Shown here: piece by piece, positions 1 through 64,000 of the stretch
Position numbering within the stretch: position 1 is the stretch's first letter
How the letters are laid out: every line of letters begins with the position of its first letter
Assembly: GCF_003946085.1 (NCBI RefSeq)
Contig: NZ_RHOB01000013.1
Span: forward strand, 1-64,000
DNA from: Levilactobacillus angrenensis
GTDB taxonomy: Bacteria > Bacillota > Bacilli > Lactobacillales > Lactobacillaceae
DNA: 64,000 nucleotides
Direction of reading: 5' to 3'
Position numbers and translations under genes: made by a program
Notes under the pieces: generated by a model
Seen by the model: only the letters and a program-made list of their open reading frames with translations
Database searches by the model: none
What the model was told of the DNA's origin: nothing

Positions 1-75
1 GTAATCAAGCGAGTCAGCTACGGATTCGGTTGTTTTAGTAGCTTTAGATTAAGGATTCATCTAGTATTCGGAATT

Positions 76-110
76 AAAAAGGCTGCCTAATCATAATACG
101 ATTAGGCAAC
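76..110 (-). terminator. hairpin with T-run on the minus strand
   Basis: A ten-to-eleven-base-pair stem (GCTGCCTAAT with ATTAGGCAAC, one wobble) surrounds a short loop, and the A-run just left of it is a T-run on the minus strand. It looks like a rho-independent terminator for leftward transcription, or the shared half of a bidirectional one for a gene left of the window. No gene is visible in bases 1-170. Confidence 0.5.
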
Positions 111-170
111 CTCAGACAGCCGATTACCAACAACAGTTGACAAAGAGCCCAGATTTTTTGCTTTCAGGGC

Positions 171-199
171 TTGACACGCTTCCTGAAAAAAAGTAATAT
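171..199 (+). promoter_or_regulatory. sigma-A promoter of the T-box leader
   Basis: TTGACA and TAATAT are separated by exactly 17 bases. The predicted start near base 206 lies just before the T-box stem I, so this promoter should drive the leader and the amino-acid transporter operon behind it. Confidence 0.8.
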
Positions 200-205
200 A
201 CTGTC

Positions 206-472
206 AATGAATGAAAAACGTTGAACGGAAGAGTAGAGTTGTTCAGGTTCTCCAGAAAGCCCCGCGGATGGAAACGGGCGGACTGAACGATTCGAACCAC
301 ATCTGTGAGTTGGTCGTCTGAAATGAGTAAGATGATCCGGGAAAAGCCCCGTTATCCGCTGGAGTTGCTAGCAACTCGCTGAGGTTTTCGTAGTGATATG
401 AAAACAAACATGAGGTGGAACCACGATGTGATCGTCCTCTTAGGTCTGCGGACCTAGGAGGGCGATTTTTTT
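206..472 (+). promoter_or_regulatory. T-box riboswitch, probably histidine-specific
   Basis: This leader has the parts of a T-box riboswitch. AGTA (232-235) forms the S-turn, and the strand opposite carries GAA, one base, a codon and A, the same spacing as in the Bacillus glyQS leader. That codon is CAC (298-300), a histidine codon. An 11-base-pair helix closes above the specifier loop. The T-box motif TGGAACCACG lies at 416-425, followed by a terminator hairpin (431-446 with 451-465) and seven T residues. Uncharged cognate tRNA should stabilise the antiterminator and allow read-through. One caution: the base after TGG is A, which would pair with a U discriminator, whereas bacterial tRNA-His usually has C73. 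The amino-acid assignment therefore rests on the specifier alignment. Confidence 0.85.
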
Positions 473-598
473 GATCCCGCCGCATCAGCGTGACGCTAGG
501 AACTCACTGAGTCGGCGTGGCGTGAGCGCGTCGAAAATCTGAGGTGGCACAGCGTTGAGACGCCCTCTTGAGAAGTTATTTCTCAAGAGGGCTTTTTT
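473..598 (+). promoter_or_regulatory. second T-box antiterminator/terminator module
   Basis: A second T-box motif, TGGCACAGCG (545-554), is followed by another terminator: a 12-base-pair stem (562-573 with 581-592) and a T-run. GAGG at 541-544 can pair with the CCTC in the terminator's left arm, giving a competing antiterminator. Only about 70 bases separate it from the first terminator, too little for a second stem I, so one specifier domain appears to sit in front of two decision modules. The transporter starts 22 bases downstream. Confidence 0.7.
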
Positions 599-620
599 AT
601 TTGGCGAAGGAGGAATCATT

Positions 621-1262
621 ATGAATTACGTGACGCAAATTTTACCATCATTACTTTCCGGGACGGGGATGACCTTATCCATCTTCTTCTGGACCATCAT
701 TATCGCAATCCCATTAGGTATCCTGGTGGGGCTGGGGATGACGACTCGCTTCAAGCCGTTGACCTGGCTCATCAACATCTACGTCTGGTTGATGCGGGGC
801 ACGCCACTGTTATTGCAATTAATTTTCGTTTTCTATGGGCTACCCATCATCGGGGTTGTGTTCCAACGGTACGATGCGGCGCTGTTCGCGTTTATCTTAA
901 ATTACACGGCGTACTTCGCCGAAATCTTCCGGGGCGGCCTGCAAGCCATTCCGGCGGGGCAATACGAAAGCGCACGGGTGCTACGGTTGACTAACTGGCA
1001 AACGTTACGCAAAATCGTGATTCCCCAAGTGGTCAAAATTGTTTTACCGTCCATCGGTAACGAAGTCATTAACCTGGTAAAGGATTCCTCCCTGGTTTAT
1101 GTCATTGGGTTAGGCGACTTACTGCGGGCCGGCAACGTAGCCATGGCGCGCGACGTGACGCTGGTACCAATGTTGTTAGTCGGTGTCATCTACTTACTGT
1201 TAACGGCGGTTTGCACGTTGGTTTTGAAGCGACTCGAACGTCACTACAGTTTCTGGCGTTAA
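621..1262 (+). CDS. amino-acid ABC transporter permease (HisM/GlnP type)
   Basis: This 213-residue membrane permease carries a polar amino acid across the cytoplasmic membrane with the ATPase encoded next. It has about five hydrophobic segments, the RGTPLLLQ motif of the polar-amino-acid permease family near residue 60 and an EAA-type loop near residues 113-135 that docks on the ATPase. The ATG chosen follows AGGAGG by seven bases; an upstream in-frame start would lie inside the terminator hairpin. The gene is first in a three-gene operon behind the T-box leader, so transcription should respond to charging of the matching tRNA. The specifier points to histidine as substrate, which is an inference. 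Confidence 0.9.
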   Translation: MNYVTQILPSLLSGTGMTLSIFFWTIIIAIPLGILVGLGMTTRFKPLTWLINIYVWLMRGTPLLLQLIFVFYGLPIIGVVFQRYDAALFAFILNYTAYFAEIFRGGLQAIPAGQYESARVLRLTNWQTLRKIVIPQVVKIVLPSIGNEVINLVKDSSLVYVIGLGDLLRAGNVAMARDVTLVPMLLVGVIYLLLTAVCTLVLKRLERHYSFWR

Positions 1263-1280
1263 AGAAAGGATGGTCAAAAC

Positions 1281-1916
1281 ATGTTAGAACTTAAAGGCAT
1301 TACGAAAAAATTTGGTGGGAAGACCATCCTCGACGACGTTAACTTGACTGTAGAAGATGGCAAGATTCTGACGATTGTCGGGCCTTCCGGAGCTGGGAAG
1401 ACGACACTGTTACGGTGTATCAGTGGGCTTGCCAGTGTCGACAGCGGGCAATTCTTGTTGGACGGTCAGCCGTTTGACCCCGCGACCAATCGGGACAACG
1501 ATGCGGTCATCGGTGTGGTCTTTCAGGACTACCAGCTGTTCCCGAACCTGACCGTGCGGCAAAACGTCACGTTAGCGCCAACCATGGTGCTGAAGCAATC
1601 CACTCAAGACGCCAACGCTGAGGCTGACCGGCTATTGAAGCAATTGGACTTAGGCAGTAAGGCCGACCTGTTCCCGTACGAATTATCTGGTGGGCAAAAG
1701 CAACGGGTCGCCATCGTGCGGGCCTTGGCGATGCACCCCAAGTTGTTGTGCTACGATGAACCGACGTCGGCGTTGGATCCGGATCTACGTAAGGAAGTTG
1801 AGCAGATCATTTTGAAGCTGCGTGACGAGGGCATCACCCAAATCGTGGTGACCCACGACATGCCATTTGCTGAAGCGATTGCGGACCAAATGCTACGCGT
1901 GGAACCCAAGAACTAG
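1281..1916 (+). CDS. amino-acid ABC transporter ATP-binding protein
   Basis: This is the nucleotide-binding subunit that powers the importer. Walker A (GPSGAGKT) is at residues 34-41, the Q-loop glutamine at 82, the LSGGQ signature at 135-139, Walker B (LLCYDE) at 155-160 and the switch histidine at 192, so it looks catalytically complete. At 211 residues it is shorter than the usual 240 or so, ending soon after the H-loop without the customary C-terminal tail. It lies 18 bases after the permease and 12 before the receptor gene, so the three subunits are co-expressed. Confidence 0.92.
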   Translation: MLELKGITKKFGGKTILDDVNLTVEDGKILTIVGPSGAGKTTLLRCISGLASVDSGQFLLDGQPFDPATNRDNDAVIGVVFQDYQLFPNLTVRQNVTLAPTMVLKQSTQDANAEADRLLKQLDLGSKADLFPYELSGGQKQRVAIVRALAMHPKLLCYDEPTSALDPDLRKEVEQIILKLRDEGITQIVVTHDMPFAEAIADQMLRVEPKN

Positions 1917-1928
1917 GGAGGTCATTTG

Positions 1929-2777
1929 ATGAGAAAGTATTTACGATTCTGGGCCTTACTGGCGGCTATCGTGGGGCTGGGTGGTCTCTTAGCGGGCTGC
2001 AACAACGTCACGCAGCGGGCCAATCAAGATGACACTTGGTCCAGCGTGGTGAAAAAGAAAAAAGCGGTCGTGGGCCTCGACGACAGTTTCGTGCCGATGG
2101 GCTTTCGGCAAAAGAGTGGCAAACTGGTCGGCTATGACATCGACCTCGCCCGGGCTGTGTTTAAGCTGTACGGCGTCAAAGTTGATTTTCAATCCATCGA
2201 CTGGAGCATGAACGTTACGGAGCTACACAACGGGACGATTGATTTGATTTGGAACGGCTTTTCCATTACGCCGCAACGGCAAAAACAGGTCGCCTTCTCC
2301 GATACGTATCTGAATAACGACCAAGCCTTGGTCACGTTAAAGAAGAACCACATCACCTCGTATCAAGACATGACGGGTAAGGTCTTGGGCGCCCAAACCG
2401 GGTCGTCGGGGGCCAACGACATTGAAGCACACCCCAAGTTGCTGAAGGACCGCATCAAAAATCACGAGGCCGTGACGTATGATTCCTTTACCAATGCGTT
2501 CATCGACCTGAATGTGGGGCGGATTCAGGGACTATTGATCGATAGCACCTATGCCAATTACTACATCAAACACCAGGCCCACCCGGAAGATTACCGGGTC
2601 ACGGTCGGCAGCTTCCCTAAGGAAAAATTCGCCGTAGGGATGCGCAAAGGGGATGTCACCATGCGGCACAAGATCAACGCGGGCCTGAAGCGGTTGGCGG
2701 CCAATGGCACCCTGGAAAAGATCAACCAGAAATGGTTCGGTAGCAACGTGGATACGCCACTGTTGCCAAAGCAGTAA
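1929..2777 (+). CDS. amino-acid-binding lipoprotein of the ABC importer
   Basis: This is the family 3 extracellular solute-binding receptor that delivers the amino acid to the permease. The first 23 residues form a lipoprotein signal ending in the lipobox LAGC, so Cys24 should be lipidated and anchored to the outer face of the membrane. The VGLDDSFVPMGFR and GYDIDLARAV segments are typical of polar-amino-acid receptors. A TTG codon lies directly before the ATG; the ATG is preferred and has a GGGAGG ribosome site nine bases away. The receptor is last in the operon, the reverse of the common receptor-permease-ATPase order. Confidence 0.9.
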   Translation: MRKYLRFWALLAAIVGLGGLLAGCNNVTQRANQDDTWSSVVKKKKAVVGLDDSFVPMGFRQKSGKLVGYDIDLARAVFKLYGVKVDFQSIDWSMNVTELHNGTIDLIWNGFSITPQRQKQVAFSDTYLNNDQALVTLKKNHITSYQDMTGKVLGAQTGSSGANDIEAHPKLLKDRIKNHEAVTYDSFTNAFIDLNVGRIQGLLIDSTYANYYIKHQAHPEDYRVTVGSFPKEKFAVGMRKGDVTMRHKINAGLKRLAANGTLEKINQKWFGSNVDTPLLPKQ

Positions 2778-2855
2778 AATTTGATTAGATGGGTGATTGC
2801 TGGCGGTCTTTGTCAGAGATGAACCCAGTCACAATCGTTAGGTTGAATAACTATT

Positions 2856-2897
2856 AGCGGCCATCCATTTGGTTTTGAATGTGGGTGGCCGCTTTTT
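2856..2897 (+). terminator. rho-independent terminator of the transporter operon
   Basis: AGCGGCCATCCA pairs with TGGGTGGCCGCT with one mismatch around a 14-base loop and is followed by a T-run. It ends the ABC transporter operon. Confidence 0.85.
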
Positions 2898-2939
2898 ACT
2901 GTCCACTGCAGGTTGAAAGTAGCATTTACGTGGTAGTTC

Positions 2940-3375
2940 CCGGAATGACAGTATCCTGTTCACTAAAATTAGTGAAACCAGGGCCTGCGTCAGCCAGGGT
3001 GATAATTGTCAGCAACACTGTGTTAGTTAAAGGCGGACTGTCAAATCAGCTGTCACCTGGGGCTGAACCAATTGTTGCTGGTACGCACTGCTGTAGCCGT
3101 GAGTCCGCCAAATATGGGTTCAGCCGTGGGAGTTGCCTTAGCGGCACGGTTCATGCCGCTTAGACAACTGGCGTCTTTAAGACGTGGGTTTCCGGCTCAA
3201 AGCGAGGCCGAGACCGTCCCTCAGGCTCGGTCCGGTCCGCCCACCGCGTTCCAACCCATAGTTGGCGGACGGTAGGCGGCCAGTTCTCACTATGAAGCTG
3301 CAAACGACAAATTTTTACGTCATGAACCGCGTAGTGAAAATGTTTCCACCTGATTTTCAATCTTCTACCTTGAGC
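2940..3375 (+). repeat. intergenic structured repeat, copy A (most complete)
   Basis: This gene-free stretch is the fullest copy of a dispersed repeat. Modules in order are: a piece with AGTGAAACCAGGGCCTGCG (about 2970-2990), a piece with CCTGGGGCT and CTGGTACGCACT, a GTAGCCG box, the stem arm TCCGCCAAATATGGGTT (about 3103), an inner hairpin, GGTCCGCCCACCGCG, the matching arm AACCCATAGTTGGCGGA, and a tail ending in CTGATTTTCA. The tail and left module recur at 40.6-40.9 kb and, inverted, at 36.4-36.6 kb; the core recurs near 17.0 and 22.1 kb. No coding potential is seen. The rest of the gap up to 3620 holds nothing recognisable. Confidence 0.8.
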
Positions 3376-3634
3376 TGTCCGCGAGAGTTGAAGGTTTTCT
3401 TAAGAAGCTGGTGTAAGGGGTAAGGAATTGCCGCTGGATTTCGTTGGTATTAGTAAGAGGAGTGGTTGTCAGTAATCACCACCGCAGCTAAGAGCTTGCT
3501 GGCGAACGACAGGCAACCAGTAGCAACAGTGTTTTGGCAAAATCAGACAATTTCAGCGCGGCTGCTTGTATTTCTGGCGCGCTTCCCTTAAAATTAGACA
3601 CCGATTAGTATTTTGCTAGAGGAGGCAATTGCGC

Positions 3635-4915
3635 GTGCATTTTCGCATACGAGACGGGGTAACGCTCGACCTGTTACCCACTAAACAATTTAAAACAATT
3701 GGCATTAAGGTGGACTTTGTAGCGCCACTGACGGCCACGGCGATCACCGCGCGAGCACTGTTAGCGCAGGTATTAGAGACCAGTACGGCGGCGTATCCGA
3801 CCCAAACGGCTTTGGCGCGACAATTATCACGCTTATACGGCGCTAGTTTTGGCATCAGCGTGGTGAAATTAGGGACCAAGCACGTGATTCGGTTAACGTG
3901 TTCGGTGGTTGATGAACAGTATTTGGATCAATTTGCTGATCAGACGCCGCTGTTTGAACAGGGGATGGCGCTCCTCAAGGCCGTCTTGTTCGAGCCACTG
4001 TTGCCAAATGGGCAATTTGACCCGGCCACCTTTACCCAACAACGCCAGAACCTCTTGACGGCAATCAAATCATTAGATGATGACAAACAATATTTAGCTA
4101 ACCGGCGACTTCAGGAATTGTTGTTCACTGGTCAGCCAGCCCAGGCCATGAGCGCCTTGGGTGACACTACGACCTTGGGTGAATTGACGGCGACCGATAT
4201 TTTAGGGACTTACCATGACATGTTGGCCAACGATGCGATTCACGTTGCCGTGGTGGGCGATGTCACGGCTGACCGGGTGCAAGCAGCCCTTGAATCATGG
4301 CCGTTGACGGACCGGCAGTTGACAGACGACTCCCCGTATTATCGTTGGGAAAAGCGCGCCGACGTGCAGGCCGGTGATGACGTGGCGCCCGTGGTACAAG
4401 CCAAGTTGAATTTGGCTTATCAACTGCCAATTTACCGTGACGACGCGGACTTCATGGCGGCAGTGGTCTTTAATGCGGCCTTTGGTGGCACACCACTGTC
4501 CTTGTTGTTCACCAACGTGCGTGAGAAGGCCAGTCTAGCCTATTACGCTAGCAGCAGTTACAATCCCTTCACCGGGACGCTGGGCGTTCAAAGTGGGATT
4601 CAAGCGGAAAATCAGGAGCGCGTCGTCGCCATTATTGGAGAACAACTCGCCGCGATGCAACGTGGGGAGCTGTCGCCAGAACTCTTAGCCGAGGTCAAGG
4701 CCAGTCTCTTAAATGCACGCTTGGCCGGGCTGGACAGTCCCCAACGTAAATTGGTCAGTCTGCTCAACAGTGAATTGACTCATTTGACGGAACCGCTCAA
4801 GACGTGGCAGGAAAAATTAGCGGCGGTCACCGTCGCTGACGTGCAACGCGTGGCCCAACAAGTCACGTTGCAGGCCACCTATTGCTTACACGGGGGTGCG
4901 CAACATGCTAACTAA
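3635..4915 (+). CDS. M16-family peptidase homologue, non-catalytic partner
   Basis: This 426-residue protein belongs to the M16 (pitrilysin/insulinase) clan and matches YmfF by position and length. It lacks the inverted zinc motif HxxEH that its neighbour has, so it probably acts as the non-catalytic half of a two-protein protease, as in other paired M16 systems. A conserved tyrosine-rich segment (LAYYASSSYNPF) lies in the C-terminal half. Two starts are possible: TTG at 3629, only three bases after the GGAGG site, and GTG at 3635 with good spacing; GTG is used here. It overlaps the next gene by about ten bases, so the pair is translationally coupled. The natural substrate is unknown. Confidence 0.85.
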   Translation: MHFRIRDGVTLDLLPTKQFKTIGIKVDFVAPLTATAITARALLAQVLETSTAAYPTQTALARQLSRLYGASFGISVVKLGTKHVIRLTCSVVDEQYLDQFADQTPLFEQGMALLKAVLFEPLLPNGQFDPATFTQQRQNLLTAIKSLDDDKQYLANRRLQELLFTGQPAQAMSALGDTTTLGELTATDILGTYHDMLANDAIHVAVVGDVTADRVQAALESWPLTDRQLTDDSPYYRWEKRADVQAGDDVAPVVQAKLNLAYQLPIYRDDADFMAAVVFNAAFGGTPLSLLFTNVREKASLAYYASSSYNPFTGTLGVQSGIQAENQERVVAIIGEQLAAMQRGELSPELLAEVKASLLNARLAGLDSPQRKLVSLLNSELTHLTEPLKTWQEKLAAVTVADVQRVAQQVTLQATYCLHGGAQHAN

Positions 4916-6194
4916 ACAAACGTATACACGGTTGGGTGAGACCGTCTTTCAAACGACTTTGGCTAACGGTTTGAAGGTTATCTTGGTCCCCAAAGCCGGT
5001 TTTCACAAGACTTTTGCCGTGATGACCACCAACTACGGGTCGACCGACAACGAATTCGTGCCGCGGGGCCAAAGTCAAGCGGTGCGGTTCCCCGATGGGA
5101 TTGCCCACTTCTTGGAACACAAGTTATTTGAAAAGGAAGACCACGACGCCTTTGACCTGTTTGGCCAATACGGCGCCAGTGCCAATGCCTTTACTAGCTT
5201 CACGCAGACCAGCTACTTGTTTGCGACGACGAGCCACCTGCACGAAAACCTGGACATCTTACTAGATTTCGTTCAGCAACCGTATTTCACGGCAGCAACG
5301 GTCAACAAGGAAAAGGGCATCATCGGCCAAGAAATTGAAATGTACGACGATGACCCCGGCTGGCAGAGCTACTTTGGCATGATTGGCCAACTTTATCCGC
5401 GTGAGCCGTTGCACATCGACATCGCCGGGACCGTGGATTCTATTGATAAAATTACCGCCGATGACCTGTATGCGGCGTACAACACGTTCTATCATCCCAG
5501 CAATATGAATTTAATTGTGGTGGGGCAGCTAGATCCCGAAGAAACGTTGGCGTGGATCACGGCAAACCAAGACCAGAAGACGTTTGGACCTAGCCAGCCG
5601 ATCGAACGAATCGCTTCGCCGCAGACGCCGGCCACAGAGATTGCGCCCACGACGACGCGGCACCTGACCGTCAACCGGCCTAAGGTCAGCATTGGCCTGC
5701 GCGGGTATGATGAAGTCCCAGCAGGTCAGGCGGGATTGGCCTACAACGTTGCGGTATCACTGGCCTTTGATTTACTGTTCAACGATACCAGTGACAACTA
5801 CCTACGTTTGTACGATGCAAACGTCATCGACGACAGTTTCGGCTATGATTTCCAAATTCAACGGGGCGCACATTTTGCCCAATTGGCCGGCGACACCGAT
5901 CATCCAGAATCTTTTGTTAGTGAACTAACTGCGATCCTGACCGATGCGCCCGCTCAACTATTGGCGGCTCAGGCACAATTTGAATTGGTCAAACGCGAAG
6001 CCATCGGGCGGACGATTGGCGCCATCAATTCGGTCGAAGCCATCGCCAATCAGTATGACGGACCGCTATTTGGCGGGGCCACCATCTTTGATGAACTGAC
6101 CGTTCTTGAGGGGATGACCTTCGCCGACGTTCAAGCGGCCATGGCGCAATTTCAGGCAGCCAGCCGGCAGACCGTTTATACGATTTTGCCGTAA
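4905..6194 (+). CDS. M16-family zinc peptidase (YmfH type)
   Basis: This is the catalytic half of the M16 pair. The zinc and catalytic residues are visible as HFLEH at residues 68-72, with a downstream glutamate in GQEIEMYDDDPG near residue 146 as third ligand. The length of 429 residues fits the family. The ATG lies eight bases after a GGGGG site inside the previous gene; a GTG nine bases upstream is a weaker alternative. It is followed by rodZ and pgsA, the order seen in Bacillus subtilis. Homologues have been linked to EF-P modification in annotation, but nothing here shows that. Confidence 0.88.
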   Translation: MLTKQTYTRLGETVFQTTLANGLKVILVPKAGFHKTFAVMTTNYGSTDNEFVPRGQSQAVRFPDGIAHFLEHKLFEKEDHDAFDLFGQYGASANAFTSFTQTSYLFATTSHLHENLDILLDFVQQPYFTAATVNKEKGIIGQEIEMYDDDPGWQSYFGMIGQLYPREPLHIDIAGTVDSIDKITADDLYAAYNTFYHPSNMNLIVVGQLDPEETLAWITANQDQKTFGPSQPIERIASPQTPATEIAPTTTRHLTVNRPKVSIGLRGYDEVPAGQAGLAYNVAVSLAFDLLFNDTSDNYLRLYDANVIDDSFGYDFQIQRGAHFAQLAGDTDHPESFVSELTAILTDAPAQLLAAQAQFELVKREAIGRTIGAINSVEAIANQYDGPLFGGATIFDELTVLEGMTFADVQAAMAQFQAASRQTVYTILP

Positions 6195-6306
6195 CGGAGG
6201 TTAAGAAACCGTTAAATCCTGAATTCTGGGTGTTGTGGCTGAAAATGCGGCGATGCCTATGCTATACTGCTTATAGAGAAATTTTGAACAGGTGGAGAAT
6301 TAAATC

Positions 6307-7245
6307 ATGAGTGATAACAGCAAAATTACATTGGGAAAAACGCTGCGTGATGCGCGTATCGCGAAGGGGTTCACGCTGGACGACCTGCAACAGACGACGA
6401 AGATTCAAAAACGTTATCTGATTGCCATCGAAGACCAAAACTTCGATGAGTTGCCTGGAGACTTTTACGTGCGAGCATTTATCAAGCAGTACGCCGACAT
6501 GGTCGACTTAGATGGGGCGGAGCTGTTAAAGCAATTTGACAGTGCTTTGCCGAGTACGCAGACGCAAGAATACGTCGATAAGGTCAATGAGAACAATCCG
6601 GAGACCCGGTCGCAACAGCGGCAAGTCGACGAGCGCTACGTTAAATTACGGCGGATGATTCCGGTCGTTGGGATCGTTATCGTTGTGCTGGTCATTTTGG
6701 TTGGTATCTGGGTCGCTGCGTCACACAACGGCGGCGGTACCACGAAGGATAACGTTGACAGCAGTTCGGTCAGCGTTTCCGGTAGCAGTTCGAACAAGAC
6801 GAAGAGCAGCAGTAGCAGTAAGTCATCTTCCTCGAAGAAATCTTCTTCTAAGAAGGCCACTAAGACACCTAGCTTCAAGCAATTGAGCTCGACGACTTCT
6901 GGGTCCACTTGGGAAATGAAGAATGCTTCTTCTAAGCCAAAGATGAGCTTGTCAGCAACTGGAAGTGCTTGGATGTCCGTTACGGTCAGCGGTTCCACTG
7001 TTTGGCAAGGGACCTTGTCGTCTTCAACTTCACATTCTTTGACGATTCCAAGTTCAGCAACGAGTGTGACCTTGAAGTTTGGGAATGCCCCAGCTACCAA
7101 GGTTAAGGTTGACGGCAAGAGCTTTGACTTTACGTCCGCAACCAGTACGAGCAACGCCACGAGTTCCAGTTCAACGACTGGTACCACGACGAGCTCTAGC
7201 ACCACGACTTCACAAGTACAAACTGTGACGTTGGAATTTAAGTAA
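6307..7245 (+). CDS. RodZ-like helix-turn-helix membrane protein
   Basis: RodZ links the MreB cytoskeleton to the cell-wall elongation machinery. The protein has an N-terminal Xre-type helix-turn-helix (residues 8-70), a lysine/arginine-rich stretch, one transmembrane helix near residues 118-140 and an outer DUF4115 domain. The outer part is joined by a very serine-rich linker, and a second Ser/Thr-rich stretch lies near the C terminus. This topology (cytoplasmic N terminus, outer C terminus) and the position between the M16 pair and pgsA match ymfM of Bacillus. The Ser/Thr stretches are probably flexible wall-spanning linkers. Confidence 0.88.
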   Translation: MSDNSKITLGKTLRDARIAKGFTLDDLQQTTKIQKRYLIAIEDQNFDELPGDFYVRAFIKQYADMVDLDGAELLKQFDSALPSTQTQEYVDKVNENNPETRSQQRQVDERYVKLRRMIPVVGIVIVVLVILVGIWVAASHNGGGTTKDNVDSSSVSVSGSSSNKTKSSSSSKSSSSKKSSSKKATKTPSFKQLSSTTSGSTWEMKNASSKPKMSLSATGSAWMSVTVSGSTVWQGTLSSSTSHSLTIPSSATSVTLKFGNAPATKVKVDGKSFDFTSATSTSNATSSSSTTGTTTSSSTTTSQVQTVTLEFK

Positions 7246-7315
7246 GACTCAAGGCGGGTCGGTCCGTGGCGACCGGCGCGCTTTTTCTTTGAGAAATTTT
7301 AAGGAGGAACTTTCC

Positions 7316-7903
7316 GTGAACCTGCCAAATCGTTTAACAATTGTTCGTATCATCTTGATTCCTATTTTCATCCTCTTACTGGTCTTGCCATTAGACTGGG
7401 GCCAAGTGACCTGGCTCGGGACCGCGATTCCCGTCGCCCAAGTCTGGGGGGCCGTCGTGTTTGCGGCAGCGTCCATCACCGACTTCTTAGATGGCCAAAT
7501 TGCCCGGCGCAATCATCTGGTCACCAATTTCGGTAAATTCGCTGACCCGCTGGCGGATAAAATGATTGTCATGACGGCGTTCATCATTCTGGTGTCAATG
7601 GGGGCTGTGCCAGCTTGGGCGGTCGCCATCATCGTGTGCCGGGAGCTGGCCGTGACCGGCTTACGGTTGATTGTCGTGGAAACTGGGGGCAAGGTCTTAG
7701 CCGCTGCCTGGCCAGGGAAAATCAAGACAACGACCCAAATGGTGGGAATCATCTTGCTATTATTGAATAACATTGGCTTTGGTGCCATCAACGTGCCAAT
7801 GGCATTGATTTTCTTCTACATCTGCCTGTTCTTCACGATCTACTCCGGAATCGACTACTTCGTCCAAAATCGCCAAGTGTTTGCGGAATCTTCAGCGGAG
7901 TAA
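7316..7903 (+). CDS. CDP-diacylglycerol-glycerol-3-phosphate 3-phosphatidyltransferase
   Basis: PgsA makes phosphatidylglycerol phosphate, the committed step to phosphatidylglycerol and cardiolipin, in the membrane. The CDP-alcohol phosphotransferase signature, DG followed by AR and then G, D and D at set spacing, is seen in DFLDGQIARR and FGKFADPLADK near residues 58-84. Four to six hydrophobic helices are present and 195 residues is the normal length. The GTG start sits six bases behind AAGGAGGA; an ATG 27 bases upstream lacks a site. Confidence 0.93.
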   Translation: MNLPNRLTIVRIILIPIFILLLVLPLDWGQVTWLGTAIPVAQVWGAVVFAAASITDFLDGQIARRNHLVTNFGKFADPLADKMIVMTAFIILVSMGAVPAWAVAIIVCRELAVTGLRLIVVETGGKVLAAAWPGKIKTTTQMVGIILLLLNNIGFGAINVPMALIFFYICLFFTIYSGIDYFVQNRQVFAESSAE

Positions 7904-7986
7904 CTGCGGTAAGCTGGCGAAGGCAAGTTAAAGGAAATTCGGGATTGCGTGAAATTGAAATGCCGGTTTGACGGGATTTGTTTAGT

Positions 7987-8380
7987 GTATTCCCCACAGG
8001 TGTGGGGGTGATCCTCCACGTTGGCGGTCTTGAATTGCTGCGTGTAAATATTCCCCACAGGTGTGGGGGTGATCCTACGTCACCATATTCTATTACCGGA
8101 AGTGCTGAGTATTCCCCACAGGTGTGGGGGTGATCCCTCGATCTACAATGATATCGGTTTTGAGCATCTGTATTCCCCACAGGTGTGGGGGTGATCCTAT
8201 CACATCAGAGAAAATCAATGGTCAGCGAGTGTATTCCCCACAGGTGTGGGGGTGATCCCCGCGTACTGCGGATTAAGGAGAGATAGATATGGTATTCCCC
8301 ACAGGTGTGGGGGTGATCCCTATCTAGTTTGTTTGCCGGAGTTAGCAGAACAGTGTTCCCCACAGCTATGGGCAGTTAAA
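7987..8380 (+). CRISPR. orphan type I-E-like CRISPR array, 7 repeats and 6 spacers
   Basis: Seven 28-base repeats begin at 7987, 8048, 8109, 8170, 8231, 8292 and 8353, each separated by a 33-base spacer, a strict 61-base period. The repeat starts GTATTCCCCACAGG and ends GGGGGTGATCC; its palindromic CCCCACA/TGTGGGG core resembles type I-E repeats. Repeat 2 starts with A instead of G. Repeat 7 matches only in its first half (GTGTTCCCCACAG) and then decays, which marks the leader-distal end and puts the leader on the left, in the 83 bases after pgsA. No cas gene occurs in the 64 kb. A weak hairpin and T-run follow. Confidence 0.97.
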
Positions 8381-8382
8381 GA

Positions 8383-8417
8383 GGTAGCAGTCAAATCCGA
8401 CGGCTATCTTTTTTTGT
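8383..8417 (+). terminator. possible terminator after the CRISPR array
   Basis: GGTAGC and GCTATC, with one G-U pair, can form a short stem with a T7 run directly behind. It would end transcription of the array before cinA. The 170 bases that follow up to cinA are AT-rich with no clear element except the cinA ribosome site. Confidence 0.5.
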
Positions 8418-8588
8418 GAAATCAACCGATTCGCGAGGTAAGATTAGCCGTGCTGACGAAATTTGTGGTACGATTTCAGTACAAGTGTTTTTCACTGACG
8501 ACAGGTTTTTGAAAAATAAATCGAGAAAAATAAAAAAATCCGCGAGTTTTTACGGAGTTAACTTTAAGTCACCTCAGGAGGGGTCAGC

Positions 8589-9839
8589 ATGCAAGCGGAA
8601 ATTATTGCGGTCGGAACGGAAATTTTATTGGGGCAAATCGTGGATACCAATTCGGCGTTTATTGCCCAAGAGCTCGCCCAAGCGGGAATTGAAGTGTACT
8701 ACCATTCATTGGTGGGCGACAATGCTGACCGCCTGACTGCGGTGGTGAACCAAGCCCGTTCGCGCAGTGATCTGGTGATTATCAGTGGCGGTTTGGGACC
8801 GACCAAGGATGACCTGACCAAGCAGACGGTCGCACATTTGCTGGGGGTCAAGCTGGTAGAAGATGAGCCGGCCATGGCGAAGATTCGCCAACACTTCTCC
8901 ACGGCGGACCGACCAATGACGCCTAATAACCGGTTACAGGCGCTTTACCCGGAAGGCAGCCAACCACTCAAGAATCGGACTGGAATGGCTGTAGGGGCCT
9001 TTTATCAGGATCCTAATGCGGCTGACATCATGTTATTGCCAGGACCACCTAGCGAAGCGGAACCGATGTTTGCGGAGCAAGGGGTGCCGTTGTTAAAGGC
9101 GACCTACCACCGGAGCGAATTTCTGGAGTCGCGCGTCTTGCGGTTCTTTGGCATTGGCGAAGGCAAATTGGTAACGGAACTGGCTGATTTGATTGACCAG
9201 CAGACCAACCCGACGATTGCGCCCTACGCTAAGGTCAATGAGGTCACGCTCAGACTGACGGCGCGGGCCCATGAAGAGGCTACGGCGGTCAAGTTGCTGG
9301 ATAAAATGACAGCGACGATTCAAGACCGGGTGGGTGACTACCTGTACGGTTTCGGCGATGACAATAGTTTGGCAGCCGTGGTCGTCAATGAAATGATCGA
9401 CCGACAACTGACGATTACCGGCGCCGAAAGCCTGACCGCTGGGAAATTCCAGAGCACGCTGGGGGATGTTCCGGGCGTCTCCGCAATCTTCCCTGGCGGC
9501 TTCGTGACCTATGCCAATGCGGCCAAGCACACCTTGTTGGGCATCCCACAAGAGATCATTGACCGAGATGGCGTTGTGAGTGCTGCGACGGCCCAACAAA
9601 TGGCGGAACGGTCGCGGGCGTTGCTGGACACGGACTTCTCTTTGAGCTTCACTGGCGTGGCGGGGCCAGATAGCCTGGAAGGGCATCCCGCCGGCACCGT
9701 TTGGCTAGGCTTAGCGCAACGCGGTCACGAACCCCGGGCACGGTTAGTTCACCTGACCGGTACCCGAGCAGCAATTCGCGAGCGGTCGGTCATGACCGGT
9801 TTGGACTGGTTACGGCGTGTGTTGAACGGAACAAAATAA
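8589..9839 (+). CDS. CinA family competence/damage-inducible protein
   Basis: CinA couples an N-terminal molybdopterin-binding-like domain (residues 1-170, with GTEILLGQIVDTN and SGGLGPTKDD) to a C-terminal CinA domain with nicotinamide mononucleotide deamidase activity (about 255-415, with TAESLTAG and GVAGP). It recycles NMN and is linked to competence in some Gram-positive bacteria. The full length of 416 residues fits. ATG follows AGGAGGGG by seven bases. recA follows after 90 bases, an arrangement conserved in lactic acid bacteria, although here recA has its own promoter and SOS box. Confidence 0.93.
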   Translation: MQAEIIAVGTEILLGQIVDTNSAFIAQELAQAGIEVYYHSLVGDNADRLTAVVNQARSRSDLVIISGGLGPTKDDLTKQTVAHLLGVKLVEDEPAMAKIRQHFSTADRPMTPNNRLQALYPEGSQPLKNRTGMAVGAFYQDPNAADIMLLPGPPSEAEPMFAEQGVPLLKATYHRSEFLESRVLRFFGIGEGKLVTELADLIDQQTNPTIAPYAKVNEVTLRLTARAHEEATAVKLLDKMTATIQDRVGDYLYGFGDDNSLAAVVVNEMIDRQLTITGAESLTAGKFQSTLGDVPGVSAIFPGGFVTYANAAKHTLLGIPQEIIDRDGVVSAATAQQMAERSRALLDTDFSLSFTGVAGPDSLEGHPAGTVWLGLAQRGHEPRARLVHLTGTRAAIRERSVMTGLDWLRRVLNGTK

Positions 9840-9843
9840 GGGG

Positions 9844-9893
9844 GAACTTTTGTTCTATTTTTACTTGCATTTTGCGAACAAAACCCGTATAGT
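9844..9893 (+). promoter_or_regulatory. recA promoter with LexA/DinR-type SOS box
   Basis: GAACTTTTGTTC (9844-9855) fits the GAAC-N4-GTTC core of the Gram-positive SOS box. Nine bases further lie TTGCAT (9865-9870) and TATAGT (9888-9893), spaced 17 bases, and a lone CGAAC half-site lies between them. LexA binding here would repress recA until DNA damage. Confidence 0.75.
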
Positions 9894-9929
9894 GTTACTT
9901 GAATATTGATGCACCAAAGGAGGATTTGG

Positions 9930-11063
9930 ATGGCTGACGAACGACAAGCGGCGTTGGACAAAGCGCTGAAGAAGATTGAAAAGGATTTTGGTAAAGGGTC
10001 GATTATGCGTCTGGGTGACAACAGTAATTTGGACGTAGAAACCGTTCCATCTGGCTCGTTGGCTCTTGATGTGGCCTTAGGTGTCGGTGGCTACCCTCGT
10101 GGTCGAATCGTAGAAATTTACGGTCCAGAATCATCTGGGAAAACGACTGTGGCGCTTCACGCGGTAGCAGAAGTGCAAAAGCGTGGCGGAACAGCTGCTT
10201 ATATCGATGCTGAAAACGCCTTGGACCCAGCTTACGCTACGGCGCTGGGCGTGGACATCGATCAGTTATTACTTTCCCAACCAGACACTGGCGAACAAGG
10301 TCTGCAAATTGCGGATGCCTTGATCTCTAGTGGTGCCGTGGACATCGTGGTTGTCGACTCTGTCGCTGCCTTAGTTCCGCGTGCAGAAATCGAAGGGGAA
10401 ATGGGTGACGCCCACGTTGGGTTGCAAGCCCGGTTGATGTCTCAAGCTTTACGGAAATTGTCTGGGACCATCAACAAAACCAAGACGATTGCCTTGTTCA
10501 TTAACCAGATTCGGGAAAAAGTTGGGGTCATGTTTGGGAACCCTGAAACCACGCCTGGTGGCCGGGCCCTGAAGTTCTACGCGACGGTCCGGCTTGAAGT
10601 CCGGCGGGCCGAACAGATCAAGGACGGGACCGATGTTATCGGGAATCGGACGCGGATCAAGGTCGTCAAGAACAAGGTGGCTGCGCCATTCAAGCGGGCC
10701 GAAGTCGATATCATGTACGGTAAGGGGATTTCTCAAACCGGTGAATTGCTCGACATGGCCGTTGAAAAGGATATCGTTGATAAGAGTGGGTCCTGGTACT
10801 CCTACGGGGATGACCGCATTGGTCAAGGCCGTGAGAATGCGAAGGGCTACTTGGCAGACCATCCAGACGTGATGGCCGAGGTCAATCAACGGGTCCGGGC
10901 AGCTTACGGTGTTGGTGAAGGCGACGATGCCGCTGACGATGGAAAGAAAGAGTCCACCGACAAAGCTGGCAAGAAGACTGATGCTAAGACCGATACCCCC
11001 AAAGGCAAAACCAAGCCTGAACAAAGCGAATTAATTCCGGACAACAAGTCTGGTCATAAATAA
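9930..11063 (+). CDS. recombinase RecA
   Basis: RecA coats single-stranded DNA, drives homologous strand exchange and triggers LexA self-cleavage. Walker A (GPESSGKT) is at residues 65-72, followed by the [14 protein letters not shown] Walker B region and the [10 protein letters not shown] loop. The C-terminal 50 residues form a Lys/Asp-rich tail typical of lactic acid bacteria. The ATG of MADERQ is chosen because AAAGGAGG lies six bases upstream; an in-frame ATG 24 bases earlier is not supported. A palindromic SOS box and promoter precede it. Confidence 0.98.
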
Positions 11064-11068
11064 GCGTG

Positions 11069-11106
11069 AACACCAACTGGCCTCGTTGCCGGCTGGTGTT
11101 TTTTTG
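11069..11106 (+). terminator. recA terminator
   Basis: ACACCAACTGGC pairs with GCCGGCTGGTGT around a short loop and runs into T7. Confidence 0.9.
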
Positions 11107-11210
11107 TTTTGGCAGGAGGAGTGCGCAGTCCCGCGGTCGAGCAGTTGGCGAAACTTTTTATAAAATTACGAATAAATCCGGCCAGACCCACCAGTTTCCA
11201 GCGAGTTTAG

Positions 11211-11239
11211 TTGACAGCGTTCATGGCAACCATTAAAAT
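11211..11239 (+). promoter_or_regulatory. promoter of rny
   Basis: TTGACA and TAAAAT are spaced 17 bases, about 80 bases before the rny start codon. The leader contains no recognisable riboswitch. Confidence 0.7.
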
Positions 11240-11322
11240 TGAGTTTGTGTCAGTTATCAAATCAACATCTTAAAAAAGTCTGATTTTAAATTAGTCATTT
11301 TTGATGATGCGGAGGTGGAATC

Positions 11323-12882
11323 ATGAGTGTTCCAAGTATAATCCTCGCAATCATCGCTATCGTTGTTGGTGTTGTGGGCGGGTATTATTTGCGTAAATCT
11401 GTCCATGAAAAAAAGCTAGATGCGGCTAAGTACACTGCTGAAGGTGTGCTGGCTGAAGCTAAGAAGCAAGCTGAGACTGCGACCAAGGAATCCTTATTGG
11501 AGGCCAAGGAAGACAGTCATAAGTACCGTGCAGAGGTCGAAACCGAGCTGAAAGAACGTCGTGCCGAAGTTCAGAAGCAAGAAGACCGCTTGATTCAACG
11601 GGAAGAAACGTTAGACCGGAAAGACAATTCCTTAGAAAAACGTGAAAACTCTTTGAATCGTCGGGACAAGAAGCTGAGTGCTGAAGAGCAGAATTTAGCC
11701 AAAAAGCAGCAACAAGCAGACTCACTGATTGAAAAACGCCAGGCTGCGGTGGAAGCCGTAGCTGCTTTATCCCAGGAAGATGCACGGGGCCTGATTATTT
11801 CTGAAGCCAAGACGGCTTTGGCAGGCGAACGTGCCAAAATGATTAAAGAAAGCGAAGAGACGGCTCGCAAGACGGCCCAGGCAAATGCCAAGGACCTGAT
11901 TGTCTCCGCCATCCAACGGAGTGCCGCTGATATGGTCACCGAAACCACGATTTCCGTGGTCACGTTACCTAACGACGACATGAAAGGCCGCATCATCGGT
12001 CGCGAAGGGCGGAATATTCGGACGTTAGAGACTTTGACCGGGATTGACCTGATCATTGATGATACGCCGGAAGCCGTCGTCTTGAGTGGCTTTGACCCGT
12101 TACGGCGAGAAGTTGCCAAGATTGCCTTAGAGAAGTTGATTCAAGACGGTCGGATTCACCCGGCCCGGATTGAAGAAATGGTCGCCAAAGCCAAGAAAGA
12201 ACTGGACGAACACGTCCGGGAGCTTGGCGAGCAAGCTACCTTTGACCTCGGGATTCATTCCATGCATCCCGAATTGATCAAATTGGTTGGGCGCTTGAAC
12301 TTCCGTATTTCTCATGGGCAAAACGCGTTGGCCCATTCAATCGAAGTTGCCAAGATCACTGGGGTCTTAGCGGCTGAACTAGGTGAGGATGTTACGTTAG
12401 CAAAACGTGCAGGATTGTTACATGATATTGGCCGCGCTGCTGAGCATGAAGATGATAGTTCTTACATCACGACGGGCATGGAACTGGCGAAGAAATACCG
12501 GGAAAGTGCTGTGGTGGTTAACGCTATCGCTGCTCAAGCAGATCAAACGGCTCCGCAATCCGTTATTGCGGAACTGGTCGGGACCGCTGATGTTATTTCA
12601 GCGACGCGACCAGGCGCACGCTCCGATTCTCTGGAAAGCTACATCCACCGGTTGGACAAGCTGGAAACCATCGCCAATTCATTTGACGGCGTGGATCACA
12701 GTTTTGCCATTCAGGCGGGTCGAGAGGTTCGAGTCATTGTGCGGCCTGAGAAGATTTCCGACACGGATGCCGTTGTCTTGGCACGTGACATTAAGAAACA
12801 AATTGAAGGCGACTTGGATTATCCAGGTCACGTCAAAGTTTCCGTTATCCGGGAAGTCCGGTCAGTTGAATATGCGAAATAA
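11323..12882 (+). CDS. ribonuclease Y
   Basis: RNase Y is the membrane-tethered endoribonuclease that starts bulk mRNA decay and processes selected operons. It has one N-terminal transmembrane helix (residues 4-24), a long charged coiled coil (about 30-200, with repeated KREN and NRRDKK segments), a KH RNA-binding domain with [12 protein letters not shown] near residue 225, and an HD domain with HSIEVAK and [12 protein letters not shown] supplying the metal ligands. The length of 519 residues is standard. ymdB follows, and the two are neighbours in Bacillus too. Confidence 0.97.
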
Positions 12883-12889
12883 GTCAGAG

Positions 12890-12919
12890 AAGCTAGGCCA
12901 TTGTGGTCCTAGCTTTTTT
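12890..12919 (+). terminator. rny terminator
   Basis: AAGCTAGG pairs with CCTAGCTT and a T6 run follows. Confidence 0.85.
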
Positions 12920-13157
12920 ACGTCTGGTTGAGGATGGCAAAACGGTCTTGCGAGGCGATGAGACCAGCTTTGTCCGCGAACAGCGCCCCAACCCATCGCA
13001 GGCAATCAGCGTGAACAATCTCAGCGGAAGGCTCTGATTTAGCGTGGGCGAATTTGACCGGCGCAGAATCAGGCGAAGCATGGTAAAATAGAGTTTATTT
13101 AATGAACTGGTCAACAGACCAGGTGGGCCGAAAAACGGTCTAGATAGGGGAACGAAG

Positions 13158-13952
13158 ATGCGAATTCTGTTTGTTGGTGACGTTGTGGGTAACATTGGTG
13201 TGGACATGATCCACGAGTATTTGCCACAGCTCAAGCGTGACTTGAAACCGCAAGTCACCATCGTTAACGGGGAGAACTCAACCCCGGTTGGTCGCGGTAT
13301 CAGCCAAAGTATTTATAAGCAATTATTAAAGGACGGCGCCGACGTGGTCACCATGGGGAACCATACCTGGGACAACGCGGAACTGTATGATTTCATTGGC
13401 GGGGCCAATCGCTTAGTGCGACCGGCCAACTTCCCGGGGGATACGCCGGGACAAGGCTGGACCAAAGTCAAGGTCAATCAACAGGTTTTGGCGGTAGTCA
13501 ACCTGCAAGGGCGGGTCTTCATGAATCCCATGGACGACCCTTTTGCTAAGATGCAAGCCCTCTTGCCCGAACTGGACACGGACTTTGTCTTCGTTGACTT
13601 TCACGCGGAAACGACCAGTGAAAAACGGGCCTTTGCCATGCGTTTTGCCGGCCAACTCTCCGCAGTCGTCGGCACCCACACCCACGTGCAGACCAGTGAC
13701 GCGCAAGTCTTGAAGGGCGGCACTGCCTTTATGACGGAAGCCGGCATGACCGGTCCCGCCGACAGTGTGCTGGGAATGCAAGCCGACAGCGTGATCGAAC
13801 GCTTTGAAAATCAGCGACCGACGCGTTATACCGTTCAAGCGGCCGGCCCCGGCTTGTTATCTGGTGCCGTGATTGACATCAACGACAAGACTGGGCACGC
13901 TTCGAGCATCAAGCCCATCTTGATCAGCCCACAACACCCGTACCAGAGCTAG
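13158..13952 (+). CDS. YmdB-type metallophosphoesterase
   Basis: YmdB proteins are binuclear-metal phosphodiesterases that hydrolyse 2',3'-cyclic nucleotides in vitro and, in Bacillus, affect biofilm, sporulation and RNase Y-linked expression. Metal-binding motifs are clear: GDVVG at the N terminus, [20 protein letters not shown] and GTHTHVQT. The length of 264 residues is normal. It lies between rny and mutS as in related genomes. ATG follows an AGGGGAA site. In the gap before it (12920-13157) no other gene is seen. Confidence 0.92.
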
Positions 13953-13980
13953 GAAAAAACGGAAGGATGAACCATTTTTC

Positions 13981-16668
13981 ATGACGAAAACAAAGATGAC
14001 GCCCATGATGGTGCAGTACCAAAAAATCAAAGACCAGTACCCCGATGCCTTCTTGTTCTATCGGTTGGGCGACTTCTATGAAATGTTTAATGAAGACGCG
14101 GTCAAAGGCTCACAACTGCTTGAGTTGACGTTGACCACGCGTAGTCACAGCGCCAAGAACCCGATTCCGATGTGTGGGGTACCGCACAAGGCCGTCCAAA
14201 ACTATATTGATATTTTAGTCGACCAAGGCTATAAGGTCGCCATTTGTGAACAGATGGAAGACCCCAAGTTGGCCAAGGGCATGGTCAAACGCGAAGTGAT
14301 CCAACTGGTCACCCCAGGGACGCAGACCGATACCGGAGCCGCGGGTGCCAAGCGTAACAACTATTTAACAGCGCTGACCATGAGCACCAAGTCACACTAC
14401 GGGTTGGCCTACACCGACCTGTCGACCGGGGAACTCAAGGCCGCCGAAATCACGGGGGATGACCCCGTGATGAACGAACTGATGAGCCTGCAGACCAAGG
14501 AAGTGGTGGTCGACACCACGATTGACGACGACTTGAAGGCCCGGATGAAGCAACTGGGCTTGATGATTTCTAATCAAGCGGACGTCCAGGCCAGTGCCGA
14601 GGTCAGCTACGTTGAACAAGACCTCACGAGCGACCTCTTGCAACAGGTCGTGGGGGTCTTGGTGACCTACGTTACGGTGACGCAAAAGCGTAGTCTGGCG
14701 CATCTCCAGCGCGCAGTGGCTTACCAGCCCAAGGCGTTTTTGAAGATGGACCATTCCTCACAAAGTAACTTGGAAATCACCCAAAACTTACGGACCAAAA
14801 AGAAATCGGGGACACTCCTGTGGTTGCTGGACCAAACCAAGACGGCCATGGGCGGCCGGTTACTCAAACAGTGGCTGGATCGGCCTTTGATCGACCGACA
14901 CCAAATTGAAACGCGTCAAGCCAAGGTCGGGGCCTTACTCGACCACTATTTCGAACGCAACAATTTGCAAGAAGAACTGGTCAAGGTGTACGACTTGGAA
15001 CGCCTTGCCGGCCGTGTGGCGTTTGGTAGCGTTAATGGCCGTGATTTGATTCAACTGCAAACGTCATTGGAACAGGTCCCGCAGATTCAGCACACCATCG
15101 AAGAACTGGGCGAACCCGTTTTTGATGACACGCTGGCCGGACTGGACCCCGTGGACGACGTGGCTGACGCGATTCGCGAAGCCATTGTGCCAGAGCCGCC
15201 CATCTCCGTTTCCGACGGTGGGGTGATTCGCGACGGATTCAATGCCCAACTGGACGAATACCGTGACGCCATGCGCAACGGGAAGACCTGGCTGGCCGAA
15301 ATGGAAGCCCACGAACGCGCAGTCACGGGCATCAACAATTTAAAAATCGGCTACAACCACGTCTTTGGCTACTACATTGAAGTCACCAAGGTCAACTTGG
15401 ATAAGCTACCAGCCGACCGGTACGAACGGAAACAAACACTAGCCAACGCCGAACGGTTCTCCACGCCTGAGCTCAAGGAAAAGGAACGCTTGATCTTGGA
15501 GGCCGAGGAAAAATCGGTCGCGTTAGAGTATAAGTTATTCGTCGACCTGCGCGAACAGGTCAAGGCGGCGATTACACGGCTGCAGAAGCTGGCGGCGACG
15601 ATTGCGGCGTTAGACGTGCTCCAAAGCTTCGCGGTAGTCAGCGAAGACTATCATTTTGTCAAGCCAACGTTGGTCAGTGGCCATGCCTTGAAAATCGTGC
15701 AGGGCCGTCACCCCGTCGTGGAAAAGGTCTTGGGTCGGCAGTCATACGTGCCTAACGACGTCACGATGGATACCGACACCAATATCTTACTGATCACCGG
15801 GCCGAACATGTCCGGAAAGAGTACCTACATGCGGCAACTGGCCTTGACCGTCATCATGGCGCAGATGGGCTGCTTTGTGCCAGCCGAATCGGCGTCAATG
15901 CCCGTGTTTGACCAGATCTTCACGCGGATTGGGGCGGCCGATGACCTGATTTCAGGTCAAAGTACCTTCATGGTCGAAATGCAAGAGGCCAATCGCGCCT
16001 TGAGTCAGGCCACCGCCAACAGTTTGATTTTATTTGATGAAATCGGCCGGGGGACGGCCACCTATGATGGGATGGCGTTAGCCCAAGCCATCATTGAGTT
16101 CGTCCACAACCGGGTGCACGCCAAGACGCTGTTTTCGACTCACTATCACGAGCTGACGGCCTTGGACCAATCCTTAAAACAATTGCGCAACGTCCACGTG
16201 GGCGCTGTGGAACGCGATGGCGACCTGGTCTTCTTGCACCAAATGCAACCGGGACCGGCCGACAAGTCCTACGGGATTCACGTGGCCAAGTTAGCGGGGA
16301 TGCCGACCAAGCTGTTAGACCGTGCTGAGGTCATCTTAGAACAATTGGAGCAAACGGCCGAAGACCAACCTGCCGTGGCACCGGAAGCGGCCCAGACAGC
16401 ACCACAGGCCCCAGAACGACCGGCTGAAGCCGAGGTTGCGGCATCATCAGCCGCGCCAGCCCCAGTTCAGTCGGCGGCACCAACCGAAGAAGCGGCTGCG
16501 GCCGTTGCGACGGATCAACAGTTGTCCTTGTTCACGGATGAGCCAGAACTGAATCCAGCCCAAGCCAAGGTGCTCAGCCAGATCAGCGACTTGAACCTCA
16601 TGGGCATGACCCCCATGGCCGTCATGAACCAGGTCTACCAATGGCAACAAAAGCTGGCGAAAAAGTAG
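13981..16668 (+). CDS. DNA mismatch repair protein MutS
   Basis: MutS recognises mismatches and small loops and recruits MutL. The mismatch-probing Phe-Tyr-Glu is at residues 32-34 and Walker A (GPNMSGKST) begins at residue 607, followed by [16 protein letters not shown]. All five domains are present in 895 residues. Between the ATPase and the C-terminal oligomerisation segment (about residues 798-845) lies an unusually alanine/proline/glutamate-rich linker, longer than in most homologues and probably disordered. The gene is separated from mutL by 550 bases of intergenic repeats rather than being tightly linked. Confidence 0.97.
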
Positions 16669-16689
16669 GTTATCGATAAAGGTGGCGGT

Positions 16690-17170
16690 TAATTTGCCGC
16701 CTGCGGCTGCCAGGGTTCCGCCTGCTATGGGGAACGGCTCCAGCCTGAGAAACGGGCTTCCGCCTCGCTTCAAAGCCTCGCCCAACCCGCGAGTCTCTGA
16801 AGTCGTCCCACGCTGTAGGCTGAGACAAAACCTCAGCCAACACCGTCGACACAGCTGGCTACACCCTGGCGACCTCCGGCTAGATTGTCTGCCAATGGTT
16901 ACGTGGCAATAAACCGATTTCAACTATGCTGTCGGTGGCTAACTCAGTCGTTGCTGACTATTACTATCGTAGCCGAGAGTTCGCCAAATATGGGCTCAGC
17001 CGTGGGAGTTCCCTTGGCGGTACGGTTCATGCCGCTTAGGGAACTGGCGTCTTTGAGACGCGGGCCACCGGCTCAAAGCGAGGCCGAGACCGCTTCTCAG
17101 GCTCGGTCCGGTCCGCCCACCGCGTTCCAGTCCCATATTTGGCGAACGGTAGGCGGACATTTTGGCCAAT
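16690..17170 (+). repeat. intergenic structured repeat, copy B (two parts)
   Basis: The mutS-mutL gap holds two repeat pieces. The first (16700-16800) has GGTTCCGCCTGCTATGGGG and CTCCAGCCTGAG, shared with the 28.4 kb (inverted) and 40.7 kb copies. The second (16970-17165) is a core unit: GTAGCCGAGAG, stem arm TTCGCCAAATATGGG, inner hairpin AGTTCCCT/AGGGAACT, GGTCCGCCCACCGCG, and the exactly complementary arm CCCATATTTGGCGAA. No gene is present. Confidence 0.8.
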
Positions 17171-17220
17171 TTTGAACTAACAACACAAGTTTAAGCAGAA
17201 AAAGAGAGGAAGGGTCGTTG

Positions 17221-19230
17221 ATGACCAAGATTCATGAACTAGCGTCGGTCTTAGCCGACCAAATTGCCGCGGGTGAAGTGGTTGAACGGCCCGCATCCGT
17301 GGTCAAGGAACTGGTTGAAAACGCCGTGGATGCCCACAGTACGCAGATCGACATCACGGTGGAAGAGGCTGGTTTAAAGCTGATTACGGTCGTCGATGAC
17401 GGCGATGGCATCGCGGATGAAGATACCGAGATGGCTTTCAAACGTCATGCGACCAGTAAGATTACCGACCGCCGCGACCTGTTTCGCATCAAGTCGCTGG
17501 GGTTTCGGGGTGAAGCGTTGCCAAGTATCGCTTCCGTGGCGGACGTCACGTTGACGACTTCGACCGGTGGCGTGGGGACCTTGATCCACAATGTCGGTGG
17601 GATAATCCAAGAGCACACCGCCGCGGCCGCTCGTAAAGGGACCACGGTGACGGTGCGTGATTTATTCGGCAACGTGCCCGCCCGGCTGAAATACCTGAAG
17701 TCACCGGCAACCGAACTGGCCCGGATTACGGACATTGTGAACCGCTTGGCGTTGAGTTACCCGAACGTTGCGTTTTCACTGGTCCACAACGGTCGTGAAT
17801 TGACCCGGACGACGGGACGCGGGGACTTACAACAGGTGATTGCCGGCATCTACGGTGTGCAGAGTGCCCGCAAGATGGTGGCCATCAACGGTAAGAACCC
17901 GGACTTTCAGGTCAAGGGGTATGTCAGCTTACCTGAATTGACGCGGGCCAGTCGCCAGTACATTTCGCTACTGCTAAACGGACGCTACATTCATAATTTT
18001 CAGCTGAGCAAGGCCCTGATTGCGGGGTATGGCTCCAAGCTGATGGTGGGGCGTTACCCGTTGGCCGTGCTGGATATCACCATGGACCCGTTGCTGGTCG
18101 ACGTTAACGTACACCCGACCAAGCAAGAGGTCCGCATTAGCCAGGAACCCGAATTGACCCAGCTGATTCAAGACACGGTCTTCAAACGGCTCTCGCAAGA
18201 AAATTTGATTCCCGACGTGTTCGACGAAATCCCGCAAAAGAAGCGCGAGGCCCGGACGACAGACCAACTGACCATGGCCCTAAACGATGTGTCGGCTAAA
18301 TACGACATGTCGGCGCACCACACGCAACCAGCGCCGCAGCCGACTGAAAGTGCGGCGCCCACACCAGCGCCGGCGCAAACAACGCCGACACCAGCTGCGG
18401 GTCCTCAGCCCCTGCAAACGCCAGAAGAGGTTCCGGTCGAGCCAGTGGTCATTCACGACAAACACGACTTTGGGTTACCCGCCGCGCAGGCGTTTGATGC
18501 CAAATACCAAGCAGAACAGGTGGCCGCACCACTCGGCCGCGCAGTGACCTCTGCCGCGACGCCGACGCCCACGCTGGCAAGTGCCCCGTTGACCGCACCA
18601 ACGCCACCTGCACAACGGTTTCCTCAGTTGCGGTATCTGGGTCAGGTCCACGGCACGTATCTGTTGGCCGAGGCCGATGACGGTTTGTATTTGATCGACC
18701 AACATGCCGCTCAAGAACGGGTGAACTATGAGTTTTACCGTCAAGCCATCGGTGAGGTCAGCGACGATGAACAGAAATTATTGGTGCCCATCGTGCTGGA
18801 TTACCCGACGACCGACGTCTTGGAGTTGACCAACCATTTGGCAACATTGGCGAGCGTTGGTATTCATTTGGAATCCTTTGGACCGAACAGCTTCATCGTC
18901 CACGAACATCCGACCTGGTTCAAGGCCGGCCAGGAGACGGACACGATTAAAGAAATGATCGACTGGGTGCTAAAGGACGGCAAAATCAGCGTGGCGGCCT
19001 TCCGCGAAAAGACGGCCATCATGATGAGTTGTAAACGCGCCATCAAGGCCAATCACCATTTGGACGACCAGCAGGCCCGCGCGTTGCTGAAAAAGCTGGC
19101 GACGGCCGAAAACCCGTTTAACTGTCCCCACGGGCGACCGGTGCTGGTCCATTTCACCGATCAGGACTTGGAGAAGTTGTTCAAACGCATCCAAGATCCA
19201 CACCACTCGGGCGACGACTGGGGCGAGTAG
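17221..19230 (+). CDS. DNA mismatch repair endonuclease MutL
   Basis: MutL couples mismatch recognition to strand removal. The N-terminal GHKL ATPase carries [27 protein letters not shown] and GFRGEAL. The C-terminal domain has the endonuclease motif [12 protein letters not shown] starting at residue 493, plus [10 protein letters not shown] and CPHGRP zinc-site motifs, so this is the nicking type of MutL found in bacteria without MutH. A long Pro/Thr/Ala-rich linker (about residues 355-460) joins the domains. ATG is preferred over the adjacent TTG; the ribosome site is GAGAGGAAGG. Confidence 0.97.
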
Positions 19231-19310
19231 CAACAAACTGCCCACACAACCGGCAAATGTGGTACAATTTAAAAAGCAAACATATGTTTTCTTAAAGGAG
19301 ATTAATGGGC

Positions 19311-19916
19311 ATGTATGAATACCTTCACGGCACGATTGCGGCGGTCTATCCAGACCACGTGGTCGTGGACGTTAACGGCGTCGGCTACTTGGTCAACACG
19401 GCCAATCCGTACCGTTACGCTGCGGGGACTAAAGCAGTGACGATTTACGTTTATCAGGCAGTGAGCGACACGGCACAGACGCTGTATGGTTTCGCAGATT
19501 TTGCGGAAAAGCAGCTCTTTTTGAAGCTGATCAACGTAAACGGCATTGGTCCCAAGAGTGCGCTGGCAATTCTGGCCAATCCCGACCATCAAGGACTCAT
19601 GCTGGCCATCAAGACCAACGACGTGAGCTTCTTGACGAAGTTTCCGGGGATTGGTAAGAAGACGGCGGGGCAGATTGTCTTGGACCTGCAAAACAAGTTG
19701 GATGACCTGGCACCGGCCGACGATGGGACACTGTTTACGCCCGAAGTCGCCACGGGTGACGGGCAGAATCCAGAACTAGACGATGCCGTGGCGGCATTGA
19801 CCGCGCTGGGATACAAAGCCGCGGCGGTCAAGAAGATCACGCCCAAGTTACGGCAATTTGCCGGCAAAGATACCAATGATTATTTAAGCGAAGGCTTACG
19901 TTTACTGACGGAATAA
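19311..19916 (+). CDS. Holliday junction helicase subunit RuvA
   Basis: RuvA binds the Holliday junction and loads the RuvB motor for branch migration. The N-terminal OB fold (MYEYLHGTIAAVYPD), two helix-hairpin-helix motifs (NGIGPKSALAI and PGIGKKTAGQI) and a C-terminal RuvB-binding domain are all visible in 201 residues. Two ATG codons are possible, four and ten bases after AAAGGAG; the second matches the conserved MYEY start and is used. ruvB starts 19 bases downstream. Confidence 0.96.
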   Translation: MYEYLHGTIAAVYPDHVVVDVNGVGYLVNTANPYRYAAGTKAVTIYVYQAVSDTAQTLYGFADFAEKQLFLKLINVNGIGPKSALAILANPDHQGLMLAIKTNDVSFLTKFPGIGKKTAGQIVLDLQNKLDDLAPADDGTLFTPEVATGDGQNPELDDAVAALTALGYKAAAVKKITPKLRQFAGKDTNDYLSEGLRLLTE

Positions 19917-19935
19917 GACGAAAGGAGGCTGACCC

Positions 19936-20958
19936 ATGGCTGATGATGACCGCATCATTTCTCCGGAACCCGCGGATGAAAATGAAGATTCAATTGAAAA
20001 ATCCCTGCGTCCGCAGACCCTGGCCCAGTACATTGGTCAGGATCCCATCAAACACGAATTATCCGTGTACATTCAGGCGGCTAAACAACGCGAAGAGTCG
20101 TTGGACCACGTACTTTTGTACGGACCACCTGGCTTAGGGAAGACGACGTTAGCGATGGTGATTGCCAACGAAATGGGTGTCCACATCCGCACGACTAGTG
20201 GCCCGGCGATTGAAAAGCCCGGGGACCTGGTGGCATTGTTAAATGAGCTGCAGCCCGGCGATATTTTGTTCATTGATGAAATTCACCGCTTGCCGAAGAT
20301 TGTGGAAGAAATGCTGTATTCAGCAATGGAAGACTTTTACATCGACATCGTGGTTGGCCAGGGGCCCACTGCCCATCCCGTGCATTTTCCGTTGCCGCCA
20401 TTCACGTTGATTGGGGCGACGACGCGGGCTGGCCTGTTATCCTCGCCGCTGCGTGATCGGTTTGGCATCGTGGAACATATGGCCTATTACCAGACCCGCG
20501 ACCTCCAAGAAATCGTCACGCGGTCAGCGGACATCTTTAACACCCAGATTGCCACTGAGGGCGCGCACGAGATTGCGTTGCGTTCCCGGGGGACGCCGCG
20601 AATCGCCAACCGGTTATTGAAACGGATTCGTGATTTCGCGGAAGTATCGCCCAACCACAGTGCCATCGACCTCGCCATCGTCGACCACGCGCTCACGTTA
20701 TTGCGGGTGGATTCGGCGGGGCTGGATGCCACGGACATCAAGTTGTTGGAAACCATGATTGATTTTTACGACGGTGGGCCGGTCGGGCTAAACACCTTGG
20801 CCGCCAACGTCGGTGAGGAAACAGAAACGGTCGCGGCTATGTACGAACCGTACTTGTTGCAGCGCGGGTATTTGAAACGCACCGCGCGCGGACGGGTCGT
20901 CACCGCCGCCGGTTATGAGCACTTGGGGCGGACCATGCCCCATCAGGACAACGCGTAA
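19936..20958 (+). CDS. Holliday junction branch migration ATPase RuvB
   Basis: RuvB is the AAA+ hexameric motor of the RuvAB complex. It has the family start [15 protein letters not shown], Walker [10 protein letters not shown], Walker [10 protein letters not shown], the sensor [18 protein letters not shown] and a winged-helix C terminus with [10 protein letters not shown]. The length of 340 residues is usual. It sits in the run ruvA-ruvB-queA with 15 to 20 base gaps, so these are probably one transcript. Confidence 0.97.
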
Positions 20959-20973
20959 AGGAGCTGAACCACC

Positions 20974-22008
20974 TTGGGATACACCTTAGATGATTTTGAT
21001 TACGACTTACCTCATGAACTGATTGCGCAGACCCCCATCAAGCAACGGGACACCTCGCGCCTATTGGTGTTGGACCATACGGCGGGGACCCTAGCGGATA
21101 AGCATTTCTACGATATCCTCGACGAACTACACGCGGGGGATGCCCTGGTCATGAACAATTCGCGGGTCATGCCGGCACGGTTGTACGGGGTCAAACCGGA
21201 AACGGGCGGCCACGTGGAAGTGTTGTTGCTCCACAATGTGGAAGGCGACGTCTGGGAGACCTTGATGAAGCCGGCTAAACGGTTACGCGTCGGCCAACAA
21301 GTGGTCTTTGGCGATGGCCAATTGACCGCCACGGTGACTGAAGAGCGCGACGACGGCATTCGGCTGATCGAATTTCACTATGATGGCATCTTCATGGAAA
21401 TCCTGGAGCGCTTGGGCGAAACGCCTTTGCCCCCATACATCAAGGAAAAACTCGACGATCCGGACCGTTACCAAACAGTCTATGCCAAGGAAAACGGCTC
21501 TGCTGCGGCACCGACGGCCGGTTTGCACTGGACGGAGGACTTGCTGGCTAAGGTAGCTGCCAAGGGCGTCAAACTGGTCTACGTGACTTTACACGTGGGA
21601 CTGGGGACTTTCCGGCCGGTCGAAGAGGCCAACATCGAAGACCACACTATGCACAGCGAGTTCTATCGGTTAGATGCCGATGCCGCGGCCACACTCAACG
21701 AAGTGCGGGCTAACGGCGGTCGCATCATCGCAACGGGGACCACGTCGATTCGGACTTTGGAAACCATCGGGACGAAATTCCATGGTGATATCCAAGCCGA
21801 TTCTGGTTGGACGGACATCTTCATCAAGCCCGGCTATCAGTGGCAGGTGGTCGATGTGTTCATCACCAATTTCCACTTGCCTAAGTCGACGTTGGTCATG
21901 TTGGTCGCTGCCTTTACTGGGCGTGACCAGATTTTGCACGCTTACCACCATGCCATCGCGGAGAAGTACCGCTTCTTCAGCTTCGGCGACGCCATGTTTA
22001 TCAAGTAG
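20974..22008 (+). CDS. S-adenosylmethionine:tRNA ribosyltransferase-isomerase QueA
   Basis: QueA transfers and rearranges the ribose of S-adenosylmethionine onto preQ1-modified tRNA, giving epoxyqueuosine. The family segments [48 protein letters not shown] and [10 protein letters not shown] are all present in 344 residues. The start is TTG, ten bases behind AAAGGAG. It works upstream of epoxyqueuosine reduction and downstream of Tgt, which is encoded next beyond a repeat. Confidence 0.96.
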
Positions 22009-22039
22009 TGCGGGCTTAGTCCGTCGTGGTCAACGTGGT

Positions 22040-22245
22040 AGTAGCTGGCGCCTTGCCGTTCGCCCAATCTGGGCTGGAACGCTGGGGGAGGACGCCCCAA
22101 GCCAAAGAGCGGTCTTGGGCCTTGCTTTGAGCCGGTAAGCTCACTGTCTCAAAGCGAGGGCGAGACCGTCCTTTGGCTCGACCGGTCCGCCCACCGCGCT
22201 CCAGTCCCATATTTGACGAACGGTAGGCGACCAGCGAATCTCAAA
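22040..22245 (+). repeat. intergenic structured repeat, copy C
   Basis: A core-only copy lies between queA and tgt. An imperfect outer stem pairs TTCGCCCAATCTGGGCTGGA with its partner around CCAGTCCCATATTTGACGAA, and inside are AAAGCGAGGGCGAGACCG and GGTCCGCCCACCGCG, as in copies A and B. The arm is less perfect than in copy B, so it may be decaying. Confidence 0.7.
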
Positions 22246-22298
22246 TTGCCCGCGACAGAACAATAAGCCAGAAAAGATTTAGAATTAACGGAGGATGA

Positions 22299-23447
<1,149 letters not shown>

Positions 23448-23518
23448 AAATAATTGGACGGATTCCTTGGATTCTGGTAAAGTTGTCCAATAGATAGACC
23501 ATAAAGGGGTGAACAAAT

Positions 23519-23968
23519 GTGTTAGGAAACTTAACGATTGCTGCCGGTGCTGGTGGCGGTTACTCAACGTTGATTATCTTAGTTGTGTTCTTAGCGTTGA
23601 TGTACTTCTTGATGTTGCGGCCACAACAAAAGCAACAAAAGAAGCACCGTGACATGATGAGCCAACTTAAAAAGGGTGATCACGTCATCACGATTGGCCG
23701 GTTACACGGTGTGATCGATGAAATCAACCAAGCGGACCAAACGGCAACTTTGGACTGTGACGGTATCTACTTAGTCTTTGACCTGCGGGCCATTGCGCAA
23801 GTAACGTCACAAGCACCACAAGCTGTGACGGCCCCAGCCGCTGAAGAAAAGACCAGTGAGACTGCTAGTGACGACAAGCCTGCTGACAGTGCCGCTGATG
23901 ATTCAGCTAGCGACGCCAAAGCAACGGACGATGCTAGCGAGTCAACTGATGATGACTCAGCTAAATAG
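23519..23968 (+). CDS. preprotein translocase auxiliary subunit YajC
   Basis: YajC associates with SecDF and SecYEG. One N-terminal membrane helix (about residues 15-36) is followed by the conserved RPQQKQQKKHRDMM segment and KKGDHVITIGRLHG. The C-terminal 50 residues are an acidic Ala/Asp/Ser tail, making 149 residues rather than the usual 90-110. The start is GTG, 7 bases after AAAGGGGTGA; an ATG two bases upstream in another frame reads only Met-Cys-stop. Confidence 0.92.
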   Translation: MLGNLTIAAGAGGGYSTLIILVVFLALMYFLMLRPQQKQQKKHRDMMSQLKKGDHVITIGRLHGVIDEINQADQTATLDCDGIYLVFDLRAIAQVTSQAPQAVTAPAAEEKTSETASDDKPADSAADDSASDAKATDDASESTDDDSAK

Positions 23969-23978
23969 TGCGAAAAGT

Positions 23979-24005
23979 ACGGTCTCTCGGAGGCCGTTTT
24001 TTTTC
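23979..24005 (+). terminator. yajC terminator
   Basis: ACGGTCTC and GAGGCCGT form a short stem, with one mismatch, and a T8 run follows. Confidence 0.8.
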
Positions 24006-24039
24006 GCGCTAAAAGGAGAATTTGGATTTTCAGAATTTG

Positions 24040-24480
24040 AGGTTGGGTAAACCAGTTGCCTGCACCAGTCAGGGCTAAGCCTTTACTGATACTAACGAAA
24101 TGGCCAGCAAAAAAGTTACCCCTTGAGCGTAAAATTAATCAAAAAATTGATGAAAAGCCTGTCATAACGGTGTTCAGGGAAACGGCAGCCAGTTATTTTT
24201 TGAAGATTAGCCAACCATTTATGATTGAAGACAAACGTTTGTTTGGGTATAATTTAATTATTAATGAACCTAGTCACGAGTCGCCATTGTAAGTAAGCTA
24301 TGGATAATCAAAGGAAGCTAGTATGCAACCACCTTGACTGCGGTTGCGGCGGACTACGCAAATCTGATTTGATAGCGTTATTGTAGCCGAGAGTGGAGCG
24401 AAAGATGAGCCCAGCCGTCCGCCACCGCGTTCCGGCTCATCTTTCGCGCAACGGCAAGGCGGTCAGTGTCCACTAGGTAA
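24040..24480 (+). repeat. intergenic structured repeat, copy D (partial)
   Basis: The gap between yajC and dinB has a weak left module near 24050 (AAACCAGTTGCCTGC) and a compact core at 24375-24470. The core keeps GTAGCCGAGAGT, CAGCCGTCCGCCACCGCG and AGGCGGTCA, but its stem is a different sequence, GCGAAAGATGAGCC pairing perfectly with GGCTCATCTTTCGC. This replaced arm is the best sign that pairing rather than sequence is kept. Confidence 0.7.
24225..24253 (+). promoter_or_regulatory. promoter with a palindromic operator-like site upstream of dinB
   Basis: TTGAAG and TATAAT are 17 bases apart, and the spacer begins with the perfect palindrome ACAAACGTTTGT. It resembles a repressor site but lacks the GAAC-N4-GTTC form of the SOS box. 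dinB starts about 250 bases downstream and is the nearest gene. Confidence 0.55.
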
Positions 24481-24506
24481 AACTTCAAGGAAAGGGGGTG
24501 GCCCGC

Positions 24507-25619
24507 GTGGTACCGGAGAAGTATACGCAACGCAAAATCATTCACGTCGACATGGACGCCTTCTACGCTTCCATCGAAGAGCGCGACCACCCCGAATTCA
24601 AGGGTCACGCGCTGATCATCGCCCGTGACCCACGCACGACTGGTGGCCGAGGAGTGGTGACCACCGCCAATTACGTGGCCAGAAAACTGGGCGTGCACTC
24701 AGCGATGAATGCCAATGAGGCCTTTAAGCTGGCCCCCAAGGCCACGTTTAAGACACCGGACTTTCCGCATTACCGCGAGATCTCTGATCAGATTCACGCG
24801 ATTTTTCACGAGTACACGGACAAGATTGAGACCGTGGCCTTTGATGAAGCCTATCTGGACGTGACCGAAAACAAGAAGCACCTGCACTCCGCGGTTCAGG
24901 TCGCCCACGAGATTCAAGTGGAGATTTTTGACAAGACGCATTTGACCTGCTCGACCGGTATTTCCTACAGCAAGTTTCTGGCCAAGGAGGCCTCGGACTT
25001 TCGCAAGCCGGTGGGGGTGAGCGTGATTCTCCCCGAGGACGCCCACGACTTTTTAATGGCACTGCCCATTGAGCGCTACCGCGGCGTTGGTAAGAAGACG
25101 GTGCCCAAGATGCACGAGCTGGGAATCCTGACCGGCGCCGATTTGTACCAACGGTCGCAACTGGAATTGATTCACGACTTTGGCAAATTCGGGTACGTGC
25201 TCTACCAGCGGGTGCGCGGCATTGACGAGCGGCCGGTCGAGTACCAACGGGAACGCAAGTCGATCGGTAAGGAGCGGACTTACGGCCCGCCACTGGCCAC
25301 GACAGGTGAAGTTGAAAGTCAACTCCAGCGGCTAGCGGAAATGGTTGCGGCGACCGTTAAACAAAAGCAACGTCACGGCAAAACACTGGTCTTGAAACTA
25401 CGGGACAGCCAGTTTAACACGATTACCAAACGGGTGACGCAAACGGATTTTATCGATAACGACCCCGCGGTGTATTACGACCTGGCATTAGACCTGTATC
25501 ACAGCGTGGCCAGCGACGACGAGCAAGTGCGCCTCCTAGGAATCACGCTGACCGGATTAGCCGCGCAAACGTTTGAAAACGTGCGGTTACCCTTGTTTGA
25601 TGGGGATAAACCGGACTGA
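24507..25619 (+). CDS. DNA polymerase IV (DinB)
   Basis: This Y-family polymerase carries out translesion and stress-related error-prone synthesis. Catalytic aspartates lie in [10 protein letters not shown] near the N terminus and in AFDEAYLD; the helix-hairpin-helix [10 protein letters not shown] and the little-finger domain follow. The length of 370 residues is normal. The GTG start shown lies about ten bases after AAAGGGGGT; a GTG nine bases earlier overlaps that site. It stands alone between repeats and a DHH-phosphoesterase gene. Confidence 0.95.
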
Positions 25620-25741
25620 GTTGGCGAGAAATCGGTTGGCCGCCGCAGACTTTCTTTGAAATCAGGCGCCAAAACTTGTATACTGAAACGCGGTATCGAC
25701 GCGTCTTGGTCGAAAAAATCGGATAGAAAACGGGTGAAACT

Positions 25742-26707
25742 ATGGCTATTGAAGCTGCCATTTTAGAAGAAATCAAGAAATATCAAACGATTATGATTCA
25801 CCGTCACCAACGGCCAGATCCTGACTGTATTGGGGCACAACTGGCCTTGCGGGACATTTTACGGGCGAGTTTCCCTGACAAGAAGATCTTCGCTGTGGGC
25901 AAACACTATCCTGGCTTTGATTGGATGGGGCAGGCCGACCAAGATGTGCCTGACGACGCGTATCACGGGGCGTTAGTAATCGTTGTGGACACGGCTAACC
26001 AACCACGGATCGATGATGAACGTTGGTCAACGGGTGCGGCGGTCATTAAGATCGACCACCATCCCAATGACGATGCCTTTGGCGACATCCAATGGGTCTT
26101 GGACCAAGCGTCCAGCACCTCAGAAATCATGTACGATTGGTACGCCGCTAACCAAGCGGAATTGACCTTGCCTGATGATGCGGCCCGGCTACTGTATGCC
26201 GGCATCATTGGTGACACGGGACGGTTCATGTACCCGGCCACTTCCGCCAACACGTTTGCCGTTGCCAGCAAGCTGTTGACTTACAACTTCTCGATGACCG
26301 ATGTCAACCAGGCAGAAGATGAAATCTCTCCGGCCATGGCGCGGTTATCCGCTTACGTTTACCAGAACTTAGAAATTTTGCCAAGTGGGGCGGCTTACTT
26401 GAAGCTGACCGACGAAATCGTGGAGTCCTTTGGTTTATCGGCTAAGGATTCGACGTCCGCCGTCGTACCGCTACCCGGAAAGATCACCACGGTGGTCGCT
26501 TGGGCCATTTTTGTGGAATCCAAGGACAAGACGTTCCGGATTCGGCTGCGTTCCAAGGGCCCATCCATCAACGAACTAGCAAAGAACCACGGTGGGGGCG
26601 GACACGCCCTGGCCAGTGGCGCCACGGCCCACGATCAGGCAGAAATTGACCAGGTTGTCCACGAGCTCGATGAGTTGGTGGCTAACACTAAAGGAGAAAA
26701 TGAATGA
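25742..26707 (+). CDS. DHH-family bifunctional oligoribonuclease/pAp phosphatase (NrnA type)
   Basis: NrnA proteins degrade short oligoribonucleotides and dephosphorylate 3'-phosphoadenosine-5'-phosphate. Metal ligands are seen in HRHQRPDPD, VVDTAN, IDHHPNDD (the DHH motif) and DTGRFMYP; the DHHA1 domain ends with GGGGHALASGA. The length is 321 residues. Its stop codon overlaps the ATG of the RNA helicase (ATGA), so the two RNA-turnover genes are translationally coupled. Cyclic-dinucleotide phosphodiesterase homologues share these motifs, so the exact substrate is inferred. Confidence 0.88.
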   Translation: MAIEAAILEEIKKYQTIMIHRHQRPDPDCIGAQLALRDILRASFPDKKIFAVGKHYPGFDWMGQADQDVPDDAYHGALVIVVDTANQPRIDDERWSTGAAVIKIDHHPNDDAFGDIQWVLDQASSTSEIMYDWYAANQAELTLPDDAARLLYAGIIGDTGRFMYPATSANTFAVASKLLTYNFSMTDVNQAEDEISPAMARLSAYVYQNLEILPSGAAYLKLTDEIVESFGLSAKDSTSAVVPLPGKITTVVAWAIFVESKDKTFRIRLRSKGPSINELAKNHGGGGHALASGATAHDQAEIDQVVHELDELVANTKGENE

Positions 26708-28062
26708 CCGCAGATTTTAATGAATTCAAGCTACAGCCGTACATCATGACGGCGTTGCACAAGATTGGCTTCACCAAGCCGACCAAGGTCCAAGAAAAGT
26801 TGATCCCCGTGATTGCGGCGGGTAAAGACGTTGTGGGCCAATCACAAACCGGGAGCGGGAAGACGCACACGTTCCTGTTGCCAATTTTTAATCAATTGAC
26901 CTCAGATAACCAGGTTCAAGCCGTAATCACCACGCCTAGCCGGGAACTGGCTTATCAGATTCACACGGCCGCTGAACAGCTGGCGGCAGAAGCCCCATTT
27001 GAAATTCGCATTGGCAATTACGTCGGCGGGACCGACAAGAAGCGCCAGGTGGACAAGCTCCATCACTACCAACCACAACTGGTCATCGGGACGCCCGGGC
27101 GGGTCATGGATTTGATTCAGTCCGACGCCTTAGACGTGCACACCGCGCGCCAATTTGTCGTCGATGAAGCCGATATGACCTTGGACCTCGGGTTCTTGGA
27201 TCAAGTGGACCGGATTGCTGGTCGGATGCCGAAGGACTTACAAATGATGGTCTTCTCCGCGACGATTCCGCAACGGTTGAACCCATTTTTACAAAAGTAC
27301 ATGAACCATCCGGTCAAAGAAGAGATTCCGACCGACACGATTATTTCTGATACCATCGACAACTGGTTGATCTCGACTAAGGGGCAAAACCGGAATCAGT
27401 TGATCTACCAGCTGATTACGATGGGTGAACCTTATTTGGTCTTGATCTTTGCCAACACCAAGACCCGAGTTGAACAGATCCATGACTTCTTGCAGGCCCA
27501 GGGCATGAAGGTCGCCATGATTCACGGAGGCATCAAGCCGCGGGAACGGAAGCGGGTCATGCGTGAAGTGAAGAACCTACAATACCAATTCGTCGTGGCA
27601 ACTGATTTAGCTGCCCGGGGGATTGATATCGAAGGGGTCTCCCACGTCATCAACGACGATATCCCAGAAGACCTGGACTTCTTTGTCCACCGGGTCGGCC
27701 GGACGGGTCGGCAAGGGATGCACGGGACGGCCATCACGCTGTACTCACCAGATGAGGAAGCCAAGGTCGCTGAGATCGAAGCTATGGGCATCAAGTTCCA
27801 ACCCAAGCGCATCAGTAACAACGAAATCGTGGATTCTTACGACCGCAACCGCCGGACGAAGCGGAACAAGAGTACGGAAAAGCTGGATCCGGGTTTGATT
27901 GGCTACGTCAAGAAAAAGAAGAAGAAAATCAAGCCAGGTTACAAGCACCAAATCAAGCAAGAAATTCACCGCAGAAAAGACCAAGAACGCCGAATCGCCC
28001 AACGTCAAAGCGCAAGAAACGAACGCAAGCGGCGCAAGCGCGAATCGGACCGGTACCAGTAA
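26704..28062 (+). CDS. DEAD-box RNA helicase (CshB-like)
   Basis: This 452-residue ATP-dependent RNA helicase has the Q motif region (FTKPTKVQEKLIP), Walker A SQTGSGKTH, PSRELAYQ, GTPGRVMD, DEAD in VVDEADMTLD, SAT, and the helicase-C motif HRVGRTGRQG. A C-terminal Lys/Arg-rich tail (last 70 residues) probably binds RNA. It matches the CshB group, which acts in cold adaptation and ribosome assembly. It is coupled to the DHH phosphoesterase gene by a four-base overlap. Confidence 0.93.
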   Translation: MTADFNEFKLQPYIMTALHKIGFTKPTKVQEKLIPVIAAGKDVVGQSQTGSGKTHTFLLPIFNQLTSDNQVQAVITTPSRELAYQIHTAAEQLAAEAPFEIRIGNYVGGTDKKRQVDKLHHYQPQLVIGTPGRVMDLIQSDALDVHTARQFVVDEADMTLDLGFLDQVDRIAGRMPKDLQMMVFSATIPQRLNPFLQKYMNHPVKEEIPTDTIISDTIDNWLISTKGQNRNQLIYQLITMGEPYLVLIFANTKTRVEQIHDFLQAQGMKVAMIHGGIKPRERKRVMREVKNLQYQFVVATDLAARGIDIEGVSHVINDDIPEDLDFFVHRVGRTGRQGMHGTAITLYSPDEEAKVAEIEAMGIKFQPKRISNNEIVDSYDRNRRTKRNKSTEKLDPGLIGYVKKKKKKIKPGYKHQIKQEIHRRKDQERRIAQRQSARNERKRRKRESDRYQ

Positions 28063-28091
28063 AGAGTGTGGAGCGAACCGCTTAGACTCTG

Positions 28092-28156
28092 AGCATTAGA
28101 GGAATAAGGCATTTCTGTTCGGCAAAGCCGAGCAGGGATGCCTTATTTTTCTAAGC
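28092..28156 (+). terminator. terminator after the RNA helicase
   Basis: AATAAGGCAT pairs with ATGCCTTATT, extended by a TTCGGC/GCCGAG inner hairpin, with a T-run after. Outer sequences GCGAACCG and GGTTCGC can extend the stem. Confidence 0.8.
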
Positions 28157-28327
28157 GCAGGAGTCTGGTTCGCGGAGCACGTTTCGGAAGCCGCCAGGAC
28201 CAGGATAGTATGGCGTAAATATCTCAAACGAACCGAGCCAATCCAATTGCCCAAGCCCCCCAATGCGAGCAGGGATACCTTATTTTTCTAAGCGCAGGAG
28301 TCTGGTTCGCGGAGCACGTTTCGGAAG
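28130..28327 (+). repeat. 61-base direct repeat, two copies
   Basis: Bases 28130-28190 and 28267-28327 are the same 61-base segment with a single difference (GGGATGCC against GGGATACC). It includes the right half of the helicase terminator and AGTCTGGTTCGCGGAGCACG. The 76 bases between carry no gene. The second copy lacks the left terminator arm, so it looks like a partial tandem duplication. Confidence 0.85.
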
Positions 28328-28332
28328 TGAGT

Positions 28333-28450
28333 TTAACTAGCCGCCAACAGTACCTCGGCTCGGTCTTGCCAGGCTTCAAAGTAAACCGAAAGCCCGTCTT
28401 TCAGGCTGGAGGGGTCCACCATAGCAGATGGCCCCCCTGTCAGTCGCAAG
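28333..28450 (-). repeat. intergenic structured repeat, copy E (inverted, partial)
   Basis: Read on the minus strand this gives CTGCTATGG, CTCCAGCCTGA, ACGGGCTT and TTTGAAGCCT in the same order as the first part of copy B. It is the left half of the repeat in inverted orientation, lying just before the alaS promoter. Confidence 0.6.
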
Positions 28451-28500
28451 CACTGTTTTCCAAAAAAGACCAGATACTGATAAAAACCGGGCAACCCTAA

Positions 28501-28529
28501 TTGACAAGGAGCCGCGCCACCCCTATAAT
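28501..28529 (+). promoter_or_regulatory. consensus promoter of alaS
   Basis: TTGACA and TATAAT are perfect consensus boxes spaced 17 bases. Transcription would start near 28536, at the head of the T-box leader. Confidence 0.85.
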
Positions 28530-28535
28530 TTCAAG

Positions 28536-28760
28536 TGGACATTTAAATATCATTACGAGGATATACCCCGAATCGGTGACTTTCAGAAACGTTTTGGTAG
28601 CTGTGAAAAACGACTCATGGATTCGGTGGCGCTCCCTCAGTTTCATCGCGACTCAGCGTTATGAGTTTAAGAGGTTAACGATTAAAACATCGTTGCAAGT
28701 AGAGTGGTACCGCGCTTCGGCGTCTCTACGGGCAACGGTGTTTTTGACATTTTGGGAGGT
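28536..28760 (+). promoter_or_regulatory. alanine T-box leader of alaS
   Basis: Stem I pairs CCGAATC with GATTCGG. Its distal loop resembles the conserved GCUGnGA form. In the specifier loop, GCT (28631-28633) sits at the expected position and is an alanine codon, and a GCG overlaps it in another register. The T-box motif TGGTACCGCG is at 28705-28714, where T after TGG suits the A73 discriminator of tRNA-Ala. A hairpin GTAGAG/CTCTAC follows and then a T5 run, but the terminator stem is not clear-cut. Confidence 0.85.
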
Positions 28761-28770
28761 TATTTAAGAG

Positions 28771-31410
28771 ATGAAAGAGCTTACAAGTAGTCAAATTCGT
28801 CAAATGTACCTCGACTTTTTCAAGTCGAAGGGGCACACGATTGAACCAAGTGCATCCCTGGTCCCTAAGGATGATCCGTCATTACTGTGGATCAACTCCG
28901 GGGTTGCCACGATGAAGAAATATTTCTCCGGCCAAGTTGTGCCAGAGAATCCGCGGTTAACAAGTTCACAGAAGAGTATTCGGACCAACGATATCGAAAA
29001 CGTGGGGAAGACCGCACGGCACCACACGCTGTTTGAAATGCTGGGGAACTTTTCTGTGGGGGATTACTTCAAGAAAGAAGCCATCACGTGGGCTTGGGAA
29101 TTATTGACGTCGCCTGACTGGTTTGGCTGGGATCCAGACAAACTGTACATGACCGTCTACCCCAAGGACACGGATGCCAAAGCAGACTGGGAAGCTGCTG
29201 GTGTGGCGCCTGATCACATCATCCCGGTAGAAGACAACTTCTGGGATATTGGTGAAGGTCCTTCTGGTCCCGATTCCGAAATTTTCTACGACCGTGGGGA
29301 AGCCTTCAATAACTTAGCTGCCGACGACCCAGAAAATTATCCTGGTGGCGAAAATGAACGTTACCTGGAAGTTTGGAACATCGTGTTCTCCCAGTTCAAC
29401 CATGAGCCGGACGGTAGCTACAAGCCACTGCCACGGAAAAACATTGATACGGGGATGGGCCTTGAACGGGTCGTTTCCATCTTCCAAAATGCCCGGACGA
29501 ACTTTGAAACCGACTTGTTCTTGCCAATCATTGAAAAAACGGCAGAACTCAGCGACGGCAAGAAGTACGGGGCTAACGCCGAAGACGACGTGTCCTTTAA
29601 GGTGATTGCCGACCACGCGCGGGCGATTACGTTTGCGATTGGTGACGGGGCCTTACCTGGAAACGAAGGCCGCGGTTACGTTATCCGGCGCTTGATCCGG
29701 CGGGCCATCGTCAATGGCCAAAAGCTGGGCATCCAAGGGGCCTTCTTGGACCAATTGGTGCCAGTCGTGGGTAAGATTATGCAATCCTACTACCCAGACG
29801 TCTTACAGCAAGCCGATTATATTGCCAAGGTCGTTCGTTCCGAAGAAGACCGGTTTGGCGAAACGCTGGATGGTGGGCTGACGTTATTGAACAGCTTGAT
29901 TGCTGACTTGAAGAAGCAAGGCGGCAGTCAAATCGCTGGTCCAGACGCCTTCAAGTTGTACGATACGTATGGCTTCCCAGTTGAACTGACTGAAGAATAT
30001 GCCGATGACCAAAACATCACGGTCGACGTCGACGGTTTCAAAGCCGAAATGCAAAAGCAAAAGGACCGGGCCCGGAACGCACGGGGGAAGCAAACAGCCA
30101 TGGGCTTACAGCATGACCTGTTGATCAACGTCAAGACGCCTAGCAAGTACGTGGGTTACACCCAACTGGCAACGACCAGCAAGCTGACGGAATTGGTCGT
30201 TGATGATCAATTGGCTGATGAAGCCACGTCTGGTACGGTCGAAGCCATGTTTGACACCACGCCGTTCTACGCTGAAATGGGTGGCCAGGTCGCTGACAAA
30301 GGGGATATCCTGGATGAAGCCGGTCACGTGGTTGCTCACGTGGCAGACGTCCAACACGCTCCCAACGGCCAAAACCTGCATACGTTAACGGTCGTGGCCC
30401 CGTTGAAGAAGGGCGCCACTTACCAACTGAAGGTCGACACGGTCTTCCACAGCAAGGTCGAAAAGAACCATACGGCGACCCACTTGCTGGACAAGGCGTT
30501 GCGTGAAGTCTTTGGCGAACACACCCAACAAGCCGGCTCATTAGTTGAAGGCGACTACTTGCGGTTTGACTTCACCCACTTTGGTCAAGTCGACCCCGCT
30601 GATTTGGCCAAGGCCGAAGCTATCGTCAACGAGAAAATCTTCGCGGAACTTCCCGTCACGACGGTGGAAACGGATATCGAATCCGCTAAGAAGATGGGCG
30701 CCATTGCCTTATTTAGCGAAAAGTACGGCAAGGTCGTCCGCGTCGTGAGTGCTGGCGATTTCGTCACCGAATTCTGTGGAGGGAACCACGTCAAGAACAC
30801 CAATGAGATTGGCTTGTTCAAGATTACCTCTGAATCCGGGGTCGGTGCCGGTGTTCGGCGGATCGAAGCCGTCACGTCTGCGGCCGCTTACAAGTACCTG
30901 CATGACCATGATGAAATCTTAAGCGCCGTAGCTGGCGATTTAAAGGTCACTCAGGTCAATGAAGTTGAACAGAAGGTCCAAGCCTTACAAGTCCAAGTCA
31001 AGAGCTTAGAACAGAAGCAAGCCACCTTAGAAGGCAAATTAGCGAGCCAACAAGCCAGCGCTGTCTTTGACAACGTGACGACTGCTGGTAGCTATAAGCT
31101 GATCAGCGGGACCGTGCAAGTCTCCAAGATGGATCAGCTACGGGCTTTAGCGGACACTTGGCGTGACCAAGCCCTCTCTGATGTGTTAGTATTAGGAGCT
31201 GAGGTCAACGGTAAGGCTAACCTGATCGTCGCGGTTAGTGCCGACAAGCAAAAGCAAGTCAAGGCGGGCGATTTGATCAAGGCCATTTCACCGAAAATCA
31301 ACGGTGGTGGTGGCGGTCGGCCAAACCTGGCTCAAGCCGGTGGGAAGAACCCAGCGGGCTTGCCAGATGCGATGGCCGCTGCGGCAGAATGGTTATCGGC
31401 CCAAAACTAG
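28771..31410 (+). CDS. alanyl-tRNA synthetase
   Basis: AlaRS charges tRNA-Ala and edits mischarged serine and glycine. The N-terminal class II catalytic domain begins LTSSQIRQMYLDFFKSKGH and contains ENVGKTARHHTLFEM. The editing domain has zinc ligands in NHTATHLLDKAL (near residue 567) and CGGNHV (near 670). The C-terminal DHHA1 domain ends with GGGGGRPNLAQAGG. At 879 residues it is full length. A T-box leader reading an alanine codon controls it, a feedback on its own product. Confidence 0.98.
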   Translation: MKELTSSQIRQMYLDFFKSKGHTIEPSASLVPKDDPSLLWINSGVATMKKYFSGQVVPENPRLTSSQKSIRTNDIENVGKTARHHTLFEMLGNFSVGDYFKKEAITWAWELLTSPDWFGWDPDKLYMTVYPKDTDAKADWEAAGVAPDHIIPVEDNFWDIGEGPSGPDSEIFYDRGEAFNNLAADDPENYPGGENERYLEVWNIVFSQFNHEPDGSYKPLPRKNIDTGMGLERVVSIFQNARTNFETDLFLPIIEKTAELSDGKKYGANAEDDVSFKVIADHARAITFAIGDGALPGNEGRGYVIRRLIRRAIVNGQKLGIQGAFLDQLVPVVGKIMQSYYPDVLQQADYIAKVVRSEEDRFGETLDGGLTLLNSLIADLKKQGGSQIAGPDAFKLYDTYGFPVELTEEYADDQNITVDVDGFKAEMQKQKDRARNARGKQTAMGLQHDLLINVKTPSKYVGYTQLATTSKLTELVVDDQLADEATSGTVEAMFDTTPFYAEMGGQVADKGDILDEAGHVVAHVADVQHAPNGQNLHTLTVVAPLKKGATYQLKVDTVFHSKVEKNHTATHLLDKALREVFGEHTQQAGSLVEGDYLRFDFTHFGQVDPADLAKAEAIVNEKIFAELPVTTVETDIESAKKMGAIALFSEKYGKVVRVVSAGDFVTEFCGGNHVKNTNEIGLFKITSESGVGAGVRRIEAVTSAAAYKYLHDHDEILSAVAGDLKVTQVNEVEQKVQALQVQVKSLEQKQATLEGKLASQQASAVFDNVTTAGSYKLISGTVQVSKMDQLRALADTWRDQALSDVLVLGAEVNGKANLIVAVSADKQKQVKAGDLIKAISPKINGGGGGRPNLAQAGGKNPAGLPDAMAAAAEWLSAQN

Positions 31411-31611
31411 GGTGTTGATCGTGTAACGAGTTACTTGCAACTGCGAGCAGTTCTGTTACACTGGTAATATATTTAACTGGGTTAACCTGGTGAGGACAGT
31501 TGTCCCATCAGCAATTGAAACTAAAGAATGGCTTAGTGGAGGGGAGCAGCTCAATTGGGCGGCTCCCTTCGTACCAGTCGTATTACGAATAGATTACATT
31601 GTGCTAGTCCG

Positions 31612-31640
31612 TTGTAGTTTGACCGGTAATCGAGTAAAAT
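31612..31640 (+). promoter_or_regulatory. promoter of ireB-ruvX-yrzB
   Basis: TTGTAG and TAAAAT are spaced 17 bases, 36 bases before the ireB start. The preceding gap holds one plain hairpin (GGGAGC/GCTCCC near 31560) without a T-run. Confidence 0.6.
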
Positions 31641-31675
31641 TGAGGCTAAGTGAGGAAGTGCGGGGGTGTTTTATA

Positions 31676-31948
31676 GTGAGTTCATTAGACAAAACGATGT
31701 ATTTTGACTTTGGCGCTAACCAACCAAAGGACGTCCACGATACACTGGTAACGGTTTATCAGGCACTAGAGGAAAAGGGTTACAACCCAATTAATCAGAT
31801 TGTCGGTTACCTCCTATCGGGCGATCCTGCATACATTCCGCGGATCAATGATGCCCGGAACTTGATTCGTAAACACGAGCGTGACGAGATCATTGAAGAA
31901 CTCGTGCGGGTTTACTTGAATCAGAATGGACCGGTGAAGCCTTCATGA
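31676..31948 (+). CDS. IreB family regulatory phosphoprotein
   Basis: This 90-residue cytosolic protein belongs to the UPF0297 family; in Enterococcus IreB is phosphorylated by the IreK kinase and dampens cephalosporin resistance. It begins [12 protein letters not shown] and ends in an amphipathic helix ending VYLNQ. GTG is taken as start because homology begins there, although the Shine-Dalgarno signal (GTGCGGGGGTG) is only fair. Longer upstream reading is unsupported. ATGA couples it to ruvX, and the ireB-ruvX-yrzB order is conserved in Firmicutes. Confidence 0.92.
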
Positions 31949-32382
31949 AATTAATGGGGTTAGACGTCGGGTCCCGGACCGTGGGCATTGCGATTAGCGA
32001 CGCCCTCGGGTGGACGGCACAAGGTATCGAGATCATTCCAATCAAAGAAGAAGAACAAATCTTTGGTTTGGACCGGGTCGCGGAACTGGTGCAGACCCAT
32101 GAAGTCCAAGGCTTTGTGGTCGGGTTACCCAAGAACATGAACAATTCGTTAGGACCACGGGCGGCAGCGTCCAAGCACTACGGTGAAATGCTAACGGAGA
32201 AGTTCGGCTTGCCCGTCGACTTTGAAGACGAGCGGTTGACAACCGTTGAGGCGGAGCGTATGTTAGTGGAACAAGCGGATACGTCTCGTCGTAAACGTAA
32301 AAAAGTTATTGACAAATTAGCTGCCGGGCTGATTCTCCAGAACTATCTGGACCGCCACGGCAAGCTGACTAAAGAAAAGTGA
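31945..32382 (+). CDS. putative Holliday junction resolvase RuvX (YqgF)
   Basis: This 145-residue RNase H-fold protein has [26 protein letters not shown] and [13 protein letters not shown], giving the three acidic catalytic positions. YqgF acts in 16S rRNA 5'-end processing in Escherichia coli and as a junction resolvase in mycobacteria, so the role is not settled. The ATG overlaps the ireB stop codon. Confidence 0.93.
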
Positions 32383-32390
32383 GGTTTCCC

Positions 32391-32702
32391 ATGAACGAAG
32401 ACCAAGAACAAATCACATTAGTTGACGAAAATGGTAATGAAGAACTGTACGATGTCCTGTTTACCTTTGAATCTGACGATTTTGGTAAGTCATACATCTT
32501 GATTTACCCATCCGGCAAGAGCGATGACGAGGAAGTTGATATCCAAGCCTACGCCTTACCAGAAGACGATGATCCAGCTAACCCATCTGGTGGCGACTTA
32601 CAATTAATTGAGTCCGACGAAGAATGGGACATGGTTGAATCCGTACTGAACACCTTCTTAGCTGACGGGACGATCGATCCTAACGCCGGCAAAAAAGACT
32701 AG
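32391..32702 (+). CDS. DUF1292 (YrzB) family protein
   Basis: This small acidic protein of 103 residues belongs to UPF0473, whose function is unknown. It has NEDQEQITLVDENGNEELY and FTFESDDFGKSYILIYP. The ATG at 32391 is chosen because family homology begins at MNEDQ and it lies nine bases after the ruvX stop with a GAGG site. It closes the ireB-ruvX-yrzB unit and is followed by a terminator. Confidence 0.9.
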   Translation: MNEDQEQITLVDENGNEELYDVLFTFESDDFGKSYILIYPSGKSDDEEVDIQAYALPEDDDPANPSGGDLQLIESDEEWDMVESVLNTFLADGTIDPNAGKKD

Positions 32703-32717
32703 TCAGTTTCAACGCGG

Positions 32718-32742
32718 GGACGGAAGAAATTCCGTCCTTTTT
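32718..32742 (+). terminator. terminator of the ireB-ruvX-yrzB operon
   Basis: GGACGGAA and TTCCGTCC form a perfect eight-base-pair stem with a short loop and a T5 run. Confidence 0.9.
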
Positions 32743-32833
32743 GCTACGACAAAATTTTGGTGGTACAACCTGGTTCTTTCTGATGATATTAGCGTGTGTC
32801 TGTTTTTCACTAGCGGCTGTGACATGGACCATT

Positions 32834-32979
32834 CCAGATGCCTGCGGCTACCAGGGTCAATCAAACAGACGGTTTCGACGCCTCATTTTGAACAACCATT
32901 CACGTCTTGAAGTGGCCTCATAGACGACATGTACGTCAACAGAAAACAGGTTTGTCCCCTGACAGCCGCAGGCATCTGG
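32834..32979. repeat. long inverted repeat in the yrzB-zapA gap
   Basis: CCAGATGCCTGCGGCT (32834-32849) pairs perfectly with the arm at 32964-32979, and the ACCAGGG/CCCCTGAC flanks extend it. The loop is about 114 bases. The motif CCTGCGGCTACCAGGG resembles the left module of the intergenic repeat family, so it may be a related element. The rest of the gap to zapA is without genes. Confidence 0.75.
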
Positions 32980-33158
32980 TTTGCGTAATATCGCTGCTAA
33001 CAGCAAACAGTAAGACAGTAACTAGGACCAACGTACTGGCAAAAAGCAAGTTTCAGGCGGAACTGACAATCTTACTAGCAATTTAAGCGGCAAAACGTGC
33101 GGCCGCCTACCATTTAATGGTAAAATAAGGCGTTGTGCCAAACAGGGGGAATTTTAAA

Positions 33159-33425
33159 ATGACTGAAGAAACACACCGCTTTAAAGCCGTTATCGCGGGT
33201 AAGAGTTACACGATCGTCGGCCAAGCAACGGATGAACACATGCGTGCAGTGACCGAGGTGTTGAACCAACAGTTCTCACAACTCAAGGAACTGTCACCCA
33301 ATATCAGCAAGGAAGACGCCGCCATCCTCATGGCATTCAACGCCGTTTCGGACCAATTGAAGATGGCCGCGGCCAATGACCACGACGCTGATACCCAACC
33401 GGATTCGACGGAAACGGGGGAATAG
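33159..33425 (+). CDS. cell division protein ZapA
   Basis: ZapA promotes bundling of FtsZ at the division site. The family core RFKAVIAGKSYTIVG and QATDEHMRAVTEVLN is present, followed by a helical region rich in Ala and Asn; 88 residues is usual. ATG is 9 bases after AGGGGGA, whereas an upstream in-frame start adds eight unsupported residues. The cvpA-like gene starts one base after its stop. Confidence 0.9.
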   Translation: MTEETHRFKAVIAGKSYTIVGQATDEHMRAVTEVLNQQFSQLKELSPNISKEDAAILMAFNAVSDQLKMAAANDHDADTQPDSTETGE

Positions 33426-33426
33426 T

Positions 33427-33966
33427 TTGGTTTTAAGCTTAATTATTCTGGCCGTTTTGATTTTTGGCTTTCGGCGGGGATATCGTCGCGGGCTGGTCTT
33501 GCAGATTTTAAACACGATTGGCTACATCGTCGTGTGGATTGCCGCGCGCATCGGGGCCAAGCCGTTAGCGAGTGGGATTGGCCAATTTGTCGGCAACCTT
33601 TCGCTCAATAGCTCCGTCAGTGCCGTCACGGCTGGTGAGAGCAGTAGCTTTTTTCTAAACGGGTTGGCGTTTTCGGCAATCCTCACGGTGGGCTTTTTCA
33701 TCGTGCACCGGCTCGCTTACAGCCTGAACAAGGTCACCTGGCTGCCAGTGATCCATCAAGTGAATTCGCTGGCTGGGGGCCTGATCAATCTGGCCATCCG
33801 TTATGTGGTTATTTTTTTAACATTAAATTTATTGATTCTGGTCCCCATTTCGGGATTTCAGAGCAGTTATCAAGCGTCACCAGTGGCTCAGTGGATCGTG
33901 AAGCAAACGCCGATTCTGTCCAAACGAGTCTTTAGCTGGTGGCTAACGGAACACGCATCGAACTAA
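33427..33966 (+). CDS. CvpA family membrane protein
   Basis: The 179-residue protein has four predicted membrane helices and the N-terminal signature SLIILAVLIFGFRRGYRRGLV of the CvpA/YshB group. The proposed TTG start follows the zapA stop directly, with a GGGGGAA site inside zapA. In Escherichia coli CvpA is needed for colicin V export; in Gram-positive bacteria the role is open. The order zapA-cvpA-mutS2 is conserved in Firmicutes. Confidence 0.88.
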   Translation: MVLSLIILAVLIFGFRRGYRRGLVLQILNTIGYIVVWIAARIGAKPLASGIGQFVGNLSLNSSVSAVTAGESSSFFLNGLAFSAILTVGFFIVHRLAYSLNKVTWLPVIHQVNSLAGGLINLAIRYVVIFLTLNLLILVPISGFQSSYQASPVAQWIVKQTPILSKRVFSWWLTEHASN

Positions 33967-33987
33967 GCAATTCGGGAGGAGACTCGA

Positions 33988-36351
33988 ATGAATTCAAAAA
34001 CTTTAAATATTATGGAGTACGACCGCATCAAGCAGGCCTTGCGCGGCTATTTGGTCTCCGCAGCTGGTCAGCATGAACTGGCCAATTTAGCGCCCACGGC
34101 CGATGCCAAGCAACTCCAAATCTGGTTGGATGAAACCAGAGATGGCGCGGATATTTACCGCCTAGAAAGCGGGATTCCACTGCCTAAGTTGGACGATATT
34201 CGGCCACATTTACACCGGTTGGCCATGGAGGCCGCCTTAAACGGGCTTGAGCTGGCGCAAATCAGTCGCGTGCTGTGGACCACGGGTTCCGTCGCTAAAT
34301 TTTTCCGCGACCTGGCCGAAAAAGAAGTCGCACTGCGGCGATTAGACCGCGAAGTCAAGGAACTGGTGACCTTACCCGACGTGACGCGCCGGTTGCGGGT
34401 CTCACTGGAAGGCGACGGCCGGTTAACGGATGAAGCCTCACCCGCCTTGAAACAGATTCGCCAGCACATCACCCAAACGGAAGCCGCTATTCGGACGTCG
34501 ATGGATCAATACACACGGGGCAAGGATGCCAAATACCTGAGTGAGACCATCGTCACGATTCGCGATGACCGCTACGTGATTCCGGTCCGCGCCGAATACA
34601 AGCAACGCTTCGGCGGCATTGTCCACGACCAAAGCGCCAGTGGGCAAACGCTGTTCATTGAACCGCAAGCTGTCGTTGGGTTGAACAACCGCTTGCGGCA
34701 AAATCAAATCGACGAACGCCATGAAGAACAACGCATTTTGGCAGAGCTGACGGCATTGTTGGCACCGTATCAAGATGAGATTCTGCGGAACTCAGAAATT
34801 CTGGGGCATTTTGACTTCATCAACGCCAAGGCCAAGTACGCCCACGCGTTGAAAGCTACGGAACCGAAACTGTCATTAGATGACCAGGTCAATCTCCGCC
34901 AAGCACGGCACCCGTTGATCGACCAGAAGAAGGTCGTCGCCAACGATATTACGATTGGCAAGGATTATAAAGCCATCATCGTGACCGGGCCGAACACCGG
35001 TGGGAAAACCATTACCTTGAAGACGTTGGCCTTGGTTCAACTGATGGGGCAATCCGGTCTGTTCATTCCTGCCAATGAAAACAGTGTGATTGGTGTCTTC
35101 CACGATATCTTTGCGGATATTGGGGATGAACAATCCATTGAACAGAGCCTGAGTACCTTCTCCGGGCACATGGAAAATATCGTGGCTATTTTAAAGCAAG
35201 CGGATGAACACAGTTTGATCGTGGTCGATGAACTGGGTGCCGGGACCGATCCCCAAGAAGGGGCGGCACTGGCCATTGCCATTTTGGATGAAATCGGCAC
35301 GCTGGGCAGTTATGTCATGGCGTCGACCCACTATCCGGAATTAAAGGCTTACGGCTACAATCGACCGGATACCATTAACGCCAGCATGGAGTTCAACGGT
35401 GAGACCTTACAGCCGACCTATCACCTGTTGATTGGGATCCCTGGGCGAAGTAATGCGTTAGACATTGCGGCGCGGCTAGGGATGCCATCGCAGGTCGTGG
35501 ATGCGGCGCGTGGGTTGACCGATCAAGACAGTCAAGACTTGAATGCCATGATTTCTGATTTGACCGAGCAGAAACGCCGGGTCGATCAGGATGCCGAAAA
35601 CTTGCGGACGCAGCTGGCTGAAGCCGACGAGGTTCACGACCAGTTGCAAAAGCAATTTGACGCTTACCAACATCAAAAGGATCAATTGATGTTGGATGCC
35701 AAACGAGAAGCCAACCGCCTGGTCGATGAGTCGCGCAAGCGGGCCAACCAAATCATCTCTGACCTGCGGAAGAAGCAGTTAGCGGCCGGCAAGAGTGTTG
35801 TTAAGGAAGACGAGTTGATTGCGGCACAAGGCGCTTTGAACGCCTTACAACAGGATACCAAGTTGAAGAAAAACCGGGTACTGCGCCGGGAGAAGGCCAA
35901 GTTGGACTTCCACAAGGGCGACAGCGTGTTGGTCAAGTCCTATGGTCAAATCGGGGTCTTGATGCAGCAGTTGGATGACAGTCATTGGGAAGTGCAATTG
36001 GGTATCTTGAAGATGAAGATTGCCAACAACGACTTGGAAAAGGCCAAGGACCCAGCCAAGTCAGCCAAGCAACCGCGAGCCAGTGTTAAGCGTAGCGGCT
36101 CCAGTGGGATGTCACCGACCCTCGACTTGCGGGGCCACCGCTACGAAGAGGCCATGGCTGAGGTGGATCGCTACATTGATTCTGCCTTACTAGCCGGTTA
36201 CCCGTCCGTGACGATTATCCACGGGAAAGGGACGGGGGCCTTGCGTAAAGGCGTTACGGAATACCTGAAGCGCAACAACCGAATCAAGAGCTTCGGCTTC
36301 TCGCCAGCCAATGCCGGTGGGGATGGCTCAACGGTGGTGCGGTTTAAGTAA
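33988..36351 (+). CDS. endonuclease MutS2
   Basis: MutS2 is a MutS paralogue without the mismatch-binding domain; it restrains recombination and in Bacillus rescues collided ribosomes. Walker A GPNTGGKT is near residue 334, followed by VVDELGAGTDPQEG. A long charged coiled coil (about 520-640) leads to the C-terminal Smr domain, with LDLRGHRYEEA and IHGKGTGALRKGV. At 787 residues it is complete. Confidence 0.96.
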   Translation: MNSKTLNIMEYDRIKQALRGYLVSAAGQHELANLAPTADAKQLQIWLDETRDGADIYRLESGIPLPKLDDIRPHLHRLAMEAALNGLELAQISRVLWTTGSVAKFFRDLAEKEVALRRLDREVKELVTLPDVTRRLRVSLEGDGRLTDEASPALKQIRQHITQTEAAIRTSMDQYTRGKDAKYLSETIVTIRDDRYVIPVRAEYKQRFGGIVHDQSASGQTLFIEPQAVVGLNNRLRQNQIDERHEEQRILAELTALLAPYQDEILRNSEILGHFDFINAKAKYAHALKATEPKLSLDDQVNLRQARHPLIDQKKVVANDITIGKDYKAIIVTGPNTGGKTITLKTLALVQLMGQSGLFIPANENSVIGVFHDIFADIGDEQSIEQSLSTFSGHMENIVAILKQADEHSLIVVDELGAGTDPQEGAALAIAILDEIGTLGSYVMASTHYPELKAYGYNRPDTINASMEFNGETLQPTYHLLIGIPGRSNALDIAARLGMPSQVVDAARGLTDQDSQDLNAMISDLTEQKRRVDQDAENLRTQLAEADEVHDQLQKQFDAYQHQKDQLMLDAKREANRLVDESRKRANQIISDLRKKQLAAGKSVVKEDELIAAQGALNALQQDTKLKKNRVLRREKAKLDFHKGDSVLVKSYGQIGVLMQQLDDSHWEVQLGILKMKIANNDLEKAKDPAKSAKQPRASVKRSGSSGMSPTLDLRGHRYEEAMAEVDRYIDSALLAGYPSVTIIHGKGTGALRKGVTEYLKRNNRIKSFGFSPANAGGDGSTVVRFK

Positions 36352-36590
36352 CTAAAAGTTGAAAGATGAAAATCAGCCTATCGCCGTTAATGCTCGCCAG
36401 TTAACTGCCTATTGCCACACTCTTTTTCAGCGGTCCATATTTGGCGGGCTCTCGGCTACAAAAGTGCGTACCAGTAACAAGCGGCCTAGCCCCAGGTAGC
36501 GGCTGTTTTGGCAACTAGTCTTTGGCTGACGCAGGCCCTGGTTTCACTAGTTCTGGTGCACGTTTCGGCTATGAGGCCAGAGACGTGATC
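36352..36590 (-). repeat. intergenic structured repeat, copy G (inverted, core deleted)
   Basis: On the minus strand the order is AGAACTAGTGAAACCAGGG and CCTGCGTCAGCC (near 36530-36560), ACCTGGGGCT, ACTGGTACGCAC, GTAGCCGAGAGCCCGCC, AATATGG, and a tail CTGATTTTCATC close to the mutS2 stop. The order matches copy A, but the second stem arm and inner hairpin are missing, so it cannot fold like the others. It fills most of the mutS2-trxA gap. Confidence 0.8.
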
Positions 36591-36688
36591 TTCAGGTACT
36601 AATAAATTGTAAGCAATTTAGTTGTGATTTTAGAATATTCTGTTAGACTTAGAAATATAGTTGATAATTTGAGAGGGAGGCAATATGT

Positions 36689-37006
36689 ATGGCAGTAGTA
36701 GAAACAACTGATAAGACCTTTGAACAAGATACGTCAAAGGGCGTCACTCTGACTGATTTTTGGGCAACTTGGTGTGGTCCTTGCCGGATGCAATCACCAG
36801 TCGTTGAACAACTCTCTGATGAGATGGACAACGTCACCTTCAACAAGATGGACGTTGACGCTAACCCGAACACGCCCCAATCCTTTGGCATCATGAGCAT
36901 CCCTACCTTGTTAGTCAAGAAGGATGGCCAAGTGGTCGACTCCATCGTGGGTTACCACTCCAAAGACCAATTGAAAAAGATCTTAGACCAATACGTTGAA
37001 GCCTAA
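36689..37006 (+). CDS. thioredoxin
   Basis: Thioredoxin reduces disulphides in cytoplasmic proteins, including ribonucleotide reductase. The active site WCGPC is at residues 28-32 and the cis-proline region reads MSIPTLLV. The 105-residue length is standard. Two overlapping ATGs occur; the one shown is in frame and eight bases after GGGAGG. Confidence 0.97.
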   Translation: MAVVETTDKTFEQDTSKGVTLTDFWATWCGPCRMQSPVVEQLSDEMDNVTFNKMDVDANPNTPQSFGIMSIPTLLVKKDGQVVDSIVGYHSKDQLKKILDQYVEA

Positions 37007-37016
37007 CGAAACGTCA

Positions 37017-37055
37017 AAAAACGGTTGTCACATTTTTTGTGACAGCCGTTTTTTT
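37017..37055 (+). terminator. trxA terminator, possibly bidirectional
   Basis: AACGGTTGTCACA and TGTGACAGCCGTT form a strong stem with T-runs on the plus strand and an A-run on its left. It can also end the minus-strand yslB-like gene. Confidence 0.9.
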
Positions 37056-37086
37056 AATTTTAGGGCTATGAAAATAATGTTATCAA

Positions 37087-37596
37087 CTATTCAACGTCCG
37101 GCGTATCCGGGCGGACGATAGTCAAAGGTTCTGGCGCGTCGTAGTCGGGGATGACATCATCGGGATCCGTGTAAACGTCAAAGGTGACAGTGGTTGCCTG
37201 GAGTTTGCGGGGGGAATCCACCAGTTCAGCTTCGGCTTCGACGCCGAGTTGTTGGGCCATCATTTCGGCCAAGAAACCGGCCTCTAGGGTAAAGTCATCT
37301 TCACCGGCAACTTGTTTGCGTAGCTTAACGGGCGTGCCGCTTAACTGCCAGCGCGTCATTTGGGCGGTCTGCTTGACCAGGGTCAGCGTGCCAAAGCCGG
37401 CTTGGGCAAAGAAGGCAGCGGCATCTTTGGGGTTGCCCAAAGGAAAACGCCGGGCCAGCGATTTGCCAGCCCAGTAGCTGATTGCGCCTTGGTCGTCACC
37501 CAGTAATTCGGGGAGTAAGGCTTCACGAATCAACATTTGCGGGAAATTAGCGGCTCCGTCGGCATCGGCCATGACGGTTTGATATAAGTTTTTCAC
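37087..37596 (-). CDS. YslB-like DUF2507 protein
   Basis: The protein matches the DUF2507 family (YslB), with MLIREALLPELLGDDQGAI and YWAGKSLARRFPL near the N terminus, and resembles a small heme/4-vinyl-reductase-like fold. Its function is not known. The start shown is GTG, nine bases after AAGGAG. An ATG 18 bases upstream would give 175 residues, but the ribosome site would then lie inside the gene. It faces trxA across a terminator. Confidence 0.8.
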   Translation of the reverse strand: MKNLYQTVMADADGAANFPQMLIREALLPELLGDDQGAISYWAGKSLARRFPLGNPKDAAAFFAQAGFGTLTLVKQTAQMTRWQLSGTPVKLRKQVAGEDDFTLEAGFLAEMMAQQLGVEAEAELVDSPRKLQATTVTFDVYTDPDDVIPDYDAPEPLTIVRPDTPDVE

Positions 37597-37723
37597 GATG
37601 GTTGGCTCCTTCATTCCGTTTCAGTTCTGTGACCATTATACCGTAGTTCCTTGACAAATATGACAATCTGATAAATTTTAGGCATTTTTTATGACGAACC
37701 TGCCATATTGACTAGCATGAAAC

Positions 37724-37752
37724 TTGAAACCGGTTCATAAAAAGGCGATAAT
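37724..37752 (+). promoter_or_regulatory. promoter of racE-rdgB operon
   Basis: TTGAAA and GATAAT are spaced 17 bases and lie 36 bases before the glutamate racemase start. Confidence 0.6.
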
Positions 37753-37787
37753 GGAGATTCAAGAACATCGAGAAGGAGCGTTGATTC

Positions 37788-38618
37788 ATGCAAACAGATC
37801 CGATTGGCCTTATGGATTCAGGAGTCGGCGGTTTAACGGTTTTAAAGGAAGTTCAGCGGGTCTTGCCTGCTGAAAATACGGTATTTTTGGGCGACCAGGC
37901 CCGCTTGCCGTATGGTCCCCGGTCGGCAGAAGAAGTCACGACCTTTACCCGGCAGATTGCCACTTACTTACGGCAACATGCCAACATGAAATTATTTATC
38001 ATCGCTTGTAATACGGCAACGGCAGCGGCCCTGAGCCAAATGCAAGCGGAGTTGCCAGTGCCAGTGGTGGGCGTCATTGCACCTGGCGCAGAAATGGCGG
38101 TGCAGACCACGAAGAACCATCAAATCGGGGTCATTGCTACCGAAGGGACCGTGAATAGCGGTCAGTATCAGCGCGATATTTCAGCGGCTGACGTTAACAG
38201 TCAGGTCATCAGTGTGGCGTGCCCACAAATGGTGACCCTGGCGGAACAAAACGATTTGGATTCAGACCACGCCCGACAAATCGTTGCCCAGAACTTGGCA
38301 CCACTGCAAGGTACTGGCATTGATACGTTGGTCATGGGGTGCACCCATTTTCCGCTCTTACGCGACGCCATTCAAGCGGCCGTGGGACCGGATGTGACGT
38401 TGGTGGACCCCGGCGTGGCCGCTGCTGAAAAGGCGGCAGCTATTTTAAAACAGCAACACGCGTTGAACACGAGTGGTGAACCGGTCACGGCGACCTACTA
38501 CACGACGGGTGACGTTGAACAGTTTAATCAATTGGCGAGTGAATGGTTGGACATGGCACCTAAAGCCGTGCACCATTTGCCCGAGTCCGTTTTAGACACT
38601 TCCGTGGAGGCAGAATAA
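37788..38618 (+). CDS. glutamate racemase
   Basis: MurI/RacE makes D-glutamate for peptidoglycan. The two catalytic cysteines lie in IIACNTATA near residue 67-75 and in VMGCTHFPLL near 180-190, and the start DSGVGGLTVLKE is diagnostic. The 276-residue length is normal. It heads an operon with rdgB (4 bases later), a phosphoesterase gene and cbpB. Confidence 0.96.
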   Translation: MQTDPIGLMDSGVGGLTVLKEVQRVLPAENTVFLGDQARLPYGPRSAEEVTTFTRQIATYLRQHANMKLFIIACNTATAAALSQMQAELPVPVVGVIAPGAEMAVQTTKNHQIGVIATEGTVNSGQYQRDISAADVNSQVISVACPQMVTLAEQNDLDSDHARQIVAQNLAPLQGTGIDTLVMGCTHFPLLRDAIQAAVGPDVTLVDPGVAAAEKAAAILKQQHALNTSGEPVTATYYTTGDVEQFNQLASEWLDMAPKAVHHLPESVLDTSVEAE

Positions 38619-38621
38619 CTC

Positions 38622-39224
38622 ATGGCAAACACCTTAGTCATTGCGACCAACAACCCCGGTAAGGCGCGCGAATTCCGGGCGATTTTTGAGCCCAAGGGCC
38701 TGCAAGTCAAAACATTGGCCGATTTCCCCGATTTAAAACAAGTGGCGGAGACCGGTAAGACGTTTACGGAAAACGCAACGTTGAAGGCGACCGCGGTCGC
38801 TCAACAGACCCAATTACCGGTTTTAGCCGATGATTCTGGCCTGATGGTCGACGCCCTGAACGGTGAACCTGGCATTTATTCCGCCCGTTACGCTGGCGAC
38901 CACGATGATGCTAAGAACAATGCGAAGCTACTGGCGAACCTCGAGGGCGTCCCCGCGGAAAAACGGGGGGCAGCCTTCCACACGTCACTGGTGCTGATCA
39001 AGCCTAATGGCAAGAAGTTAGTCGCTACCGGTGAGGTCCGCGGTGAGATTTTAACGGCACCGCGCGGCCACGATGGCTTTGGCTATGATCCGTTGTTTTA
39101 CGTGGCGGAAGACGGTCAGACGTTTGCCGAAATGGGTCTGGCGTTGAAGAATAAGCACAGCCACCGCGCCAAAGCCACGGCGGCGATGTTACCGCAATTC
39201 GATGAATGGTGGGAGGAAAAATAA
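38622..39224 (+). CDS. XTP/dITP diphosphatase (RdgB/HAM1)
   Basis: This pyrophosphatase removes deaminated purine nucleotides from the pool. The signature ATNNPGKAREFRAIF, the DDSGLMVDAL segment and GHDGFGYDPLF are intact in 200 residues. It overlaps the next gene by one base (TAATG), so translation is coupled. The racE-rdgB pair is common in lactobacilli. Confidence 0.96.
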   Translation: MANTLVIATNNPGKAREFRAIFEPKGLQVKTLADFPDLKQVAETGKTFTENATLKATAVAQQTQLPVLADDSGLMVDALNGEPGIYSARYAGDHDDAKNNAKLLANLEGVPAEKRGAAFHTSLVLIKPNGKKLVATGEVRGEILTAPRGHDGFGYDPLFYVAEDGQTFAEMGLALKNKHSHRAKATAAMLPQFDEWWEEK

Positions 39225-39751
39225 TGACACGTTGGCTGGTAATCAGTGATAATCACGGTGACCGCGATATTTTAGTGAGTCTGAAGGCGGCTTTGAAGCC
39301 GGATACCATTTTTCACTGTGGCGATTCGGAAATGACGGCCGATGACCCTTGGTTCAAGGACGCGTACGTGGTGCAGGGCAACATGGATTTTGATAGTCAG
39401 CTACCGTTGGTCCAAACGCCCACGGTGGACGGCTGCAAGGTTCTGTTGACCCACGGCCACTACGATGAAGTCCACTGGGACCTGACCAAGCTCAAGCTCC
39501 ACGCGGACCAAGAACAGGCCGACCTGGTCTTCTTCGGTCACACCCACGAACTGGCGGCTGAAGAGGCTGGGGGCCACGTTTTCGTGAATCCGGGCAGCAT
39601 CAGCCAGCCGCGCGGGGAATATCGGCAATTAGGTGGGACCTGTGCGCTGATCACCGTGACCCCTGAGTCGTGGGTCGTGCAGTATTACACCCGCGATGCC
39701 CAGCCCGTGCCTGAATTAAAATTTACCTTTACCCGGAACCAGAAAGGATGA
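39224..39751 (+). CDS. YfcE/MJ0936-type metallophosphoesterase
   Basis: This 175-residue calcineurin-like phosphodiesterase has the metal motifs SDNHGD, HCGDSE, VQGNMD, THGHYDEV and FGHTHE. The ATG chosen overlaps the rdgB stop codon; an earlier in-frame start lies inside rdgB. Such proteins cleave small phosphodiesters; the natural substrate is unknown. The next gene begins eight bases later. Confidence 0.9.
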   Translation: MTRWLVISDNHGDRDILVSLKAALKPDTIFHCGDSEMTADDPWFKDAYVVQGNMDFDSQLPLVQTPTVDGCKVLLTHGHYDEVHWDLTKLKLHADQEQADLVFFGHTHELAAEEAGGHVFVNPGSISQPRGEYRQLGGTCALITVTPESWVVQYYTRDAQPVPELKFTFTRNQKG

Positions 39752-39759
39752 CGTAACGC

Positions 39760-40251
39760 ATGATTGACGCTGCTGTGGAGCAGTTATTGCTAGACGACCC
39801 CAAGAGTTACGTGATTCCGGCGGACGTCGTGGCCAACGTGACGGCGACCAATACGCTGGAGCATGCGCTAATGGTGCTCTCAAAAGTGGGGTACAGTCGA
39901 ATTCCCGTGCTCGACGCTGACGACCACCTGCAGGGGATGATCTCATTAGCCGCGATTACCGACAAATTGTTGCACGTTCCCGGTGCCGCGGTCGAACAGC
40001 TCAGCAACTATACGGTGGCCGATGCCATGATTCCCGTGGAGCACTGGGTGGACGACCCCAAGAAACTGGAAACAATTTTAAACTATATGATTGACGAGCC
40101 TTTTATCCCCTTGTTAAATGACCAAAATGTTTTTCAAGGAATTATCACGCGACGAGAAATTTTAAAACGCGTGAATTACTTAGCCCACAACCTGGATAAC
40201 CATTATACCGTGACGGCCTTGGCCGACATGGTAAATAGTTCTGAAAGCTAG
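39760..40251 (+). CDS. CBS domain protein, CbpB/DarB type
   Basis: Two CBS domains fill the 163-residue protein (about 20-80 and 90-145). In Listeria and Bacillus the orthologue binds cyclic di-AMP and links it to the stringent-response enzyme Rel. It ends an operon with racE, rdgB and the phosphoesterase. Length and operon context support the assignment, but ligand binding is inferred. Confidence 0.82.
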   Translation: MIDAAVEQLLLDDPKSYVIPADVVANVTATNTLEHALMVLSKVGYSRIPVLDADDHLQGMISLAAITDKLLHVPGAAVEQLSNYTVADAMIPVEHWVDDPKKLETILNYMIDEPFIPLLNDQNVFQGIITRREILKRVNYLAHNLDNHYTVTALADMVNSSES

Positions 40252-40286
40252 CGTGGTCTTGGCCCGTAATAATGAGGAGGACCACT

Positions 40287-40445
40287 GTGAAAGTAGTTTT
40301 AGGTATTTTAATCGGCATCCTGTGGCTGTTTACGATTGGCTTGGCCATCATGGCAGCCACGGGCGCGGGGAGCTACTGGTCATTTTTGATTTTATTCGTG
40401 CTGGTCATGTTCAGCACCATCGACTGGTGGCGGCTCGACCGTTAA
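40287..40445 (+). CDS. small membrane protein of 52 residues
   Basis: A GTG start eight bases after AGGAGG opens a reading frame of 52 codons for a protein with two membrane helices: one from residue 3 to about 25 and a second from about 32 to 46, ending TIDWWRLDR. The ribosome site and hydrophobic pattern make it a credible gene. No family is recognised. It may belong to the cbpB operon, 35 bases upstream. Confidence 0.7.
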   Translation: MKVVLGILIGILWLFTIGLAIMAATGAGSYWSFLILFVLVMFSTIDWWRLDR

Positions 40446-40533
40446 CTGATCCGCAATTCTTAGGGAATCAATGGAAAGTTAGTGAAACTAGTTGCCTGCA
40501 GTTGTTGGCAGCAGCCAATTTTAAACGTGAACC

Positions 40534-40576
40534 AAAAAAAGTGATCACCACCCGCGTTGGGCAGTGATCACTTTTT
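40534..40576. terminator. bidirectional terminator
   Basis: AAAAAGTGATCAC and GTGATCACTTTTT form a perfect stem around a 17-base loop, with A- and T-runs at either side, closing the racE-cbpB operon. Confidence 0.9.
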
Positions 40577-40614
40577 AATTAATTATTTACCGAAGGTTGA
40601 AAGATGAATTAATG

Positions 40615-40866
40615 TCTTGACTCCCGGAGCGACAGCGTTTTGTTCACCAGAACTAGTGAAACCAGGGCCTGCGTCAGCCAGGGTTCCGCCTGCTATGGGG
40701 AACACCTCCAGCCAAAGAGCGGTCTTCCGGTCCGCCCACCGCGTTCCAACCCATAGTTGGCGGACGGTAGGCGGCCAGTTCTCACTACGAAGCTGTAAAC
40801 GACTAATTCTTCCATGAGTCGCGTGGTGACAATGTTTCTAGCTGATTTTCATCTTTCAACCTTCAG
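40615..40866 (+). repeat. intergenic structured repeat, copy H
   Basis: This copy carries the left module (AGAACTAGTGAAACCAGGG), then GGTTCCGCCTGCTATGGGG and CTCCAGCC, then GGTCCGCCCACCGCG and the arm GTTCCAACCCATAGTTGGCGG, and the full right tail (GCGGCCAGTTCTCACTA, then CTGATTTTCATC). The left arm CCGCCTGCTATGGGGAAC pairs with that right arm, whereas copy A uses a different left arm. The tail ends against the stop codon of the MscS gene. Confidence 0.8.
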
Positions 40867-41736
40867 TTATTTATTGGTCAAGGGCGCGTGGGTCGGTAGG
40901 GTGATGCCGGCCTCGCGGATGGCCTTGAGGTAGGCCGTCAGGAAGGTCGCTTGTAATTTATACTGGCTCCCGTTCTTGGCGACGAGGTTGACTTGATAGA
41001 CCAGCTCGCCCGTTGGCAAGGTCACAACGCCGGTAATGATTGGCTCACTGATAACGCTGGGATGTTCCGGCAACAGGCGTGCGTTAGTGGCGTGGATGAT
41101 TTCGGGTAGCTGTTCGACTGGTGTGGTGGAAGCGATGGGGATGTTGATGGTCGCGTGCATGTCGTTACGCGAGCGGTTGGCCACGATGGTGATGTTGCGG
41201 TTGGGAATGAAATTCACCGTTCCATCGGCCGAGGTGACCTGAGTCGTGCGTAGCCCCATGGCGGACACCGTACCTTCAATCAAACCAATCTTGACAGTAT
41301 CGCCGACGTCAAATTGTTGCTCCAGGAGAATCGAGATCCCCGTGACCAGGTCGCTAACGAAGCCTTGGGCACCCAGCCCTAATGCCAGACTGAAGATTCC
41401 GGCCCCAGCGACCAACGTCCCAATCGGTACACCTAAGGTCGACAGCATGGCGTAGGCCCAAAAGAAGATAATGGTGTAGTGGAAGAGGTTCATCGTCAGC
41501 ATGCTGATGGTCTGCAGACGATTATTGGCGCCGTCCTTGGGGGCTAAGTAACGTTTGAAACTGCGATTCAAGATCCAGCGCCCCACGACGTTGATGACGA
41601 AAAATAAAATCGTTAAGAAGAGCAAACTCAAAAAACGACTGGTAATCAGGTGGAGCACTTTTTCCCAGTCAAAAGTATTTAAATAATGTTGCAGCCACTT
41701 GGAAGAGGTGGCCGAAGTGGTGATTAGGTCCGTCAC
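40867..41736 (-). CDS. MscS-type small-conductance mechanosensitive channel
   Basis: The channel releases solutes on hypo-osmotic shock. The 289-residue protein has membrane helices near 35-55, 85-105 and 110-150; the pore segment LGLGAQGFVSDLVTG and then QFDVGD are typical of the MscS pore and upper beta domain. The GTG start follows AAAGGAGG by eight bases. It is divergent from the ytxG-like gene. Confidence 0.92.
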   Translation of the reverse strand: MTDLITTSATSSKWLQHYLNTFDWEKVLHLITSRFLSLLFLTILFFVINVVGRWILNRSFKRYLAPKDGANNRLQTISMLTMNLFHYTIIFFWAYAMLSTLGVPIGTLVAGAGIFSLALGLGAQGFVSDLVTGISILLEQQFDVGDTVKIGLIEGTVSAMGLRTTQVTSADGTVNFIPNRNITIVANRSRNDMHATINIPIASTTPVEQLPEIIHATNARLLPEHPSVISEPIITGVVTLPTGELVYQVNLVAKNGSQYKLQATFLTAYLKAIREAGITLPTHAPLTNK

Positions 41737-41846
41737 GAGACGAGCCTCCTTTGCTAAATGTCAGAATCCGGCAACCAGCGGCGCCGTAATCCTTATTTTA
41801 CTAGTCTTGACAAAGAAAACCAATTAGAATCGGGGTATTAATTGCG

Positions 41847-41860
41847 TGTAAGCGCTGAGA
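41847..41860 (+). promoter_or_regulatory. possible cre-like site before the ytxG-like gene
   Basis: TGTAAGCGCTGAGA matches the CcpA cre consensus at its left half but lacks the conserved C near the right end. A putative extended promoter element lies beside it. The match is weak. Confidence 0.3.
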
Positions 41861-41903
41861 ATGCTATTCTATTGGTAAGTAACGAGCACAAGGAGGGGTT
41901 GTC

Positions 41904-42308
41904 ATGACCGGTGGACAAGTAGCGGGCCTGATTGCAGCAATTGCGTTTCTAATCTTGGTTCTCTTCATTGGCATGTTCTTAGTAAAAATGAATAAAACGT
42001 TGAGTGAGGTCAATCGCTCAATGAAGACGATGACGTCAGATGTGGACATCATCAGTCACCAGGCCGAGGATATCATGGCCAATGCCAACGAGCTGTTGGA
42101 GGATGTTAACAAGAAGGTTGCGACCATTGATCCAGTATTTCAAGCCGCCGCTGATTTGGGCGAGAGTGTTTCTGATTTGAACACCGCAACCCGCAAGCTG
42201 ACCGACCGTGTGGGTGAGACCGCTAAGACCACAGCCAAGACATCGCTGGCTGCTCGCGTCGGCAAGACCGCATTTGATTTATACAAGAACCGTAAGAACA
42301 AAGACTAG
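41904..42308 (+). CDS. DUF948 (YtxG-like) membrane protein
   Basis: This 134-residue protein has one N-terminal membrane helix (residues 8-30) and then a helical cytoplasmic or extracytoplasmic rod. DUF948 proteins such as YtxG of Bacillus are general-stress proteins of unknown mechanism. It is followed after 26 bases by a YtxH-like gene, and the ytxGH pair lies near ccpA in Bacillus as here. Confidence 0.85.
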   Translation: MTGGQVAGLIAAIAFLILVLFIGMFLVKMNKTLSEVNRSMKTMTSDVDIISHQAEDIMANANELLEDVNKKVATIDPVFQAAADLGESVSDLNTATRKLTDRVGETAKTTAKTSLAARVGKTAFDLYKNRKNKD

Positions 42309-42334
42309 TCGTTTACGGAAAGGAAGTCATGAAG

Positions 42335-42760
42335 ATGGCAAAACACAAATTATTAGCAGGATTGGTATTAGGTGGCGTGGCCTACGCGGCTTATCACACG
42401 CTAGATTTGGAACAACGTGAAGCGTTGAAAGATGCCGCTCGTGACCGGTATAACGCATTCAAAGACCGGGCAGTCGACTATGCATTCTACGCTGCAGATG
42501 CAGCTGACGACTTCAAGGCCGCTTTAGACGACCGGCTAGCCGGCAAGACGGATGCACCAGCTTGGCAAGATGCCAGTACTGATGACACGGCGGAAGACGC
42601 CGACGATGACATCGTATTGAGTAGCAATGACGTCAGTGACCTGCCTAATGAAGACACGGACACAGACGACACGACAGATGCCGCTGCGGATGCCACTGAC
42701 GAGGCAGCCAACGACGAAAAGCCCGCAGCTGACGAACCAACCGCGGACAAGCCAGTTTAG
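42335..42760 (+). CDS. YtxH-like stress protein
   Basis: This 141-residue protein starts with a short hydrophobic segment (LLAGLVLGGVAYAAYHTLD), then a basic helical region and a strongly acidic Asp/Thr/Ala-rich C-terminal half. Compared with YtxH it keeps the N-terminal helix only, so function is unknown. The ATG used has an AGGAAG site eight bases before it; an ATG six bases upstream is too close. It forms an operon with the ytxG-like gene. Confidence 0.75.
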   Translation: MAKHKLLAGLVLGGVAYAAYHTLDLEQREALKDAARDRYNAFKDRAVDYAFYAADAADDFKAALDDRLAGKTDAPAWQDASTDDTAEDADDDIVLSSNDVSDLPNEDTDTDDTTDAAADATDEAANDEKPAADEPTADKPV

Positions 42761-42774
42761 ATAAGTTCTCATAA

Positions 42775-42801
42775 GTCACGGCTTAGGCCGCGGCTTTTTT
42801 T
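42775..42801 (+). terminator. terminator of the ytxGH-like operon
   Basis: GTCACGG and CCGCGGC pair imperfectly and a T7 run follows. Confidence 0.7.
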
Positions 42802-42809
42802 CTGCCTGC

Positions 42810-42940
42810 GATTGGGGATTCGTTTCCGGCTCAAAGTTGCGGACCGAGATTGCGCTTTGACTTGACCCGGTGTTCTCAGCGGTCCAACCTAGTGAATGGT
42901 CAGGCGGCCGGTTCGAACCATGAGGCAGCTACAGGCGATG
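42810..42940 (+). repeat. degenerate intergenic repeat-like segment, copy I
   Basis: The short gap keeps TTTCCGGCTCAAAG, GACCGAGAT, AGCGGTCCA, GTCAGGCGGCCGGTTC and ATGAGGCAGCT, in the same order as parts of copies A and B. No full stem is formed. It is a weak, eroded member. Confidence 0.4.
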
Positions 42941-42948
42941 AAGACAAT

Positions 42949-42979
42949 AAAAAAGTCCACAACCAGAATCGTTGTGGAC
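42949..42979 (-). terminator. pepQ terminator
   Basis: GTCCACAAC and GTTGTGGAC form a perfect stem, and the A6 run on the left is the T-run for the minus-strand pepQ gene. Confidence 0.9.
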
Positions 42980-42995
42980 CAGGTGAAATTAGGTG

Positions 42996-44093
42996 TTAAC
43001 CCACGTAAGTCAGTTCCTTTGAAGTGTGGGTGAATGGTAAGCTGCCGTCCTCAGTGACGTGGACACAGTCTTCGATCCGCACACCAGCAACGCCGGGGAT
43101 GTAGATACCCGGTTCGATGGAGAAGCACATGCCTGGTTCTAAGACCAAGTCGTTGCCTGCCATGATGGATGGGAATTCGTGATCGCTCATGCCCATACCG
43201 TGGCCGAGGCGGTGAATGAAGTATTCGCCGTAGCCGGCCTTGGTGATGATGTCACGGGCAATCTTGTCGAGTTCAGCGGCGGTCAATCCGGGTTTAACCG
43301 CGGCTTGGGCCGTCAGTTGAGCTTCCAGACAAACGTCGTAGATTTCCTTTTCTTTGGCCGTTGGGGTTCCCAAGGCCACCGTCCGGGAAGCGTCGGAAAT
43401 GTAACCGTCGTATACGGTCCCGAGGTCAAATAAGACTAATTCGTTATTTTCAAATTTGGTGGCGTTCGTTGCGCCGTGGGGTTCAGCCGCATGGGCGCCG
43501 GCTTGGACCAGACTACCGAAGGACATTTCCATAATGCCCTCCTTCATCAAGGCGTATTGTAATTCGGCCACGGCGGATTGTTCCGTCTTGCCAGCCTTAA
43601 CCGCAGCGAAGCCGTGTTCAAAGGCGAAATCGTCCCATTTGCCGGCGATTTCCAGCTTCTTGATTTCTTCGGCTGACTTGATCAGCCGCATGTGTTCAAT
43701 GAAACTGGTGATGTCCAGGTCAAAGTGTGGTGCGCTGAACTGTGCGGCCAAGGCTTCCATCCGGGCAACTTGGAGTTGGCCCTTTTCCAAAGCGATGTGG
43801 TCGGGGTTCACGTGCCGTTGCTTGACTTGGTCCGCAATCATGGCCCAAGGGTTTTCATGGTCTAGGTAGCCAATGACTGGGAACTGCCAGCCAGTTGCTT
43901 TAATAACTTCGACTTCCAAGGCGGGCGCAAAAATAAACGGGTCTTGGTCCGGGAAGATGACGAGTGCCAGTACCCGCTCGATCGGGTCGCTCCCAAAGCC
44001 AGTTAAGTACTGGATCGTTTTGGGATTGCTGAGATAAGTCATGCTGGCGTGGTGCTGTGCTGTCCATTGCTGAATCTGTTCGAGTTTAGTCAT
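42996..44093 (-). CDS. Xaa-Pro dipeptidase PepQ
   Basis: PepQ, an M24-family metallopeptidase, splits X-Pro dipeptides from casein and other peptides. It has the creatinase N-terminal domain and the pita-bread domain with dinuclear metal ligands Asp, Asp, His, Glu and Glu in FDLGTVYDGYISDASRT, GHGMGMSDHE, IEPGIY and GVRIED. The length is 365 residues. It is divergent from ccpA, a common arrangement in lactobacilli, so the shared region may carry control by CcpA. Confidence 0.95.
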   Translation of the reverse strand: MTKLEQIQQWTAQHHASMTYLSNPKTIQYLTGFGSDPIERVLALVIFPDQDPFIFAPALEVEVIKATGWQFPVIGYLDHENPWAMIADQVKQRHVNPDHIALEKGQLQVARMEALAAQFSAPHFDLDITSFIEHMRLIKSAEEIKKLEIAGKWDDFAFEHGFAAVKAGKTEQSAVAELQYALMKEGIMEMSFGSLVQAGAHAAEPHGATNATKFENNELVLFDLGTVYDGYISDASRTVALGTPTAKEKEIYDVCLEAQLTAQAAVKPGLTAAELDKIARDIITKAGYGEYFIHRLGHGMGMSDHEFPSIMAGNDLVLEPGMCFSIEPGIYIPGVAGVRIEDCVHVTEDGSLPFTHTSKELTYVG

Positions 44094-44342
44094 TCAATCA
44101 CCCCTTTAAAAGATGTGTTAATTATAGCATAGCGCTACCAAGATTCCGAATGGGGGTGAGCAACGGGAGATTCGAAAATTTTCGGATTTTTAATTTTATC
44201 ACTTGACCAGCCAACTGATTTTCTGTAAACGGCTTAACAACGCGGATGAAATGGCCTATAGTAAACCATGTCTACCGCGAAGGTTGTACCGTATGGAGAG
44301 TTGTGCCTTGAAAATTGGATGAAATTAAGGTATTCTTTGATA

Positions 44343-44388
44343 TGAAAGCGTTTTCAATGTTGCGTCCCTGATTGACTTTCTGTATACT
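44343..44388 (+). promoter_or_regulatory. ccpA promoter with cre site
   Basis: TGAAAGCGTTTTCA (44343-44356) is a complete catabolite-response element. It lies four bases before a TTGCGT box (44360-44365), which is 17 bases from TATACT (44383-44388). CcpA binding here would control its own gene. A second, one-mismatch cre-like sequence (TGAAAACGAATGAA) lies just after the predicted start, near 44401. Confidence 0.8.
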
Positions 44389-44448
44389 GGTCAAGTTGCT
44401 TGAAAACGAATGAAAACAAATTAAAACAAGAAAGAAAGGGCTATCGCT

Positions 44449-45450
44449 ATGGAAAAACAAACAGTTACAATTTACGATGTGGCACGCGAAGCGGCGGTCT
44501 CCATGGCCACCGTCTCGCGGGTGGTTAATGGCAATCCCAATGTTAAGCCAGCTACACGGAAGAAAGTTTTAGAAGTTATTGACCGGCTCGACTATCGGCC
44601 AAACGCTGTTGCTCGGGGACTGGCAAGTAAGAAGACAACGACTGTGGGGGTTATCATCCCCGACGTCACCAACATCTACTTCTCCTCACTAGCACGGGGG
44701 ATCGATGATATTGCGATGATGTACAAGTACAACATTATCCTGACCAACTCCGATGAAAACGGGGGCAAGGAAGTTCAAGTCCTGAACACCTTGATGGCTA
44801 AGCAAGTCGACGGAATCATTTTCATGGGGAACCAAGTGACCGACGAATTGCGCGAAGAGTTCAAGCGGTCCAAGGCGCCCGTCGTTTTAGCCGGGTCAGT
44901 GGATTCTGAAAAGGCCCAACCGAGCGTCAACATCGACTATGTGGCGGCGGTTGCGGAAGCTGTGAAGAACCTGATCGACCATGGCAACCAAAAGATTGCG
45001 TTCGTTTCTGGCTCAATGGATGAAGCCATCAACCATGATTACCGGTTGAAAGGGTACAAGAAGGCCTTGAAGGACGCCGGTATTGCCTATGATGATAAGT
45101 TGGTCTTTGAAACGGACTACACTTACAAGGCTGGCCAATCACTGGAACCAGCACTGAGCGCTGCCGGTGCGACCGCCGCCTTCGTGGGTGACGATGAATT
45201 AGCCGCTGGGGTCATGAACGGCTTGACCGACGCTGGTGTGGACGTTCCTGGCGAATTTGAAGTGATCACCAGCAACGACACCAAGCTGACTGAGCTGGTT
45301 CGGCCAAAGATGAGCTCTATCACGCAACCCCTCTATGATATTGGGGCCGTGGCTATGCGTCTGTTGACCAAGCTCATGAACAACGAAACGGTTGAAGAGA
45401 ACACCGTCATCTTGCCTTACGGGTTAATGAAGCGGAGTTCGACGAAATAA
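44449..45450 (+). CDS. catabolite control protein A (CcpA)
   Basis: CcpA is a LacI-family regulator that, with HPr-Ser46-P, represses or activates carbon genes at cre sites. The 333-residue protein has the HTH signature TIYDVAREAAVSMATVSRVV at residues 7-26 and the periplasmic-binding-like core with GVIIPDVTN and FVGDDELAAGVMNG. The ATG follows AGAAAGGG. It is divergent from pepQ, and its promoter region has a perfect cre. Confidence 0.96.
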   Translation: MEKQTVTIYDVAREAAVSMATVSRVVNGNPNVKPATRKKVLEVIDRLDYRPNAVARGLASKKTTTVGVIIPDVTNIYFSSLARGIDDIAMMYKYNIILTNSDENGGKEVQVLNTLMAKQVDGIIFMGNQVTDELREEFKRSKAPVVLAGSVDSEKAQPSVNIDYVAAVAEAVKNLIDHGNQKIAFVSGSMDEAINHDYRLKGYKKALKDAGIAYDDKLVFETDYTYKAGQSLEPALSAAGATAAFVGDDELAAGVMNGLTDAGVDVPGEFEVITSNDTKLTELVRPKMSSITQPLYDIGAVAMRLLTKLMNNETVEENTVILPYGLMKRSSTK

Positions 45451-45459
45451 GTAACTCAT

Positions 45460-45495
45460 GAAAAGGTTTTGGAGCGCTGTTTCCAGAACCTTTTC
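45460..45495 (+). terminator. ccpA terminator-like hairpin
   Basis: GAAAAGGTT and AACCTTTTC flank an imperfect TTGGA/TCCAG extension. There is no long T-run after it, so termination strength is uncertain. Confidence 0.6.
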
Positions 45496-45628
45496 GTATG
45501 TCTACGGAACATCAACACAAGACGTCGATTTGTAAGTTTCGGTATGATTAAGCCAGTGTTAATCAAACTGAAATCTAGATGTGCTACAATGATAAGCAAA
45601 TCATATTGGGTATTGGGAGGTGGTTCTA

Positions 45629-46462
45629 ATGAGTGAAAATAGTCGCATGGCACGCTACCATGCCAATGAGGAGCAGGAACCACAACAACAGCCAGCGCCA
45701 CCAACTGCGTATCAACGCCGACCAGCGCTGGCACGGTGGGTCGCTTTCTTACTGCTTTTGTTAACGATCACGGTGGGATTGCGATTGACGGTTTTTAACG
45801 CGAATTACACGGCGGGGGTCGTGTCCAGATCCAGTTATGGGGAAAAGGTCATCAATCGTCTGAACGATGACTTGGAGAACCTGGGAATTTCTGGAGCACC
45901 CATCACGTCAGGTGTGGCGCAACCATATTTGGCAATCGGGGTGGCAGAATTGTACGGTGACACGACCACCACAACGGTTGACGGAACTGACCTGTCGGCG
46001 GCGGTCAGCAGTCAGGCCCAGGCCATGGGGGTCACTGCGTCTAGCAAATTGCTGCGTCAAATTAGCCAGGAGGCCCAGAAACGGGCGAAGGCGGCGTTTA
46101 ACACCACCGCTATGCAACAAGCTGCGATTCAGGTTCAGCGGGCTAAAAAGCTGAATTTTTGGCTCATGCTGGCTGCGGTCATGCTGCTGGTCGTGACGTT
46201 CTTCTATGCACTAAGTGTGCACCATGTATTTGCCAGTCTGGGGCCGGGTTTGGCTTTGGGCGGCTTACTGAGTGGTTTAGTTGGCCTAGGCGGCTACTTC
46301 TTCTTGCCATTCGTGTTGACGGGAACTAGTCAAACGGTCAATAACTTATTGACGGCGATTGGCCGTAGTGGCTTGGGCGTCATCATGTTCGCTGGTGCGG
46401 CGGAAATTATCGTCGGCGGCCTTGTCTTATTAGGGCACCGGACGTTCCGGCGTGAGAATTAA
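45629..46462 (+). CDS. uncharacterised four-helix membrane protein
   Basis: The 277-residue protein has a proline/glutamine-rich cytoplasmic head, a first membrane helix near residues 34-54, an outer alpha-helical Ala/Gln-rich domain of about 120 residues, and three more helices in the C-terminal 105 residues. No family is recognised and no enzyme motif is visible. The ATG shown is seven bases after GGGAGG. It lies alone between two hairpins. Confidence 0.75.
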   Translation: MSENSRMARYHANEEQEPQQQPAPPTAYQRRPALARWVAFLLLLLTITVGLRLTVFNANYTAGVVSRSSYGEKVINRLNDDLENLGISGAPITSGVAQPYLAIGVAELYGDTTTTTVDGTDLSAAVSSQAQAMGVTASSKLLRQISQEAQKRAKAAFNTTAMQQAAIQVQRAKKLNFWLMLAAVMLLVVTFFYALSVHHVFASLGPGLALGGLLSGLVGLGGYFFLPFVLTGTSQTVNNLLTAIGRSGLGVIMFAGAAEIIVGGLVLLGHRTFRREN

Positions 46463-46470
46463 ATACTAAT

Positions 46471-46499
46471 GAGTTCGGGACATGGGTCTCGAACTTTTT
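46471..46499 (+). terminator. terminator
   Basis: AGTTCGGGAC and GTCTCGAACT form a stem with one mismatch and a T5 run. The following 430 bases up to the surface-protein gene hold no gene; a small hairpin ATGGCC/GGCCAT lies near 46600. Confidence 0.75.
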
Positions 46500-46929
46500 G
46501 TTTAAAGAGAAATATTATCTTTTTCTTAAGTATGTTCAATCAGAGTTATAAAACTCGATTGGATTTCGTTAGTTAGAGTATAGGGGAAATGGCCAGCCAA
46601 ATAACCGGCCATTAAAACAGTCGACTTTTGAAATGTTTTTGTTATATTATCTTGCAATTAGTTTAAGGGAGGCGCAATATAAGAAATGTAATAATTCGAC
46701 TTTATTGGGATGCTGCTGATTAAGAACAGTCGGCAACGAGACTGATGTATTCGGGGATATTCGTGAATCGGGGATGTCACGGATGAATTCATGTGAATGG
46801 AAGAGCAATCTTGATTGACCCCATCCAGGCAAATCCGTGAGGGTGATCGTGTCAGTAAATTCAGTGAACTATCAGTCAATTGTCGATTACCAGGGGGTCG
46901 AAACACTATTTTAGTAGGGGGCTCAACAG

Positions 46930-47047
46930 ATGAGCAACGGGAGAACAAAGGTAAACAGCCAGAATAGTCTTCACGTAAAAAAAATGTACAAAGTCGCTAA
47001 ACTACGGACTACTAACGGGAACGGTCTTACTGAGCGTTAGTCTAGGG
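46930..47047 (+). pseudogene. out-of-frame signal-peptide segment of the surface protein
   Basis: ATG at 46930 has an AGGGGG site nine bases upstream and reads a polar start ending VKKMYKVAK, like the KxYKxGKxW signal class. The hydrophobic core (GLLTGTVLLSVSLGM, then SAKA) is encoded just behind it, but in the next gene's frame. The two are separated by one frame step, between an A8 run (46977-46984) and the TAC codon near 47007. As written, translation from 46930 meets a TAG about 110 bases on. One base fewer in the A8 run, or an indel after it, restores a full signal peptide. Confidence 0.7.
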
Positions 47048-50000
47048 ATGACGTCGGCCAAGGCCGCCACGGGGGATGAATCTAATCCCATACCGGCGCA
47101 AGACACGATACCTCTTGCCCAACAGGCCGCTGCTCAACCAGTGAACAGCGTGGTTTTGGGCAAAAACAAGCCAGCAGCCACTACCCCGGTGAGTCAGCCG
47201 AAGACACCAGCACAACCAGACAACGCGGACCAGCAACCGGCCGATTCAGAACCGGATGCGGCTCCTGAAACGAAGCAACCTGGGACACCCCAGCAGAACA
47301 CCGATGAAGCACAGAACGCAACGCACGGTGATGAGCCAACCGACGCCACAGCTCCGGTCACTACTGACGAAAAGTCGACTGAATCCCCGGCTAACGATCC
47401 GACCACGCAGACCGACTATGCCAGTGCGACGCCAATTGCGAAGAATCCTAAGGCGGTGACGCCCGATGGCACTCAGAAATTGGCAGGTAAGTACGCGTTC
47501 ATTCCGAAGTTCAACGGGAGTGGCACGACGACGGTGTCAGTGATTGGAACGGAGAAACCCGTGACCAAGAAACATACGATTGCCGCAGACTTGACCACGG
47601 CGACTAAGGGCGCGGTAGGCTTTAAGTACACGAACGTCGGTTTTGATGCCGCGGGGCACAGCCTGGACATGAATATTCTCTATACGGATTGGGGTCGGCT
47701 ATCGGAAACAGATCCCGCGTACGTGGAGACATACACCACGATGATCTATTCCAACTTTCGGGGTGCCGGTTGGGGCGATGTAAAATACCAATTCGTCCGG
47801 AGTGATTCCGGAGCCGCCGAGAACGTGACGGGGCTCTTGACGCTGACCGATATCGACGGTAACCAAACCGTCAGTATCACGGATAGTCAGTGGGCCAACA
47901 TTGATAATGTCTACATTCCCGAGGGGCCGGACCCACTGAGTGGGCAGACGGACAACTGGCTCCGCTATACGGAAAACAATGGCTACTTGACGCTGGTGTC
48001 ACCAGACTCGGGTAATACGCCGTCTGATGGCCAGTATTCCATGTTGACATTTACATATACGAATCAGAGTGCCTTGACCTTTCGTTACAGCGATGGCTTA
48101 GACGGCTCTGTTCCCACCAAAATGACGGCGTGGGGCGTCAACTATATTCCACAAAAGCCATTGGCCACGGCTACGGTCACGCCTACTTTGACCGTGAGTG
48201 ACAGTGATGAGACGGCTGTCTTACGGGATACCGTCAAGGATGGTGAATCGACCTACACGTACAATCTGAACCAGATCATTCCAGACGAATGGGCGCAGTT
48301 CTACTACGGCAGTGTGGCCCTAACGGGTAAATTGCCACAGAATGCGACGATTACTGGCTTCAAGGTCGTCGATGAGGTGGGTAATGACGTCACCCAGTTC
48401 TTCACCAACGCTAATAGTGGTCAGGCCTTCAAAGTGACGGCTACTACGGACGCCTTGCAGAACAGCGATTTTTACGGTCACCGGTACACCTTGCAATTGA
48501 CCATGAACGCGCCCCAGACGGATCAGGTTCAGCGGCTAAACTTTCACGCGGTAACCACGATCGATGGGGATACGCAGGCGTCCAACGCGGTCACGACGCT
48601 GGTCGACAAGAAGCATTACTTAGTGACGCATTATTACATTCAAGGCACCACCACGTCAGTCGCCCCTGACCAGCGACAACGACTGATCTACGGGACGCCC
48701 TATGCGACCAGTGCGCTCACGCTTGATAATTACCGATTGGTCGGTCAGGTTCGCACCAATGGAACCTTCACCGATGAGAATCAACCAGCAATCTATGAAT
48801 ATGCGCCGCTGACGGTCACCATTCCGGTCAAATTCGTGGATCAACGGGGCAAAGAGATTTCGCTTGCCACCAGTCTAACGGGACGGTTAGCCACTCCATA
48901 TGATGCCAATCGCCTGCAGCGCACGTTGACCGGGTACGACTTGAAGTCAGTGGAACACGTCACTGGTACGTATGCGACTAATCCGACAGCCATCATTTTC
49001 CACTACCAGGCTAAGACAATCACCATCAAGATTCGCGATATTGACAACTATGACAATGATTTAGACAAGGAATTGGGCTTGAAGCGGACGATTCAAGGAT
49101 TGTACAACGATTCTTACCAGCTGTCCGTGTTAGACGTTCCACAATGGAGTGAGATCTACTCGGGGGCTAAGTCACTGTTGACGGGAACCTATGCGGAGAA
49201 CCGGACAATCACGTTGCGGTATAAGCAGGCCTGGAACCAGCCGTATTTGAGCTACGATGGTTCAGAGACAATCCCAGTTTTTAATGGCTTAGATAAGTTG
49301 ATTGGGGTCATGCAAATTCATCCAGATGTTAATGAAGACACTACTGTGGTGTTGATTAAACCTAATGGAAAGTATCTAGTGGGCACCCTAGACGATGATA
49401 TTGATGTCGATACTTTTCATCAACAAGCGACGGTGTTAAAGGGAAAATCTGTGACTATCACCAGCAATACAGGCGAGAAGATCAAGGTATCTATCTCTAA
49501 GACCGGTGCAATTACCATTTCACACTTGTATAGCAAGACCTTGCCAGTGGCGGATCGTGCAACAGTTAGTGCCAATGGGCGTGAAATCAAGCAATATATT
49601 GATACTAAGAGCGCAGTGACTGGCTTGAGGAGTTCATCATTGTCAGTAAATGGTGAATATGGCTTTCGCCAGGCAATTCAAAAGTGGCCTAATGGCTACA
49701 CCACGATTTATGACAGCAGTAATCCTAACCAGGTTAAAATTACCGTCAAGAATGCCCGTGGTAAGCAGGTCTACAGCCAGCACAACTTCAAGCTGACCAA
49801 GAATGCAACGGTCAAGATCGGCCATCACCAGTGGATTTTCAAGAGCAACGTTTACGGTGCTTTGAATGCGCAATTGATGACGACCAACCAGGCGGGGAGC
49901 GGCAAGGTATACGTTCAACAGCTAACCTTCGGTGGAACGTTAAAGTGGACTAGCCTAGGCACAATTAAACACCACAAGCTCATTAGCCTAACGACGAAGA

Positions 50001-50455
50001 CTTATGGACAGTATCGGGAACAGAACTTTAGTGATGACAAGATAGGTAGTTCGAAAAAAAGTGGAGAAGTATTAGGTCGTCAATTATCGATACGGATTTC
50101 AGGCTCGTATTGGTTGAAAGCTACTTTTGATAAAGAGGGGCACTTAATCAGTGAGACTAAGTATAAATTGAAGCCTAAAGTTGCACTAGCGTCTAGTTTT
50201 TGGGAGTTATCAGGAAGAGACCAAACTAATTGGTTAAATAAAGTTAGTGTTCAGGTTACTCGCACCAGTAAAGATACATCTCTTTCTTCTGGTGTGGTCA
50301 GAAATAATTTCACCAGGCGTATGTCGGAAAAGCGGCTTCCTCAAACTGGAGAATATAGTAGTGTTTATCTACCATTTTTGGGAATTTTGGGAGTTCTGGT
50401 AAACGCATTGGCAGTTGCGATGAGGGTATTCAAACGAGGAGAGTACGATGATTAA
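47048..50455 (+). CDS. LPQTG wall-anchored surface protein with MucBP domains
   Basis: Likely adhesin. A Thr/Pro/Ala/Asp-rich stretch (about 10-130) is followed by a beta-rich domain, then MucBP-type units near 520-590, 590-657 and 657-730, a C-terminal region of unknown type, and LPQTG at 1097-1101 with a hydrophobic segment and a charged tail for sortase. No start with a good ribosome site exists in this frame: ATG 47048 falls within the signal peptide core, and the real 5' end appears frameshifted. Base composition drops towards AT after about 49,300, as if the 3' part were exchanged. It overlaps the next gene by eight bases. Confidence 0.75.
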   Translation: MTSAKAATGDESNPIPAQDTIPLAQQAAAQPVNSVVLGKNKPAATTPVSQPKTPAQPDNADQQPADSEPDAAPETKQPGTPQQNTDEAQNATHGDEPTDATAPVTTDEKSTESPANDPTTQTDYASATPIAKNPKAVTPDGTQKLAGKYAFIPKFNGSGTTTVSVIGTEKPVTKKHTIAADLTTATKGAVGFKYTNVGFDAAGHSLDMNILYTDWGRLSETDPAYVETYTTMIYSNFRGAGWGDVKYQFVRSDSGAAENVTGLLTLTDIDGNQTVSITDSQWANIDNVYIPEGPDPLSGQTDNWLRYTENNGYLTLVSPDSGNTPSDGQYSMLTFTYTNQSALTFRYSDGLDGSVPTKMTAWGVNYIPQKPLATATVTPTLTVSDSDETAVLRDTVKDGESTYTYNLNQIIPDEWAQFYYGSVALTGKLPQNATITGFKVVDEVGNDVTQFFTNANSGQAFKVTATTDALQNSDFYGHRYTLQLTMNAPQTDQVQRLNFHAVTTIDGDTQASNAVTTLVDKKHYLVTHYYIQGTTTSVAPDQRQRLIYGTPYATSALTLDNYRLVGQVRTNGTFTDENQPAIYEYAPLTVTIPVKFVDQRGKEISLATSLTGRLATPYDANRLQRTLTGYDLKSVEHVTGTYATNPTAIIFHYQAKTITIKIRDIDNYDNDLDKELGLKRTIQGLYNDSYQLSVLDVPQWSEIYSGAKSLLTGTYAENRTITLRYKQAWNQPYLSYDGSETIPVFNGLDKLIGVMQIHPDVNEDTTVVLIKPNGKYLVGTLDDDIDVDTFHQQATVLKGKSVTITSNTGEKIKVSISKTGAITISHLYSKTLPVADRATVSANGREIKQYIDTKSAVTGLRSSSLSVNGEYGFRQAIQKWPNGYTTIYDSSNPNQVKITVKNARGKQVYSQHNFKLTKNATVKIGHHQWIFKSNVYGALNAQLMTTNQAGSGKVYVQQLTFGGTLKWTSLGTIKHHKLISLTTKTYGQYREQNFSDDKIGSSKKSGEVLGRQLSIRISGSYWLKATFDKEGHLISETKYKLKPKVALASSFWELSGRDQTNWLNKVSVQVTRTSKDTSLSSGVVRNNFTRRMSEKRLPQTGEYSSVYLPFLGILGVLVNALAVAMRVFKRGEYDD

Positions 50456-51827
50456 TAAAAGATGGTTAAAATTTGCAGTAATCATTATGATAACGGTAAC
50501 GCTATTGCCACTGGACGTGAATGCAGCAACTGTCAATGTGGTTGATGTGAAATCACCGAAGTCAGTTAACACATTGAAAATTACCAAAAGATGGTTTAGG
50601 CCTAGAGCCAATAAGTACGAGAGACAGAAGGTTAGCCCGGTAAGCAAAAATTATCGAGCTGTTAGAGTTTTCCCTGGGAAAGGAATACATTATAATTTTT
50701 CACGATATGCTTTTTTAGTGGATGGAAAGCCAGTAAATAAGTATATCAAAAAGTATAATAAGATTAAGTATATCGGCAGGTATGGGGAACCGCAAGCGGT
50801 CGCAATTGTCGGACACTATATGTATGTGCAAATGAGTTTCCGACACCATGGAAATAAGAGAAAGGGGAGAATAGTTAAGTATAATTTAGCCACGATGGAT
50901 AAATTAATTAATAGGGATGGAAAACACGACAAGATTGTAAGGGCTTTGCAAAAAGCAAGAAAGTATATATATCCGATGTCAAGTAAGAGCAAGGAAAAAG
51001 CAAAGCGGGGAAAGTTGAAGAGATCGGCAAAAAAACATTTGAGTAAGTTCAATTACAAAGTCTACACAGCTGTTACTTTTGGACCTAAGTTTTACACAGG
51101 GCATGGACAAAGCTTTTCATATAACCCACATGATAAGCATCTTTATAACGTTGCCTATAGTCTTACACGGGATACTGGAAAAAGAGCACATCCTTTCAAA
51201 TTTCAAAAGATAAGTTTGAAGAAGCTCAAACCTGTTAAGACTTGGAAACTTAATGTTCGATTGAGAAAAACAAAAAAGATTCTTTGGTTTTTCCCAATAA
51301 CGTGGACAACGGCGTACTTGCAGATACATGATTTAACTTTTGATAGTAAAGGCAATTTTTACTTTACGCGGGCCTATTCTGATAGGAAACTAAAAAAAAA
51401 TGCAAAAAAAGCACGTCTTCGGGAATATGCCAAAGGGTATAGACCGGGATCTAAGTACAGTAAAACAAGAAATTCTAGAGGGCGAGGATTGGTAATTTAT
51501 CGTGGAAAATTTAAAAGGAATCGGAAGACTAAGAAAACCAGTATCTCGATTACAATGGTTGAACATGTAAGTAATGCAATTGGTTATCAAAATCAAGGTC
51601 TGGCTTATAGTGGAAGTGTAAAGAGACTATTCTTAGTCTATGATAATGCATTTATGTCGATTCCAATTAGTAAGTTGAATCATAAGATGAGTGCAAAATC
51701 TTTGAACTTTACAGTTTTAAAAAACCATCGTGAGTCTGAGGGAATGGGAATTCGGAGCAACGGGAAGGGGTACTTAGTTTTGAATAGATATGCCGAAGCT
51801 ACAATTTCAAAAGTAAAAGTGAAGTAA
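50448..51827 (+). CDS. secreted basic propeller-like protein (type A)
   Basis: This 459-residue protein has a Sec signal peptide (cleavage near residue 26 after NAA) and is very lysine/arginine-rich. Repeated short blades read HGQSFSYNPHDKHLYNVAY, HDLTFDSKGNFYFTR, NQGLAYSGSVKRLFLVYDN and SEGMGIRSNGKGYLVLN, a pattern like a beta-propeller. No family is recognised. It starts inside the 3' end of the LPQTG gene and stops 13 bases before a lipoprotein gene, so the three are coupled. It is AT-rich relative to the backbone. A damaged copy lies at 54.3-55.1 kb. Confidence 0.75.
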   Translation: MINKRWLKFAVIIMITVTLLPLDVNAATVNVVDVKSPKSVNTLKITKRWFRPRANKYERQKVSPVSKNYRAVRVFPGKGIHYNFSRYAFLVDGKPVNKYIKKYNKIKYIGRYGEPQAVAIVGHYMYVQMSFRHHGNKRKGRIVKYNLATMDKLINRDGKHDKIVRALQKARKYIYPMSSKSKEKAKRGKLKRSAKKHLSKFNYKVYTAVTFGPKFYTGHGQSFSYNPHDKHLYNVAYSLTRDTGKRAHPFKFQKISLKKLKPVKTWKLNVRLRKTKKILWFFPITWTTAYLQIHDLTFDSKGNFYFTRAYSDRKLKKNAKKARLREYAKGYRPGSKYSKTRNSRGRGLVIYRGKFKRNRKTKKTSISITMVEHVSNAIGYQNQGLAYSGSVKRLFLVYDNAFMSIPISKLNHKMSAKSLNFTVLKNHRESEGMGIRSNGKGYLVLNRYAEATISKVKVK

Positions 51828-51840
51828 AGGGGATTACGTT

Positions 51841-53067
51841 ATGTCAAAAAGGTTATATTTAAGTATCGCAATGGTATTGAGTGTCATGATGGTTGGCTGT
51901 GCTGAAAACGGTCATGAGGACGATGTACATGCCAGTTCTAGTCAACTGCAGTCCAATAAAATCGAAGACAAGTCAAGTGCAATGGTCGCTGTTGGTAAGA
52001 TCCTGAGTGATAAAGAAATGAATCCGGATGTCGCCTACAAAGTAGGTAAGAAGTCGGTTCTTGCTTATCATAGTTTGACAAAATTTGGTAAAAAATCAGA
52101 TAAACTGGCTACTTACAAGGCATCGTCGGGAGAGGTATTTGGAATTACGAAAAGGTATCAGACAACAACGGGAATTTATTACCATTTGATTCAATTTCAG
52201 TCAAACGGTTTTAGCAATAAAAAACATCCAGCAAACTCGTCATACATTAAGTTCTGGGGGGAAGGAGGGTATGTTAAAGCAAACGACATGCGGCGCTTTC
52301 ACCCAGTGACCTCAGAGTGGAACTATCACAAGAAAGTACCATACTATGTAGCCAATCCGTATAGTCATCGTATTTGGAATAATCCCGTTGATACCAAACA
52401 CTACACGTATATTAGTCATGTTTTCGATCGGTTGACCACGGTGCAACTGTATGCGACTAAAGAATTGGTTAAAAGTACGGGCAAGCATTATGTCTACTTG
52501 CAAACGGCAGGCGGGAAAAAGCTTGGATGGGTTGTTAAGAAAAGAAGTGTCTTGATTGCTGGAAAATATCGAGACGTCGGTAAACAATTATTGAAGCCTA
52601 AAACGCATGAGACGTTAATTAAAAAGGTGCAAAGCAAGGCATCCACTCATAATCGGGTTACGACGAATGATAGTATGGCAACACAACAACGAGTTTATTT
52701 AGTTAAAAATCGTTATCATAAGATTGTTCGTATTCTTGTAGTAGGAATGGATAATCGGCCAACGAAGCTCTATCTAAGAGGCGGTCGAGTGACTAAATTG
52801 ATTAGTTATACTTATCGTCGAGTGCCTTGGAAAACAGTAACAGGTCTCAAAAAGTTAAAGAAACACTATCTCGCTGAACATCTGTACACGAACTCTGCAG
52901 CAACTAAAACATCTTTTTATTCAAAAAAGAATAAAAAACTTGTGAAGGCTGTGACTATGGGGAACGATGGCACAGCTATGGCTACTGTTTATCGTAATGG
53001 AAGGGTGAGATTTTCGACAGAAATACCGAAAGATTTGAATACTTTTCCGATTGCAGATTTTGACTAG
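51841..53067 (+). CDS. GW-module lipoprotein (type B1)
   Basis: The lipobox MVGC ends a 19-residue signal, so Cys20 is lipidated. The mature part has an SH3-like first module, then a GW-type module (HRIWNNPVDTKHY to KLGWVVKK, about 180-245), a family known to bind lipoteichoic acid or peptidoglycan, and a C-terminal domain with GMDNRPTKLYLRGGRV. Two paralogues follow. Role in adhesion or wall binding is inferred. A GGGG site precedes the ATG. Confidence 0.75.
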   Translation: MSKRLYLSIAMVLSVMMVGCAENGHEDDVHASSSQLQSNKIEDKSSAMVAVGKILSDKEMNPDVAYKVGKKSVLAYHSLTKFGKKSDKLATYKASSGEVFGITKRYQTTTGIYYHLIQFQSNGFSNKKHPANSSYIKFWGEGGYVKANDMRRFHPVTSEWNYHKKVPYYVANPYSHRIWNNPVDTKHYTYISHVFDRLTTVQLYATKELVKSTGKHYVYLQTAGGKKLGWVVKKRSVLIAGKYRDVGKQLLKPKTHETLIKKVQSKASTHNRVTTNDSMATQQRVYLVKNRYHKIVRILVVGMDNRPTKLYLRGGRVTKLISYTYRRVPWKTVTGLKKLKKHYLAEHLYTNSAATKTSFYSKKNKKLVKAVTMGNDGTAMATVYRNGRVRFSTEIPKDLNTFPIADFD

Positions 53068-53080
53068 GGTAGGAGTAAGC

Positions 53081-53145
53081 TGTTGAAGTCCATTACGGAT
53101 GTTGACGAGGGTAGTATTACTTACTCAATCAATGACTATAAATAG
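53081..53145 (+). pseudogene. C-terminal remnant of a type B paralogue
   Basis: These bases read the tail TDVDEGSITYSINDYK and a stop, nearly the same as the end of the 54.3-55.8 kb gene (TDVDEKSITYSINDYK). Nothing before it continues the frame. It abuts the IS30-like element on its right, so it is what remains of a lost copy. Confidence 0.8.
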
Positions 53146-53146
53146 A

Positions 53147-54344
53147 TCCCGAATTGTCAAATCAAGTGCAACACCAGCTGGAGTAGGTTGACCATGGGAA
53201 AATACTTTTAGCGTAGCTTTAGTTGGACGGTGATAAGAGCTCAAAAACTTCACTAGCACTGAGGTAGCCCAGAGACTTGCGTAGCCGATGGTTAAGCACG
53301 TACTGGACGTTGGTGATGTAGCTTTCATCAAAGACGCGCATGGACATGCCTTTAGGTATGAACTCACGGATCAAGCCGTTTTGGTTCTCGTTACTACCAC
53401 GTTCCCAGGGTGCATAAGGATGAGCGAAGTAGACCTGGGTCCCCGCGACCTGGTCCAGTAGTGCGAACTCACTGCCGTTGTCAAAAGTGACCGAGTGGAA
53501 CTTCTCTAGTACGTAAGCATTGATGATTGTTTGAAGTGCATCACGACAGGTGTCGGCGTGGTAATTGGGAATTTTAACGATAATTTCGTAGCGACTCGAG
53601 CGGTCAGTGAGTGTCATCAGAGCCGGTTCGTTCACGGTACGTTTGCCTTTGATGAGGTTGCCTTCCCAATCACCGACTGTTGTTCGTTTATCGACAATCT
53701 CCGGCCGTTCCTCAATGGAAGTGCCTAGGACCTTCTTATTCATCCGTTGGTGGGCATTACGCCAGCTCTTGACTCGTCTGCGTAGCTTTACTGGTAAGTC
53801 GGCATTCCGTAGTGCGATGTAGCGGTAGACCGTGGGGGTCGAAGGACAGGGCTTACCAGGGTGTTCCCGCCGGAAGCGATGAACGAAACTGTCGACACTG
53901 TCGACGCGGAAGTGCTTTTTTAATTCGGTACAAAACATCTTGAAGAACAACCAACAACGCTTCAATAGGCCCTTAGAATGGCAATGAAGCCGGTTCTTAG
54001 CGTAGATCAGCTGACCGGTGGCAGCGTAGTATTTGAAGTAAGGCAGGTAGTTTGAGTCCAGCTGACGGACGGTACCTCGCTTGAGCTCACGACTGATGGT
54101 ACTAGGATTACGATTGAGCCGTTTAGCAATCCGACGAACAGAATAATCCTCTTCGTGAAGTGCTTGGATTTGACTACTTTCTTCGGCTGAGAGTTGTTGG
54201 TAGTAGCGAGCAGTGCTAAGATTTTAGTGGGTCATGGAGAGTCCTCTTTCTTTTTGGTTTCGACGCTTAAAAGTAGGTCTCCATGGCCTATTTGTTTACC
54301 TAAAATTATCTTACCGGGTGTTGCACTTCAATTTTAAATTCGGG
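53147..54344 (-). mobile_element. IS30-family insertion sequence
   Basis: About 1.2 kb bounded by imperfect inverted repeats: CCCGAATTG then AAGTGCAACACC at the left and, on the other strand, CCCGAATTT then GAAGTGCAACACC at the right. It carries one IS30-type transposase gene on the minus strand. It sits between two remnants of the same gene family. Target duplication is not clear. Confidence 0.85.
53219..54235 (-). pseudogene. IS30-family transposase with a stop at codon 4
   Basis: From ATG at 54235 the frame reads Met-Thr-His, a TAA (54226-54224), then NLSTARYYQQLSAEE and a helix-turn-helix (VRRIAKRLNRNPSTISREL), and runs on to VFELLSPSN. The integrase core has the acidic triad in VGDWEGNLIKG, TFDNGSEF and ERGSNENQNG. 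No ATG, GTG or TTG lies between the TAA and the TTG at 53965, which would omit the DNA-binding domain. So the enzyme is probably dead unless the stop is read through or another copy acts in trans. Confidence 0.85.
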
Positions 54345-55753
54345 TTTCATTTTTGGCTGACGGAAAACCAGTAAAAAAACAAATCCTTTAATCGCATAGC
54401 CTTATTAGGTAAACATGCGGAGCCCCAAGGTGTAGCAATCGTTAAGTTTAAGGCACCAGGAACGAAGAGTAAACATACGTACATGTTTATTCAAATGTCG
54501 TTTAACAAGGGGAATAACAATCGTATGGGACAGATTGTGCGGTACGACCTTGGAGTGTTGGATAAGTATGTTAATAAGAAAGGTAAGCACAATAAGGTTG
54601 TTAAGCATTACAAAAATCCAAGAAGTATCTGGCACCTTTGTCGAGTAAGAAAAAAGGGAAGAAAAAGTGGGCATCCAAGAGAAGAAAAGCTAAGAAGCAT
54701 TTGAGTAAGGCCAATTACAAAATATTTTCTGCAGTTGTAATTGGGAAGAAATTCAAGATGGGTCATGGGCAGAGCTTCTCATATAACCCCAAAGATGGTC
54801 GGTTATACAATGCGGCGCTCACGGCCAAACATGATAGTGGAAATTATCGTGAGTTTAATTTTCAAAAGATCAGTATGCACACCTTAGCACCGTCCAAGAC
54901 ATGGCGCATGTTGGTCCGAGTGACCCATACTGTGAAGTCTGTAGGGCTCAAGTCCCGTCGAGTGAAAACATATTTGCAGTTACACGACTTAACCTTTGAT
55001 AAGGGAGGACATTTCTACTTCACAGAGACGGCCAAGCGAATGCAGACCATGAAGAACAGATTATCGAAGTATACGGAAGCGTATACTTACATCACTCACG
55101 TCTTCGATCGGTTGACCACCCAGCAGTTGTATGCAACCAAGGAACTGATTACGCATAAGAATCTACATTATGTGTACTTAGAAACTGCAAAAGGACGTAA
55201 GTTAGGCTGGGTCTATAAGGCTCGGCATACACTTATTGCGGGAAAATACCGTGATCCGGGGAAACAATTATTGAAATTGAAAAGACACGAGCATCTTGTC
55301 ACCAAGGTTCAAAGTAAGAAATCAACGAAAAATCGGGTTGGTGTCAATGATAGCTTATCGTTACAGCAACGCGCTTATCTGGTTAAGAATCGGAAAAATC
55401 AGATTGTTAGAGTGCTGATTATCAGTATGGACAATCGCCCCACCAAGATATACTTCCGCAACGGACGAGCGGTTAAGGTAAAGACGTACAAGTATCGGCG
55501 AACGCCCTGGAAATCGACAACCAACAAGAAAAAATTGCGAACGAAGTATCTTGTGCAGCATGAATATGATTACGCAAGCGTTGATGCAACTCAAAACCGT
55601 TTTTACTCAACTAAGAATAAGAAATTAGTTAGATTGGAGACGCTAGGCTTTGATGGCGGTGGGTACGTTGATGTTTATCGGAATGGTCATGTGAAGTTCT
55701 TTACGGATGTTGACGAGAAAAGTATTACTTATTCGATTAATGATTATAAGTAG
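54345..55753 (+). pseudogene. A/B chimeric surface-protein pseudogene
   Basis: The first part matches type A (FLADGKPVKK, HAEPQGVAIV, MFIQMSFNKGNNNR, GHGQSFSYNPKDGRLYNAAL, HDLTFDKGGHFYFTE). It is broken by two frameshifts, at an A7 run near 54375 and an A5 run near 54612, and its start is lost at the IS end. Near 55075-55090 it joins in frame to a type B GW module (YTYITHVFDRL, KLGWVYKA) and tail. The last open part (TTG 54638 to 55753) has no convincing start. It looks like a deletion fusion between adjacent A and B genes. Confidence 0.8.
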
Positions 55754-55809
55754 ATAGACTTGTTTTCGATTGACGGTCTATTTCTTGATTGGAACGAGGG
55801 GATGGTAGG

Positions 55810-57042
55810 ATGCAGAAGAAAGCAATTGTGGCTTTGGTAGCATTAGGCATCATTGTTGGTGGCTGTGCCAATAGTGCGTCACAAGGGAAAAGGGTGTCTG
55901 CTAGTAGCTCAAAAAGCACGCCAAGTAAGCAGCGTTCAGTAGCTAAGACTTCGGTTAAGGCATCACCGGTTGGCAAAATTATTTCAGTCGAAAAAATGAA
56001 TCCCGACGTTGGGTATAAGGTTGCCAATAAAAAGACAGTGTTTTATCGAAGTTTAAAGGAATATGGCACGAAGGATGGGATTATTTCTGACAATATCACC
56101 GCACGGGGCAGTATTTTTGGAGCAATCAAAGAGTATGAAACCACAACTGGTGTGTACTATCGCGTTGTCATGTTTTATCCTAATGGCTTTGAGAATAGAA
56201 ATAGTCCGGAAAATTCAGGTGATACAACTGAAATCACAAATTATGGCTTTGTGAAAGCAGATGGGTTAAAGCCTTTTTCAACGGTAAAATCTGAATGGCA
56301 TTATTCGCAGAAGCAACCATACTACGTGGGCAATCCCTATGAGCATCGTATCTGGTCGGCACCGGCCAATACTAAGCATTACACCTACGTGACGCACGTA
56401 TTCGATCGTTTGGCAAGAACGCAGCTGTATGCTACCAAAGAATTGGTTAAATATAATGGCAGTCATTACGTTTACTTAAGTACGGCTAAGCGGCCATTAG
56501 GCTGGGTATACAAGTCACCCAAGACGCTGATTGCCGGCTATTATCGTGATCCTGGACAGCAACTCCTTAAGCCCAAGGCTCATGAAAAAATGGTGGTGAA
56601 AAAGCAAAGTCGTAAATCGGCAGGGACACGGGTGGACGTGAGCGATAGTACGGCACTGCCACAACGGGTTTATCAGATTCGGAATAAGCGGAAGCATACT
56701 TTGCGAGTGCTGACGATGGGAATGGATAATCGGCCAATTCGCATCGATTTCAAGCGTGGCAAGGCGGTCAAGGTACGGACCTTTGAGTATTGGCGCAAGC
56801 CTTGGAAGACCATCACCAATAAGAAAAAATTACGGACCCATTTTACCGTTTCACATGAATTTGATGAAGGTGCATGGTCAACCGTGCACTTTTACAAGCA
56901 TAAGAGTAAGAAGCTGGTTCGTGTGCGGACTTATGGAACTGACAGTTACGCGACCATTTGGATTTATCGGAATGGTAAGGTTGGGTTTAAAACCCGTATA
57001 CCGAAAGACATTATGAGTTATCCATTGGCGGATTTTAAGTAG
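55810..57042 (+). CDS. GW-module lipoprotein (type B3)
   Basis: A 410-residue paralogue of the 51.8 kb gene with lipobox IVGGC (Cys19), a Ser/Lys-rich linker, an SH3-like first module, a GW-type module (HRIWSAPANTKHY to PLGWVYK) and the C-terminal GMDNRPIRIDF domain. The ATG follows GGGGATGGTAGG closely. It follows the chimeric pseudogene by 57 bases. Function is inferred as surface attachment. Confidence 0.75.
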   Translation: MQKKAIVALVALGIIVGGCANSASQGKRVSASSSKSTPSKQRSVAKTSVKASPVGKIISVEKMNPDVGYKVANKKTVFYRSLKEYGTKDGIISDNITARGSIFGAIKEYETTTGVYYRVVMFYPNGFENRNSPENSGDTTEITNYGFVKADGLKPFSTVKSEWHYSQKQPYYVGNPYEHRIWSAPANTKHYTYVTHVFDRLARTQLYATKELVKYNGSHYVYLSTAKRPLGWVYKSPKTLIAGYYRDPGQQLLKPKAHEKMVVKKQSRKSAGTRVDVSDSTALPQRVYQIRNKRKHTLRVLTMGMDNRPIRIDFKRGKAVKVRTFEYWRKPWKTITNKKKLRTHFTVSHEFDEGAWSTVHFYKHKSKKLVRVRTYGTDSYATIWIYRNGKVGFKTRIPKDIMSYPLADFK

Positions 57043-57196
57043 TCAGCTTATGACGTGTCGTTGATGGGGAAAACTCAGAAATAAAGGATCTTGTTAACGA
57101 AAAGTACGCGCCACTCCGGAGGCTAGGCGGGACTGATTAACGGTCCAAATTAGATTTCTGGATTCGTTGCAGTCTCGGTTACATAAGATTATAGAT

Positions 57197-57283
57197 TTGA
57201 AGAAAGGAAGACTTAAAAATAAAAAAAGGACAATTATAGTTTTGGCAACGCTAGGCATTGTTATTGGTGGATGTACCAAATGA
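57197..57283 (+). pseudogene. lipoprotein stub, remnant of a type B copy
   Basis: A TTG-started frame of 28 residues reads a basic start and a hydrophobic segment ending VIGGC, then Thr-Lys and stop, like the signal peptide of the 55.8 kb gene. The rest of the gene is missing. No clear ribosome site precedes it apart from AAGGAAG inside the frame, so it is taken as a decay product. Confidence 0.65.
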
Positions 57284-57297
57284 AACCAAATTTGTGA

Positions 57298-57328
57298 GCT
57301 CGCAACGATTCTGGTTGCGGGCTTTTTT
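57298..57328 (+). terminator. terminator after the lipoprotein stub
   Basis: GCTCGCAACG and GGTTGCGGGC form a strong stem with one mismatch and a T6 run. Confidence 0.85.
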
Positions 57329-57425
57329 GTGGCAACTTTCCTTGTAAAATGCAATGATTGACCCCCTAGACAATTAGTTCATTCCAAAATTCTTTGAAAT
57401 AGTTAACCTTTTTTCGATTTAGTGA

Positions 57426-57454
57426 TTGACCCTGGAGAATTTGCGGTATAAAAT
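57426..57454 (+). promoter_or_regulatory. promoter of the leucine-rich-repeat surface protein
   Basis: TTGACC and TAAAAT are spaced 17 bases. The leader of about 230 bases to the start codon shows no known riboswitch. Confidence 0.6.
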
Positions 57455-57691
57455 AATTTGTAATTAATTTTATCGTGTAAATATCTAGCTGGTGTAAATA
57501 AAGTGAGATAACAAATGGTTGGTGAATTGGTAAGGATTAGGTTCTAACTTGGTATCATAAATAGTAGTTAGTTGCACTGATAATTCAAGTAGCTAAAATG
57601 CAAGTTGAGGCATTAGCAACCCAATCATTTGTTAAATGAGAACTAGGCTTTGGGGGACAAACGACTCCAATTGTGAGAGGGGTAAGCAGCG

Positions 57692-60600
57692 ATGCAAATG
57701 AAGCAGCATTACAAGATGTACAAGGATGGCAAGCACTGGGTTTTCGCTGCCATTACGGTGGTTGCCGTGGGTTTGGGTACCGCGGTAGGTCAAGATACGT
57801 TAGCACATGCGGACACAACATCTGGCAGTGATGATACGAGTCAGACCGCGAAAACGACTAATGTCGCGAGTGGCTCGGCGGTAACGTTGAAGTCTTCACA
57901 AAATAATGGTAACGATTCCACGGGAGTGACAGACTCGTCAACGACAGCGACTGGGGATGCGGGCTCATCGACTGATAGCGATACGAATACTGATACGAAT
58001 ACTGATACGGATACCAATACGAATACTGATACGAATACCAATACGAATACCGATACGAATACTGATACGAATACTGACACTAATACTAATACCAACACTG
58101 ATACCAATACTACGACTGGTGAACCAGCGACTGACACGGATGAAGACGCCCCGGAGTCACCAGCTGCTGATCAGAAGGCAGCACCAACAACACCGGCTAC
58201 TCAATCACCGGTGGCGCCAGTGACTGAAGATGAACTGCTGGATGAAGCACCAGCCGAGGGGGCAGACACCAATGGTGAAGAGCAGTCAGCAGCGAGCGGT
58301 AATTTAGCGAAGTCAGCCGTTGCGCCAATGATGGCGAGGGTGGCGGTCGCTCCGGTCACGGACCAGAGTAATTTTGACATTACTTATGATGACTCGACTG
58401 AAACGGCAACAATCAATGGTCTGTTGAGTCAAACGACTAGTGATACCATCGTGATTCCGTCGACCGTTACCAATGGGGACAAGACGTACCGGGTGACGAC
58501 GATTGCTGACGGGGCGTTTGCCTCTTCTATGAATCGTAATGACAACGTCACGACCTTTGTGATTGGCGATGGGATTACCACGATTGGCGCTAACGCCTTT
58601 GCTTATCTGGGGAACTTACAGGTCGTCGATCTCAGTGAAAATCACACGCTGACGACGATCGGTGAGCAGGCCTTTGTTGGCGACAACTTGACTTCCCTGA
58701 CGTTACCGGCGTCGGTCACCACCATTGGGAATGGTGCGTTTGAATACAATAGCAATCTGGCTGCGGTGAACCTTGGGGATACGCAAGTGCAGAGCATTGG
58801 GAACGTGGCGTTTTTGGGGACTGACCTGCAGGCCGTCGTTTTACCAGCAACCATTCAAACGATTGGCGATGGCGCGTTTAAATATAACAGTCATTTAGCA
58901 AGCGTTGACTTCAGTCAGGCCACACAGTTACAGAGCATTGGGGACCTGGCTTTTGCCAATGATGCCAGCCTGACGTCCTTGTCGATTCCAACGTTAACGA
59001 CCATGGGCACGGCGGCCTTTGCTGGGCTGACCAGCTTGACCTCGCTGACCTTGGGTGACGGGGTACAACAGATTGGTGACTACGCCTTTTCCACATACAA
59101 AGATGGCGATAGCCTGATTGCGGGGGACACCGCCCTGACCAACGTGACGTTTGGCAACGGTCTGAAGCAGATTGGCAACTACGCGTTTACCTATGATGGC
59201 CAAATTACCACGTTGAATTTGCCGGCGAGCTTGCAAAGCATTGGCGACTACGCCTTTGGGGCGATGACCAGCAAGGACGCGAATGGTAACACGGTGACCG
59301 GCCTGTCGACAGTGACCTTCGCTGATGGCAGTCAGCTCCAGACCATCGGGAACGCGGCATTTATTTACGACTCCTATCTGACCAGCATCACGTTACCGGC
59401 CAGCTTAGTCACGATTGGCGACCAGGCATTTTTGGCCAATACGTCTTTGATGACGATTAACCTGCCCGCCAGTCTGACGACCGTGGGCGCGAATGCGTTT
59501 ACCTATGATGCATTGTTAAATAAGATTGATACCACGCAGGCGACGGCGCTAACGACCATTAAGAGTGGTGCCTTTGAATATGCGGGGTTGATGGGGACCT
59601 TGGATTTGCCGACGAATCTGACGACGATTGGCGATTTAGCCTTTGCCGGGAACCATCTGAGCACGTTGAATTTGAACGCTAACCTGACCAGCGTTGGGGC
59701 CAATGCCTTTTCTTACAACGCCTTAGCGGGTCAGCTGGACTTCACGTCGACCGCCATTCAAACGATTGGCAGCCAGGCGTTCTTCGGTAATCAGCTAATG
59801 GGTGTGGTGGTTCCGACGACCGTCACTCTAGGCAAAGGGGCCTTTGACTACAACCGCTTGACGACCGTGTCTCTGCCAGGCAACCAGGCTACCTTGGCGC
59901 AAAACCAAACGGCCACGCGGTTCACCTCCACGGCCAAGCTGACGTCGATCGATGACTTGTTTGACGTGCACCTGGGCCAGCTGACTAACCAGGATTTGGT
60001 CTTAACGCAGCTTTCAAACGGCGTGACCTACAGTAATGGTAAATTTACGATTCCAACCGGCCTCGCCGGGTTTACGTTTACCTGGAGTCTGAAGGATAGC
60101 AGTGGGACCACCTACACGGGAAATTACCAAGTCGTTTTGAACGACCCGAACATTCAGGTGGTCAATTCCACCGTTTGGTACGGCGATAACTGGCAGCCGA
60201 CCGATAATGTGATGAGTGCCACGATGACGGACGGCACGGTGATTGCGCCTGATAAATTAGGGGTGACGGTCACCGACGCTAGTGGTAAGGCCGTCGCGGT
60301 CAATGCAGTCACGCAAAATGCGGGCGTTTACACCGTCACTTACAGTTATCAGGGCGTGGCCTCGGCAACAGCTCAGTTGACAGTGATCAAACGAGTCGCC
60401 ACTTACAGCTTAACTGGCAACTCGACGGTGACTTATGACGGGGCAACGCCGACCATTGACCCCGCCGATTACCAGGTCACGCTGTCTGACGGTTTCGTTT
60501 ACACGCTGAAGGCGGGCGACTTGCTGATTGAACCGTTAGACACGAACCAGACGACTAGAAGTGCAGCGTCGGCAGTGCTGCCTAACGTGGGGGTCTACCA

Positions 60601-61714
60601 GGTCGTTTTGAATCCAGATACGATTGACCGGGTCCAAAGCGAAGTGCCGGCCAGCAACTACTTTGATTGGACAAATTTGGGCTCGAAAGCAACATTGACG
60701 ATTACGGCAGCACCCATCACCGTGAGTGTTCCCAATGCCAGCAAGGTCGCTGGCGAGGCTGATCCAGTCGTGACGCCGGTCATTACCTTAGCGGGGAGTG
60801 ACCAAGCCGTGACCGATAGTGGGATAACCATCACCCGGGTTGCAGGAGAAACTGTCGGGACCTACGCTTATCAGCTGGACCAAACGAATTTGAATGCCAA
60901 CTATACCGTGAGTGACCCTGAACTGGGCCAACTGACGATTACGGCCGCGACCCCAACCTTAACGGGGAGCGACTACACCATGACGGTCGGCGGCAAAACG
61001 CCAACTGCTGCGGACTTTCAGGCGGCGGCTACGGATACGAACGCCTTGCCAGTCGCCACGGCTGATATCACCGTGGACCTGAGCCAGGCGGATACCACTA
61101 AGGCGGGGGACTACCCCGTTACGCTGCATTATGGTGACCTGAGCCAAGCGGTCGTCTTGCACGTGACGGCGCCAAGTACCGGGGATGGTGGCAACACCAC
61201 GGGACCGACCGATCCAACCGACCCGACTGATCCAACGACCCCGGATGGGCCAGATCCAACTGATCCGGAAACCCCAACTAAGCCGACAACACCGACGAAG
61301 CCTACGCAGCCAAGTAAACCAGCGACACCAGATGCTCCAGCCAATGAGGTGCACCGAATCATCAGTGACCAAGGCTTACATCAAGGCGGTGTGGGGGCCA
61401 CGATTGACATTCGGGCTAAGCGGAGTGCCTACAACACGGTGACTCGGCACACCACGGGCATTGCCGCTACGATTCAAGGCGACCCAGTCGGACAATCCCG
61501 ACGGACTGCGGGCACGGTGGCTCAAGTAACGCCAACGTCAGTTACCAAGCGGGCAGCTACGGAGACGACGTTGCGGACCAAGCCAGTAATCACGCCAACG
61601 ACGCAGACCAAATTGCCACAGACTAATGACCAGAAATCCGCTGGCTGGACGGTCTTAGGTCTCCTGTTGGGGAGCCTGGGATTGGTTGGCTTCCGGAAGC
61701 GGCGGCATGAGTAA
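57692..61714 (+). CDS. BspA-type leucine-rich-repeat surface protein, LPQTN-anchored
   Basis: Large adhesin of 1340 residues. A KxYKxGKxW signal (HYKMYKDGKHWVFAAI) is followed by an Asp-Thr-Asn repeat (about 95-143), a second low-complexity region, and about 18 BspA-like leucine-rich repeats (270-730; typical unit TIGDGAF, then LPASL). MBG-type domains (about 905-1100) and a Pro/Thr/Asp stretch (1163-1216) lead to LPQTN at 1308-1312, a hydrophobic segment and RKRRHE. The sorting motif has Asn in place of Gly. ATG follows GAGAGGGG by nine bases. Confidence 0.88.
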   Translation: MQMKQHYKMYKDGKHWVFAAITVVAVGLGTAVGQDTLAHADTTSGSDDTSQTAKTTNVASGSAVTLKSSQNNGNDSTGVTDSSTTATGDAGSSTDSDTNTDTNTDTDTNTNTDTNTNTNTDTNTDTNTDTNTNTNTDTNTTTGEPATDTDEDAPESPAADQKAAPTTPATQSPVAPVTEDELLDEAPAEGADTNGEEQSAASGNLAKSAVAPMMARVAVAPVTDQSNFDITYDDSTETATINGLLSQTTSDTIVIPSTVTNGDKTYRVTTIADGAFASSMNRNDNVTTFVIGDGITTIGANAFAYLGNLQVVDLSENHTLTTIGEQAFVGDNLTSLTLPASVTTIGNGAFEYNSNLAAVNLGDTQVQSIGNVAFLGTDLQAVVLPATIQTIGDGAFKYNSHLASVDFSQATQLQSIGDLAFANDASLTSLSIPTLTTMGTAAFAGLTSLTSLTLGDGVQQIGDYAFSTYKDGDSLIAGDTALTNVTFGNGLKQIGNYAFTYDGQITTLNLPASLQSIGDYAFGAMTSKDANGNTVTGLSTVTFADGSQLQTIGNAAFIYDSYLTSITLPASLVTIGDQAFLANTSLMTINLPASLTTVGANAFTYDALLNKIDTTQATALTTIKSGAFEYAGLMGTLDLPTNLTTIGDLAFAGNHLSTLNLNANLTSVGANAFSYNALAGQLDFTSTAIQTIGSQAFFGNQLMGVVVPTTVTLGKGAFDYNRLTTVSLPGNQATLAQNQTATRFTSTAKLTSIDDLFDVHLGQLTNQDLVLTQLSNGVTYSNGKFTIPTGLAGFTFTWSLKDSSGTTYTGNYQVVLNDPNIQVVNSTVWYGDNWQPTDNVMSATMTDGTVIAPDKLGVTVTDASGKAVAVNAVTQNAGVYTVTYSYQGVASATAQLTVIKRVATYSLTGNSTVTYDGATPTIDPADYQVTLSDGFVYTLKAGDLLIEPLDTNQTTRSAASAVLPNVGVYQVVLNPDTIDRVQSEVPASNYFDWTNLGSKATLTITAAPITVSVPNASKVAGEADPVVTPVITLAGSDQAVTDSGITITRVAGETVGTYAYQLDQTNLNANYTVSDPELGQLTITAATPTLTGSDYTMTVGGKTPTAADFQAAATDTNALPVATADITVDLSQADTTKAGDYPVTLHYGDLSQAVVLHVTAPSTGDGGNTTGPTDPTDPTDPTTPDGPDPTDPETPTKPTTPTKPTQPSKPATPDAPANEVHRIISDQGLHQGGVGATIDIRAKRSAYNTVTRHTTGIAATIQGDPVGQSRRTAGTVAQVTPTSVTKRAATETTLRTKPVITPTTQTKLPQTNDQKSAGWTVLGLLLGSLGLVGFRKRRHE
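57975..58115 (+). repeat. hexamer-type tandem repeat in the surface-protein gene
   Basis: About 24 units of GATACG, AATACT and related hexamers code for alternating Asp/Asn-Thr. Units are multiples of three bases, so length changes keep the frame and vary linker length only. Confidence 0.85.
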
Positions 61715-61744
61715 TTAGCCGATTTCTTTAGATGCTTACGTGCT

Positions 61745-61792
61745 AAAAAGGGCGCCATCACCAACCGTTGCGGTTGTGATGGCGCCCTTTAA
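61745..61792. terminator. bidirectional terminator
   Basis: AAAGGGCGCCATCAC pairs with GTGATGGCGCCCTTT, a perfect 15-base stem, with A- and T-runs. It ends the surface-protein gene and the minus-strand transporter. Confidence 0.92.
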
Positions 61793-61800
61793 TCGTCAGG

Positions 61801-62541
61801 TTACATTAAAATCTTAGAGAGAAAATCTTTGGCCCGGTCAGTCTGGGGATTGCTGAAGAATTCATCCGGCGTATTGTTTTCCTGGATGTAACCGTCAGCC
61901 ATGAACCAGACCCGGTCGGCCACGGACTTGGCAAAGCCCATTTCGTGGGTGACGACGACCATCGTCATCCCTTGTTTGGCCAGTTCTTGCATAACGTTGA
62001 GCACTTCGCCAACCATTTCAGGGTCCAACGCAGACGTTGGTTCGTCAAACAGCATGACCTTGGGATCCATGGCAAGGGCCCGGGCGATGGCGACCCGTTG
62101 TGCCTGCCCACCGGAAAGGCTGGTGGGGAAGGCGTCGGCATGGTCGTCCAAGTTGACTTGCTTTAAGAGCTCGTGAGCTTGTTTCGTTGCCGTGGCGTCA
62201 TCGACGTGCTTGACCTTCATGGGGGCCAGCTTGATGTTTTCTAGCACCGTCATGTTGGGGAAGAGGTTGAAGCCTTGAAAGACCATCCCCATTTGTTCCC
62301 GTAGTTCGTTGACCCGCTTGTCATCCAAGGTCGTCAGGTCCTCACCAGCGAAATCTACTTCACCAGAAGATGGGTGTTCCAAGAGGTTCAGACACCGCAG
62401 AAAAGTGGATTTCCCACCACCAGAAGGGCCAATGACGACAATGACTTGTCCGGGATTGACTTGTTCCGTGATGTCCTTTAAAACTTGGTTGTCGCCGAAA
62501 TGCTTGGCGAGATTTTTAACCTCGATAATCGGTTTAGTCAT
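61801..62541 (-). CDS. polar amino-acid ABC transporter ATP-binding protein (GlnQ/ArtP type)
   Basis: The 246-residue ATPase has Walker [10 protein letters not shown], the LSGGQAQR signature, Walker [13 protein letters not shown] and VVTHEMGF. These, together with the family insert [16 protein letters not shown], place it in the polar amino-acid group. It overlaps the permease gene by eight bases and pairs with its fused receptor-permease. Confidence 0.93.
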
Positions 62542-64000
62542 GTTGCATTCTCCTTTCGAAGTAGTTCAGTAGACGAGATGCCGTGAAGGTCAGAACAAAG
62601 TAGATGACCATGATGACGGCGATTGGCGCAACGCCCCGGTAAGTGTCGGACCGCACGATGTTGCTTTGGAAGATCAGTTCGGAGACCCCGATGATAGACA
62701 CGATGGAACTATCCTTGATCAAGGTAATAAATTCGTTACCTAAGGAAGGCCAGATGTTCTTCAAGGCTTGGGGCAAGACCACGTAACGCATGGTAGCGCC
62801 ACTGGACATCCCCAGGCTCCGGGCAGCTTCAGTTTGGCCGTCGTCCACGGAGTTGATCCCACCCCGGATGTATTCGGCAATGTAGGCACCGGAGTTCAAG
62901 GAGATGGCGATAATCCCGGAGGTCAGGGCGGGCAGGTTGACGATGAGGCCTAAGCCAAAGTAGACGAACATGACTTGGACCATCATTGGCGTGCCCCGGA
63001 TGAATTCAACGTAGGCCGTGGCTAACCACCGCAGGGCAGTCTTGAAGACGCCACCGCGAGCCATCCGTGCCAAGGATAAGAGCACCCCTAAGATGAACCC
63101 GAAGAATACTGAGCAGACCGTGATGATCAAGGTGTATTCCACCCCGGTCAGAAAGGCTTTCCAGTAGTGAAGCATGCTGGTGTTGACGGTGTTGGTCTTT
63201 AAATATTTCCCGGCAGCGGGCAGATAATCTTTGTTGACCAGGTCTTGCTTCTTGATTTGGTCAACGGACTTGTTAGCGGCCTTGACCAAAGACGTGGAGC
63301 CCTTGGCGAACGCGGCCGAAGCGCTGGTGTCAGAAGCACTTAGATCAAAATGACTAGGGATGGCAGCCAGTTCCTTGTTGTTGGCCACGTAGGCTTGAGC
63401 GGACGGCTTTTCCATGGCGACCCCTTGAATCTTGTGGCTTTGCAGCGCTAAGATCAGGTCGGACACGGAGGTCATCCCTTTAACAGTGGTCCCACTGGTT
63501 TGTTTCTTGGATTCGTTGTACATGGTCGACCCGGTCTGAGCGCCGATGGTCTTGCCCACGAAGGAATCCTTATCTTTATAAATCCCCTTGTCACTCTTGT
63601 TGATGACGATGCTGTAGCCACCTTGATAGTAGGTGTGCGTGAAGTCGACATTTTTCCGCCGCGCTGGCGTGGGGTTCATCCCGGAGATGACCATGTCGAC
63701 CTTACCCGTTTGTAAGGCGACTAATAAGGAATCAAAGGACATGGACTTGACCACGAGCTTGACGCCTAAGTCCTTGGCAATCTTTTGGCCAACGGCGACA
63801 TCCATGCCGACGATCTTGGTCTTGCCGTGAACCGTGGCTTGAAATTCATACGGCGGGTAATCGGGCGAGGTCCCCATGACCAGCGTCCCCTTCTTTTGGA
63901 CCTTGGCAAGTGAGTTGTCGCTAGCGGCACTAGCCGTCGTGGTGGTCAAAGCACTCACGCCCGTGACCAGCGTCAACATCAGAGCAAGGAATAATACCAA
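62534..64000 (-). CDS. receptor-permease fusion of an amino-acid ABC transporter (5' part missing)
   Basis: The protein joins an extracellular amino-acid-binding domain (about 35-260, with [12 protein letters not shown] and [16 protein letters not shown]) to a permease (about 285-488, with [12 protein letters not shown] and [16 protein letters not shown]), as in GlnP of lactic acid bacteria. Substrate is probably glutamine or another polar amino acid. The gene runs off the right edge; its real start and part of the signal peptide lie outside the window. Confidence 0.92.

Follow-up and report, generated by a model that had tools for sequence, protein, structure and literature searches.

The dispersed intergenic repeat in the 64,000-nucleotide stretch of Levilactobacillus angrenensis DNA analysed here (the window) is a divergent pair of one branched module of about 180 nt, placed between 14-bp terminal inverted repeats, CTRAAGGTTGAAAG; the two modules of a pair are inverted repeats of each other. 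We favour, with moderate confidence, an explanation in two layers, in which a MITE vehicle moved by an IS4 transposase carries folded modules as a cargo kept as single-stranded nucleic acid. The repeat seems to be undescribed and without a name so far, as the titles and abstract openings of literature naming lactobacilli gave no account of it.

Copies in the window and extent of the family

Family sequence was present at all eight places reported in the initial annotation, and the three stems quoted there were found in the sequence exactly as first given. Copy A (2906..3374, plus strand) is a MITE whose right end has decayed and whose left terminal repeat, CTGCAGGTTGAAAG, has a single mismatch; its left module has been deleted and its right module retained (3093..3279, plus strand, which is the strand with the wobble excess described below; nhmmer E 2e-50). 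Copy B (16700..17156) lies in the gap between two genes that we take from their proteins to be mutS and mutL, and consists of a full module pair with no terminal repeats seen. Its left module is on the minus strand (16700..16879; covariance model R1, 194 bits), and the right module, divergent from it, is on the plus strand (16969..17156; nhmmer E 2e-47). The gene names queA, tgt, yajC and dinB are likewise presumed from the proteins. Copy C (22049..22229) is a shortened inverted fusion of right-module halves on opposite strands (E 3e-19 and 6e-19), and copy D (24383..24462, plus strand) is a right module with its inside deleted, in which the outer stem (24398-24411 with 24434-24447) is paired and has a wholly different sequence. 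Copies C and D were considered as families of their own and rejected, both being deletion forms. The remaining places hold a left-module fragment (28363..28449, minus strand; nhmmer E 2e-14), an inverted partial MITE (36352..36561, minus strand) with one terminal repeat at 36352-36365, a short MITE with two terminal repeats and partly deleted modules (40590..40866, plus strand), and a weak right-module fragment (42780..42898, plus strand; nhmmer E 6e-6). The short MITE is flanked by a 7-bp target duplication, TTATTTA, at 40583..40589 and 40867..40873. The CTGATTTTCA tail is part of the right terminal region and adjoins the inverted repeat. By eye, copies adjoin transcription ends at many sites. 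The inverted-pair make-up, the wider range of the module than of its vehicle and the possibility that template switching gives changed but paired stems in the absence of selection were points absent from the first reading.

The family is far larger than chance would allow: the 40.6-kb copy as BLAST query gave 67 matches in the L. angrenensis genome, and a full copy of about 640 bp gave at least 40 matches of 518-673 bp (40 of 286 candidates scored). With the covariance model, at least 135 module matches were found in this genome. The module was matched in 67 of 301 Lactobacillaceae genomes, representing 10 of 40 genera, and inside Levilactobacillus it also occurs without CTRAAGGTTGAAAG ends. 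Module pairs from 39 chosen sources among more than 300 loci comprised 18 distinct divergent, 2 tandem and 0 convergent pairs, counted for starts at most 700 nt apart, a cut-off chosen after inspection of the table; the identical L304 and L305 were counted once, and a tandem pair at L310, 1.1 kb apart, was excluded. The inverted-pair architecture was seen in Levilactobacillus as well as in other genera.

An Rfam 15 scan of the window returned only a T-box at 212-442 and left the repeat unmatched, and a scan of one full element gave two hits with E about 3, far below the gathering cut-offs; these scans give no support for a known RNA family as its identity. The repeat had zero matches among 72,556 plasmid and 50,697 phage records, in which very near records may be missing, and plasmid- or phage-borne spread was discarded on this basis.

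Terminal repeats and the IS4-family partner

Of 34 distinct copies with both ends (25 in the L. angrenensis genome and 9 in genome G015), 18 are flanked by exact, flush target duplications of 7-9 bp, and the other 16 have no exact duplication. The 34 copies were obtained from 70 rows, most copies being listed once per strand, by dropping 6 spurious or shifted pairings and counting each copy once. Duplications of 7-8 bp, loosely counted as the length typical of the partner element, were found in 16 copies and one of 9 bp in a single copy. The 34 copies span 277-644 bp, too short for a gene of about 1.35 kb, and therefore have no transposase gene of their own.

An intact partner element, L172, was found in genome G019 of the same genus. 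It is an ISPepr1-like element of the IS4 family, 1.56 kb long, with a transposase of 450 aa (NF049925 IS4 family, E 5.6e-141), two perfect CTAAAGGTTGAAAG ends and an 8-bp duplication, CTGATTAA. The 14-bp ends of the MITE copies are identical in L172 and in L174, an element from another genus in which the duplication is not clear. In the part of the published description available to us, the ISPepr1 subgroup has YT-AA-YTT---A ends, a length of 1500-1600 bp, a YREK motif and 7-8-bp duplications at AT-rich targets (PMC2266710). L172 agrees with this description; its Y-2-R-3-E-6-K motif is present as YARRWQIEGYFKVAK, and CTAAAGGTTGAAAG departs from the end consensus at one position (Y at 7). Because this intact IS4-family element has identical ends, the copies with CTRAAGGTTGAAAG ends, and only these, appear from their sequence to be MITEs of an ISPepr1-type IS4 element, whose transposase would move them in trans into AT-rich targets of 7-9 bp. 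The initial annotation had suggested a non-autonomous mobile element and named target duplications as a sign of it; the terminal repeats, the duplications and the transposase of the partner agree with that suggestion.

In the L. angrenensis genome, a search for an autonomous element with ends 1-2 kb apart (among about 100 of 138 pattern hits and in 20 stretches) found only a broken relic. A pair of ends 3.9 kb apart on contig C61 was rejected as an autonomous element, since it represents two distinct elements, with ordinary reading frames in the interval. CTRAAGGTTGAAAG-type ends with at most 2 mismatches were absent from each of 30 loci of the related species G027, and 16 of 20 chosen high-scoring L. 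angrenensis loci had no end at up to 3 mismatches. Several L. angrenensis copies without recognisable ends retain MITE left-end sequence. This persistence, the mutual inversion of paired modules, and the ends, duplications and partner element would all suit a family that is as a whole nothing more than the usual MITE of a single insertion sequence, its structure being a by-product of the inverted-repeat make-up. However, such a reading sits poorly with the end-less loci of both species, with module matches in nine further genera (where modules were compared, not ends) and with the folding and covariation of single modules, and we consider it improbable.

Module fold, strand preference and turnover of stems

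The joint alignment of left and right modules folded poorly, which ruled out one model for both, and two models were therefore built. The underlying MAFFT alignments were not fitted to structure and included 32 of 35 non-redundant left modules (A2) and 25 of 29 non-redundant right modules (A1), with 3 and 4 modules, respectively, omitted for large deletions or misplacement. In A2, 96.4% of cells were paired, compared with 33.6-44.1% when the partners were slid, and double changes occurred at 35 of 53 pairs; the corresponding values in A1 were 97.1%, 28.5-46.5% and 26 of 52 pairs. None of 500 shuffles reached the covariation score of A1 or A2, whose rows are partly paralogues and thus not independent. 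In an alignment across genera, fitted to the model (A3), double changes were found at 48 of 53 pairs. Taken singly, every module forms a branched fold of its own that shows covariation, and loop motifs and helix order are retained across Levilactobacillus and other genera, as judged partly from the model-fitted alignment. The claim that stems change their letters and stay paired, and with it that of a structured element, therefore holds in both MAFFT alignments and across genera; the pairs covary rather than drift randomly, and no known family matched.

On one module strand, GU and AC wobble pairs numbered 91:18 in A2, 81:10 in A1 and 138:41 in A3. In unpaired columns, C-to-U changes were also more frequent than G-to-A changes (37/407 versus 45/882 in A2; 42/324 versus 25/474 in A1), so part of the asymmetry may be mutational; the wobble excess is larger than this strand bias. 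Since wobble pairs favour one strand, the fold probably acts as single-stranded nucleic acid, RNA being likelier than DNA, with strand-biased mutation explaining part of the pattern. Folding energy was uninformative as a strand criterion: for the window modules, the two strands fold similarly well (z -5.7/-5.3 and -5.1/-5.0). Among 32 single modules of G027, 10 were sense, 10 antisense, 8 convergent and 4 divergent relative to genes, and one overlaps a 358-aa reading frame. With this lack of preference, an RNA acting in fixed orientation to genes is not supported, and the idea of an RNA that works in cis gains nothing from it.

We give maintenance of the fold at the RNA level a little less than an even chance. 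The cargo, about 180 nt per module and mostly in divergent pairs, would then be transcribed by read-through from neighbouring genes, and transcription from either side of a divergent pair would yield one module in the folding sense. The fold might, for instance, serve as a structured element of intergenic or 3' regions that makes insertions harmless or stabilises transcript ends. Some other basis for the fold seems very unlikely.

REPs are hairpins of 20-40 bp with GTAG or CGTC tags, and pairs of them are thought to be moved by RAYT transposases. The module could similarly be a DNA recognition unit that folds as single-stranded DNA and is moved in inverted pairs by a hypothetical enzyme, the IS4 ends being a later second vehicle. 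The inverted pairs across Levilactobacillus and other genera, the fold favoured on one strand, the indifferent gene orientation, the high copy number and the existence of copies without IS4-type ends are consistent with such a unit, and recombinant RAYT recognises single-stranded REP DNA, according to the portion of that study at hand (PMC3733652). However, copies without terminal repeats gave no definable ends or target duplications, the module is far larger than REPs and branched, and the tag GTAG marks the foot of 20 of 25 right modules, whereas none of the 32 left modules carries it there. We hold the recognition unit to be a minority possibility, and REPIN-like recognition of single-stranded DNA is a similarly tentative account of why the fold is kept.

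The outer arms in G027 are copy-specific palindromes (score 11.91 within copies versus 8.22 between copies, 0 of 2000 permutations, n=33); the same test on L. angrenensis MITE flanks gave 6.96 versus 7.36 (1476 of 2000 permutations, n=24). Some G027 arms mirror the 3' end of the neighbouring gene, and the end of the gene has a new partner in two of three species at one orthologous site. These arms suggest that template switching builds stems. Stems created and mended by template switching, with asymmetric base-pair frequencies explicable thereby, are described in the accessible part of an earlier study (PMC8794818), and the process could give changed but paired stems without selection. If long imperfect palindromes are rewritten in this way during replication, pairing in the stems would persist even if the fold served no function, and the paired changes would be mostly mutational. 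The palindromic arms and the gene-end partner speak for this possibility, but the loop motifs and helix order kept across genera (partly in the model-fitted alignment) and the wobble excess above the unpaired-column bias speak against it. We find it rather unlikely that the paired changes arose mostly in this manner, and a fold without function is equally doubtful. Cores at five orthologous sites were 81-97% identical, no better than collinear blocks (90-96%), and in the G003 and G033 stretches collinear with the window, the places compared differ in span and in modules.

Under the favoured two-layer explanation, many paired changes would probably come from template switching, with selection keeping the pairing and the loop motifs. 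A less likely alternative is an old, widespread Lactobacillaceae module whose divergent pairs are moved by a hypothetical enzyme and carried by various vehicles, of which the IS4-type MITE is one, while template switching rewrites the stems. Neighbouring gene ends would then be copied into new arms, and the fold would persist while its letters turn over.

Relation to known repeats

The module has more than 100 matches in one genome and occurs in ten genera, food fermenters among them, and its location in gene gaps means that the repeat may influence transcript ends. The numerous copies, paralogous as well as orthologous, whose arms are copy-specific offer a natural case for the origin and spread of stems, and selection versus template switching as the origin of RNA-like stems is directly testable in close relatives.

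The terminal repeat type and the AT-rich 7-8-bp duplications resemble those of the ISPepr1 subgroup; unlike its members, the repeat lacks a transposase gene, and its similarity to the insertion sequence, judged by eye, is limited to about 20 bp at the ends. Pneumococcal BOX and RUP, compared by description, are also small interspersed repeats of a Gram-positive genome, as far as the available part of their account goes (PMC3049150). REP/REPIN elements with RAYT share inverted pairs of a folding repeat, intergenic location, high copy number and a one-strand fold preference, whereas the module, at about 180 nt and branched, is not a tagged palindrome of 20-40 bp; the words Firmicutes and Lactobacillus were absent from the part of the REP/RAYT study at hand (PMC3733652). 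The bcr repeats of the Bacillus cereus group, again compared by description, are intergenic, dispersed and MITE-like. From excerpts of the respective papers, some bcr families show a secondary structure conserved at the RNA level, with roughly half of the copies lying within mRNA (PMC3446304), and bcr1 is listed at 147-167 bp with 12-31 copies (PMC2267715). The repeat described here differs from bcr1 in its host group, divergent pairs, branched modules, at least 135 module matches and range of ten genera. In kind, the repeat is bcr1- or REPIN-like, a likeness drawn from descriptions of these repeats.

Family size and module architecture

The initial annotation described at least eight intergenic repeat copies between 2.9 and 42.8 kb, and reading, repeat finding and profile searches placed family sequence at 8/8 of these sites. 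With the short element at 40590-40866 as query, BLAST gave 67 matches in the L. angrenensis genome (2.80 Mb, 62 contigs). Elsewhere in the genome, its left half and its right half matched at positions about 650 bp apart, which showed a full copy to measure about 640 bp and most window copies to be deletion forms. Searching with such a full copy gave at least 42 matches, at least 40 of them of 518-673 bp and 83-100% identity; these are lower bounds, as 40 of 286 candidates were scored. Our covariance model (R1) gave at least 135 matches, at least 85 exceeding 130 bits, among the 150 of 1046 candidates scored.

The profiles of the left and right halves matched one another on the opposite strand, so the element consists of one module of about 180 nt in two inverted copies. 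Among 39 chosen sources from Levilactobacillus and other genera, the covariance model found 18 distinct divergent close pairs, 2 tandem and 0 convergent, one identical pair having been taken out. Other repeats in the window are a CRISPR-like array at 7964-8319 (61-bp spacing, repeat GTATTCCCCACAGGTGTGGGGGTGATCC; repeat finding), a 62-bp direct repeat, 98% identical, at 28129-28190 and 28266-28327 in the gap adjoining the 28.3-kb fragment, and a 12-bp tandem array at 57939-58134 within a long reading frame.

Covariation and strand asymmetry

The proposal that the stems change in sequence yet stay paired was borne out by covariation in alignments of 32 left (A2) and 25 right (A1) modules. Pairing was found in 96.4% of 1661 cells in A2 (33.6-44.1% with partners slid by 1-3 columns) and in 97.1% of 1296 cells in A1 (28.5-46.5% when slid), the alignments having been made with MAFFT without structure and the structures themselves derived from them. 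The covariation scores, 0.357 in A2 and 0.279 in A1, compare with 0.179 and 0.131 for shuffles and were reached by 0/500 shuffles each. A cross-genus set (A3; 64 matches, 62 distinct), fitted to the covariance model and hence leaning towards it, was 96.4% paired; both-sided changes occurred in 35 of 53 pairs in A2, 26 of 52 in A1 and 48 of 53 in A3, counts that are not of independent events because the rows include paralogues and orthologues. The structural half of the claim is well supported as covariation.

On the right-module strand carrying GTAGCCGAGAG and the homologous left-module strand, G-U exceeded A-C (91:18 in A2, 81:10 in A1, 138:41 in A3), and 25 versus 5, 22 versus 3 and 28 versus 5 pairs, respectively, leaned to G-U. 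To remove folding bias, the count was limited to pairs that both strands predict; the excess was then 77:30 among 35 left modules and 77:20 among 29 right modules. Such asymmetry would be expected from RNA or single-stranded DNA, and none from a DNA cruciform by itself. In unpaired columns C-to-U exceeded G-to-A 1.8-fold (A2) and 2.5-fold (A1), so strand-biased mutation may account for part of it.

Action of the module at the RNA level is the most likely reading, because the divergent pair shows one folding module to transcription from both sides: read-through from either direction would always meet one. Counting against this reading, single modules in the related species G027 showed no orientation preference relative to genes (10 sense, 10 antisense, 8 convergent, 4 divergent; n=32). 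A REPIN-like role in single-stranded DNA, for which the same wobble asymmetry would be expected, is less likely.

A purely mutational origin of the paired stems is the other alternative, and the copy-specific arms bear on it. Single G027 modules have further arms beyond the core, some common to the family and others mirroring the final codons of the neighbouring gene. Left and right flanks were more complementary within (11.91) than between copies (8.22; 0/2000 permutations, n=33); flanks of the mobile elements in the L. angrenensis genome showed no such excess (6.96 vs 7.36; 1476/2000 permutations, n=24). All five modules of a 19.9-kb G027 stretch recur at the corresponding positions in G012 and G021, where the collinear blocks match it at 90-96% identity; core identity among the five orthologous modules (81-97%) was no higher than that of the surrounding region. 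At one orthologous site G012 has family arms; in G027 and G021 the left family arm is missing, and the gene end has a new pairing partner on the right. Template switching, described as able to create and mend stems (PMC8794818), is the simplest reading of the copy-specific arms. For the paired stems as a whole, we consider a purely mutational origin less likely than action at the RNA level.

Terminal repeats and the IS4-type partner

Each full copy opens on CTRAAGGTTGAAAG and closes on the inverted form of that sequence; allowing up to 1 mismatch, this pattern occurred 138 times in the L. angrenensis genome, versus 5 for the reversed control. Target duplications were also found: counting every copy once, 18 of 34 distinct two-ended copies (25 from this genome, 9 from G015) were flanked by exact, flush 7-9-bp duplications (TTATTTA, ACATTAT and TTACCTAA among them), and 16 had no exact flush duplication. 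Of the 70 rows in the raw table, 28 agreed in at least 6 of the 7 flush positions (shuffled partners: mean 1.9, maximum 7). The mobile half is well supported, for copies with terminal repeats only. By eye, numerous insertion sites are AT-rich stretches adjoining terminators, and several copies are nested in another repeat. This second intergenic repeat (about GAGTGGGACAAAAGGCGGTTATCAGTTTTAAGCGGAACCAGCTG), which may be a preferred target of the transposase, holds the L. angrenensis copies L024, L025, L027, L029 and L058, the last with the target duplication TTATCAG/CTGATAA.

At L151 in the same genome (contig C30), a terminal repeat adjoins a C-terminal transposase piece (Pfam DDE_Tnp_1), an IS4-type partner relic at 1992-3330 of the locus cut by another insertion sequence, presumably IS5-like. 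This piece had matches, several of them weak, in 20/98 genomes including its own. An intact 450-aa transposase, flanked by two perfect CTAAAGGTTGAAAG ends and an 8-bp duplication, was found in a same-genus genome (L172) and belongs to the IS4 family (NCBIfam NF049925, E 5.6e-141). A locus in another genus (L174) has the same ends, at which no clear target duplication was found. Among the traits tabulated in PMC2266710, L172 agrees with the ISPepr1 subgroup in length, duplication and YREK motif but deviates from its end consensus at one position. By eye, the L172-type insertion sequence and the element, a MITE, have only about 20 terminal bases in common, so the inside of the MITE is cargo.

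Distribution and known systems

With the full element as query, BLAST found matches in 25 of the 34 further Levilactobacillus genomes searched and in none of 23 genomes from outside the genus. The covariance model matched 67/301 genomes of the family in 10/40 genera, the strongest matches outside the genus reaching E 3e-38. Lactiplantibacillus and Companilactobacillus species are among the named neighbours in which it matched. In an order-wide sample 11/295 genomes matched: 10 belong to this family, and the remaining one, from a different family, gave a weak match (E 5e-6). No IS4-type end was found at 16 of 20 L. angrenensis loci (up to 3 mismatches), chosen as high-scoring and not among the full copies listed by BLAST, some of which do carry MITE left-end sequence, or at any of 30 G027 loci (up to 2 mismatches). 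Judged from these loci, the module seems separable from the vehicle within Levilactobacillus.

Variable occupancy was evident in two gaps whose bordering genes we take to be mutS/mutL and queA/tgt. Both hold family sequence in the window, L. brevis CD0817 and L. suantsaiihabitans, and the mutS-mutL gap also in strain HBUAS51381; in L. brevis ATCC 14869, L. tujiorum and L. suantsaii both are short, with no family match. Occupancy is therefore lineage-specific.

No known sequence-defined family was matched: in the window and one full element, Rfam gave no match at cut-off besides a T-box leader (window 212-442, 103.6 bits, exceeding the cut-off). Plasmid and phage records gave no match to the repeat, and no description of it was found in titles and abstract openings of part of the matching open-licence literature on lactobacilli. 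The repeat family is real, large and, against Rfam, these records and this literature, apparently undescribed; a repeat family of L. johnsonii, Lac-1, is tabulated in PMC2267715. By description, the B. cereus bcr group comes closest in kind.
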